The position numbers were made by a program, and so were the translations under genes. From Candidatus Auribacterota bacterium (lineage in GTDB: Bacteria; Auribacterota; Tritonobacteria; UBA1439): a DNA stretch of 35,185 bases. The notes beneath the pieces are model-generated. The model saw only the letters and a program-made list of their open reading frames with translations, did no database searches and was not told the origin of the DNA. The stretch spans positions 1-35,185 of the forward strand of contig JAPLCX010000029.1 of NCBI GenBank assembly GCA_026392035.1, read 5' to 3'. Positions 1 through 35,185 of this stretch are shown piece by piece. Numbering within the stretch: position 1 is the stretch's first letter; each line of letters begins with the position of its first letter.

Positions 1-1
1 G

Positions 2-70
2 CATGAATCTGGCCACGGCGGCGAAGAGAATCTGACCAGGGGCGGGAGGGGAAGTCTCTTTCAGGTATGA
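2..70 (+). other. Possible 3' end of an upstream gene
   Basis: From the window edge to a TGA at 68-70 one frame is open (about 22 codons, beginning His-Glu-Ser-Gly-His). It could be the tail of a gene cut by the window, but it is too short to recognise and may be chance. Confidence 0.15.
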
Positions 71-142
71 AGGGGGAGATAATAGCCGGTGCTCTCGCGT
101 ATACAATCCGAAAAATACTTTTTCAGGAGACCCTAATTATAA

Positions 143-613
143 ATGAAATGCATAATAAAGCCAGCAACCCAATCCGATGTCAAAAGTATTGTCGATTTAT
201 GGAAGGAGATGTTCGACTTCCATAGAGAACGCGATAAGCATTTCACTAGATCAGGTATAGCTCATGAGAATTATAAGAAACGTATTATAGAAAGCTTTAC
301 ATCGAAAGATTTTTACATTCTAGTGGCCGAAGTTAATAAAGCTATTGTTGGTTACTGTTTAGCAAGTATAGCCAAATATCCACCCTTTTTTGAGGTTGAG
401 AACTATGGGACAATTTTCGATCTGGTAGTCACACGAGATTATCGCAAAGAAGGTATCGGAGAAAACCTGTTACAAGAAGCATATAACTGGTTTTCTAAGA
501 AGGGCACAAAAAGGGTAGAAGTAAGAGTTGCCACATCAAATGAAGTTGCGAACAAATTTTGGAGGAAAATGGGTTTTACACCCTATATGGAAATCCTATA
601 TTTAGAAAAATAA
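143..613 (+). CDS. GNAT-family N-acetyltransferase
   Basis: A 156-residue protein with the GCN5-related acetyltransferase fold, expected to move an acetyl group from acetyl-CoA to an unidentified amine. The N-terminus (IKPATQSDVKSIVDLW) is the usual first strand and helix. The segment around residues 93-110 (FDLVVTRDYRKEGIGENLL) fits motif A, with R-x-x-G-I-G as the acetyl-CoA pyrophosphate loop. The end (ANKFWRKMGF) is motif B. ATG 143 is fixed by an in-frame TAA directly upstream; the AGGAG at 125-129 lies 13 bases away, so the ribosome site is weak. It is clearly more AT-rich than every gene that follows, suggesting recent transfer. Substrate unknown; the fold assignment is firm. Confidence 0.85.
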   Translation: MKCIIKPATQSDVKSIVDLWKEMFDFHRERDKHFTRSGIAHENYKKRIIESFTSKDFYILVAEVNKAIVGYCLASIAKYPPFFEVENYGTIFDLVVTRDYRKEGIGENLLQEAYNWFSKKGTKRVEVRVATSNEVANKFWRKMGFTPYMEILYLEK

Positions 614-865
614 GGATTCGGGGGATTCGGGGTCGGATTCGGGGTCGCACCACGATATCTTATTTGCCATGAAGTGCTTATGTGATTTTTGGCCCTTTAA
701 AAGTGGCTTAGCTGCGTTTTTTAGACCTTAAAATTGCCTGTAAGAAATGCTCATGGGAACAGCCACCTTGCTGATGCGAATGTGCGAACGCGCGCGTGTT
801 CGCTCCTCAACGCCTCCCTCACAGCAGGGTTGCTGCTCAACTCAGCCGGTAGGCTAATTTTCAGC

Positions 866-894
866 TTGTGCGGAACGCTTCGGATTGTTATAAT
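866..894 (+). promoter_or_regulatory. Likely promoter of the infC operon
   Basis: A perfect -10 hexamer TATAAT at 889-894 is preceded, 17 bases upstream, by TTGTGC at 866-871 as a partial -35. Transcription would start near 901, giving a leader of about 78 bases that contains the 923-942 palindrome before the infC start. Only pattern matching supports it. Confidence 0.5.
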
Positions 895-922
895 TCTCCG
901 ATAATCAGGGAAAATGTGGTTC

Positions 923-942
923 GGGCTTGATGAATCAAGCCC
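923..942. repeat. Palindrome in the infC leader (GCTTGAT family)
   Basis: GGGCTTGAT and ATCAAGCCC are exact reverse complements separated by two bases, giving a tight hairpin about 36 bases before the infC start. Read on the minus strand it continues GTAGGGGCTTGAT; the same motif with one change (GTAGGAGCTTGAT) opens the hairpin at 12588-12655, so the two belong to one family. It could act as an attenuator, but the following U-tract is weak. Confidence 0.7.
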
Positions 943-978
943 CTACAATTTTAATGTATAGCAAGGGAGGTGATACGC

Positions 979-1599
979 ATTCGGTCATTCATAAGGATCA
1001 ACGGGCAAATCAGGGCCAAGATGGTTCGGACCATCGATAAAGACGGCGCGCAGGCGGGGGTACTGCCTATTGATGAAGCACTGGCGCTCGCGAGAACGAG
1101 CGGGCTGGATCTCGTGGAGGTTGGTCCAACTATTGACCCGCCCGTCTGCAAGATCATGGATTTCGGCAAGTACCAGTACCAGCAGATGAAGAAGGACCGG
1201 GTGGCCAGAAAGAAACAGGTGGGAGGAAGGCTCAAAGAGATAAAATTACGCCCCCGGATCGAGGTTCACGACTACAACGTCAAGCTCAGGCAATGCAGGG
1301 AGTTTCTGGAGAAGGGGTGCAAGCTTAGGATTCGGCTCGTGTATCGAGGCAGAGAACTCGCCCACGTGGAACTGGGCACCAACCTCCTCAAGCGCCTCGG
1401 GGAGGATTTGAAGGATGTCGGCCACGTTGAGGTGCCACCCAAGAATTTCGGCAAGAACGTGGTGATGATGTTCGGACCGCAGAAGGGGGGGAAGGCGCAC
1501 CCCGCGGTTGAACAGAAGAAAGGCATAGGAGATGCCAAAACTGAAGACAAGCCGCTCGGCAGCGAAACGGTTCAAGATAACAAAGAGCGGAAAGGTTAG
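979..1599 (+). CDS. infC: Translation initiation factor IF-3, with an ATT start
   Basis: IF-3 binds the 30S subunit and polices start-codon selection. The N-domain (RINGQIRAKMV, then GLDLVEVGP and PPVCKIMDFGKY) and the C-domain (KEIKLRPRIEVHDYNVKL to KNFGKNVVMMFGPQK) are intact. The open frame reaches back to a GTG at 970, but that GTG lies inside the Shine-Dalgarno GGGAGGTGA (965-973). The in-frame ATT at 979 sits 8 bases after GGAGG, matching the rare AUU start known for infC, by which IF-3 represses its own translation. The protein (206 aa) carries a tail of about 27 residues after the usual end; its 3' part overlaps rpmI by 68 bases in another frame. Confidence 0.95.
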   Translation: MRSFIRINGQIRAKMVRTIDKDGAQAGVLPIDEALALARTSGLDLVEVGPTIDPPVCKIMDFGKYQYQQMKKDRVARKKQVGGRLKEIKLRPRIEVHDYNVKLRQCREFLEKGCKLRIRLVYRGRELAHVELGTNLLKRLGEDLKDVGHVEVPPKNFGKNVVMMFGPQKGGKAHPAVEQKKGIGDAKTEDKPLGSETVQDNKERKG

Positions 1600-1729
1600 G
1601 AAAAAACAGGCGGGCGTCAGCCATATCCTCACGAAAAAGAGCCGCAATCGAAAGAGGAGGCTCAGGGGCACGAACATCCTGAGCGCCACGGAGACGAGGA
1701 TGGTGAAGAGGGCTCTGCCGTACGGTTGA
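1532..1729 (+). CDS. rpmI: 50S ribosomal protein L35
   Basis: 65 residues, the normal length of bL35, beginning MPKLKTSRSAAKRFK with the Lys/Arg-rich body (SGKVRKKQAGVSHILTKKS, RKRRLRG) and ending near VKRALPYG. It packs against 23S rRNA in the large subunit. Its ATG lies 68 bases before the infC stop, in a different frame; AAAGG at 1518-1522 is a plausible ribosome site, itself inside infC. Such an overlap should couple L35 synthesis to IF-3 translation. The infC-rpmI-rplT order is the standard bacterial one. Confidence 0.97.
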   Translation: MPKLKTSRSAAKRFKITKSGKVRKKQAGVSHILTKKSRNRKRRLRGTNILSATETRMVKRALPYG

Positions 1730-1730
1730 G

Positions 1731-1809
1731 CTGCGGTGGCACGGGTTCGATCATCAGGCGTGGTTCGGGGCGCGTTTCGCCAAACCCCGTGCGCGGGCTG
1801 ATACCGCAG
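1731..1809 (+). promoter_or_regulatory. Nested hairpin between rpmI and rplT, candidate L20 leader
   Basis: Three successive inverted repeats nest in one structure: CTGCGGT (1731-1737) with ACCGCAG (1803-1809), GCACGGG (1739-1745) with CCCGTGC (1786-1792), and GGCG (1757-1760) with CGCC (1778-1781). The gap before rplT is unusually long (148 bases) for this operon. L20 is known to repress its own operon through RNA structures in other bacteria, so an autoregulatory leader is reasonable, but the function is inferred only from position and pairing. Confidence 0.45.
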
Positions 1810-1877
1810 TGAGCCGCCGTGAGGAATTGTGAGGTTCAATAGTAGTTCGAGATGCCATTCCATGAGAGGAGGATCAA

Positions 1878-2231
1878 TTGGTTAAGGTAGCTAAGGCCCC
1901 GGCTTCACGAGAGAGGCGAAGGAGGATTCTCAAGCGGGCGAAGGGATACCGGAGTGCGCGCGGGAGTCTGATCCGTCTGGCGACGGAAGCCGTGGAGCGT
2001 GGGCTCGCATATTCATACCGTGACCGCAAGGTGAGGAAGAGGGATTTCCGGAGCCTGTGGATTATACGCATTGGAGCGGCGTGCAAGGCTGAGGGGTTTT
2101 CATATTCGCGATTCATTGATGGATTGAAGAAGGCCAAGGTCAATCTCAACCGGAAGATCCTTGCCGACCTGGCGGTGCGCGACAGAGCGGTATTCCAGGA
2201 GCTGGTGAATGTGGCGAGGAAGCAGGGATAA
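1878..2231 (+). CDS. rplT: 50S ribosomal protein L20
   Basis: 117 residues, typical of bL20, an early-assembly protein of the large subunit and in several bacteria the repressor of this operon. Family signatures are RRRRILKRAKGYRSARGSL near the start, YRDRKVRKRDFRSLWIIRI in the middle and YSRFIDGLKKAKVNLNRKIL towards the end. Translation starts at TTG 1878 behind a strong GAGGAGG about 5 bases upstream; no ATG fits. The last codons and TAA merge into a purine-rich low-complexity stretch (about 2222-2262). Confidence 0.96.
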   Translation: MVKVAKAPASRERRRRILKRAKGYRSARGSLIRLATEAVERGLAYSYRDRKVRKRDFRSLWIIRIGAACKAEGFSYSRFIDGLKKAKVNLNRKILADLAVRDRAVFQELVNVARKQG

Positions 2232-2553
2232 GGGAGTAGGGGTTAGGGAATAAGAAGAAGTGAGTGATACGTAGTATCAGGGTAATCGAGGGAATACGAT
2301 GGAGATGATTTGCTCCGTTTCCTATAGAGATCGGTCGGCTGCGAGCGCGTCTGGCGGTGTGTGTAGATACAAGTTACCCGATTAGCCCAAGGCAGGCCGT
2401 ACCCTCGACCTCTTCTGCCCCCAGCGATTACTTCTCACGTCTTCTGCCCCCCCTTGGTGCCCTCAAAGCGGTTACTGGCTTCTGGCTTCTCAATACAACC
2501 AGCTTTTGATTGGTCGCCCAAACTGTCAACGCACAGGGAGCCGCACGAACCCC
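2232..2553. other. rplT-pheS intergenic region
   Basis: 322 bases without a gene. It opens with a purine-rich low-complexity run (2225-2262), followed by a small hairpin GATAC-GTA-GTATC (2266-2278). The later part is rich in CTTCT/GCCCCC runs (about 2405-2455) that loosely complement the opening run, suggesting a decayed inverted repeat. No clear promoter seen. Confidence 0.5.
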
Positions 2554-3573
2554 ATGAGAGATAAAATAGAGTCTCTGCGCGCTGAGGCACGTGGCCTGAT
2601 CGAGGAATGCTCCTCGCTCGAACTGCTTGACACATTGCGGGTGAGGTTTCTCGGGCGGAAGGGTGAGCTCACCGCCATGCTCCGCGGCCTGGGGATGTTG
2701 CCGGCCGAGCAGCGCCCCTTGCTCGGCCAGGCAATCAATAGTCTTAAGAATGACATCCGGGCCAAGATTGACTCCCGCCGCATCTTTCTCCGGCAGAAAC
2801 AGGAAAAGCAGGAGTTCGCAAAAGGAATCGTTGATGTGACGCTCCCCGGCCTCCCGCAGATTCGCGGCGCGAAACATCCGATTTCTCTGGTGATGTCCCG
2901 ACTGACGGATATATTCACCGGCCTTGGGTTTGTCGTCGAAGAAGGACCTGAGGCAGAGACAGACTATTACAATTTTAGCGCGCTCAATTTTCCTCCGGAG
3001 CATCCCGCGAAGGACATGCAGGCCACGCTCTACATCACGGATGAGCTCCTCATGCGCACGCACACTTCTCCCGTTCAGATCAGGGTCATGCAGCGCCAGA
3101 AGCCGCCGCTCCGCTGCATCATGCCGGGTCGCGTCTACCGCTGCGATAGCGATGTGTCTCATTCTCCCGTGTTCCACCAGGTCGAGGGATTGCTCGTCGG
3201 CGAGGGCGTGACCTTCGGCGAGCTCAAAGGTGTTCTGGCCTTTTTCGCGCAGAAGATGTTTGGAGCGGGAACGAGGATGCGCTTTCGACCGAGCTTCTTC
3301 CCGTTCACGGAACCCAGCGCGGAGATTGATATATCCTGTGTCATCTGCTCCGGAAAGGGCTGCAGGGTGTGCAAGGAAACCGGCTGGGTTGAGATCCTCG
3401 GGGCGGGCATGGTTCACCCCGCGGTCTTTGAAGCCGTCGGGTATGATCCCGAGCGCTACATCGGATACGCATTCGGCATGGGGGTCGAGCGTATTGCCAT
3501 GCTCAAGTACCGGATCGATGATATCAGGCTGTTTTTCGAAAATGATGTGAGATTTTTGCAGCAATTCAAATGA
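2554..3573 (+). CDS. pheS: Phenylalanyl-tRNA synthetase alpha subunit
   Basis: Class II synthetase subunit that, as an alpha2-beta2 tetramer with PheT, charges tRNA-Phe. The N-terminal coiled coil (residues 1 to about 85, including VRFLGRKGELTAMLRGLG) is followed by the catalytic domain: HPISLVMSRL, GFVVEEGPEAETDYYNF, LLRTHTS-like LLMRTHTSPVQ, motif 2 GRVYRCDSDVSHSPVFHQVE, and motif 3 GYAFGMGVERIAML near the end. The chosen ATG gives 339 residues, the family norm. The open frame continues 16 codons further upstream but those residues resemble nothing. The AGGGAG at about 2534 is farther than ideal. Confidence 0.96.
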   Translation: MRDKIESLRAEARGLIEECSSLELLDTLRVRFLGRKGELTAMLRGLGMLPAEQRPLLGQAINSLKNDIRAKIDSRRIFLRQKQEKQEFAKGIVDVTLPGLPQIRGAKHPISLVMSRLTDIFTGLGFVVEEGPEAETDYYNFSALNFPPEHPAKDMQATLYITDELLMRTHTSPVQIRVMQRQKPPLRCIMPGRVYRCDSDVSHSPVFHQVEGLLVGEGVTFGELKGVLAFFAQKMFGAGTRMRFRPSFFPFTEPSAEIDISCVICSGKGCRVCKETGWVEILGAGMVHPAVFEAVGYDPERYIGYAFGMGVERIAMLKYRIDDIRLFFENDVRFLQQFK

Positions 3574-3581
3574 TCTATTTT

Positions 3582-3671
3582 CACCACGGAGACACGGAGT
3601 GTTAGGAAAAATATGTTGTTTATCTTTCACGTTTTGAACGCAGTCTCTGTGCCCTCCGTGCCTCCGTGGTG
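3582..3671. repeat. Inverted-repeat element, CACCACGGAG family, copy 1
   Basis: The left arm CACCACGGAGACACGGAG (3582-3599) matches the reverse complement of 3654-3671 in 17 of 18 positions. The element fills nearly the whole pheS-pheT gap and ends 11 bases before pheT; its right edge supplies GGTGAG, the only Shine-Dalgarno-like motif for pheT. A second copy lies at 18520-18603. Confidence 0.9.
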
Positions 3672-3682
3672 AGAGCAAAACT

Positions 3683-6079
3683 ATGAAAGTATCTTTTAAC
3701 TGGCTCAGAGAGTATGTTAATTGTCCCCTCAGCCCGGAAGAGCTGGCAGACCGCCTGACCATGCACGGTCTCGAGGTGGAAGCGGTCACCAGGCTGACGC
3801 CCGCGCTCAAGGGGATTGTCGTGGGAAGGGTCCTCAGCGTCGAGCCACACCCCCGCGCGGATCGGCTCTCGGTCTGCCGGGTGAGCGATGGAACGAGCGA
3901 GCTCACGATCGTGTGCGGGGCAAAAAACGTAACGGCGGGGGATGCCGCCCCCCTCGCGCGAGTGGGGGTTACGCTGCCCAACGGAACAACCATACGCCAG
4001 ACAGCGCTCCGGGGGATCGCTTCGGAGGGCATGCTCTGCTCTGAGAGAGAACTCGAGCTGGGCGAAGACGCCGAGGGGATCATGATCCTGGCGGCACAGT
4101 CAATGCCGGGCCAGGATCTCTCTGAAGCGCTCCAGCTCAATGACAGTATTCTCGATGTCAATGTGACCCCGAACCGTCCTGACTGTCTCAGTGTGGTCGG
4201 CGTGGCGCGCGAGGCCGCGGCTATCCTGAAAAAACCGCTCATGCTGCCCCGCTGCCGGGTGAAAGAGAAGGGGGCTCGAGCGGCTTCTCGCGCGCGGGTG
4301 AGCATCGAGGATGGCGGCCTTTGCCCGCGCTACTGCGCCCGTGTCGTCACAAATGTCAGTGTCGGGCCTTCTCCCTTCTGGCTGCGTAACAGGCTGGGGG
4401 CGGTGGGAGTGAGGACGATCAATCTGATTGTGGACGCGACAAATTACGTGCTCATGGAATGCGGGCAGCCGCTGCACGCGTTTGACCTCCAGAAGATCAA
4501 GGGAGGCTGCGTCTTCGTGCGGCAGGCGCGGCGTGGAGAGAAGATCACCACGATCGACGGCAGGGAGCGCGCGCTCGACGAGGGGATGCTCGTCATCGCC
4601 GATTCAAAGGCCCCCCTCGCGGTTGCGGGTATCATGGGAGGTCTCCACAGCGAGGTTGGCAAAGAGACACGCGAGCTCCTCCTCGAGAGCGCGTGCTTCA
4701 AACCGCAATCCATACGGCGCACCTCCCAGAGGCTTAATCTCTCCAGCGAGTCGTCATACAGGTTCGAGCGTGGGGTGGATTACCACGGCCTTGTCCCTGC
4801 GCTGGACAGGGCCGCACAGCTCATCTCTGCACTGGGTGCGGGTGATCCCTGCACGGGCGTCATCGATCGCCGATCGACAGCCTGGCGCGCGAGGAGAGTG
4901 AAGCTCCGCATCCCGAGGTTGAACGCCGTCCTCGGTGCGAGGTTGTCAAAAGCGAGGGTGCGGGCCGATCTTGAACGCCTGGGCATGGGGGTGAGAGAAC
5001 AGGGGAGAGTGGTGGTGGAGGTTGCGCCTCCCGCTTTTCGGGTTGACCTGTGCGGAGAGATCGACCTGGTCGAGGAAGTGGCCCGCATGGAAGGGTATGA
5101 CCGGATCATCGCGGTGCCGCCGGTCGGCGTCGTGCCGGCGGGAGGGGGCGACCCCCGCACCATGGGTCGGGAAAAGGTGAGAGATGCGCTCTGCTCACTC
5201 GGTTTTTCTGAGGCGATCTGCCTCAGCTTTATGGGGCTCGCTGAGATGGATCGGCTGATGTGGGGCAAGCATGAACCGCTCCGGCGGGCGGTGAGGCTCA
5301 GGAACCCGGTGAGCGATGAGTTTGCCTATCTGAGAACCAGCATGCTCCCGCCGCTCATGCGGTGCCTGTCGCTCAACGCGAATCGCGGCAACAGCGATGC
5401 GCAACTGTTCGAACTGGGCACGGTTTTTTCCCCGCGCGAGGGTGGAGCGCCCCCCCTCGAAATGGAGAAGCTCGCGCTCGCGGCAATGGGGCTGGCCGGA
5501 ATCCGATCGTGGTGCGCCCGGATGGCCGAGGTAGATTTTTTTTATCTTAAGGGAATGCTGGAAAATATGCTCACGGGAGCGGGCGCGGAGATCTCCGCAG
5601 CGCGTGCGTCGTTGCCGGGCTGCCATCCGGGCAGGTCGGCGACACTCAGTCGGAATGGCCTGCCATGGGGCTGGATCGGCGAGATCCATCCGCGCGTGGC
5701 GGAGGCGTACGGCATCAAAGCCCCTGTCATCTTCGCGGAGGTGGACCCGGCGCCCCTCTACACGGCACTCCTCGGGGAGAGGGTGTACCGACCGCTTCCG
5801 CGTTTCCCCGCCGTGAAAAGGGATATCGCGCTCGTCGCGGATGAACACGTCGAGGCAGCGGGGGTGATCGCGACCGTGAGGCGTGCCGTCCCGGGGCTCA
5901 TCGAAGCCGTCGAGCTCTTCGATCTGTTCAGGGGGCAGCAGATTCCCCCGGGCAAGAAGGGGCTCGCCGTCTCCGTCACGCTGCGCGCTCCCGAGGCGAC
6001 GCTGCGGGAGGAAGATATTGAAGCGGCGATGGAAAAAATCCGCGAGGCGCTGAGGGAGATGGGGTGCGAGATAAGATAA
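3683..6079 (+). CDS. pheT: Phenylalanyl-tRNA synthetase beta subunit
   Basis: 798 residues, full length for bacterial PheT. In order: the N-terminal start MKVSFNWLREYV, the EMAP-II-like tRNA-binding domain (about residues 40-155, with VEPHPRADRLSVCRV and RGIASEGMLCSERELEL), the B3/B4 editing domain (about 210-400, with DATNYVLMECGQPLHAFD and RTSQRLNLSSESSYRFERG), the B5 domain (about 405-475), the catalytic-like core (LRTSMLPPLM) and the C-terminal FDX-ACB domain (about 705-798, RPLPRFPAVKRDIALV). It edits Tyr-tRNA-Phe and positions tRNA. It starts 11 bases after a repeat element that provides GGTGAG 9 bases upstream. Confidence 0.97.
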   Translation: MKVSFNWLREYVNCPLSPEELADRLTMHGLEVEAVTRLTPALKGIVVGRVLSVEPHPRADRLSVCRVSDGTSELTIVCGAKNVTAGDAAPLARVGVTLPNGTTIRQTALRGIASEGMLCSERELELGEDAEGIMILAAQSMPGQDLSEALQLNDSILDVNVTPNRPDCLSVVGVAREAAAILKKPLMLPRCRVKEKGARAASRARVSIEDGGLCPRYCARVVTNVSVGPSPFWLRNRLGAVGVRTINLIVDATNYVLMECGQPLHAFDLQKIKGGCVFVRQARRGEKITTIDGRERALDEGMLVIADSKAPLAVAGIMGGLHSEVGKETRELLLESACFKPQSIRRTSQRLNLSSESSYRFERGVDYHGLVPALDRAAQLISALGAGDPCTGVIDRRSTAWRARRVKLRIPRLNAVLGARLSKARVRADLERLGMGVREQGRVVVEVAPPAFRVDLCGEIDLVEEVARMEGYDRIIAVPPVGVVPAGGGDPRTMGREKVRDALCSLGFSEAICLSFMGLAEMDRLMWGKHEPLRRAVRLRNPVSDEFAYLRTSMLPPLMRCLSLNANRGNSDAQLFELGTVFSPREGGAPPLEMEKLALAAMGLAGIRSWCARMAEVDFFYLKGMLENMLTGAGAEISAARASLPGCHPGRSATLSRNGLPWGWIGEIHPRVAEAYGIKAPVIFAEVDPAPLYTALLGERVYRPLPRFPAVKRDIALVADEHVEAAGVIATVRRAVPGLIEAVELFDLFRGQQIPPGKKGLAVSVTLRAPEATLREEDIEAAMEKIREALREMGCEIR

Positions 6080-6084
6080 CCACG

Positions 6085-6127
6085 GCCTAAAGTGTAAGGT
6101 ATAAGGCCCAACGTGCAAGGCATGAAG
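6085..6127. repeat. Repeat fragment shared with the xseA-xseB gap
   Basis: Most of this 49-base gap is repeat. The stretch 6100-6127 aligns with 12099-12127 (core TAAGGCC, ACGT, CAAGG in the same order). It also contains GGCCT...AGGCC as a small hairpin. The AAGG used as a ribosome site by rarA lies inside it. Confidence 0.55.
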
Positions 6128-6128
6128 C

Positions 6129-7481
6129 ATGGATCTATTTGATACTGCGGCACAGGACACAGCGCACGCGCCGCTCGCGGCGAGGATGCGTCCGAGAACG
6201 CTCGAGGAATTTGAGGGGCAAACACACATCCTCGGCAAAGGGAAACTCCTCTCCCGGGCGATCGAATCGGACCGTATCGGTTCCATCATCCTCTGGGGGC
6301 CGCCCGGCACAGGGAAAACCACGCTCGCGGAGGTCACCGCCAACGCGACGCACAGTTGTTTTGAGAGGATGAGCGCCGTCATGGCGAACGTGGATATCCT
6401 GCGAAGGGCCATCTACAGCGCCGAGAACCGACTGCGGGAGAGGGGAGAGAAGACCATCATTTTTATAGACGAGATCCATCGCTTCAACAAGGCGCAACAG
6501 GACGTCCTCCTCCCGCACGTCGAGAGGGCGACCATCTCCCTGATCGGTGCGACCACGCACAATCCGTGTTTCTACGTCAACGCCCCGCTGCTCTCGCGCT
6601 CGCTCCTCTTCGAGCTGCGACCACTGGGGAGGGAAGAGCTGCGCGTGATCATCGACCGCGCACTCGCCGACCCCGAGCGTGGGCTGGGAAAGACGTCGGT
6701 GATTGTTGATGATCCCGCCATGGAGCATATCCTCGCGATATCCGACGGCGACGCGCGCAGGGCGCTCAACGCGATTGAGCGGGCGGTGCTCACCACCCCC
6801 CCGGGCAAGGACGGCTCCGCTCACGTTACCCTCGGCGTGGCCGAGGACTCTGTGCAGAGCAAGGCGGTCGTCTACGACAGGGACGAGGATGGACATTACG
6901 ATACGATATCGGCGTTCATCAAGAGCATGCGCGGGTGCGACCCGGACGCGGCCCTCTACTGGATGGCGAAGATGATCCACGCGGGGGAGGACCCGCGATT
7001 CATCGCCAGGCGCATCATCATCTGCGCCGCTGAGGACGTGGGCAATGCCGACCCCCATGCCCTCCTCGTGGCGACGGCCGCGATGCAGGCCGTCGAGTTT
7101 GTCGGGATGCCCGAGGCGAGGATACCGCTGGCGCAGGCCGCCATCTACGTCGCCTGCGCCCCCAAGAGCAACGCCTCGTACAGCGGCATTGAAAAAGCCC
7201 TGGAGGGGGTCCGCACCCGCCCCACGATGGAGGTGCCCGACGCAATCAAGGGAACGGGCTATGCGGGCGCCGGGCGGCTCGGGCGCGGGAAGGGCTACAC
7301 GTACGCACATGGCCCCCAGAGTCTCACGGGCGCGCCGGACCTCACCCCTGAGCCCGTCTCCTTCTACAAACCCTGGGCGAGCGGATACGAGAGGGTGATC
7401 AAAAGAAGATTGGAGTTGTGGCGCAGGAAGGGGAAGGGCAGGGCTGAGGCCGAGGCGAATGCAGCAGGAAAGAGGCATTGA
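6129..7481 (+). CDS. rarA: Replication-associated recombination AAA+ ATPase RarA (MgsA)
   Basis: 450 residues, typical of RarA/MgsA, a clamp-loader-like AAA+ protein that acts at stalled replication forks. Visible are [14 protein letters not shown]-type N-terminus, Walker A (GPPGTGKTT, about residue 58), Walker B ([11 protein letters not shown]), sensor 1 (GATTHNP; the family usually has GATTENP), the arginine-finger region LLSRS, and sensor 2 ([11 protein letters not shown]). The C-terminal MgsA tetramerisation domain follows ([33 protein letters not shown]). AAGG about 8 bases upstream is the ribosome site. It overlaps the next gene by 23 bases. In many bacteria zapA occupies this spot between pheT and the cyclo-ligase gene; none is present here. 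Confidence 0.95.
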
Positions 7482-8082
7482 TGAAAAGGGCCGGATCCGG
7501 GCGGAGCTGTTGAAGAAGAGAGACAGCCTTCCGCCGGCCGAGCGCCGGCAGCTCAGCGAGCGGATCGCGAATGCGCTGAGGGGCCTTGACGAGTTCAGGA
7601 AGGCGCGGCGCATCATGTATTACGTGGCGGTGAGAGCTGAGGTGGAGACGGAGGAGCTGATACGGGGATGCCTCGCACGGGGAAAGAAGGTGAGCGTACC
7701 CTGCTGTGACCCCGCGAGCGGGCGCATCAGCGCGGCCGATATCAGGGATTTCGACCGTGACCTGGCTGCGGGATGCTACGGGATCCCCGAGCCCATCGGA
7801 GCGCGGAGAGAGACGGTCGCCGCGGCGGACATTGACCTCTTCATCGTCCCCGGCGTCGGCTTCGACTGGACGGGAGTGCGGCTGGGGTGGGGGAAAGGCT
7901 ACTACGATTCTTTTCTCGCCGCGGCTGACGCGCGCGCGGTCAAAATCGGCCTCGCGTACGAAGCGCAGTTGCTGCCGCTCATCCAACCCCGTAGCCGCGA
8001 TGTCGCCATGGACAAGATTGTCACCGAGGAGAGAGTGATCGATTGCAGGAAGATGCGGAGTTATATCAAACAGGCAAAATGA
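7459..8082 (+). CDS. 5-formyltetrahydrofolate cyclo-ligase
   Basis: 207 residues. Converts 5-formyl-THF plus ATP to 5,10-methenyl-THF, recycling folate. Family marks are the N-terminal helix IRAELLKKRDSLPPAER, the folate-region YVAVRAEVETEELI, and the nucleotide-binding signature GVGFDWTGVRLGWGKGYYD (about residues 132-150), normally G-x-G-x-G-Y-Y-D. The ATG lies inside rarA, giving a 23-base overlap and likely translational coupling. The last codons and the TGA fall in the first copy of the AAATGACAAA repeat, so the repeat provides its stop. Placement before rny and the ymdB-type gene is common in bacteria. Confidence 0.92.
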   Translation: MQQERGIDEKGRIRAELLKKRDSLPPAERRQLSERIANALRGLDEFRKARRIMYYVAVRAEVETEELIRGCLARGKKVSVPCCDPASGRISAADIRDFDRDLAAGCYGIPEPIGARRETVAAADIDLFIVPGVGFDWTGVRLGWGKGYYDSFLAAADARAVKIGLAYEAQLLPLIQPRSRDVAMDKIVTEERVIDCRKMRSYIKQAK

Positions 8083-8195
8083 CAAAATCCAAATGACAAA
8101 ATAAATCCAAGAGACAAAATTCAAACAGCAAAACCTCGGCATTTGTCATTTGGTATTTGTCATTTGTGACTTGTCATTTGGTATTTGTCATTTAA
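8076..8195. repeat. Inverted-repeat element, AAATGACAAA family, copy 1
   Basis: The left arm repeats AAATGACAAAATCC-like units from 8076; the right arm (about 8141-8195) repeats their complement, CATTTGTCATTTGG. The element spans the gap from the last codons of the cyclo-ligase to within 4 bases of the rny ribosome site. Copies 2 and 3 lie at 9791-9873 and 10677-10770. Confidence 0.9.
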
Positions 8196-8212
8196 TAAAG
8201 GGGGTGATGGGT

Positions 8213-9784
8213 ATGATCGCGTTCTTGAAAGAACAATTCCTTGCCCTGACCATCCTCGCCGCCGCGGCAGGAGCGTGCGCCGGTTACTTTGCCAGGCGCG
8301 TCATGGCTGACAAGAGGTTCTCGGATGCCGGTGCGCAGGCGAAGAAAATTCTCGATGATGCGGAGAGGGAGGCAAATAACAAGAAGAGGGAAGCGGAGAT
8401 ATACGCGAAGGACGAGCTGCACAAATCGCGCGCCGAGTTTGATCGTGAAACTAAGGACAGGCGCAAAGAGCTGACCGGCCTTGAGGCCCGCGTCGTGCAA
8501 AAAGAGGAGAACCTCGAGCGCAAGGTTGCCCTGCTGGAAAAGAAAGAGCAGACGCTCGCCAGGCTGGAGCGCGAGCGAGAGGCCCACGCGCAGGCCATGG
8601 AACAGAAACAGAAGGAGCTCGACGTCGTCCTGGAGGAGGAGAGGAAGCGGTTGCAGAAAGTGGCGGGGCTGAGCCGCGACGAGGCGAAGCAGCTGCTGCT
8701 CAACAAGCTCGAAGACGAAATCAGGCGCGACGCGGCGGCGATGGCGCGCCGCATCGAGGAGGAGGCAAAGGAAACTGCCGACAAACAGGCGAAGAAGATC
8801 ATCTCACTGGCGATCCAGCGGTCCGCGGCAGACCACGTTTCAGAGATGACCGTAACGAGCGTACCCCTCCCCAACGATGAGATGAAGGGCCGGATCATCG
8901 GACGCGAGGGACGGAACATCCGCGCCATCGAGGCGGCCACCGGGGTTGATGTCATCATTGACGACACGCCGGGCGCGGTGGCGCTCTCCAGCTTCGATCC
9001 GATACGCAAAGAGATCGCCCGGATCACTCTGGAGCGGCTGATCGCGGACGGCCGGATCCACCCCGCGCGGATCGAGGAGATCGTGGAGAAGGTGAAGAAT
9101 GAGATGGAGGACACCATCCGGGAGACCGGCAAGCAGGCCGCGTTTGATCTGGGCATCCACGACCTGCACCCCGAGCTCATCAGGCTGCTCGGACGGCTCA
9201 AGTTCAGGAGCAGTTACGGACAGAACGTGCTCCAGCATTCCAAAGAGGTGGCGCGCGCGATGGGGATCATGGCAGCCGAGCTCCAGCACGATATCAAGCT
9301 CGCCAAGCGTATCGGGATCCTCCATGATATCGGCAAGGCGGTTGACCATGAGGTGGAAGGGGCGCACGCGGTGATCGGGGCTGACATTGCGAAGAAATAC
9401 GGTGAGTCTCCCGAGGTCGTCCACGCGATCGCGGCGCACCACAATGACGTGGAGCCCACTTCGATCTACGCGGTGCTCGCCTCCGCAGGCGATGCGATAT
9501 CCGCGGCCAGGCCTGGGGCGCGGTCAGAAACGCTCGAGGCGTACATCAAGCGGCTGGAGAACCTGGAGAAAATCGCGATGGCGTTTCGGGGCGTCCACCA
9601 CGCCTATGCCATCCAGGCGGGGCGTGAAATCAGGGTCATAGTCGAACCGGATAAGATCGACGACGACCAGGCCGTGCTGACCGCGCGTGATATCACCAAG
9701 AAGATTCAGGATGAGCTTGAGTATCCCGGCCAGGTCAAGGTGGTGGTCGTCAGGGAAACGCGGGCCGTGGAGTACGCCAAATAA
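8213..9784 (+). CDS. rny: Ribonuclease Y
   Basis: 523 residues, standard for RNase Y, the membrane-anchored endonuclease that starts mRNA decay in bacteria lacking RNase E. It has one N-terminal membrane segment (about residues 6-24), a long charged coiled coil (about 30-200, [17 protein letters not shown] onward), a KH domain ([15 protein letters not shown]) and an HD domain ([25 protein letters not shown]) holding the metal site. The open frame extends to a TTG at 8150, but that stretch is repeat. AAGGGGGTGA (8198-8207) sits 8 bases before ATG 8213, which decides the start. Confidence 0.96.
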
Positions 9785-9790
9785 AAAAAC

Positions 9791-9873
9791 CAAATGACAA
9801 AATCCAAATGTCAAAACAAATCCAAATGACGAAATTCAAGTACCAATAGAACGGTATTTGTCATTTGTCATTC
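9791..9873. repeat. Inverted-repeat element, AAATGACAAA family, copy 2
   Basis: Same family as 8076-8195. The 64 bases 9791-9854 match the reverse complement of 10700-10763 at 61 positions, so copies 2 and 3 flank the ymdB-type gene in opposite orientation. The right edge lies just before its ribosome site. Short internal arms (CAAATGACAAA against TTTGTCATTTG) also allow a local hairpin. Confidence 0.9.
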
Positions 9874-9887
9874 ATGCAGGAGCACGC

Positions 9888-10679
9888 ATGATTACTATCC
9901 TGATGTGCGGCGATATCGTCGGAAAGCCGGGGAGAACTGCGGTGAGGGAACTGCTCCCCGTCCTGAAAAAACGGTACTCGGTTGACTGTGTCATCGCCAA
10001 CGCAGAGAACGCGGCCGGCGGGTCCGGCCTGACCCCCGACACGGTGAGCGAACTCATTTCCTCCGGAGTCCATGTGCTCACCTCGGGCGACCACATCTGG
10101 AAGAATAGAGCCGTGTACGAGATCATCGGGAGAGAGGAGCGGCTCCTGCGCCCCGCGAACTACCCCGTGGGGGTGCCGGGACGCGGGAGCGTGGTGATCA
10201 CCGTCGGGAGCGGGGTGCGGGTAGGGGTGATCAACCTGCTCGGCCGCATTTTCATGAAGCCGGCTGAATGCCCATTCGCGGTCGCGATGAGGGAGTGTGA
10301 CTCGATTCGAGCGGAGAGCCCCGTCATCATCGTTGATATCCACGCCGAGGCGACATCGGAAAAGATCGCCATGGGGCGTTATCTCGACGGAAAGGTGACC
10401 GCGGTGGCCGGCACGCACACGCACGTGCAGACTGCCGACGAGCAGATTCTCCCCGGCGGGACTGCGTACATCACCGACGTGGGAATGACCGGCCCCACTG
10501 TTTCAATTTTGGGGAGGGAGATCGAGCCGGTGGTCAGGCACTTTCTCACGCAGATGCCCGAGCGATTTGATGTGGCGAGTGAGGGAATCGAGTTCCAGGG
10601 CGTGCTCATACGCGCGGACGAGCATACCGGCAAAGCAGTGGGGATTGAGCGGATACGGGAGAAACTTGAAGACAAATAA
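9888..10679 (+). CDS. YmdB-type metallophosphoesterase (TIGR00282 family)
   Basis: 263 residues. The family hydrolyses cyclic nucleotides such as 2',3'-cAMP in vitro and in Bacillus influences biofilm decisions; there too it lies next to rny. Metal-site motifs are GDIVGKPGR (Asp9), NAENAAGG (Glu40, Asn41), SGDHIWK (Asp68, His69), DIHAEATSEK and GTHTHVQTAD. Position 68 is Asp, where Bacillus YmdB has the metal ligand Asn. GCAGGAG 7 bases before ATG 9888 fixes the start; upstream codons are repeat. The stop TAA also lies in a repeat, and inverted copies of one element bracket the gene. Confidence 0.92.
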   Translation: MITILMCGDIVGKPGRTAVRELLPVLKKRYSVDCVIANAENAAGGSGLTPDTVSELISSGVHVLTSGDHIWKNRAVYEIIGREERLLRPANYPVGVPGRGSVVITVGSGVRVGVINLLGRIFMKPAECPFAVAMRECDSIRAESPVIIVDIHAEATSEKIAMGRYLDGKVTAVAGTHTHVQTADEQILPGGTAYITDVGMTGPTVSILGREIEPVVRHFLTQMPERFDVASEGIEFQGVLIRADEHTGKAVGIERIREKLEDK

Positions 10680-10770
10680 CAAATACCAAATGACAAATGC
10701 CGTTCTATTGGTACTTGAATTTTGTCATTTGGATTTGTTTTGTCATTCGGATTTTGTCATTTGTCATTTT
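10677..10770. repeat. Inverted-repeat element, AAATGACAAA family, copy 3
   Basis: Begins within the final codons of the ymdB-type gene (GACAAATAACAAATACC includes its TAA) and ends 18 bases before the xseA start. The core 10700-10763 is the near-exact reverse complement of copy 2. Its ends carry CAAATGACAAAT and TTGTCATTTGTC, which can pair locally. Confidence 0.9.
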
Positions 10771-10787
10771 TAAGTAGGCGGCGTGCA

Positions 10788-12008
10788 GTGTCTCAGCCAA
10801 CAGGCAAAAAAATCTACAGTGTCAGCGAGCTCACCCGTGAGATCAAGGTGCTCCTGGAGGGGAGATTCCCCGGCGTGTGGGTTGAGGGAGAGATTTCAAA
10901 CATCCGCAAACCGGGCTCGGGCCATATCTACTTCACGCTCAAGGATGAGGGGAGCCAGCTCCAGGCGGTGTTATATCGCTCCCAGCTCATGCGGAACAGA
11001 TTTGATCTGCGGGACGGGCTGCAGGTGATCGCATTCGGCGACGTCTCCGTCTATGCGAGGGGGGGGCGCTACCAGCTCACCGTTGCGGAGATCGAGCCCA
11101 GGGGGCTCGGGGCGCTCCAGCTCGCCTTCGAGCAGCTCAAGCAGCGCCTGGCCCTGGAGGGCCTTTTCGCCCCGGAGAGGAAAAAGCCCATTCCCCTCCT
11201 GCCGGAACGGATAGGGATTGTCACCTCCCCCACGGGCGCTGCCATACGGGATATCCTCACGGTGATACAGCGCCGCTTCGCCAACGTGCGCATTCTCATC
11301 AGCCCGGCGCGCGTGCAGGGGGAAACGGCTGTGGGAGAGATTGCAGGCGCGATTGACGGATTCAACGCGCGCGCCGACGTGGACGTGATCATCGTCACGC
11401 GGGGGGGAGGCTCGCTGGAAGACCTCTGGGCATTCAACGAGGAAGCGGTCGCGCGGGCCATCGCCCGGTCGCGCATCCCGGTGATCTCGGCCGTCGGGCA
11501 CGAGATAGATTACACCATCTCCGATTTTGTCGCCGATCTCCGGGTGCCGACCCCCTCGGCCGCCGCTGAACTGGTGATCGCCCAAAAGTCCGAATTGCAG
11601 GGAAAGATAGAAACGCTCGCCTCGAAACTCTCGTCGGCCATCAGCGAGAGGATCGCATCCCTGCGCAACCGGTGGCGCCTCTGTGAGCAGAGCTACGTGT
11701 TTCAGGCCCCGCGCACCATGGTGCGCCAGCACCAGCAGCTGCTGGACGAACTCGAGAGCAGGCTCCAGCGGTCGTTCCGCCATGCGATCGAGCTCATCCG
11801 GAACCGCCTGGGTGCGGTCGGGGGCAAGCTGGAGAGCCTCAGCCCGCTCGCGGTACTCGCGCGCGGGTACAGCGTGATCATTCGCGAGAAGGACGGTGCC
11901 GTCGTGAGCGCTGCCGGCCAGGTGGCCCGCGGCGATATCGTGCGCGCCCGCCTTCACCGCGGGGGTTTCACCGCCTCGGTGAGGGAAATAGTAGATACCA
12001 CGCCGTAG
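10788..12008 (+). CDS. xseA: Exodeoxyribonuclease VII large subunit
   Basis: 406 residues. Catalytic subunit of ExoVII, which degrades single-stranded DNA from both ends. The N-terminal OB fold starts YSVSELTREIKVLLEGRFPGVWVEGEISN and includes GHIYFTLKD. The catalytic domain has the family signature ERIGIVTSPTGAAIRDIL, the TRGGGS loop with EDLWAFNEE, AVGHEIDYTISD and DLRVPTPSAAAEL. A long coiled-coil stalk follows, then a short beta end (LARGYSVI). The start is GTG 10788 (SQPTGKKIYSV...), preceded by a weak TAGGCGG; the longer open frame reads into repeat copy 3 and is rejected. Confidence 0.95.
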   Translation: MSQPTGKKIYSVSELTREIKVLLEGRFPGVWVEGEISNIRKPGSGHIYFTLKDEGSQLQAVLYRSQLMRNRFDLRDGLQVIAFGDVSVYARGGRYQLTVAEIEPRGLGALQLAFEQLKQRLALEGLFAPERKKPIPLLPERIGIVTSPTGAAIRDILTVIQRRFANVRILISPARVQGETAVGEIAGAIDGFNARADVDVIIVTRGGGSLEDLWAFNEEAVARAIARSRIPVISAVGHEIDYTISDFVADLRVPTPSAAAELVIAQKSELQGKIETLASKLSSAISERIASLRNRWRLCEQSYVFQAPRTMVRQHQQLLDELESRLQRSFRHAIELIRNRLGAVGGKLESLSPLAVLARGYSVIIREKDGAVVSAAGQVARGDIVRARLHRGGFTASVREIVDTTP

Positions 12009-12052
12009 GGTATGCGTTATACTAATCACAACCGACGATGTTCCATAAATGG

Positions 12053-12127
12053 CCACAGATGAGCACGGATAAACACAGATGAACATTGCGGCCGGAAGTT
12101 TAAGGCCACACGTACAAGGAAATGAGG
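12053..12127. repeat. Mixed repeat fragments before xseB
   Basis: Two pieces lie side by side. At 12053-12084 is a single arm of the CCACAGATNNACACRGAT family (hairpin copies at 19230-19304 and 22422-22518) with no obvious partner arm. At 12090-12127 is a GGCC...GGCC mini-palindrome followed by a segment matching 6100-6127. The ACTGTAAACTTTCAACC just beyond (about 12131-12147) resembles 23354-23371 before der. Confidence 0.6.
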
Positions 12128-12161
12128 TCACTGTAAACTTTCAACCGTAGTTGAGGTTCCC

Positions 12162-12497
12162 ATGCCAAAGGATAAGAAATTAAAATTCGAGGACGCGCTC
12201 AAGCGACTGGAAGAGATCGTCGCCCTGATGGAGGATGAACATACTCCGCTGGAAGAAGCGCTCCGGCGCTACGAGGAGGGGATCGGGCTCGCCCGGTTCT
12301 GCGCGCACACGCTGGACGCAGCGGAGAAGAAGATTGAGATCCTGAGCAAGGGGGCTGATGGCAAGATCACTGCCGTACCATTTTCTGGCGCAGATACCGC
12401 TGAAGCCGCTGATGAGCGCCCGGCCCCTCTCCCGAAGCGGCGTTCCCCAGCCCCCCGGGCAGAGGAGCGGGACGGGAAGGAGCAGTTCCTCCTTTAG
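12162..12497 (+). CDS. xseB: Exodeoxyribonuclease VII small subunit
   Basis: 111 residues. The first 70 or so are the ExoVII small-subunit helical hairpin (KFEDALKRLEEIVALMEDEH, PLEEALRRYEEGIGLARFC, LDAAEKKIEIL), which coats the stalk of XseA. The remaining 40 residues form an Ala/Pro/Arg-rich tail beyond the usual 70-80 residue protein; it looks disordered. GAGG about 6 bases upstream supports ATG 12162. The family order would place ispA next, before dxs, but it is missing here. Confidence 0.93.
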   Translation: MPKDKKLKFEDALKRLEEIVALMEDEHTPLEEALRRYEEGIGLARFCAHTLDAAEKKIEILSKGADGKITAVPFSGADTAEAADERPAPLPKRRSPAPRAEERDGKEQFLL

Positions 12498-12587
12498 TCA
12501 GGGGTTTGATAAGTCCCGAAATAGCGGATAACAGGTCAAAACGTTCACCTGATGGGTGGAATGTAATCAGAAGTAATTCTCCCTGTA

Positions 12588-12655
12588 GGAGCTTGATCCT
12601 TCGGCTGAGTTTATACTGAGCGTAGCCGAAGTGCTCAGGACAAGTTTTATCAAGC
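12588..12655. repeat. Hairpin of two nested repeat families upstream of dxs
   Basis: Outer arms GCTTGAT (12591-12597) and ATCAAGC (12649-12655) enclose inner arms CTTCGGCT (12599-12606) and AGCCGAAG (12624-12631), all exact. The outer arm with its flank (GTAGGAGCTTGAT) is the same family as the palindrome before infC. The element occupies the gap where ispA is often found. Confidence 0.8.
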
Positions 12656-12748
12656 CCGTGGAATTCTGCCCCTTCTGGGACTATTAAGAAACGGTGAAAC
12701 TTCAGGTTGGCATTGATTCAAAAATTGATTGGGGAGCCTGTTGCCGCA

Positions 12749-14638
12749 ATGGGACGCTGCCTGGATCTGATTGAATCGCCGGAAGATCTTAAAACCTTGA
12801 GCCTCGCCGAGCTTGAGCCTCTCGCGCAGGAGATCCGTGAGAGGCTCATCAATGTTGTATCGGTCACCGGCGGGCACCTCGCGTCGAGCCTGGGTGCCGT
12901 TGAGCTCGCGATCGCGCTCCACTATGTATTCGATTGCCCCCGCGACAAGATTGTCTGGGATGTGGGCCATCAGGCCTACGCGCACAAGATTCTGACGGGG
13001 AGGAACAGGGCATTCCCGTCATTGCGCGGGTCGGGTGGGCTCGGCGGATTTCCCCGGCGCGCTGAGAGCGACTGCGACTCTTTTGGCGCGGGGCACGCGA
13101 GCACCGCTGTCTCTGCCGCGATGGGCATGGTCGCCGCGCGCGATGCCCGCGGCGGGGACGAGAATATCATCGCCGTCATCGGTGATGGATCGCTCACGGG
13201 GGGGCTCTGCTACGAGGCCTTCAACAACTCTGGGCAGCGGGCGTCGAACCTCATAATCATTCTCAACGACAATGAGATGTCCATATCGCGGAACGTGGGT
13301 GCGATCTCAGCCTACCTGAACAGGATCATCACCTCCCCCGCGTATAACCGGGTGAGGAGCGATATGCAGGCGATTGTGAAGAGCATCCCCGCCATCGGCC
13401 AGCGGATGTTTGAGACGGCGCGCCGGCTCGAGGAGAGCCTGAAAAACCTCGTCGCGCCGGGCATCATTTTTGAGGAGCTGGGATTCCGCTATTTCGGCCC
13501 GATTGACGGCCACGATATCCCGAAGCTGGTCGGGATACTGAATCGTTTGGCGGAGATCGACCAGCCGGTCCTCCTGCACGTCCTCACCCGAAAGGGGAAA
13601 GGGTATGTGCATGCCGAGCAGCACCCTGAATATTTTCATGGGACAAGCCCCTTTGACATCAGCACGGGCAGACCCAAAAAAGAGAGCGCGGGGCCGACCT
13701 ACTCCGAGATATTCGGTAGCGCGCTGGTCGAGCTGGCCCGCAGGGATCCGGCAATCTTTGCCGTTTCCGCCGCAATGTCAGCAGGGACGGGGCTCGACCG
13801 GTTCTCGAAAGAGTTCCCGGACCGCTTCTTTGATGTGGGCATCGCCGAGGAGCACGCGGTAGTATTCGCGGCCGGATTGGCCGCGAGCGCCTGCAAGCCC
13901 GTGGTTGCCATTTACGCAACCTTTCTGCAGCGCGCCTATGATCAGATCGTCCATGATGTCTGCCTGCAGCAGCTCCCCGTGGTGTTTGCCGTCGACCGCG
14001 GGGGTATCGTGGGGGCTGACGGCCCGACGCATTCAGGCCAGTTCGCATTATCGTACCTGAGGCATATCCCGAATCTTGTGCTCATGGAGCCCGCGGATGC
14101 GGGCGAACTGGTGGGGATGCTCAGAGGAGCGCTGGAGTGGGGGAAGCCAGCCGCGATTGTGTACCCCAAGGCCGGCAGCGGCCGCCCTCCAGAGCAGCTT
14201 GCAGGAGAGATCATCACACTTGGCAAGGCGCGTGTGGTGAGCGAGGGTGACGACATCGCGCTCATGGCAATCGGGCCCATGGTGCGGGTTGCGGAGGATG
14301 TGGCGGCGAAGATAGCGGAGGAAGGGATACGCGCCACCGTCATCAATGCGAGGTTTATCAAACCCCTTGATGCCGAGGCGATCGTCGCGGCGACGAACCG
14401 CACCGGCCGCATTGTCACGCTCGAGGAAAACGCGTTGCAGGGGGGCTTCGGGAGTGCGGTGCTCGAACTCATGGCGGAGAAAGGACTCTCGGGGGTTGCT
14501 GCCCTGTGCATTGGTATCGGCGATCGTTACGCGGAGCAGGGGGGGCGGGAAGAAATAGCGGCGGCGCTCGGTCTTGATGCGGATTCGATTGCGCGCAGGG
14601 TCGCCGCATGGTACAAAGGGTTGAGGGCTAAGGGTTGA
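12749..14638 (+). CDS. dxs: 1-deoxy-D-xylulose-5-phosphate synthase
   Basis: 629 residues. The thiamine-diphosphate enzyme joins pyruvate and glyceraldehyde-3-phosphate in the first step of the MEP isoprenoid pathway. Visible are GGHLASSLG, WDVGHQAYAHKILTGR, the TPP/Mg motif GDGSLTGGLCYEAFNN, GPIDGHD, HVLTRKGKGY, and in the pyrimidine domain VGIAEEHAVVFAAGLA with the catalytic Glu, FLQRAYDQIVHD and DRGGIVGADGPTHSG. ATG 12749 gives the usual N-terminus; GGGGAG lies 12 bases away, so TTG 12707 is an alternative. The final codons (KGLRAKG and TGA) fall in a GGGTTGAGGGCTAAGGGTTGAG low-complexity stretch. Confidence 0.96.
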   Translation: MGRCLDLIESPEDLKTLSLAELEPLAQEIRERLINVVSVTGGHLASSLGAVELAIALHYVFDCPRDKIVWDVGHQAYAHKILTGRNRAFPSLRGSGGLGGFPRRAESDCDSFGAGHASTAVSAAMGMVAARDARGGDENIIAVIGDGSLTGGLCYEAFNNSGQRASNLIIILNDNEMSISRNVGAISAYLNRIITSPAYNRVRSDMQAIVKSIPAIGQRMFETARRLEESLKNLVAPGIIFEELGFRYFGPIDGHDIPKLVGILNRLAEIDQPVLLHVLTRKGKGYVHAEQHPEYFHGTSPFDISTGRPKKESAGPTYSEIFGSALVELARRDPAIFAVSAAMSAGTGLDRFSKEFPDRFFDVGIAEEHAVVFAAGLAASACKPVVAIYATFLQRAYDQIVHDVCLQQLPVVFAVDRGGIVGADGPTHSGQFALSYLRHIPNLVLMEPADAGELVGMLRGALEWGKPAAIVYPKAGSGRPPEQLAGEIITLGKARVVSEGDDIALMAIGPMVRVAEDVAAKIAEEGIRATVINARFIKPLDAEAIVAATNRTGRIVTLEENALQGGFGSAVLELMAEKGLSGVAALCIGIGDRYAEQGGREEIAAALGLDADSIARRVAAWYKGLRAKG

Positions 14639-14694
14639 GTGTTGAGAGCGCCATAGGTCGCCACGATAATCGACTGGTTCTGAAAAGCAGATCG

Positions 14695-15471
14695 GTGAAC
14701 AAAGTCAGGCTCGACAGGCTTCTCGTGGAGCGGGGATTCTTCCCCAGCGGGGAAAAGTCCCGCCGTGCGGTCATGGCGGGGGAGATCAGGGTTGACGGCC
14801 GGCTTGAGGATAAACCGGGGAAAGCGGTGAAGTCCAATTGCCTGCTGTCGGTGCTGCGCAGGTATCAGTACGTGGGGAGGGGAGGGGAGAAGCTCGCCGC
14901 AGCCCTGCGAACATTCGGCATCTCTGTGTCCAAGAAGAAATGCCTGGACATAGGAGCTTCAACCGGGGGGTTTACCGACTGCCTGTTGCAGGCGGGCGCC
15001 GCCGCGGTGGTCGCCGTTGATGTCGGCCATGGTCAGCTGGCACAGCGGGTGCGCGAGGATCCCCGCGTCACGCTTCTCGATCGAACAAACGCCCGATATC
15101 TCAAGAGAAGCCATCTGCCATACGAGCCGGAACTGACGACGATCGATGTGTCCTTCATATCGCTCGATAAGATCATCCCTGCAGTGGTGGAGATTATCGG
15201 CCCCGGGGCGGGACTGGTGGCCCTTATCAAACCGCAATTTGAGGCAGGGAGGAAGGACGTGGGGCGCGGGGGCGTGGTCAGAGACGGGCGCGTGCACACA
15301 AGCGTGATCTGGAATGTGTGCGAGATGTGCGAGGCGAACGGCCTGATGGTCCGCGGCCTGATGGAATCCCCGCTCAGGGGCCCCGCGGGGAACAAGGAAT
15401 TTTTTGTCTATGCCGAGAAAACCCAGAACCATACCCGATCGCGCTCGGCGCTCACTATCGTAGGGCAATGA
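14695..15471 (+). CDS. tlyA: TlyA-family rRNA 2'-O-methyltransferase
   Basis: 258 residues. An N-terminal S4 RNA-binding domain (VRLDRLLVERGFFPSGEKSRRAVMAGEIRVDG, about residues 4-65) precedes an FtsJ-like methyltransferase fold with the SAM loop CLDIGASTGGFTDCLL, DVGHGQLA, and DVSFISLDKI, followed by LIKPQFEAGR. Relatives modify 16S and 23S rRNA and, in some cases, act as hemolysins. I chose GTG 14695 because it yields the usual S4 start; the frame is open back to TTG 14635, overlapping dxs. It ends in an ATGA overlap with the NAD kinase gene, so the two are probably coupled. Confidence 0.92.
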   Translation: MNKVRLDRLLVERGFFPSGEKSRRAVMAGEIRVDGRLEDKPGKAVKSNCLLSVLRRYQYVGRGGEKLAAALRTFGISVSKKKCLDIGASTGGFTDCLLQAGAAAVVAVDVGHGQLAQRVREDPRVTLLDRTNARYLKRSHLPYEPELTTIDVSFISLDKIIPAVVEIIGPGAGLVALIKPQFEAGRKDVGRGGVVRDGRVHTSVIWNVCEMCEANGLMVRGLMESPLRGPAGNKEFFVYAEKTQNHTRSRSALTIVGQ

Positions 15472-16337
15472 AAACAATCGCGCTCATGGTCAACACACTT
15501 AAAAAAGACGCGGGCGCCGCGCTCGGCGCACTCGTCCCTTTTTTGAAGGGGAGAGGGGTTGCCGTGATCGCCGATCGAGAAACGGCAGCGCTCATCGGGG
15601 ATGCGAAGATCGGGAGGGAGGCGGAGGACTTGAGGTCCGAGGCTGAACTCCTGGTCGCGGTGGGTGGCGACGGGACGGTGCTCAAGGCCGCGCGGATGCT
15701 CGGAGACGCGCAAGTTCCCCTCGTGGGAATCAACCTTGGCGGGCTCGGCTTTCTCACCGCCACTACGCTCGTCGGCGCCAGGGAGCTTCTGGAAAAGGCC
15801 ATACGTGGCGATTTCAAGGCCGAAGAGAGGCTGCTCCTCAGGGTGGCGGTCAGGAGGAACGGGCGTGAGCGCTTCAGCCATGTGGTGCTCAATGACGCGG
15901 TGATCGCCAGGGGGACGCTGTCGAGGCTGATCGCCCTTGACACGTTTATCGATGACGAGTACCTCGTCACGTACAATTCAGACGGCCTGATTGTATCGAG
16001 CCCCACTGGTTCGACCGCCTATTCCCTCTCGGCCGGCGGGCCCCTTGTATCGCCTGATACAGATGCTATAATTATTGCGCCTATATGCCCTCACATGCTC
16101 ACGAACAGGCCGCTCATTGTTCCGGGCAGGAAGAAGGTGCGGATTGTGGTATCGGCGAGAGCACGGGACAGCACGCTGACCCTCGATGGACAGGTCAGGG
16201 AAATGCTCCAGGGCGGCGATGAGGTTGCTGTCGAGGGATGCGGCGCAAAACTGAGGCTGGTGGTCTCTGTCGAAAAGAGCTACTTCCAGCTTCTCAGGGA
16301 GAAGTTGCACTGGGGAGGCCGCGCGCTCCATGGCTAA
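15468..16337 (+). CDS. nadK: NAD kinase
   Basis: 289 residues. Phosphorylates NAD+ to NADP+. The signature GGDGTVLKAAR (about residues 64-74) supplies the catalytic Asp; the second motif NSDGLIVSSPTGSTAYSLSAGGP and the C-terminal beta domain (RPLIVPGRKKVRIVV, LTLDGQ) are intact. The start codon shares its last bases with the tlyA stop (ATGA), and the stop overlaps the following ferredoxin-subunit gene by 8 bases. tlyA-nadK is a familiar bacterial pair; the link to the oxidoreductase operon is less so. Confidence 0.95.
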   Translation: MKTIALMVNTLKKDAGAALGALVPFLKGRGVAVIADRETAALIGDAKIGREAEDLRSEAELLVAVGGDGTVLKAARMLGDAQVPLVGINLGGLGFLTATTLVGARELLEKAIRGDFKAEERLLLRVAVRRNGRERFSHVVLNDAVIARGTLSRLIALDTFIDDEYLVTYNSDGLIVSSPTGSTAYSLSAGGPLVSPDTDAIIIAPICPHMLTNRPLIVPGRKKVRIVVSARARDSTLTLDGQVREMLQGGDEVAVEGCGAKLRLVVSVEKSYFQLLREKLHWGGRALHG

Positions 16338-16533
16338 GGTCACTATAGAAGCGCAGCGATGCAAGGGCTGCGGGCTCTGTGTCGAGGCATGCCCGCAGGG
16401 CGTCATTGTGATGTCAAAATCCCTTAACGACAAGGGCGTGCATTTCGCCCAGGCCGCGCGCCTTGAGGACTGCACGGGGTGCGCGCTCTGCGCCGTTATG
16501 TGTCCAGAGGCGCTCATCGAGGTGGAGAAGTAA
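16330..16533 (+). CDS. 2-oxoacid:ferredoxin oxidoreductase, 4Fe-4S (delta) subunit
   Basis: 67 residues with two four-cysteine clusters, C11-x2-C14-x2-C17-x3-C21 and C48-x2-C51-x2-C54-x3-C58, each followed by Pro, the standard 2[4Fe-4S] ferredoxin pattern. As the first gene of a four-subunit oxidoreductase it should relay electrons from the TPP site to free ferredoxin. It overlaps nadK by 8 bases, so its translation may be coupled to NAD kinase. A repeat element follows directly after its stop. Confidence 0.92.
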   Translation: MAKVTIEAQRCKGCGLCVEACPQGVIVMSKSLNDKGVHFAQAARLEDCTGCALCAVMCPEALIEVEK

Positions 16534-16535
16534 AG

Positions 16536-16643
16536 AAAGTTAAAAGTCAAAACGCAAAAGGCAAAAGTACGGTGCAAAGCTAAAATGTTTTTAACTTTTG
16601 AGTTTTGACATGTGGTTTTGACTTTTTACTTTTGATTTTTGCC
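16536..16643. repeat. Inverted-repeat element, AAAAGTCAAAAC family
   Basis: The left arm (16536-16567: AAAGTTAAAAGTCAAAACG and following) is complementary to the right arm (16588-16643: TTTTTAACTTTTGAG, GTTTTGAC, TTTTTGCC). It fills the gap between the ferredoxin and alpha-subunit genes, ending 9 bases before the latter's ATG, which has no visible Shine-Dalgarno sequence. Confidence 0.85.
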
Positions 16644-16652
16644 TTATCATTC

Positions 16653-17726
16653 ATGAATGCGAAGAAACTGATGTGCGGAAACGAGGCGCTCTCGGAAGCC
16701 GCGATTATGGCGGGGTGCCGCTGCTACTTCGGCTATCCGATCACCCCCCAGAATGAGGTCACCGGCTACATGTCCCGTCGCATGCCGGAGGTGGGGGGGC
16801 AGTTTGTCCAGAGCGAGAGCGAGGTGGCGGCCATCAACATGGTGTTCGGGGCGGCGGTGGTGGGAGCGCGCGCGATCACCTCGTCCTCGAGCCCCGGAAT
16901 CAGCCTCATGCAGGAGGGGATCTCCTACCTCGCGGGCAACGAGTTGCCGGCGGTCATTGTGAATATCATGCGTGGCGGACCCGGCCTCGGCAATATCGGC
17001 CCGAGCCAGGCCGACTATTTCCAGGCGACCCGCGGCGGAGGACATGGCGACTACCACACCCCCGTGCTTGCCCCCGCGAACGTTCAGGAGCTGGTGGACC
17101 ATGTCTTCCTGGCGTTTGACATTGCCGACAGGTACCGTAACCCGGTGATTATTCTGGGAGACGGCGTGCTCGGCCAGATCGTCGAGCCCGTTGAGATCGG
17201 GCCGCGAGAGAAGAGTGGTCTCCCGAACAAAGATTGGGCGCTCACCGGCTGCGCCGGCCGCAGCCCGAACAAGATCAGATCGCTCGTGCTCGGCGAGAAT
17301 GAGCTCCTCAAGCATAACCTGGCGCTCCAGGCGAAATACCGGATGATCGAACAGAATGAGGTCAGGTACGAAAATGTGGAAGCGGCGGGCGCGAAGATAC
17401 TCCTGGTGGCGTACGGGACGCCGTCGCGCACCTGCCGTGCGGTTTTAAAAAAGTACCGGAATGAGGGTTACCAGATAGGCCTTTTCAGGCCGATCACCCT
17501 CTGGCCGTTTCCGTACGAGGCGCTGGTGGAAGCCGCCCGCGACGCGCGCGTCGTGCTGGTGGTTGAGATGAGCGCCGGCCAGCTGGTCCAGGATGTGCGG
17601 CTCGCCCTCCATGACGATCAGAAAGTCGCATTGCTCGGCAAGCCGGGCGGCGAGGTGATTCGGACCTCAGAGGTTGAAAGCGAGGTCGAGAAGCTGATCG
17701 CGCTGCACAATCTGAAGAGGCGGTAG
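16653..17726 (+). CDS. 2-oxoacid:ferredoxin oxidoreductase alpha subunit (VorB/KorA-like)
   Basis: 357 residues. Pyrimidine-binding and domain-II subunit of a pyruvate-oxidoreductase-family enzyme, oxidising a 2-oxoacid plus CoA to acyl-CoA, CO2 and reduced ferredoxin. Family marks are GNEALSEAAIMAGCRCYFGYPITPQNEV, QSESEVAAINMVFGAAVVGAR, TSSSSPGISLMQEGISYL and MRGGPGLGNIGPSQADYFQ. It resembles 2-ketoisovalerate (VorB) and 2-oxoglutarate (KorA) enzymes more than pyruvate enzymes; substrate cannot be fixed from sequence alone. ATG 16653 follows a repeat and lacks a clear ribosome site; the longer open frame reads into that repeat. Confidence 0.92.
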   Translation: MNAKKLMCGNEALSEAAIMAGCRCYFGYPITPQNEVTGYMSRRMPEVGGQFVQSESEVAAINMVFGAAVVGARAITSSSSPGISLMQEGISYLAGNELPAVIVNIMRGGPGLGNIGPSQADYFQATRGGGHGDYHTPVLAPANVQELVDHVFLAFDIADRYRNPVIILGDGVLGQIVEPVEIGPREKSGLPNKDWALTGCAGRSPNKIRSLVLGENELLKHNLALQAKYRMIEQNEVRYENVEAAGAKILLVAYGTPSRTCRAVLKKYRNEGYQIGLFRPITLWPFPYEALVEAARDARVVLVVEMSAGQLVQDVRLALHDDQKVALLGKPGGEVIRTSEVESEVEKLIALHNLKRR

Positions 17727-17766
17727 GGGACAGCGCTAAAGAGATCGAGCTATCGATTGAGTAATT

Positions 17767-18513
17767 ATGAAAAAGATATTTTCCAGGCCGAACAGTTTAA
17801 AGGATGTCGAAACGCACTACTGCAGCGGCTGCGGCCACGGCATCGTGCACCGTTTGATCGCCGAGGTGGTGGATGAGCTGGGCATCAGGGAGAGGGTTGT
17901 GGGTATCGCTCCTGTGGGATGTGCGGTGCTCGCCTACGACTATTTCAATTTTGACGTGACCGAGGCGGCTCACGGGAGGGCGCCCGCGGTCGCCACGGGG
18001 ATGAAGAGGGCCCGGCCCGACCTCATCGTCTTTACGTACCAGGGAGACGGAGATCTGGCTGCGATCGGCATGGCGGAGATCATCCATGCCGCGAACAGGG
18101 GGGAGAACATCACTGTCTTTTTCGTGAATAACGGTGTGTACGGAATGACCGGTGGACAGATGGCCCCCACGACGATGATCGGTCAGAAGACGGAGACATC
18201 GCCCCGCGGGCGATCTATCCAGGGAGAGGGGAGCCCTATCAAGGTTGCCGAGCTGATTGCGCAGTTTGACAGCGTAAAATTCATAGAACGGTGCACCATC
18301 AACAAACCGAAGAACGTCTACAGGGCGAGGGCCGCGATTAAAACCGCGCTCCAGATGCAGGTGGAGGGGAAAGGGTTTGGCTTCGTTGAGATTCTTTCAC
18401 CCTGCCCCACCTACTGGGGCTTGGAGCCGCGCGTGGCCATGAAGATGATTGAGGAGCGGATGACCGAAGTCTTTCCCCTCGGCCAGTTCAAAAACATTTC
18501 TGAGAGAAAGTAA
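17767..18513 (+). CDS. 2-oxoacid:ferredoxin oxidoreductase beta subunit (TPP-binding)
   Basis: 248 residues. Carries thiamine diphosphate. CSGCGHGIVHRLIAEV is the N-terminal family motif, GRAPAVATGMKRARPD follows, and the TPP/Mg motif is GDGDLAAIGMAEIIHAANRG with FFVNNGVYGMTGGQMAPTT. It pairs with the alpha subunit 40 bases upstream. The short length and the MTGGQ motif fit the KorB/VorA type. A repeat of the CACCACGGAG family separates it from the gamma subunit. Confidence 0.94.
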   Translation: MKKIFSRPNSLKDVETHYCSGCGHGIVHRLIAEVVDELGIRERVVGIAPVGCAVLAYDYFNFDVTEAAHGRAPAVATGMKRARPDLIVFTYQGDGDLAAIGMAEIIHAANRGENITVFFVNNGVYGMTGGQMAPTTMIGQKTETSPRGRSIQGEGSPIKVAELIAQFDSVKFIERCTINKPKNVYRARAAIKTALQMQVEGKGFGFVEILSPCPTYWGLEPRVAMKMIEERMTEVFPLGQFKNISERK

Positions 18514-18519
18514 CTGTTT

Positions 18520-18603
18520 CACCACGGAGACACGGAGGGCGCAGAGAGATACCACGAGGAGTTTGATTCCGCTCCTCTCATTTGGATTCTTTTCTCCGTG
18601 GTG
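18520..18603. repeat. Inverted-repeat element, CACCACGGAG family, copy 2
   Basis: CACCACGGAG at 18520-18529 is the exact complement of CTCCGTGGTG at 18594-18603. The left side continues ACACGGAGGGCGCAGAGA, matching the complement of copy 1's right arm. Inside lies a second hairpin, GAGGAG (18556-18561) with CTCCTC (18572-18577). It fills the beta-gamma gap of the oxidoreductase operon. Confidence 0.88.
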
Positions 18604-18625
18604 ACAATAAACAAAGGATATTTAC

Positions 18626-19219
18626 TTGGAAGAGGAACGGGTAATCATCGCCGGCTTTGGCGGCCAGGGCATCATGTTCATGGGCAAGCTCCTCTGCTAC
18701 GCCGGCATGATGGAGAAAAGGCATGTGACCTACATGCCCTCCTACGGCGCGGAGGTGCGCGGCGGTACCGCCTATTGCAATGTCATCATCTCCGCCGAGG
18801 AAATCCCCTCGCCCGTGGTTTCGGAACCCACTACCGCGATCATCATGAACAGTCCCTCGCTGATCAAGTTTGAGCCGATCGTGGCGAAGAAGGGATTGGT
18901 GATCATCAACACGTCGCTGGTGACGCGGCTCGCCAAACGCAAGGATATCGAGGTGATTCAAGTCGCGGCGACAAACATCGCGGACCGCCTGGGCAACACC
19001 CGCGTGGCGAATATGGTTGCCCTCGGTGCGTTTCTGGCCAAGTGCAGCATCGTGGGACTGCCAACAGTCATGGCTGCCGTCCAGGAGCTGCTGCCCAGCT
19101 ACCGCCAGCACCTCGTCGAGATAAACCGCCAGGCGCTCCTCGAGGGGAAGCGCTATGTCGATTCCCATACCTCAGATGCGATATGGAGCCGGATCACGCG
19201 CGGCTTCGGCTTTGGATAA
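18626..19219 (+). CDS. 2-oxoacid:ferredoxin oxidoreductase gamma subunit
   Basis: 197 residues. Rossmann-like subunit of the oxidoreductase, opening with the signature VIIAGFGGQGIMFMGKLLCYAGM and then YMPSYGAEVRGGTAYCNVIIS, SPSLIKFEP and the GNTRVANMVALGAFL helix. The start is TTG 18626 behind AAAGGA at 18613-18618 (7-base gap); no ATG gives a proper N-terminus. With the three preceding genes it completes a delta-alpha-beta-gamma set, so the enzyme should be functional and points to anaerobic, ferredoxin-based metabolism. Confidence 0.93.
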   Translation: MEEERVIIAGFGGQGIMFMGKLLCYAGMMEKRHVTYMPSYGAEVRGGTAYCNVIISAEEIPSPVVSEPTTAIIMNSPSLIKFEPIVAKKGLVIINTSLVTRLAKRKDIEVIQVAATNIADRLGNTRVANMVALGAFLAKCSIVGLPTVMAAVQELLPSYRQHLVEINRQALLEGKRYVDSHTSDAIWSRITRGFGFG

Positions 19220-19229
19220 AATAACAGAA

Positions 19230-19304
19230 CCGCAGATAAACACAGATGGACACAGATTGGTAAGAACGCCACGTGGTACTGTGTTTATTCGTGTTCATCC
19301 GTGG
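19230..19304. repeat. Inverted-repeat element, ACACRGAT family, copy 1
   Basis: The left arm (from 19230: CCGCAGATAAACACAGATGG) pairs imperfectly with the right arm at 19279-19304 (CTGTGTTTATTCGTG, then TTCATCCGTGG), matching at 19 of 26 positions. It lies between the gamma subunit and gltX, ending about 12-30 bases before the candidate gltX starts. Confidence 0.8.
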
Positions 19305-19333
19305 TTTATTTTTTAATGTGGATGACGAGTTCC

Positions 19334-20686
19334 ATGAGATCGGATAAATCACAGATCAGGGTGCGTTTCGCCCCGAGCCCGACCGGCTACCTCCACATCG
19401 GCGGGGCGAGGACCGCCCTGTTCAACTGGCTTTTCGCGAGGCGCGTCGGGGGCGTCTTTATCCTGCGCATCGAGGATACCGACATCCAGCGATCGACCCA
19501 GGAATCGATTGACGCGATCCTTGAGAGTATCCGGTGGCTCGGCCTGAACTGGGACGAGGGGCCGATCCTCCAGTCGCAGAGGGCGCGCGTGCACATTGAG
19601 TACGCAGACCGCCTCGTCCGGGAGGGGAGGGCGTACCTCTCCGACGAGAAGAAGGGCGCGCGGCCCGCGGTCATCCTCAAGGCCCCCACGGACCGGATTG
19701 TCGTTGAGGATCTCGTTCACGGCGTTGTTGAGTTCGCTCCTGAAGTCGTTGGGGATCTCGTGCTCATCAAATCAGATGGGACCCCGACGTACAATTTCGC
19801 GTGCGTCATTGATGATTCGGAGATGAAGATCACGCACATCATCCGGGGGGACGACCACCTGAGCAATACACCGAAGCAGCTCGTGCTCTACAGGGCACTG
19901 GGGCTCTCGGCTCCCCTCTTCGCCCACGTCCCCCTCATCATGGGCCCCGATGGCTCCCGGTTGAGCAAGCGGCATGGCGCGACCTCAGTGGGCCAGTTCC
20001 GCGATGAGGGGATACTGCCCGAGGCGCTTGTCAATTTCCTCGCCCTCCTCGGCTGGTCCCCGGGGGACGACCGCGAGATGATGACGCTCGATCAGCTCAT
20101 CGCCGCCTTTTCCCTCGAGCGGGTGAGCAAGAAGAGCGCGGTCTTCGACACGCGGAAGCTCATGTGGCTCAATATGCAGTACTTCAAGCTCCTGCCGCCG
20201 GCTGAGATCGCGCGGATGGCGCTCCCGTATTTCAAGGAATTCGGCGTGCCGCCCGAATCGGTCGCCCTGCCGCGGCTGGAAGCCGTCGTCCGGCTTCTGG
20301 GGGAAAGGTTCAGGACCCTCCGCGAGCTTGCGGAAAAGTCGCATTATTTCTTCACGCGAACCGTGCATATCAACGACAAGGCGTTCGAAAAGCACCTGCG
20401 AAAAGAAGGCGTTGCGGCGGCGATCAGGGAGATCATCGCCCGCCTGGGAGCGCTCAAGGAATTCACGCCGGAGACCATCGAACACGAGATGCGCGCGATC
20501 ATCGCCGCGCGCGGCGTCAAGCCCGGCGAAGTGATCCAACCGGTGCGGCTCGCGGTCACAGGGCGCACGGAGACCGCAGGCATTTTCGAAACAATGGCGC
20601 TCCTGGGAAAGGAGTCCGTCATCGCGCGCCTCGATGATGCGCTGCGGGAGTGTGAGAAAATAGCGGCACAGGGGGAGAATGGCTGA
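19334..20686 (+). CDS. gltX: Glutamyl-tRNA synthetase with shortened zinc-region insert
   Basis: 450 residues as annotated. Class I synthetase: [16 protein letters not shown] (HIGH motif at 21-24), [36 protein letters not shown] and [12 protein letters not shown] (KMSKS loop) are all present, followed by the helical anticodon-binding region. Between GRAY (98-101) and VILK (113-116) only about 11 residues occur, where E. coli GluRS has about 41 including its zinc-binding Cys and His; the deletion is in frame and clean. Starts at 19316, 19322 or 19334 are all possible, none with a strong ribosome site. It overlaps glnS by 8 bases. Confidence 0.93.
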
Positions 20687-22448
20687 TCCCATGAACACCC
20701 CCGATCATAACAACGGGAGAAATGCCCGGGGGCAGGCAGGGGTGCCCCCGAGAGATTTCATCCGGGAGATCGTCGCGGAGGACCTGAGAAGGTGCACGCA
20801 CGGGGGGCGGGTCGTGACACGGTTCCCGCCTGAGCCGAACGGCTGCCTGCACATCGGCCATGCGAAGTCGATCTGCCTCAACTTCGGCATCGCCTTGGAG
20901 AATGGGGGGAGATGCCATCTCCGTTTCGACGACACCAACCCCGCCAAAGAGGAGGTTGAGTACGTCGAGTCGATCATGCAGGATGTCCGGTGGCTCGGCT
21001 TCGACTGGGGGAAGCGCCTCTACTACGCCTCCGACTACTTCGAGAGGCTTTATGAGTACGCAGTGCAGCTCATACAGCGGGGGAAAGCCTACGTGGACAG
21101 CCTGAGCACGGAGGAGATACGTGAATACCGCGGAACGCTCACCAGGCCTGGGAAGGAGAGCCCCTTCCGCGCGCGCACGGTGGAGGAAAATCTCGACCTG
21201 TTCGAGCGCATGCGGCGGGGAGAGTTCTCCGACGGCGCGCATGTGCTCCGGGCAAAGATAGATATGGCCTCTCCCAATCTGAACATGAGAGACCCCGTGC
21301 TCTACCGCATACGCCACGTGGCGCACCAAAGGACAGGGGACACGTGGTGCATCTACCCCATGTACGACTTCGCGCATTGCCTCTCGGATTCAATCGAGGG
21401 GATCACGCACTCCATCTGCACCCTCGAGTTCGAGGATCACAGACCGCTCTATGATTGGATTCTTGACGCGCTGTCCGTTGCGCACCACCCGCAGCAAATC
21501 GAGTTCGCCCGGCTCAATCTGAGCCACACGGTGCTGAGCAAGCGGAAGCTCCTGGAGCTGGTGGAGGGGGGATGTGTTTCCGCATGGGACGACCCACGGA
21601 TGCCCACTCTCTCAGGGCTTCGCAGACGCGGCTACACCCCCGAGGCGATCAGGGACTTCTGCGATAGGATCGGCGTTGCGAAGACCGACAGCCAGGTGGA
21701 AATCGCACTTCTCGAGCACTGCCTGCGGGAAGATCTGAATAAGCGGGCGCCGCGGGTGATGGCGGTGCTCCGCCCGCTTCGCGTGGTCATCGAGAACTAT
21801 CCCGATGGCCGCGTGGAGGAACTCGAGGCGGTCAACAACCCCGAGGATCCGTCCCTGGGGACGAGGAGGGTACCGTTTTCGCGGGTTCTCTACATCGAGC
21901 GGGACGATTTCCGCGAGCACCCGCCGAAGAAGTACCACCGCTTGGCGCCCGGCCGCGAGGTGCGGCTGAGGTACGGCTATTTCATCACCTGCACGGGATT
22001 TGGGAAGGATGAGCGGACCGGAGAGGTGACGGAATTGCGGTGCACCTATGACCCGGCCACCCGGGGAGGGCACGCCCCCGACGGCCGCAAGGTCAAGGGG
22101 ACGATACACTGGCTTTCGGCGGCGCACGCCATCGGGGCGGAGGTGCGTCTTTATGACCACCTATTCACAAAGTCTAATCCCGGGGACGCTGAGGAAGGTG
22201 CCGATTACAGGACATACCTGAATTCTGCCTCGTGTGAAAAACTCAGCAGATGCTTCGCCGAGCCGGGCATGGCCGGGGCGTCGCCGGGCGCTCAGTTCCA
22301 GTTTGAGCGATTGGGCTATTTCTGCGTCGATCCGGATTCTACCCGCGGACACCTGGTGTTCAATCGGTCAGTGGCGCTGCGCGACACCTGGAGAAAGATC
22401 GAAGAGGCGGAAAAAAGTCAGCCACGGATTGACACGGATAATCACTGA
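20679..22448 (+). CDS. glnS: Glutaminyl-tRNA synthetase
   Basis: 589 residues. Attaches Gln directly to tRNA-Gln, so the cell need not rely only on the amidotransferase route. GlnRS-specific marks are [40 protein letters not shown], the DPVLYRI and [10 protein letters not shown] segment, [14 protein letters not shown] and the KMSKS equivalent VLSKRKL; the C-terminal beta-barrel anticodon domains follow. The ATG lies inside the end of gltX. The last eight residues (PRIDTDNH) and the TGA are read from an intergenic repeat, so the natural C-terminus has been replaced or extended. Bacterial glnS is generally viewed as acquired from eukaryotes. Confidence 0.95.
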
Positions 22449-22518
22449 TAAATACAGAAAAATATTTTAAAAAAGGTTTTATCGATGAATATCCGTAATA
22501 ATCCGTGAAGATCCGTGG
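22422..22518. repeat. Inverted-repeat element, ACACRGAT family, copy 2
   Basis: CCACGGATTGACACGGAT at the left pairs with ATCCGTGAAGATCCGTGG at the right (CCACGGAT and CACGGAT blocks exact), around an AT-rich middle. The left arm overlaps the glnS coding end by 27 bases. Related to 19230-19304 and the half copy at 12053-12084. Confidence 0.87.
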
Positions 22519-22568
22519 TAAAAAAGGTTCGGCTCAACTTTTTCGGGTTTTCACCAGGGAGGGAACGG

Positions 22569-23123
22569 ATGCTGAATCTTCCCAACTTCATCACGATTAT
22601 ACGCATTTTGTTCGTGCCCTGCTTCGTGGCGCTGCTTCTGCGCTATCGGGAAACGGGAAGCGATTTTTTTCGCTGGGGGGCGCTCATTGTGTTCGCAGCC
22701 GCCGCGTCGAGCGATGTGCTCGACGGCCTCATCGCGCGGCTCAGGGCCCAGAAATCGATCCTGGGCTCATTCCTCGATCCTGTGGCCGACAAGCTGCTGT
22801 TGAACGCGGCGGTGATCTGCATGAGCCTCCCGATGGGGCATCTCGCGAGGCTCCCGGGCTGGTTTCCCGTCCTCGTCATCAGCCGCGACCTCATCATCGT
22901 CGTGGGGGCCCTCTTGATCCACATGATCAAGGGGAAGGTGACGCCCGCCCCGAGCGTGACGGGTAAGGTCACCACGCTCTTTCAAATGCTCACCGTGATA
23001 TGGGTTCTGCTGCTCTGGCCGCACCACCTGATACTCCTCTCCCTCGCGGCCGTCTTTACACTCATCTCGGGGATCGAGTACATCTTCATGGGGCTGCAGC
23101 AGCTCCAGTCGCCATCGCCATAG
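22569..23123 (+). CDS. pgsA: CDP-diacylglycerol-glycerol-3-phosphate 3-phosphatidyltransferase
   Basis: 184 residues, an inner-membrane enzyme making phosphatidylglycerol phosphate from CDP-diacylglycerol. The N-terminus MLNLPNFITIIRILFVP is typical of PgsA. The CDP-alcohol transferase motif D-x2-D-G-x2-A-R-x8-G-x3-D-x3-D is intact (SDVLDGLIARLRAQKSILG, then SFLDPVADK). Several hydrophobic segments follow to the end. AGGGAGG 5-6 bases before ATG 22569 fixes the start; the open frame upstream is repeat-derived. Together with plsY and gpsA nearby it points to phospholipid synthesis from glycerol-3-phosphate. Confidence 0.93.
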   Translation: MLNLPNFITIIRILFVPCFVALLLRYRETGSDFFRWGALIVFAAAASSDVLDGLIARLRAQKSILGSFLDPVADKLLLNAAVICMSLPMGHLARLPGWFPVLVISRDLIIVVGALLIHMIKGKVTPAPSVTGKVTTLFQMLTVIWVLLLWPHHLILLSLAAVFTLISGIEYIFMGLQQLQSPSP

Positions 23124-23176
23124 TGATACCGCGCGTTTCATCAATCCGGATCCGTTCTGTGTGGGTGCGGTACATT

Positions 23177-23315
23177 CTCCTCCCCCCTTGAGGGGGAGGA
23201 TTAAGGTGGGGGGTACGGCAGTTTCTAGTTGCGGGTTTCCAGTAACTCGCAACCAGGAACTCGAAAGTGCAGTTTACACCCCCACCCTCACCCTCCCCCT
23301 TCGCAGGGGGAGGGA
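23177..23315. repeat. Tripartite GC-rich inverted-repeat element before der
   Basis: Arm 1 (23177-23214, with CCTCCCCCCTTGAGGGGGAGG) and arm 2 (23278-23315, with CCCTCCCCCTT and GGGGGAGGG) are reverse complements of each other, and each also folds on itself. Between them is another hairpin, GTTGCGGGTT (23228-23237) with AACTCGCAAC (23244-23253), 9 of 10 paired. A further repeat fragment (TTTAAACTTTACACTTTCAA, about 23352-23371) lies just before der. Confidence 0.85.
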
Positions 23316-23385
23316 ATATAAGATTTATCCACACAGAATGGAAGAGAACCTTTAAACTTTACACTTTCAACCTTGGACTGTTGCT

Positions 23386-24705
23386 ATGCACACCGTCGCC
23401 ATTGTGGGCCGCCCGAACGTCGGGAAGTCAGCCATTTTTAATCGACTCGCGGGGAAAAGGATAGCAATTGTCGATTCAACCTACGGCCTCACTCGTGACC
23501 GGATTGCCGCATCCGTGTCGCACGGGGGGAGGCAATTCACGATCATTGATACCGGCGGGATTGATTTCGATGCCTCTGACAACGTGCGCGAGATGGCAAA
23601 ACGGCAGACCCAGCTCGCCATCTCGCAGGCCGACACGGTGCTGCTGGTCACCGACGCAATAGACGGGCCTGTCCCCCTCGACAGTGAAATCGCCGCCACG
23701 CTTCGGAGCGCGGGGAAGAAGGTCATCGTGGCAGTCAATAAAGCGGATAACGAGGCGCTGGAGTCCGCGGCCTCAAGCTTCCACCGCCTCGGGTTCCCCG
23801 ATCTCTTAGCGGTATCCGCAACGCATGGCCTGGGCATTGGCGCGCTGATGGATGCCCTCGCCGCGCAGATTATGGGGGAGGGGAAGAATGAGCCCTCCGG
23901 GACATTGAAGATCGCGATCGTCGGCAGGCCGAATGTCGGAAAATCCTCGTACGTGAACAGAATTCTGCGCGAAGAGCGGATGATCGTCGATGAGTCTCCC
24001 GGCACCACGAGGGATTCGGTGGACATAGAGGTCTCGAGGAGCGGGCGCAGCGTCACGCTGATCGATACCGCGGGCGTGCGGCGTGAGGGCTCGATCAAAG
24101 AGCCGGCTGAATTCTTCAGCCTCTCGCGGACCCGCGGGAGCATCCGGCGCAGCGATCTCGCGCTCATGTTGATAGACGCCACTGAAGGAGAAGGAGTGAG
24201 CATGCAGGACGAGAAGCTGGCCAGGTATATCCACGATCAGGGGAAGGGGTGCGTCCTCGGCGTGAATAAGTGGGATCTGGCTCGTGAGACGGACACGCGC
24301 CGGTATCGCGAGTACGTCTGGCAGAAGATGCGCTTTTTTAACTACGTCCCGCTCGTCTTCATGTCGGCGAAATCGGGGCAGGGGATGGAGCGGTCACTGG
24401 ACACCATATTCTACGTCTGCGAGCAGATGGGGAAGCGGATCGGCACTCCCGTGCTCAACAGGGTGCTCCACAACATATGGGAGCGCAACGAACCGCCGGC
24501 CCACTCGGGGAAGCGGTGCAAGTTTTATTACACGGCTCAGGTCGGCATAGCACCGCCGACATTTCAACTCTTCGTGAACGAAAGAAAGCTGGTGGGTCGC
24601 ACCTACGTGAACTACCTGGTGAATGAGCTGCGGCGCGCCTTCGGTTTTGAGGGGACTCCCCTCCGCCTGGAGTTCAAAAACCGCCGGAGAGAGGGACGCG
24701 GGTGA
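23386..24705 (+). CDS. der: Ribosome-assembly GTPase Der (EngA)
   Basis: 439 residues with two GTPase domains in tandem and a C-terminal KH-like domain, the fixed architecture of Der, required for 50S maturation. Domain 1: GRPNVGKSAIFNRLAG, DSTYGLTRD, DTGG, NKAD. Domain 2 (from about residue 175): GRPNVGKSSYVNRIL, DESPGTTRDSVD, DTAGVRREG, NKWDLA. The KH region includes PVLNRVLHNIWERNEPP and ends FEGTPLRLEFKNRRREGRG. ATG 23386 gives the standard first strand but has no clear Shine-Dalgarno sequence, the preceding bases being repeat. Confidence 0.97.
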   Translation: MHTVAIVGRPNVGKSAIFNRLAGKRIAIVDSTYGLTRDRIAASVSHGGRQFTIIDTGGIDFDASDNVREMAKRQTQLAISQADTVLLVTDAIDGPVPLDSEIAATLRSAGKKVIVAVNKADNEALESAASSFHRLGFPDLLAVSATHGLGIGALMDALAAQIMGEGKNEPSGTLKIAIVGRPNVGKSSYVNRILREERMIVDESPGTTRDSVDIEVSRSGRSVTLIDTAGVRREGSIKEPAEFFSLSRTRGSIRRSDLALMLIDATEGEGVSMQDEKLARYIHDQGKGCVLGVNKWDLARETDTRRYREYVWQKMRFFNYVPLVFMSAKSGQGMERSLDTIFYVCEQMGKRIGTPVLNRVLHNIWERNEPPAHSGKRCKFYYTAQVGIAPPTFQLFVNERKLVGRTYVNYLVNELRRAFGFEGTPLRLEFKNRRREGRG

Positions 24706-24880
24706 GCTTTGAGCCCCCGCCCCACCAATTATCTGGCAACGTCAGTATTTTGGTGTCGGTACGCCTGACGTCCAGTCGCTGCTCTTGTTTGTATCCCATC
24801 CTGCAGGATTGCGTCTTAAACTTAGCCAACATACACAGTAGCTCATTTTTAAAATTACTAGTCCTGGCTTGAGGATTTTG

Positions 24881-24886
24881 TATAAT
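24881..24886 (+). promoter_or_regulatory. Possible -10 element for plsY-gpsA
   Basis: A perfect TATAAT lies 20 bases before the plsY start, in an AT-rich stretch after a 200-base gap with no repeat element. No convincing -35 hexamer stands at 16-18 bases. It would give a leader of only about 12 bases ending in the GGGAGGAG ribosome site. Confidence 0.35.
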
Positions 24887-24905
24887 ATGCGCGGGAGGAG
24901 CTGGA

Positions 24906-25538
24906 ATGATTTCACTGTTTGTCAGAATATTTATAGTGGCCGGCGCGGCGTATCTCGTGGGTTCCATTCCTACGGCCTATATCATGGGGCGCATCGTCAG
25001 GGGGATTGACATACGGGACTACGGGAGCGGGAATGTCGGAGCGACCAATGTGATGCGCGTCCTCGGTTCCGCTGCGGGCATTGCAACGCTGGGAATTGAC
25101 GTGCTGAAAGGCTATCTGGTGGTCGCGCTCCTCCCGACGTGGGCCTGTGGCGATTCAGCGCATCTCCCGTTCTGGCAGATTCTCTCGTGCGTCGCGGTCA
25201 TCGCGGGCCATACATGGATGATCTTTCTCAGATTCGAGGGGGGCAAAGGGGTCGCCGCCACCGCCGGCGCGTTCCTGGCCCTGGCGCCCCTGGCGTCTCT
25301 TTCCGCGATAGGGCTATGGGGTATAGTTGTCGCACTCACGCGCTATGTCTCGCTCGGGTCAATTGTCGCGGGTCTATCCCTGCCTGTTTTCATGCTGCTT
25401 TTTCACAAGCCGATGGCCTATTTCTGGTTTTCGCTCTTCCTGGCGCTCGCCCTGACTTTGAAGCACCGCGGTAATCTGAAGAGGCTGATCGCGGGCACCG
25501 AGCGGAAGATCGGGCAGGCTGAGAGACTGGACAGATGA
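24906..25538 (+). CDS. plsY: Glycerol-3-phosphate acyltransferase PlsY
   Basis: 210 residues, an integral-membrane enzyme that acylates glycerol-3-phosphate from acyl phosphate, starting phospholipid synthesis. All three PlsY motifs are seen: GSIPTAYIMGRIVRGIDIR with DYGSGNVGATNVMR, GHTWMIFLRFEGGKGVA, and KHRGNLKRL near the C-terminus. About five to six membrane segments lie between them. GGGAGGAG about 7 bases upstream supports the start. The stop overlaps the gpsA ATG (ATGA), consistent with a coupled pair consuming the product of GpsA. Confidence 0.95.
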   Translation: MISLFVRIFIVAGAAYLVGSIPTAYIMGRIVRGIDIRDYGSGNVGATNVMRVLGSAAGIATLGIDVLKGYLVVALLPTWACGDSAHLPFWQILSCVAVIAGHTWMIFLRFEGGKGVAATAGAFLALAPLASLSAIGLWGIVVALTRYVSLGSIVAGLSLPVFMLLFHKPMAYFWFSLFLALALTLKHRGNLKRLIAGTERKIGQAERLDR

Positions 25539-26575
25539 ACAAACGCGCTGAATCTGGGATGCCGCGGGTTGCGGTTCTGGGCGATGGAGGATGGGGGACT
25601 ACCCTTGCCATCCTCCTCCACAGAAAGGGCGTGGGCGTTACCCTCTGGGGGGCGTTCCCGGAGTATGTCGAGTTCCTCAGGAGACGGAGGATCAATAAGA
25701 AATTCTTGCCCGGCGTGGCGATTCCTCGCGGCCTTCGCATCACCGCCCGGCTCGAAGAGGCGGTCGATGACGCGGGGGTGATCATTGCCGCGGTCCCCTC
25801 ACACCACATGCGGCGGATATGCCGCAGGGTGGGGGCACTCCTCTCCCGACAGAGAAACAATCGCTTCCCGCTCATCATAAGCGGATCGAAAGGGATTGAG
25901 ATCGCCACACTGATGAGGATGTCGCAAGTCATCAGAGAGGAGATCCATGACGTTCGCGTCGCTGCGCTCTCCGGCCCGAGCCACGCAGAAGAAGTTGTCT
26001 GTGGAAGCCCCACGACAGTGGTCGTCGCGGCGCCCGATGAACAGACCGCCATGGAAGCCCAGCGCCTTCTCATGACCGAGCGCTTCAGGGTGTATACGAA
26101 TCCCGACCTCATCGGCGTCGAGATCGGCGGCGCCATTAAGAACGTGATCGCCATCGCCGCGGGCGCGTGTGACGGCCTTGGATTCGGCGACAATGCGAAG
26201 GCGGCCCTCATCACGAGAGGGATAGTGGAAATCACCCGCCTCGGGGCCGCCATGGGAGCGAAGGCAAGCACCTTCTGGGGACTCGCGGGAATCGGCGATC
26301 TGATCACCACCTGTGTCAGCCGCTACGGCCGGAATCGCAAGGTGGGGGAGATGATTGCGAGGGGTAAGAAATTAAAACAGATTCTCGCGAGCATGGAGAT
26401 GGTTGCCGAAGGCATTCTCACCACAAAGGCTGCCCGCAAACTCTCGCTGCGGCACCAGGTGGAGATGCCGATCACCGACCAGGTATACGCGGTGCTGTAC
26501 CGCGGAAAGGACCCGGGAACGGCGGTGCGCGAACTCATGATGAGAAGCCCAAAAGCGGAGATGCACAACGCATAA
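25535..26575 (+). CDS. gpsA: NAD(P)H-dependent glycerol-3-phosphate dehydrogenase
   Basis: 346 residues. Reduces dihydroxyacetone phosphate to sn-glycerol-3-phosphate, the substrate of PlsY upstream. Rossmann motif VAVLGDGGWGTTLAILL (about residues 12-28), KGIE, the SGPSHAEEV loop, the catalytic Lys region EIGGAIKNVIAIAAG, DNAKAALITRGIVEITRLG and SRYGRNRKVGE are intact. About eight extra residues precede the usual start, because the ATG is fused to the plsY stop. An internal ATG at residue 9 would give a more usual N-terminus, but the coupling favours the first. Confidence 0.95.
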   Translation: MNKRAESGMPRVAVLGDGGWGTTLAILLHRKGVGVTLWGAFPEYVEFLRRRRINKKFLPGVAIPRGLRITARLEEAVDDAGVIIAAVPSHHMRRICRRVGALLSRQRNNRFPLIISGSKGIEIATLMRMSQVIREEIHDVRVAALSGPSHAEEVVCGSPTTVVVAAPDEQTAMEAQRLLMTERFRVYTNPDLIGVEIGGAIKNVIAIAAGACDGLGFGDNAKAALITRGIVEITRLGAAMGAKASTFWGLAGIGDLITTCVSRYGRNRKVGEMIARGKKLKQILASMEMVAEGILTTKAARKLSLRHQVEMPITDQVYAVLYRGKDPGTAVRELMMRSPKAEMHNA

Positions 26576-26581
26576 TAAAAT

Positions 26582-26711
26582 AGAAACCCGAAATCCTAAA
26601 TCCTAAACAAACACAAAACCCAAATGCTCAAAACCAAATTCACTCTGTTTCGTAAGTTTGGATTTTGTATTTTGGATTTATTTAGAGTTTCGAGTTTAGG
26701 GTTTAGAATTT
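26582..26711. repeat. Inverted-repeat element, AAACCCTAAATCC family
   Basis: The left arm (from 26582: AGAAACCCGAAATCC, CTAAATCCTAAAC and on) complements the right arm (about 26655-26711: GGATTTTGTATTTTGG, GTTTAGGGTTTAG). The whole 130-base stretch could fold as one long imperfect hairpin and fills the gap from just after gpsA to 31 bases before the next gene. Confidence 0.87.
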
Positions 26712-26741
26712 CTTTGTTTCAGAGGAGGATGAGGACGTCAA

Positions 26742-29700
26742 ATGCACCGAAATTTGATGCCGGCCCTGCTGTGCATGGCAGCGATCTATGCGAGCACATA
26801 TGAAACCCCGGCAACAGCCGCACAAAAGGTTTCCGTCCCCGCCAACCAGCCTTATGTGGATACGGGACTGGACATAAAGGAGGGCGATCCGCTCCGGGTT
26901 ACCGCCACAGGGGAGATAGAGATCTCTGAGTGGGCGTACCTCGGCAGGGACGGTTACGACTGGCATGTGAGCCCGCTCGGGACCTACCGTTGCGAGAAAT
27001 CAGCGAAGGACAAGGCATTCCCGCTCCCGGTCATCGACAAGGGCCCGGCGCCCTGCTACTGCCTCATCGGGAAGATTGGCCAGAACGGCGCCCCCTTTTA
27101 CATCGGCACGAAATACCAGGGCGCGGCAGCTGCGGCCGGCAGATTATACCTCGGTATAAACGATGTTACCTTCAGCGACAATAAGGGGACATTCACTTCC
27201 ATGATCATGACGGGCAACGAAGCTGAGCAAACCACTCAGAAGAAAGACGACATCGTCTTCAGCGCCAGGGAGCTGCCCCCCGGCCAGCCGATACCGGATG
27301 CCAACGTCGTGCTCCTCTATGTGGATGGCCTGCGGTATGACGTCCTGCGCGAAATGGCGGAGGCCGGCCATCTCCCCACGATAAAATCCCTGTTCTTCGA
27401 TGGGGGAACGGATTTCATCAATGCCTTCACCGTCTTCCCCTCCAGTACGCTCGCGAGCAATTCCACGCTCTACACGGGTGTGTTTCCCAACCGTTCTGGG
27501 GTCAAGGGCAACAACTATTTTGACCGGAAGCGCCAGAAAGGCGACACCTACCTGAAGCCATTCGGCCCGCCCGTTGCCGCTGAAGAACACCGCCCCTCAG
27601 GGGTGCATCGCCTCGGGGTGGAAGCGAAAAAGGTAGCGCTTCGTCCTTTCCCTCGCGCATATGAGCGGTACCTCGAAAAAAGGAAGGCTGATATCCCTCT
27701 CCTCGAGGACTACCTGTACGAGCGCGATATGCCGTACTACACCTCCGCGCAGCCGGTGCTCTCGCACTCGCCTCCCGACAGCTATGAGGTGGATGCCTCG
27801 ACCGTCATACCGCCGTTCCAGTTCCATAATGCCGCCGACTATATGGATGAGATACATGCCCGATTTGCGAAGGGCCAGGTCATTCAATCCGATGCGCGCG
27901 TGATGAACTTCTGGTTCCCCACCGTAGATACCAGCGGCCATGATTCTCCCCGCGCCCAGTTCGGCGGCAGCAGAAAGTCGCTCGCCATGATGGATCGATG
28001 GGTGGGCGGCATCGTGGAAGAGCTCAAGAAAAAGAAGCTGTGGGACCGCACCTATATGATCCTTTTCGCGGACCATGGCACCATGGGGGGCGAACACGAG
28101 ATCCTGCAAAAAGTCGACCCTGGCCGCGATTTCTTTTACAAGCCGATTACCCATGCCGCAGCCGACGGGCAGATGGCCGGCGACTCGGGGATGGGCTGTA
28201 ACGTCCGCTGGTATGACGACGCGTACTGGAGGAAGGGGAGAAGAAAAAAGGGCTATGTGTTCATTGATTATGGCGAGGGCGAAAGCCGTGTGTACCTCCC
28301 GTATAAAGATGTCGATTCCGGGAAATGGCTCGATCGGAACACGCTCTATGATCTGACGCACTATACGGTCGCGCCCGGTGTGAAAGACATTAATCTCATC
28401 AAGCGCCTCCTCTCCTGGGATATGCACGGCGAGAACCTCTTCCCCGAGGCAATTCCCAATCGCCCCATTGGCCAGATTCTGGTCAAGCTCGACTCACGCC
28501 GCGTCGCGGTCTTCGGACAGGATGGCGTACAGGCGGTCATAGAGCGGAAGCCCGCCGGAGGAGACCGCTACGCGTACCGTTATGTCCCCGCGCATGATAT
28601 CACCTGCACCGCGGATGGTACAATTGCGTACGCCCCCGCGGAATCGTCCGAACCGTTCGGGTACCTGGAGGCGGGCATTTTGCTCTCCTGGCTCACGGAA
28701 TATCATCCGGAGCGCGAGTGGCTGGAGAAGACGATGTACCTCCCGTATCCTGATTCCGTCGTGGCGATTGCCAATCAGATGTTCTGGGATGGACATATGG
28801 CCGAGCGGGAGCAGCGATATTCTCCTGACATGGTGTTCTGCGCCAATCGCGGCTGGTCGCTGGAAAAACCGGAAAAACCTTCTGGGGGACATGGGTTCCT
28901 GTACTACGAATCGATGCATATCCCGTTCTTCGTCACCGGCCCGAATGTGCGGAAGGGGATCATCGTCACTGACGCGGTGCGCGGGGCCGATCTCGTCCCC
29001 ACGGTGCTCTCGCTCATCGGCGCACAGCCTGACGAGGCCCGTTTTGATGGCAAGGTCCTGGGTGGTTTCCTGAAGGGGGAGGGTGAGAAAGAAACCGGCA
29101 TCACAGGCGCCTCAGCAAAGGAGATCCTCGCCCGTCTCCCGTACGCGGATGAAAAACTCGATTACACCGACCTCGTCACCGAGTACCAGCGGCGCGTGGA
29201 CGCGAAGAGGCCGGTGTCTCTCGCTCCGGATACGCGGTACAAGGGGCACGACTATAAGAATCCGACGGATATTCACAATGTGGCCGCGGACGTGCTCGGC
29301 ATCCTCAACCGGGCAGTCCTGACCGATCTGGATAATATCATTGACCTCGCCGTCCCCGGCGATAAAAAACAACCCATCAGCACGGGTCTGGATAAAATGG
29401 TAGAAGAATATGACAAACTCCCCGATTCAATACCCAAAGAAAGGTTCCGAGAACTGTTCCACGCATTGCAGATCAGGCAAGTCACCCTGGGCGAGGTCCC
29501 CTCGGCCGTTTTCGCTAATGTGACCGGCCTCGCGGGGCGCGGGACCGCCTACCGCGCGACATTGCTTCTCACGTGGCTGGAACATGTATTTTCGGATATG
29601 GATCGTGGCCTGCTCTATCCGGTGAGGGATAAGAACATCAAAGCGGTCAGCAACGTCAATTATGGCCTCGAGGGGGTGAGGATCACGCTTCAAAAACTTT

Positions 29701-29891
29701 CGTGGGGCTTGACGCACTACCTCGGGAGCGCATTCTACGAGGGCATCATGCACGTGGAGAAGTTTGACGAGAAAGTCGTACGCGGCGTGAAAGGCCAACA
29801 GGAACCGATCGCGGATACCCTCTCCCCGCATGATATCCCCGCGAAGCAGAACGCATGCGCGGGCACGGTCAACGCATCCTCGAATCCATGA
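26742..29891 (+). CDS. Exported LecA-like/alkaline-phosphatase-superfamily phosphodiesterase
   Basis: 1049 residues. A signal peptide (1 to about 27, ending PATAA) is followed by a domain resembling the PA-IL (LecA) galactose-lectin fold (about 28-158: VDTGLDIKEGDPLRVTATG, CLIGKIGQNGAPFYIG, GRLYLGINDVTFSDNKG). Then comes a type I phosphodiesterase domain. By comparison with nucleotide pyrophosphatases the metal site and nucleophile are Asp195 (YVDGLR), Thr236 (FPSST), Asp396 and His400 (DTSGH), Asp444-His445 (ADHG) and His717 (GHGFLYYESMH). The span between 445 and 717 is far longer than usual. About 300 C-terminal residues match nothing I know. GAGG 7 bases upstream supports ATG 26742. It overlaps the protease gene. 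Substrate unknown; exported hydrolysis of a sugar- or nucleotide-linked phosphate is inference. Confidence 0.85.
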   Translation: MHRNLMPALLCMAAIYASTYETPATAAQKVSVPANQPYVDTGLDIKEGDPLRVTATGEIEISEWAYLGRDGYDWHVSPLGTYRCEKSAKDKAFPLPVIDKGPAPCYCLIGKIGQNGAPFYIGTKYQGAAAAAGRLYLGINDVTFSDNKGTFTSMIMTGNEAEQTTQKKDDIVFSARELPPGQPIPDANVVLLYVDGLRYDVLREMAEAGHLPTIKSLFFDGGTDFINAFTVFPSSTLASNSTLYTGVFPNRSGVKGNNYFDRKRQKGDTYLKPFGPPVAAEEHRPSGVHRLGVEAKKVALRPFPRAYERYLEKRKADIPLLEDYLYERDMPYYTSAQPVLSHSPPDSYEVDASTVIPPFQFHNAADYMDEIHARFAKGQVIQSDARVMNFWFPTVDTSGHDSPRAQFGGSRKSLAMMDRWVGGIVEELKKKKLWDRTYMILFADHGTMGGEHEILQKVDPGRDFFYKPITHAAADGQMAGDSGMGCNVRWYDDAYWRKGRRKKGYVFIDYGEGESRVYLPYKDVDSGKWLDRNTLYDLTHYTVAPGVKDINLIKRLLSWDMHGENLFPEAIPNRPIGQILVKLDSRRVAVFGQDGVQAVIERKPAGGDRYAYRYVPAHDITCTADGTIAYAPAESSEPFGYLEAGILLSWLTEYHPEREWLEKTMYLPYPDSVVAIANQMFWDGHMAEREQRYSPDMVFCANRGWSLEKPEKPSGGHGFLYYESMHIPFFVTGPNVRKGIIVTDAVRGADLVPTVLSLIGAQPDEARFDGKVLGGFLKGEGEKETGITGASAKEILARLPYADEKLDYTDLVTEYQRRVDAKRPVSLAPDTRYKGHDYKNPTDIHNVAADVLGILNRAVLTDLDNIIDLAVPGDKKQPISTGLDKMVEEYDKLPDSIPKERFRELFHALQIRQVTLGEVPSAVFANVTGLAGRGTAYRATLLLTWLEHVFSDMDRGLLYPVRDKNIKAVSNVNYGLEGVRITLQKLSWGLTHYLGSAFYEGIMHVEKFDEKVVRGVKGQQEPIADTLSPHDIPAKQNACAGTVNASSNP

Positions 29892-30562
29892 TTGATTTTA
29901 TCACGGGGTATCTTATCTTTCTTTTCGTCGTTTCGGTCCACGAATATTTTCATGCCTGGACGGCAGACCGATGCGGCGATCCCACCGCCCGCCTCCTGGG
30001 AAGATTGACGCTGGACCCGCGCGCGCACATTGACCCGATCGGCACAGTATTCATTCCTCTCTCGCCGCTTATATTTGGCCTTTTGGGAGAAGGCGGCATG
30101 CGGTTCCCCGGCGGCCTCAGATTTTTCGGATGGGCCAAACCGGTCCCCGTCAACCCGCTCAACGTGCGCCGCAGGCGCATTGACAACATGCTCGTCAGTA
30201 TCGCGGGATGCGCGTCGGGATTCCTCATCGCCCTTGTGGCTGCCCTGGTCCTGCGGGGGTTGAAGATTACGCTTCGCGATGAGATTATTGCCATCAGGGC
30301 GGTGGTGGATATTCTCTGGCGGATGGGCTCGATTAGTATCTGGCTCAGCCTCTTTAACCTCATCCCGATCCCGCCGCTCGATGGATTCCAGTTTGTTTCC
30401 TATTGCCTTCGCCGTGATCCGCTCAGGAGCGGCGCATTCCTTGAGCGGTCCGGCCCATGGCTGCTGCTTTTTCTGATTAACACTCCGTTGCTCTATTCAA
30501 TTCTCGGCCCGATCAATTCAATCCTCTTTTCCGGCATATTCCGATCCATCGCTGGCGTGTAA
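29888..30562 (+). CDS. Site-2 protease (M50) family membrane metalloprotease
   Basis: 224 residues, mostly hydrophobic. The zinc motif HEYFH (His18, Glu19, His22) lies in the first membrane segment and the third ligand in FNLIPIPPLDGFQ (about residue 163), the N-x-P-x-P-P-L-D-G pattern of the short, PDZ-less M50 group. These proteases cut substrates within the membrane. The ATG overlaps the stop of the phosphodiesterase gene (ATGA), so the two are probably translated together. Whether the phosphodiesterase is its substrate or only an operon partner is unknown. Confidence 0.9.
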   Translation: MIDFITGYLIFLFVVSVHEYFHAWTADRCGDPTARLLGRLTLDPRAHIDPIGTVFIPLSPLIFGLLGEGGMRFPGGLRFFGWAKPVPVNPLNVRRRRIDNMLVSIAGCASGFLIALVAALVLRGLKITLRDEIIAIRAVVDILWRMGSISIWLSLFNLIPIPPLDGFQFVSYCLRRDPLRSGAFLERSGPWLLLFLINTPLLYSILGPINSILFSGIFRSIAGV

Positions 30563-30583
30563 CTTGCCCGATATCGCTAACCA

Positions 30584-30626
30584 TGCAGCCGACACGGTAG
30601 CCGACACTTCAGTCTCGGCGGCTGCA
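30584..30626 (+). terminator. Hairpin after the protease gene
   Basis: TGCAGCC (30584-30590) pairs with GGCTGCA (30620-30626); a direct repeat of AGCCGACAC (30588-30596 and 30599-30607) lies in the loop side. No T-run follows, so intrinsic termination is doubtful; it may instead be an RNA 3'-end structure. Confidence 0.3.
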
Positions 30627-30749
30627 CTTGTAGATAACTTATGATGAGAAGTCAGCACGTATATCTGCATCAGGGATACATGTCCCACTGCAAAATCAGA
30701 TTGCTTTAAGTAACTCGCGATGGTAGTATCGCTATAGTGGTTTACTGAC

Positions 30750-30778
30750 TTGTTTCCAGCTCATATTTTAATTATAAG
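30750..30778 (+). promoter_or_regulatory. Likely promoter of tRNA-Pro
   Basis: TTGTTT (30750-30755), a 17-base spacer and TATAAG (30773-30778) form a good promoter match; transcription would begin around 30785, some 25 bases before the tRNA. The surroundings are AT-rich, in contrast with the coding regions. Confidence 0.5.
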
Positions 30779-30810
30779 CACTCATCACTATTCACTTGTC
30801 ACTGTTTTGT

Positions 30811-30888
30811 CGGGGCGTAGCGCAGTCTGGCAAGCGCGCTTGCTTGGGGTGCAAGAGGTCCCGGGTTCGAATCCCGGCGCCCCGACCA
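30811..30888 (+). tRNA. tRNA-Pro (GGG)
   Basis: Full cloverleaf: acceptor stem CGGGGCG with CGCCCCG, anticodon stem CTTGC with GCAAG around the loop TTGGGGT (anticodon GGG), T-arm CCGGG-TTCGAAT-CCCGG, discriminator A, and an encoded CCA at 30886-30888. The C1-G72 pair and A73 are normal for bacterial tRNA-Pro. It reads Pro codons CCC and CCU. Its 3' end is duplicated 100 bases downstream. Confidence 0.97.
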
Positions 30889-30925
30889 TTACTGCGGCAA
30901 CAACGGTTACTCGTTTCTAGTGCGG

Positions 30926-30993
30926 TGGGGCAGCGCGTCCCGAAGGCGTTCGGGAAGGTCCCCCCGAAGTAATTCGGGGGCGCCCCGACCATT
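30926..30993 (+). pseudogene. tRNA-like remnant sharing the tRNA-Pro 3' end
   Basis: The last 15 bases, GGCGCCCCGACCATT (30979-30993), are identical to 30876-30890 at the end of tRNA-Pro, including the encoded CCA. GGGGC (30927-30931) can close an acceptor-like stem with GCCCC (30982-30986). Two further hairpins stand inside: CCCGAA-GGCG-TTCGGG (30939-30954) and CCCCCGAA-GTAA-TTCGGGGG (30961-30980), where a tRNA has its anticodon and T arms. No proper anticodon loop exists, so it is not a working tRNA. It could be a decayed duplicate or an integration-site scar. Confidence 0.5.
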
Positions 30994-31503
30994 TCATACT
31001 TCCGCTGGTGGCAGCTTGATTTGATGGGGCGATCCGACTCTAACTATTTCAAGCAGCAATCGGTCAACTCCCTCCCCACATTTGCCTTAGTCAAGCATTC
31101 TGCATGTTGCGATATCTCTTTGATTCGCGCGAGTCAAGAAGGATGGGTTTAGGCTTTAGTGTATTTTCCCGCCGCGATTATTCTTCCTGAAATTATCCCC
31201 GATTTCATTCGCGCCGCTTTTGGGACAATGAGACCAAAGGTCATGGAATTACACTACAAAGTGCAGCCTGACCTTGGTTGTTTATGTTCTCTTCTCGGGC
31301 TACCATAAGCGGAGTGGAAGCGGAGAGGGTCCGGAGAGGGTGTCTCCCCGGGTGAGAAAAGAACCCCCCGCACCATCTCACGGTGATGCGGGGGCTTTCC
31401 AAAGCCACCGGGCATTATGCCTTTTAATGGGCTTTTAGAAGCTTTAAGAGCACGCGAAAAACAAGGAGCCTGTGGAGCCTGAAAAGCGGGGAAAATCAGG
31501 TAT
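30994..31503. other. Gene-free region between tRNA remnant and IS element
   Basis: About 510 bases in which I find no convincing gene. Its second half has closely packed hairpins: CCGGAGA...TCTCC (31331-31347), the strong stem at 31365-31394, GGCTTT-CC-AAAGCC (31393-31406) and GGCAT-T-ATGCC (31411-31421). The short minus-strand open frame here has no recognisable features. Confidence 0.5.
31365..31398. terminator. Strong GC hairpin, possible bidirectional terminator
   Basis: CCCCCGCA (31365-31372) pairs with TGCGGGGG (31387-31394), extended inside by ACC with GGT. CTTT follows on the + strand and TTCTTTT on the minus strand. It stands between the tRNA locus and the insertion sequence. Confidence 0.5.
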
Positions 31504-31590
31504 GGTGACGTAAAATCTTTTATGCAAATTCGTGGTAGAGGTCCCTGTATGGGAAGGCAAGGGAAGAGAGAGACAGGGGCTACAAAAAAA

Positions 31591-31637
31591 GGTATCCTCT
31601 CCAGTTCAATCAGCAAAGAAAGAAAGGAGAGGATACC
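31591..31637 (+). promoter_or_regulatory. Hairpin sequestering the transposase ribosome site
   Basis: GGTATCCTCTCC (31591-31602) is the exact complement of GGAGAGGATACC (31626-31637), which contains the Shine-Dalgarno sequence and ends at the base before the ATG. In a transcript entering from outside, this 12-pair stem would hide the start region. That is a known type of brake on transposase synthesis from read-through RNA, seen in other IS families. Confidence 0.75.
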
Positions 31638-32891
31638 ATGCTACGAACGAGGCACAGTGTACTGGATTTTGATCCAGATGCGCAAGACCTGGATTTCATG
31701 CTGCATGAGGCAGAGCGGGACCTATGGGGATTCTTACGGGAGGATCAGAGGGCACACGGTAAGATGATCGTGGAGTATCTACTCCAGGAGGAGCAGAAGG
31801 AGCATCTGGGACTGAAGAGGCACGAGAGAGACAAGGATGGCAGGGATGGATACCGTGCAGGGTTTTCGAGGATAAGGATCAAGACGTCCCTGGGGGAGAT
31901 CGAGATCAGGAGGCCGCGGTTACGGCTCCAGACGTATGTGAGCAGGATCCTGCCTCTTTATACGAAATCAGAGAAGCAGTTGCTTGATCTCATCGCCAAT
32001 CTATATCTGGTGGGGGTATCAACACGGAAGATGGCAAAGGGGTTGGAGAGCCTCCTAGGGAAGGCAGGGATAAGCGCCGGTGCGGTGAGCATCATTACGA
32101 ACCGGGTGAAGGAGAAGATCCGGACCTATCACCGGCGGGTACTGGAGGACAAGTACGTATTCCTTTATCTGGATGGGATAACGATTACCGTACAGGGCCT
32201 GGATGGGAAAGGGCGGAAATACCTGCTTCTGGTGGCCTACGGCGTGGATTATACGGGGATCAAGGAGCTCATAGACTTCATGCCGGTGAGGAGCGAATCG
32301 GAGGATAACTGGCAGGGTTTTCTGTTCCAGTTATACGAGCGAGGGTTAAAAGGGAAGAGGTTGAAGCTTATCATCATCGACGGATGCAAGGGGTTGGCAA
32401 ATGCGCTGGACGGGATCTATCCCCGGGTGCTGAGGCAGCGGTGTTGGGTCCATAAGCTCAGGAACGTTGCCACCACCCTAAAAAAGAAAGACGAGGAGGC
32501 CTGTCTTGGTGGGGCGAAGGAGATTTATAAGGCAAAGAGTCTGAAGCAGGCGAGGAAGCAGTTTAAGCGGTGGAAAGCGACATGGGAGAAGGTCTATCCA
32601 AAAGCCGTCGCGTGCATCGAGGCTGATCTGGATGAGTTACTCACCTTCTTCCTTTTCGATCCACGGCACTGGAGGAGGCTCAGGACGACAAATCCGATCG
32701 AGAGGGTGTTCAAGGAGTTCCGGCGCAGAACAGGGGTCATGGACAATCATCTCCCAAACACGGACAGTTGCGAGAAGATCTTCTTTGTGGTGATAGAGTT
32801 CATGAATGAGCGATGGGCTGGTCAGGGCCGGCTTCGCTTTAATAATATCAAGAGCATACCGGAGAACCTGCCTGAGCGAAGTGCAGCATAA
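31638..32891 (+). CDS. IS256-family (mutator-type) transposase
   Basis: 417 residues, full length. The DDE catalytic triad is visible as Asp179 (YLDGITI), Asp248 (IIIDGCKGL) and Glu355 (NPIERVFKEFRRRT), with the family's C-x2-H-type region CWVHKLRNV after the second Asp. The N-terminal part (GRDGYRAGFSRIRIKTSLGEIEI, RRPRLR; LIANLYLVGVSTRKM) is typical of the transposase_mut domain. GGAGAGG 8 bases upstream is the ribosome site, buried in the hairpin described separately. No frameshift or stop interrupts it, so the element may still be active. Confidence 0.95.
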   Translation: MLRTRHSVLDFDPDAQDLDFMLHEAERDLWGFLREDQRAHGKMIVEYLLQEEQKEHLGLKRHERDKDGRDGYRAGFSRIRIKTSLGEIEIRRPRLRLQTYVSRILPLYTKSEKQLLDLIANLYLVGVSTRKMAKGLESLLGKAGISAGAVSIITNRVKEKIRTYHRRVLEDKYVFLYLDGITITVQGLDGKGRKYLLLVAYGVDYTGIKELIDFMPVRSESEDNWQGFLFQLYERGLKGKRLKLIIIDGCKGLANALDGIYPRVLRQRCWVHKLRNVATTLKKKDEEACLGGAKEIYKAKSLKQARKQFKRWKATWEKVYPKAVACIEADLDELLTFFLFDPRHWRRLRTTNPIERVFKEFRRRTGVMDNHLPNTDSCEKIFFVVIEFMNERWAGQGRLRFNNIKSIPENLPERSAA

Positions 32892-33030
32892 GGACGAAAT
32901 AGCGATGGAGAGAATATCTTATTTGAATAAACCTTTTGACGTTACCTATCCGGGCCATTCCGGGTTGCGGGTTACCCCTAATCATGATATATTAAGTTGC
33001 GAGGCGCGGGTGTTCAGTGCTTGCGGCCTA

Positions 33031-33058
33031 AAGCAGTCATTATAAGCGTTGGCTGCTT
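33031..33058. promoter_or_regulatory. Hairpin upstream of the propeller-protein gene
   Basis: AAGCAGTCA (33031-33039) pairs with TGGCTGCTT (33050-33058) with one G-U, loop of 10 bases. It stands 30 bases before the ATG at 33089. Function unknown; it may shape the leader of this gene. Confidence 0.35.
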
Positions 33059-33088
33059 GACTACAGGTACTAGAACAGAAGGGACTAT

Positions 33089-35185
33089 ATGAGAACATTG
33101 GTGTTACTCCCTTTAATAGGCATCCTCATTGCCCGGCCTTCCATTGCGGCAGACGGCAGTGGAACCTGCGCGGTTGACCCCGCGACGGCAACAGCAGGTG
33201 CTACCGGCCAGACTTTTACTTTCACTTATACAGCGAGTGAAGACTTGGATGATGGAGGAATCAAGATTACCATTCCTTCTGGATGGAGCGCTCCTCAAGG
33301 ATCTTCTGGAACTGCTGGCTACACCACTGTTTCCACTACTGGCACAATCGCCAGTGTTCTTGATACCTGCGATACTAGTTCAGGAAGCTGGACTGCTGAT
33401 TCAGGAGTTACTCTTTCCAATGATGGCACTACAAAATACGAAGGATCAGCCTCCTTAAACGCTAGCCAAGTTATCTCAATCACTGCTAAAAAAATATATT
33501 ATAACTTTTCTCCTGCTCAGGACTGGAGCGCTTACACAAAAGTGAGCTTTTGGATAAGAACCAGCGCTGCTCTAAGCCTCGCTGATGTCAAGTTCCAAGT
33601 TTCCGAAAGCGCCAGTTTGGGAGGCACCCTAGCAGAAGATATTAGTCTGCCGGCTATTTCGGCCAACACTTGGACCTTCGTTACTCTTGATTTAACCGGC
33701 ATTGGTACCAGCCGGGACGCGGTTTTAAGCTATGGTTTTTCCTTACCAGCAGTAGGTTTATTAACTAATTACTGGTTTGACAATATTCAGTTAGGGCCGG
33801 GGGACCTTGTTTTCAACGGGCAGGCAATTGAGGCAAAGCTGATCGAATTGTCAAATACTGGAACAATAACTGTGACATATGGGAAAGATGGCGGCGCGAG
33901 CGGAGTCACGGTACAACCTTACTCGGGTACTGCGACTTTCTCTACGACCCAAAGAACGGACTCCGGAGGAACATACACCCGGATAGGATCTTCCCCGCAG
34001 GTTACTGTCAGCGGCCCGCCATGGCCAATGTTTCGACACGATTTTGAGCATACCGGGAGAAGCGATTACAATGGTTCCGATACAGGAACGCTCTTTTGGA
34101 GCTATCAAACAGATTCCGGTATACACTCCGCGCCCTCCATAGGTTCAGATGGCAAGATATATGTCGGCTCCGATGACAGTCGTCTTTACAGTATCAATTC
34201 CGTTGGAGTTTTCTTCTGGAGTTATCAAAGCGGCTCCGCAATTTATTCTTCCCCTGCTATAGTCCAAAATAGGGCTATCTATTGCGGCTCTTATGATAAC
34301 AGTCTCTACAGTATCAAATCAGATGGCTCATTAGCCTGGAGCTATGAAACCCATGGCAAGGTTGAGTCCTCGCCCGCAATATATTTGGATGGGGCAATTT
34401 ATTTCGGCTCTTATGACTCGATATTGTATAGCGTTAAATCAGACGGCTCGTTATCCTGGAGCTATCAAACTGGAGATTACGTCTACTCTTCCCCTGCCAT
34501 GTCTCCGGGAGGCATCTATTTTGGCTCCAAAGATAACAGGATATACAGCGTTAACCTGAATGGTTCATTATCCTGGTCTTACGAAACCGGCGATTGGGTC
34601 TATTCCTCTACTTCGATAGGTTCTGAAGGGAAAATATATTTAGGTTCTCTCGATAACATCATTTACAGTATAGACTCCGATGGGAATAGCTCGTGGAGTT
34701 ATCAAACTGGAAACGACATATATTGCTCCCCCTCCATAGGGTCGGATGGACGGGTTTATGTGGGTTCCTACGACAACGTGATCTATGTTATCAGCTCCGA
34801 TGGGATTTTGTCGTGGAGCTATCAAACCGGAGATAATATAACATCGTCTCCAGCCATGGCCTCGGATGGGAAGGTGTACGTTGGCTCCTATGACAACAAT
34901 ATTTACAGCATCAGCTCCAATGGTAATAGCTCGTGGAGTTATCAAACTGGAAACGACATATATTGCTCCCCCTCCATAGGGTCGGATGGGGATGTGTACA
35001 TCGGTTCTTTGGATAACCGCATATATGTATTTGCGGACCATCCAACGGACACCCCGACTCATACGCCGACGGAGACACCTACTGAAACGCCGACAATAAC
35101 GCCTACGCCGACCGAAACACCCACAATCACACCCACGCCCACGGATACTCCCACGATAACTCCTACGCCAACAGACACCCCGACT
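33089..35185 (+). CDS. Exported eight-bladed PQQ-type propeller protein with Thr-Pro stalk (partial)
   Basis: 699 codons open to the window edge, so the 3' end is missing. A signal peptide (1 to about 23, LVLLPLIGILIARPSIAA) leads to a beta-rich region of about 290 residues. There an Ig-like unit (FTFTYTASEDLDDGGIKITIPSGWSAPQ) seems split by a jelly-roll-like insert (SWTADSGVTLSNDG, YTKVSFWIRTS, YWFDNIQLGPG). After WPMFRHDFEHTGRSDYNG come eight repeats of 39-40 residues with the core WSYQTG...SSPAIGSDGKIYVGS.DN.IYS, an eight-bladed beta-propeller. A Thr-Pro-rich stalk (from about 35041) then continues out of view. Probably a cell-surface or extracellular binding protein. It is AT-richer than the housekeeping genes. 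AAGGGA about 4 bases upstream supports the ATG. Confidence 0.85.
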   Translation, partial: MRTLVLLPLIGILIARPSIAADGSGTCAVDPATATAGATGQTFTFTYTASEDLDDGGIKITIPSGWSAPQGSSGTAGYTTVSTTGTIASVLDTCDTSSGSWTADSGVTLSNDGTTKYEGSASLNASQVISITAKKIYYNFSPAQDWSAYTKVSFWIRTSAALSLADVKFQVSESASLGGTLAEDISLPAISANTWTFVTLDLTGIGTSRDAVLSYGFSLPAVGLLTNYWFDNIQLGPGDLVFNGQAIEAKLIELSNTGTITVTYGKDGGASGVTVQPYSGTATFSTTQRTDSGGTYTRIGSSPQVTVSGPPWPMFRHDFEHTGRSDYNGSDTGTLFWSYQTDSGIHSAPSIGSDGKIYVGSDDSRLYSINSVGVFFWSYQSGSAIYSSPAIVQNRAIYCGSYDNSLYSIKSDGSLAWSYETHGKVESSPAIYLDGAIYFGSYDSILYSVKSDGSLSWSYQTGDYVYSSPAMSPGGIYFGSKDNRIYSVNLNGSLSWSYETGDWVYSSTSIGSEGKIYLGSLDNIIYSIDSDGNSSWSYQTGNDIYCSPSIGSDGRVYVGSYDNVIYVISSDGILSWSYQTGDNITSSPAMASDGKVYVGSYDNNIYSISSNGNSSWSYQTGNDIYCSPSIGSDGDVYIGSLDNRIYVFADHPTDTPTHTPTETPTETPTITPTPTETPTITPTPTDTPTITPTPTDTPT
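34685..34989 (+). repeat. Identical 65-base blade segments
   Basis: Bases 34685-34749 and 34925-34989 are identical and lie exactly 240 bases (two blades) apart, while the blade between them and the other five have diverged. This marks a recent two-blade duplication or gene conversion within the propeller. Confidence 0.9.

Follow-up and report, generated by a model that had tools for sequence, protein, structure and literature searches.

Intervening sequences (IVS) of 23S rRNA exist with and without an open reading frame (ORF), and the STRR sequences of cyanobacteria are heptameric intergenic repeats. IVS with an S23 ORF are known in Coxiella and Leptospira, where the passages of PMC4990558 on this subject describe a sporadic distribution and call the sequences selfish or parasitic. 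Other heptameric repeats are GGGAATC of Xanthomonas and GGGGA(T/C)T of Nostoc (sections of PMC4692102), the TAACTGA heptamer of Beggiatoaceae (sections of PMC4679880), and the heptanucleotide sets of Geobacter metallireducens (sections of PMC2700814). In those sections the repeats are intergenic 7-nt tandem units, often near gene starts or in inverted pairs, like the class S arms described below. The main text of PMC4692102 and PMC4679880 mentions neither S23 nor "four helix".

Here we analysed a window of 35,185 nt from Candidatus Auribacterota bacterium (contig JAPLCX010000029.1), in which hairpins occupy the gaps of a housekeeping block. Judging from the sequence, most of these hairpins are very probably copies, lacking the gene, of small mobile elements that come in two sister kinds, class S and class G. 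Class S resembles the rRNA IVS in its S23-family gene and in complementary borders that form a stem (IVS as described in part of PMC4990558). Unlike the IVS, which sit in rRNA helices, the present elements lie between protein genes, have arms of tandem units, and include a second gene class. An Rfam scan at the gathering score placed 0 of 20 S23 loci in contact with rRNA and found only tRNAs. In the openly licensed literature, four CACGGAG arm strings were not found, two or more of six other arm strings turned up in two papers on unrelated matters, and none of the matches listed linked S23 or GxxExxY to repeats.

Results

Hairpins in the Gaps of the Housekeeping Block

The block was surveyed from pheS to the gene starting near 26757, and gaps of at least 60 nt were counted (n = 13). 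An earlier note on this DNA had stated that hairpins fill the block's gaps, and the survey bore this out, since 11 of the 13 gaps are those that it listed. RNA folding of 10 of these 11 gaps far surpassed that of dinucleotide-shuffled sequences (200 shuffles each; z −3.5 to −7.9, 0/200 as good); the exception was the gap at 12588 (z −1.58, 15/200 as good). In a stricter ungapped test, six of the 11 reached the threshold individually (3581, 8077, 10671, 16536, 23191, and 26590). The gap at 12009–12161 contained no hairpin, only one CACAGAT-type array (RNA fold z 0.02), and inverted-repeat searches found none at 24706–24905, a gap outside the folding set. At the 8083 gap, rny probably starts at 8213, where the alignment of relatives begins. 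An Rfam scan of the window identified only a tRNA.

The sample of the surrounding genome comprised the window and 19 further stretches picked around matches of one family, together 370 kb of 2.8 Mb. After removal of two of the 208 sampled gaps (one N run, one long tandem array), 47 strong inverted repeats were found in 206 clean gaps vs. 2, 0, 0, 0, and 0 in five shuffles. Inside genes, there were four in 298 genes (294 kb of coding sequence). Of the 208 gaps, 70, about a third, contained an inverted repeat or an array. Most of the hairpins are placed between co-directional genes, and hairpins or arrays occur in gaps of each of the three strand classes. Copy numbers were taken as pattern matches in the 2.8-Mb genome, some of which overlap within one array: 61 for CACGGAGNCACGGAG (reversed control 0), 201 for CACGGATNNNCACGGAT (reversed control 0), 205 for ACACAGATNNACACAGAT (reversed control 26), 43 for the AAATGAC pair (control 0), and 26 for the AAAAGTC type (control 4). 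Neither of the outcomes that the earlier note had set against its own reading, single copies and equal frequency inside genes, occurred.

Two Classes of Arms Around Two Kinds of Gene

The hairpin arms are arrays of short tandem units of two kinds, so that the palindromes, previously described as at least six unrelated families, fall into two classes. Class S arms are arrays of 7-nt units flanking S23/four-helix-bundle genes (PF05635), and class G arms are CRCNRAN units with 1–4-nt linkers flanking GxxExxY genes (PF13366, PD-(D/E)XK). This two-class architecture and its spread over phyla are evident in the sequences; the CACGGAG hairpin was found in about eight phyla, with phylum taken from record titles. 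Array length varies, with a mode at 29–33 nt (41 of 113 arrays), and conservation by phase within the heptads is modest, 32 of the 43 informative arrays exceeding the scattered expectation.

Full-length elements in this genome carry one of the two genes, and arm type tracks gene type. Each consists of an arm, one gene, and an inverted arm, measures about 0.4–0.6 kb, and lies between two operon genes, in most cases on the strand of the operon. The NCBIfam names of the genes inside are four helix bundle (S23) and GxxExxY, neither of which is known to be a transposase. TIGR02436 matched all three S23 proteins examined, and PF05635 was found in 24 of 39 relatives. The class G protein is a predicted PD-(D/E)XK nuclease, with the residues of this fold present as D63 in 64/64, E73 in 61/64, K75 in 64/64, and Q87 in 62/64 sequences.

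Merging of duplicates left 48 S23 and 41 GxxExxY loci, and S23 locus L251 was omitted for its short flank. From the GxxExxY set of 20 stretches, L326–L328 (split or fragmentary genes) and L333 (short flank) were excluded. Matching inverted arms were present at 37 of 47 S23 loci and 35 of 41 GxxExxY loci vs. four of 100 control genes, leaving ten and six loci, respectively, without matching arms at the threshold. Swapped flanks matched in 1.6% of 902 (S23) and 7.9% of 671 (GxxExxY) comparisons. In other phyla (L410 left out, flank too short), inverted arms occurred at 26 of 29 S23 loci (swapped flanks 64/812) and 23 of 30 GxxExxY loci (swapped flanks 133/870), with three and seven loci lacking them. 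Swapped class G flanks match in 8–15% of comparisons because class G arms resemble one another.

CRCNRAN pairs stood on both sides of 42/71 GxxExxY loci, 1/76 S23 loci, and 1/149 control loci. The 7-nt arrays were found at 55/76 S23 loci and 3/71 GxxExxY loci; the abundance of gene-less copies also places such arrays near 30 of the 149 control genes. Between genomes, arm likeness grew with protein likeness (r 0.28 and 0.45; 0/500 permutations each) in pairs from different genomes with arm scores of at least 16, a correlation that could reflect shared descent of a unit instead of recognition. Of 29 element genes located in co-directional gaps (genomes G000, G001, and G006), 28 share the strand of the host; the count excludes a locus lacking a called neighbour and two loci in convergent gaps. 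The strand bias is not absolute, since three plasmid S23 copies (L334, L339, and L417) are oriented opposite to both neighbours.

Individual Hairpins of the Window

The hairpins were compared with 17 coding elements of the same genome, with match significance taken from shuffles (60 each where a count is given). Nine of the 11 listed hairpins matched coding elements, each within one class: A-rich hairpins matched S23 elements, and CACNGAN hairpins matched GxxExxY elements. Gene-less copies thus share the arms of coding elements. All features below are on the + strand except 10671..10769, which is on the − strand, and the hairpins assigned to a class are ORF-less.

Five class S hairpins stand alone in their gaps. 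The hairpin at 8068..8195 (AAATGAC/AAAATCC heptads; folate cyclo-ligase/rny gap; z −5.3) matches the flanks of S23 gene L270. Those at 9783..9872 (AAATGAC; rny/ymdB gap; z −5.4; matching L269) and 10671..10769 (AAATGAC; ymdB/xseA gap; z −5.6; matching L270) are near-identical inverted copies, one aligning over 86 nt, centre included, to the reverse complement of the other. Both flanks of S23 gene L268 are matched by 16536..16632 (AAAGTTA/AAAGTCA; ferredoxin/porA gap; z −3.5) with scores of 27 and 35 vs. shuffles ≤20.5, and the flank of L272 by 26580..26712 (AAATCCT/AAACTCG; gap between gpsA and the next gene; z −4.5) with 34.5 vs. shuffles ≤17. The feature at 23171..23320 (pgsA/der gap; z −7.9) is a composite, in which a C/G-rich outer hairpin encloses a nested class S hairpin (CTAGTTG...). 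Its inner arm matches the S23 flank L266 (14.5 vs. shuffles ≤13.0), and its outer arms match none of the coding elements compared.

Class G is represented by 3581..3672 (CACGGAG; pheS/pheT gap; z −6.1), whose arms are 95% complementary and which matches the flanks of GxxExxY gene L314 (0/60 shuffles as good). At 18518..18606 (CACGGAG; porB/porG gap; z −4.4), the left arm matches L314 (0/60) and the right arm is weak (11/60 as good); at 19225..19312 (CACAGATAAA; porG/gltX gap; z −4.9), the left arm matches L321 (0/60), with 4/60 as good for the right arm. The hairpin at 22418..22522 (CACGGATTGA; glnS/pgsA gap; z −6.4) matches the flanks of GxxExxY gene L317. A single class G array (CACAGATGAG/CACGGATAAA) at 12050..12085 in the xseA/xseB gap, with no second arm found there (z 0.02), matches a flank of GxxExxY gene L321 (0/60 shuffles as good).

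The palindrome CCTTCGGCT...AGCCGAAG at 12580..12665 (xseB/dxs gap; z −1.6) belongs to another family and matches none of the 17 coding elements. A similar sequence adjoins a Y1 gene in L205. The two classes of element do not account for this hairpin or for the outer part of the composite at 23171.

Presence and Absence in Relatives and Plasmids

Orthologous gaps in relatives contained mostly other arrays or none. The rny/ymdB gap is 4 nt in G002, and two gaps of G001 share their array type with the window (ymdB/xseA and porG/gltX). Among closely related cyanobacterial plasmids, class S sites were filled or empty, whole 420-nt elements being cleanly present or absent, and one site shows three states. 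Picosynechococcus PCC 7003 has an S23 element between cas10 and cmr3, where PCC 7002 has an empty site. On pNPM1, a gene-less hairpin of 182 nt is nested within an S23 gene, with seven mismatches across the surrounding 420 nt; in this one clean case, the target duplication is 0–1 nt. At the Nostoc A/B site, a target duplication of up to 5 nt is possible.

Of 38 plasmid matches, 16 regions were examined for arms, and 7 of 11 plasmid S23 copies passed with narrow flanks. Heptads on cyanobacterial plasmids bracket S23 genes. In Pseudanabaena (L337), the two gene-adjacent arrays have the same orientation and an inverted array lies further upstream. In Anabaena 90 (L414), the downstream array falls within what is annotated as the start of cas4, and in Trichormus (L415) the downstream arm overlaps the end of the element's gene. 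A GxxExxY copy on a Fusobacteria plasmid lacked arms, and one on a Treponema plasmid had weak arms.

Discussion

Since the arms match those of coding elements and plasmid sites are filled or empty, most of the hairpins appear to be non-autonomous mobile elements akin to the rRNA IVS. As ORF-less multicopy sequences with inverted ends, they resemble MITEs, and like MITEs they are short and share their ends with a putatively autonomous coding element. They differ in that the coding element holds no known transposase and the centres differ among many copies of one arm family, with some genomes sharing one centre; the target duplication of 0–1 nt in the clean case may be a further difference. The earlier proposal of several MITE-like elements comes near to this reading, given the multiple copies, the position in operon gaps, and the gain and loss of relatives between close plasmids.

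Alternatively, selection might maintain the hairpins because they process, stabilise, or terminate mRNA, with arm likeness secondary, but this is improbable. Strong RNA folding and a position mostly between co-directional genes would fit such a role, but orthologous gaps mostly carry different arrays or a few nucleotides, elements are cleanly present or absent between close plasmids, one hairpin lies within a gene, and all three classes of gap bear hairpins. Selection for an mRNA processing site, which the earlier note had considered, finds no support as the main cause of the hairpins because orthologous gaps mostly differ and plasmid sites are filled or empty; the hairpin could still render an insertion tolerable. 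Heptad arrays might also be slippage products turned palindromic by template switching, in which S23 and GxxExxY genes simply happened to land. Array length does vary, and polymerase slippage is a hypothesised cause of heptamer over-representation (quoted in a section of PMC4692102). Such an origin is nevertheless very unlikely, as the two arm types separate cleanly by protein family, arms within a locus match far better than arms across loci, and 420-nt elements come and go whole.

Two known machineries were considered as movers. REP/REPIN sequences served by RAYT proteins are, like the hairpins, intergenic palindromes between co-directional genes (sections of PMC3733652), and the genome has 11 Y1_Tnp matches. 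However, of the 19 Y1 genes counted (L210, a broken gene, and L220 left out), 18 are bounded by terminal inverted repeats of a separate kind, mostly GGGGTCA-like, that do not resemble the hairpins, and a heptad array lies within 160 nt of only one. Y1 (RAYT) transposases were consequently rejected as movers, and REP/REPIN-like elements are an extremely remote prospect. A retro-element route, in which a resident reverse transcriptase copies the elements via RNA and S23 assists in the manner of Avd, is likewise highly improbable. S23 does share homology with Avd, the four-helix protein of diversity-generating retroelements (part of PMC10053308), one of three S23 proteins gave an NCBIfam Avd match below its cut-off, and element genes lie mostly on the host strand. 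Unlike those retroelements, the elements examined have no reverse transcriptase gene inside. RVT_1 matches occurred in 13 of 39 genomes but were absent from the window's own genome (nine S23 matches) and from G006 (15), although drafts may miss some; a resident reverse transcriptase is thus not supported.

For non-autonomous mobile elements, the following course can be envisaged. By analogy with the rRNA IVS, an element would be transcribed with its host operon, and in the transcript its arms would pair into a hairpin cleavable by RNase III, which would make an insertion between genes harmless. Each protein would recognise the repeated unit of its own arms, S23 perhaps as a ring of five-fold symmetry covering about five unit cores, a match that rests on the mode of array length, and would also move gene-less copies in trans. 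At a guess, and a rather doubtful one, insertion might proceed via nicking or breakage and hairpin-templated copying, not by a classical transposase.

We tentatively suggest that S23/four-helix-bundle and GxxExxY proteins may drive the mobility of transposable elements that form a new category. The ends of such an element would be arrays of short units, recognised by a multimeric protein (in the case of S23, a pentameric ring spanning five unit cores), so that the end sequence could drift while unit spacing stays fixed. The proteins would move their own elements and many gene-less copies with no help from any known transposase or integrase or from a resident reverse transcriptase. Both the rRNA IVS and the heptamer repeats of bacteria, for which an explanation has long been lacking, would then be special cases of this single system.

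Many of the arrays and inverted repeats lie inside operons of essential genes, and relatives of both element kinds occur in many bacterial phyla. One explanation would serve for palindromes that seemed unrelated, and two protein families of little-understood function gain a testable role, their arms now being named. The rRNA IVS would turn from a curiosity into a special case of a widespread element. If the explanation extends that far, it would also account for the heptamer repeats of cyanobacteria, Xanthomonas, Beggiatoaceae, and Geobacter.

Inverted Repeats in the Gaps and Their Construction

The window is one complete contig (C29) of a 2.8-Mb draft genome (G000) in 122 contigs, and every gene called in it lies on the + strand. 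We assigned gene names from Pfam families: pheS, pheT, an MgsA-like AAA ATPase, 5-formyl-THF cyclo-ligase, rny, ymdB, xseA, xseB, dxs, a TlyA-like methyltransferase, nadK, three 2-oxoacid:ferredoxin oxidoreductase subunits, gltX, glnS, pgsA, der, plsY and gpsA; the small gene at 16330 is labelled a putative ferredoxin. Seven ~120-nt direct repeats at the window end (34149-34947) probably belong to a repeat-propeller protein.

Inverted repeats were found 47 times in 206 clean gaps, vs. 2, 0, 0, 0 and 0 times in five dinucleotide shuffles, and 4 times inside 298 genes (294 kb). RNA folding placed 10 of the 11 hairpins listed for the block (3582, 8076, 9791, 10677, 12588, 16536, 18520, 19230, 22422, 23177, 26582) well beyond shuffles. 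The hairpins that the earlier note had placed in the gaps are thus real, far above chance and in excess over genes. Elsewhere in the genome sample, palindromic TCCCCACACGCGTGGGGA recurs at 61-nt intervals in a regular array of locus L019 (12728-14148), probably a CRISPR array, and a 74-nt loop separates the arms of a perfect 94-nt inverted repeat in locus L014 (1189-1450), possibly an assembly artefact or the remnant of an insertion sequence.

Autocorrelation of the gaps peaked at three lags: 20/30 matches or more were reached by 35 gaps at lag 7, 18 at lag 14 and 8 at lag 10, vs. none at these lags in one shuffle. This periodicity indicates that the "unrelated" families share one construction, a short repeated unit followed by its inverse. 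One arm set consists of heptads (AAATGAC/AAAATCC, AAAGTTA/AAAGTCA, AAATCCT/AAACTCG), the other of units such as CACGGAG, CACAGAT and CACGGAT joined by 1-4-nt linkers. The window's two CACGGAG hairpins differ in their centres (3600-3653 vs. 18538-18590). Those at 9783-9872 and 10671-10769, flanking ymdB on either side in opposite orientation, align over 86 nt including the centre.

Corresponding gaps in five genomes related at family or class level (G001-G004 and G006; gene identity about 38-88%) mostly held different arrays or none. The rny/ymdB gap has AAATGAC heptads in the window, the GTAAGCA type in G001, CGCGGATNTT in G003 and GCGTACG in G006, and is 4 nt long in G002. Two exceptions were seen in G001: an AAATGAC-like stretch at the end of the ymdB/xseA gap, beside other heptads, and single CACAGAT units around different heptads in the porG/gltX gap. 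In two gaps of G006, 536 and 515 nt long, heptad arms flanked an S23-like ORF, a finding that led to the coding elements.

Two Classes of Coding Element

Genes of PF05635 (S23, four-helix bundle; class S) had 9 matches in the window's own genome and were present in 24 of 39 genomes; genes of PF13366/TIGR04256 (GxxExxY; class G) had 9 matches at 8 places and were present in 22 of 39. The upstream flank matched the inverted downstream flank at 37 of 47 S23 and 35 of 41 GxxExxY loci, compared with 1.6% of 902 (S23) and 7.9% of 671 (GxxExxY) swapped-flank trials and 4 of 100 control genes. Arm type was class-specific: CRCNRAN pairs lay on both sides of 42/71 GxxExxY, 1/76 S23 and 1/149 control loci, and 7-nt arrays on either side of 55/76 S23 and 3/71 GxxExxY loci. 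Such arrays also occurred near 30/149 control genes, which we attribute to the numerous gene-less copies. Between genomes, arm likeness increased with protein likeness (r 0.28 over 37 S23 loci, r 0.45 over 35 GxxExxY loci; 0/500 label permutations each), which shows that an arm and its gene move together. The correlation is also compatible with recognition of the arms by the protein, without proving it.

For each window arm, the reference set was 34 flanks from 17 own-genome coding elements (9 S23, 8 GxxExxY), and 60 shuffles served as the control. Nine of the 11 hairpins had at least one arm matching a coding element better than all shuffles; A-rich hairpins matched S23 elements (L268, L269, L270, L272) and CACNGAN hairpins GxxExxY elements (L314, L317, L321). 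Second arms were weak at 18518 (11/60 shuffles as good) and 19225 (4/60). Neither the hairpin at 12588 nor the outer arms of 23171 matched any of these flanks; the inner hairpin of 23171 matched an S23 element. Two short arrays, at 6085 and 23345, matched none of the 17 elements read, although the flank of an S23 gene in G001 (L279) carries an array like them. The "at least six unrelated sequence families" of the earlier note are not unrelated: the arms are built alike, and two mobile element classes account for the diversity in 9 of the 11.

The CCTTCGGCT...CTCAGGACAAG palindrome family at 12580-12665, for which no link to S23 or GxxExxY was found, was seen one further time in the genome, downstream of a Y1 gene (L205). 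In the composite at 23124-23385, the outer ends are TTCTGTGTGGGT.../ACCCACACAGAA-like, and a heptad hairpin is nested among C/G-rich ones; its frame, with another inner hairpin, lies in a different gap of G001 (xseB/dxs, L225). A GCAACAA/TTTCTAG-type stretch follows tRNA-like sequence at window 30889-30925 and in L266, L279 and L281, as if one class S family favoured tRNA 3' sides.

Filled and Empty Sites

Nostoc plasmids share three consecutive genes, A-B-C, in stretches mostly 90-95% identical. In pC052_A, pC052_B, p057_H, pNsp_b and pNsp_c, genes A and B are 3 nt apart. At this site pNsp_a and pC052_D carry an S23 element of 420 nt with TCAGGAG arms, pNPM1 carries a longer S23 element, and p057_A and Halotia have other small ORFs. 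Among nine plasmids compared, pNsp_c alone carries an S23 element, with different arms, in the B/C gap. A gene-less hairpin of 182 nt, from the same arm family, interrupts the S23 gene of pNPM1; the surrounding 420 nt show 7 differences from pC052_D, and target duplication is 0-1 nt. The traM/hypothetical gap is empty in p057_A and p057_K, and filled by an S23 element in pC052_D and by a gene-less hairpin with like arms in pNsp_c (best local match 38 nt). An S23 element separates cas10 and cmr3 in Picosynechococcus PCC 7003, where PCC 7002 has 12 nt, and another separates ribonucleotide reductase genes in Nostoc edaphicum pNe_5 and is absent in Calothrix NIES-4105. These cases, all of class S, show that whole elements and gene-less hairpins are gained or lost. 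The earlier MITE-like reading is largely right.

Distribution across Phyla and Plasmids

The palindromic CACGGAG pattern was found in at least 117 stretches of a GTDB set. Among 80 titles listed were Chloroflexi, Acidobacteria, Planctomycetota, Bacteroidota, alpha-, gamma- and "delta"-proteobacteria, Myxococcales, Verrucomicrobiales and Pontiella, and Latescibacteria; these are mostly MAGs, in which mis-binning is possible, but a named type strain, Pontiella sulfatireligans F21, is among them. Twenty-four CACGGAG-bearing genomes were searched, with GxxExxY matches in 23 and S23 matches in 16. With 30 loci taken per class from other phyla, inverted arms matched at 23/30 GxxExxY (swapped flanks 133/870) and 26/29 S23 loci (64/812).

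Sixteen plasmid copies from named bacteria were read (11 S23, 5 GxxExxY; arm score threshold ≥16). S23 copies passed in 10/11 cases with 230-nt flanks (three Nostoc, Geminocystis, Pseudanabaena, Gemmatirosa, Stanieria, Anabaena, Trichormus and Picosynechococcus; Calothrix scored 15) and in 7/11 with narrow flanks. Three of five GxxExxY copies passed (Bernardetia, Bacteroides finegoldii and Gemmatirosa, the last without clear array character); the Fusobacteria copy had no matching arms and the Treponema copy was weak.

CACGGAG hairpins with like 12-nt flanks occur in bins of two phyla, Bacteroidota KLAP56 (L072, L085) and Thermoanaerobaculia MAG.385 (L084), reflecting either recent transfer or contaminated bins. 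The CACGGAG hairpin of L075, L099, L107, L126, L129 and others sits inside a longer element whose outer ends are GTGTTTGATGAATC/GATTCATCAAACAC-like; such elements (Planctomycetaceae D1_Bin_8, RYN_439) are amplified within one genome.

Discussion

Class S is similar in working to the S23-bearing IVS and is probably its kin; it differs in lying outside rRNA and is therefore not classed here as IVS in the strict sense. Class G has the same architecture as class S, with a different protein and different arms, and no description of it was found among the matches listed in the literature on S23/GxxExxY and repeats. The consulted portions of published work on heptamer repeats draw no link to S23/GxxExxY elements, and one such portion (PMC4692102) describes these repeats as generally not associated with mobile elements.

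RAYT transposases were considered as movers and rejected because RAYT genes carry other ends. A resident reverse transcriptase is not supported, as neither G000 nor G006 gave an RVT_1 match. Y1 transposase (RAYT-like) genes (L205-L224) are bracketed mostly by GGGGTCA-type inverted repeats, and short inverted repeats like their ends lie elsewhere in the genome (L026 17312-17395 and 18010-18087; L020 2455-2526). These constitute a second, separate MITE-like system.

Of 29 element genes found in co-directional gaps of G000, G001 and G006, 28 share the host strand, and expression from the operon transcript is therefore probable; on plasmids, the S23 copies L334, L339 and L417 are oriented against the genes on both sides. 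The arms are computed to fold as a long RNA hairpin. In rRNA IVS, RNase III cleaves such stems, and S23 protein forms a homopentameric ring (PMC4990558); a solved relative, 2gsc, has five chains. By analogy, the hairpin would allow harmless cutting of the host transcript. S23 arrays were found 113 times in 154 flanks (shuffled flanks 23/770), and 41 of the 113 were 29-33 nt long, a length equal to one core and four further steps of 7 nt, hence five cores; five unit cores for a pentameric S23 are suggestive only. GxxExxY keeps a D...ExK signature (D 64/64, E 61/64, K 64/64), which makes predicted nicking at the arms plausible. S23 or GxxExxY would bind the repeated unit and mobilise both coding and gene-less copies.

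Follow-up and report, generated by a model that had tools for sequence, protein, structure and literature searches.

The window, a whole contig (C29; 35,185 nucleotides) of a 2.8 Mb Candidatus Auribacterota genome, encodes an exported hydrolase in which a LecA-like domain, a catalytic domain of the NPP type and an all-helical C-terminal module are joined. Sequence comparison and modelling revealed a complete metal site with a threonine nucleophile, an export signal recognised by inspection, and conservation of the three parts in two phyla. We consider it rather likely that this is a secreted NPP-branch phosphodiesterase with two metals, brought to its target by the lectin domain, and that it acts on the cell's own envelope without involvement of the M50 protease encoded directly downstream. 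The features of the locus, with the evidence for each, are as follows.

24906..25538, + strand: plsY-like gene, upstream of gpsA (read from sequence; same order in genome G001 by tblastn synteny)
25535..26575, + strand: gpsA, NAD-dependent glycerol-3-phosphate dehydrogenase (Pfam; upstream neighbour kept in G001, tail fragment in G005)
26742..29891, + strand: exported LecA-like / NPP-type alkaline-phosphatase-superfamily / helical-tail protein, the hydrolase, 1049 aa (sequence, Pfam, homologues, AF2, Foldseek)
26742..26822, + strand: putative signal peptide, residues 1-27, A-x-A type (sequence and alignment, by inspection)
26823..27215, + strand: LecA/PA-IL-like beta-sandwich domain, residues 28-158 (PDB profile matches, sub-threshold Pfam PA-IL, AF2 strands)
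27300..29075, + strand: NPP-type catalytic domain, residues 187-778 (Pfam, ENPP alignments, conservation, Foldseek)
28077..28889, + strand: 271-aa stretch separating DH444-445 from H717, a cap region shared with phylum paralogues (alignment)
29076..29888, + strand: C-terminal all-helical region, residues 779-1049 (model, split homologues, sequence comparison)
29888..30562, + strand: M50 site-2 protease, 224 aa from its corrected start (Pfam Peptidase_M50 8.9e-14, homologue alignment, motifs and hydrophobic segments)

Domains and metal site of the hydrolase

The hydrolase ORF has an AGGAGG 5' of its start at 26742 and a TGA stop at 29889-29891, and the gene order around it, from Pfam and from reading of the sequence, is der-like, plsY-like, gpsA, hydrolase, M50. 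The gap between gpsA and the hydrolase gene is an AT-rich palindromic element (26574-26722; DNA fold z-score -2.8) with approximately 25 matches in the same genome, overlapping matches on both strands being counted, and a few partial ones in other Auribacterota; judged by its sequence, it is an interspersed inverted repeat. A tRNA-Pro(ggg) gene is located at 30811-30888, between the M50 gene and a Mutator-family transposase (Pfam; 31638-32891) situated about 1 kb 3' of the M50 gene.

The first-pass annotation had described an exported fusion of a LecA-like domain to a phosphodiesterase, and this description was upheld by the putative signal peptide, by a Pfam Phosphodiest match on residues 189-476 (E 1.2e-23) and by the N-terminal domain profile, for which the five PDB sequences under E 1 were all LecA-family lectins (PllA best at 4.5e-6, a LecA relative at 7.8e-5). 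The single-sequence Pfam PA-IL match was sub-threshold (E 0.002; 18.6 bits against a curated cut-off of 22.5). AF2 predicted strands in residues 28-158, with a pLDDT of about 90 in most blocks. The likeness to LecA is better over the putative calcium loop, N140-D141-x-T143-x-x-D146-N147, than elsewhere; D141, T143 and N147, together with D146, fall opposite the loop that provides calcium and galactose ligands in LecA, and the threonine is replaced in most other members of the hydrolase family. The domain shares with the LecA/PA-IL/PllA family (PF07828) a beta-sandwich profile match and an ND...DN-G calcium-loop pattern, but differs in being fused to an enzyme, in a loop two residues shorter and in scoring below the Pfam threshold. 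Inspection of the alignment indicated a lipobox-like cysteine in most Planctomycetota homologues, compared with the A-x-A site of the window protein. The same LecA-like domain was also observed in genome G039 (L007, 1378-2541), fused to the start of an MlaA lipoprotein, an outer-membrane lipid-transport protein; this MlaA match (Pfam 2.5e-4) is under its cut-off and covers the last 28 residues ahead of the contig end. The locus prompted the idea that the C-terminal module of the hydrolase might be MlaA-like.

Alignment with ENPPs recovered the complete set of site residues in NPP order: D195, T236 (the nucleophile), D396, H400, D444, H445 and H717. The complete alkaline-phosphatase-superfamily site of the initial description stands: across 20 homologues, six of the seven residues do not vary, and only H400 does, being His or, in three, Glu. 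Those three proteins are the hydrolases of the split type (L034, L038 and L039) described below. N257 aligns with the asparagine that follows the nucleophile in ENPP5, and is presumably the NPP-type Asn as in XacNPP and the ENPPs; its position is occupied by Asp or Gln in Brocadiales, Tritonobacter and other Planctomycetota members. No formylglycine sulfatase motif (C/S-x-P-x-R) was present at the nucleophile, where the sequence reads FPSSTLASN and the threonine is invariant in the homologues. Structure prediction and structural search gave a full-length AF2 model with a confident fold (mean pLDDT 81.5, pTM 0.83) and Foldseek matches to ENPP1 (2.5e-14), XacNPP (TMt up to 0.70) and ENPP6 (TMt 0.67), the SPAP alkaline phosphatase being also among the matches. 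With the NPP branch (XacNPP, ENPP1, ENPP6; PF01663) the window protein has in common the fold, the full two-metal ligand set, the Thr nucleophile and the Asn after it, although identity in the structural alignment is low, about 13%, and it differs in its LecA-like domain, its helical C-terminal module and the 271 residues from the DH pair to the last His.

This last stretch had been taken for an unusually large insertion, a reading that did not hold. In paralogues of the same fold in the phylum, which have no lectin domain, the corresponding stretch is 223-255 residues long (a range that leaves out L127, a wrong-frame ORF in that alignment) and can be aligned over much of its length. A unique insertion was therefore ruled out, and the stretch is better regarded as a shared cap region that is somewhat longer here.

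The C-terminal region had been considered of unfamiliar family, and it remains so: sequence searches returned no Pfam or PDB relatives, and AF2 on the module alone gave a pLDDT of 66, with nothing under E 1.7 in Foldseek. In L034, L038 and L039 the hydrolase stops after the catalytic domain, and the C-module is encoded as a separate lipoprotein-like ORF directly downstream, with a 4-nt overlap; this arrangement, in three related genomes, shows that the region can exist on its own and is a partner module.

Distribution and gene neighbourhoods

The hydrolase was found in six of 44 Auribacterota genomes, in one of them as fragments at contig ends. Outside this phylum, 17 further loci (two cut by contig ends) were recovered from the contig collection; a scan of that collection with a single protein found no relatives, whereas the alignment-based scan did. 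Nearly all of the 17 are titled Planctomycetota. One record (L039) is labelled Desulfobacterales yet is close to the Planctomycetota copies, and is perhaps a misbinned contig. Among 294 sampled Planctomycetota genomes the hydrolase occurred in nine, five of which are also represented in the 17 loci. Full-length relatives are present in about 20 Planctomycetota genomes. The C-module was detected in exactly the nine hydrolase-bearing genomes, as was a strong subgroup of the N-terminal domain, weaker relatives of which occurred in 29 further genomes. On this sequence evidence, the three parts have been conserved as a set in both Auribacterota and Planctomycetota, and the family is rare. Internal-stop flags in homologues raised the question of pseudogenes; this reading was rejected, since the flags mark matches running beyond the true stop and the ORFs are intact. 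No literature on a lectin/phosphodiesterase/helical-tail fusion was found. What is new is the combination of domains; the parts are known and the chemistry is ordinary.

The genome from which the window derives holds a second hydrolase copy (L121, 2083-7194; G000:C91), located 69 nt 3' of a gene for a MacB-type ABC exporter. The hydrolase of G001 is 71% identical to this paralogue and 61% to the window copy; nevertheless G001 shares the window order plsY-gpsA-hydrolase-M50. The paralogue is the closer of the two to the G001 protein; either the gene was duplicated and the copies were then lost differentially, or the copy at this locus was replaced.

In six Brocadiales-like loci (L023, L024, L025, L026, L032 and L119), the hydrolase gene is flanked by a divergently oriented hpnG on one side and by hpnH on the other, and several of them have shc nearby. 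Here hpnG was recognised by Pfam PNP_UDP_1, hpnH, directly downstream of the hydrolase, as a DUF3463 radical SAM gene, and shc encodes squalene-hopene cyclase. The hopanoid side-chain genes hpnG and hpnH adjoin the hydrolase gene in Brocadiales but are missing from the Auribacterota carriers. Elsewhere in Planctomycetota, a PAP2 phosphatase gene lies upstream of the hydrolase in one locus and ferrochelatase adjoins it in two (L118, by Pfam; L116, by sequence resemblance), and the Tritonobacter hydrolase has two-component genes as neighbours. A divergently transcribed gene for a protein of 350-420 aa with a start like FLGNFDFEHQL recurs beside Planctomycetota hydrolases (L028, L030, L037, L116 and L118), and no Pfam match was obtained for the two that were scanned. 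As far as the sequences indicate, no single pathway fits all of these neighbourhoods.

The M50 protease and the candidate function of the hydrolase

The annotated M50 ORF (29855-30562, + strand, 235 aa) contains, in its own numbering, HEYFH at residues 29-33 and NLIPIPPLDG at residues 168-177, which supply both the HExxH in a membrane helix and the second N..P.P.LDG motif. The start is most likely at 29888, a position at which homologues either begin or carry a Met in the alignment; the hydrolase TGA and the M50 ATG then share ATGA, a 4-nt overlap, in agreement with the overlap noted at first pass. The protein resembles short SpoIVFB-like M50B site-2 proteases (PF02163) in its HExxH, NxxPxPPLDG and hydrophobic segments and in having no PDZ domain; nothing in it is unusual for that group, and it differs in its gene neighbour alone.

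Coupling of a surface hydrolase to an intramembrane protease, with proteolytic control of glycan or phosphoester processing, was part of the original proposal; the protease would cleave or release the hydrolase or a regulator. The neighbourhood survey bore out the pairing only within the GTDB family of the window, where the two genes adjoin in all five genomes that have the hydrolase; among the other genomes searched, they adjoin nowhere. Three of the five are tightly spaced (a 4-nt overlap in the window, gaps of 1 nt in G005 and about 5 nt in G004), and G003, the only family genome lacking the hydrolase (96% complete), also lacks this M50; these points favour a regulated pair. Against such a pair, the gaps are about 120 nt in G002 and 421 nt in G001, and M50 homologues are present in 38 of the 44 Auribacterota genomes, usually as one copy and mostly without the hydrolase; at the three loci outside the family that were inspected, the neighbours were an M16-type peptidase gene or scpA/scpB-like genes (read from sequence). 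In the Tritonobacter and Planctomycetota genomes, tblastn detected no M50 gene in the sequence flanking the hydrolase (up to 8 kb, in several cases shortened by contig ends), and none follows the paralogue in the window's own genome, in which this M50 is single copy. No transmembrane segment that could serve as a protease target was found in the hydrolase beyond its signal peptide. A general hydrolase-M50 system was therefore rejected and proteolytic control appears highly improbable; the M50, to judge from its sequence and distribution, is a generic, common housekeeping site-2 protease outside the hydrolase mechanism, its pairing being local to one family, where it probably shares a transcript with the hydrolase. 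The first-pass annotation was to be abandoned if the pair occurred nowhere else and the C-terminus matched a routine family; the pair was found again, within a narrow range, and no routine family matched the C-terminus.

The Brocadiales loci might indicate that the lipid context is the true role and that the hydrolase processes a hopanoid or another lipid intermediate, such as a phosphorylated product of HpnG, which has been described as a putative phosphorylase (PMC12583986) and could leave one. In addition to the gene order, HpnH is present in eight of the nine hydrolase-bearing Planctomycetota compared with 107 of all 294 sampled genomes (Fisher p 0.0016, with no correction for relatedness). 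However, 99 of the 107 HpnH-bearing genomes have no hydrolase, HpnH is missing in four of the 15 other (non-Auribacterota) carrier genomes, and the hydrolase is exported. Neither HpnH nor squalene-hopene cyclase was found in the Auribacterota hosts, which excludes hopanoids as a substrate shared by all carriers, and a common hopanoid function was ruled out for this phylum; the reading as a whole is distinctly unlikely. A nutrient-scavenging phosphatase or phosphodiesterase, whose lectin domain would capture phosphoesters from outside the cell, would suit the exported NPP/PhoK-like fold and the SPAP match, but the annotated neighbourhoods contain no phosphate-uptake genes beside the hydrolase, and we regard this role as unlikely.

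The favoured reading is an NPP-branch phosphodiesterase acting on the envelope, and its likeliest substrate class would be a phosphoester headgroup carried by a lipid or glycan that the cell makes for its own envelope. Envelope-lipid neighbours in some lineages (plsY/gpsA, hpnG/hpnH/shc and PAP2) were counted in its favour; since the neighbours vary by lineage (MacB exporter, two-component genes, ferrochelatase), the substrate class is a guess. The LecA-like domain would use calcium to bind an envelope molecule that bears sugar, and would hold the catalytic domain at its target. There, between two zinc ions, T236 would attack the phosphoester, and water would then free the product. The helical C-module may anchor or organise the enzyme at the membrane or form a substrate entry, as it is also encoded as a separate lipoprotein by a directly downstream, overlapping gene. 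By its signals, the hydrolase is probably periplasmic or at the surface or outer membrane here, and lipid-anchored in Planctomycetota; phosphatase instead of phosphodiesterase activity is possible. A more specific proposal, which we consider very doubtful, is a hitherto undescribed envelope-lipid tailoring system in which the lectin-targeted zinc phosphoesterase and its dedicated helical lipoprotein partner, fused or separate, would remove the phosphorylated headgroup of outer-membrane lipids; these would be hopanoids in the case of Brocadiales and glycerolipids in that of Auribacterota.

The hydrolase represents a rare family of three-module exported enzymes across two phyla, with a C-terminal domain unnamed in any library, and in one lineage its gene is placed inside the Brocadiales hopanoid locus. 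If the lipid reading is true, the hydrolase would be a candidate enzyme for a step of envelope-lipid metabolism that has none assigned.
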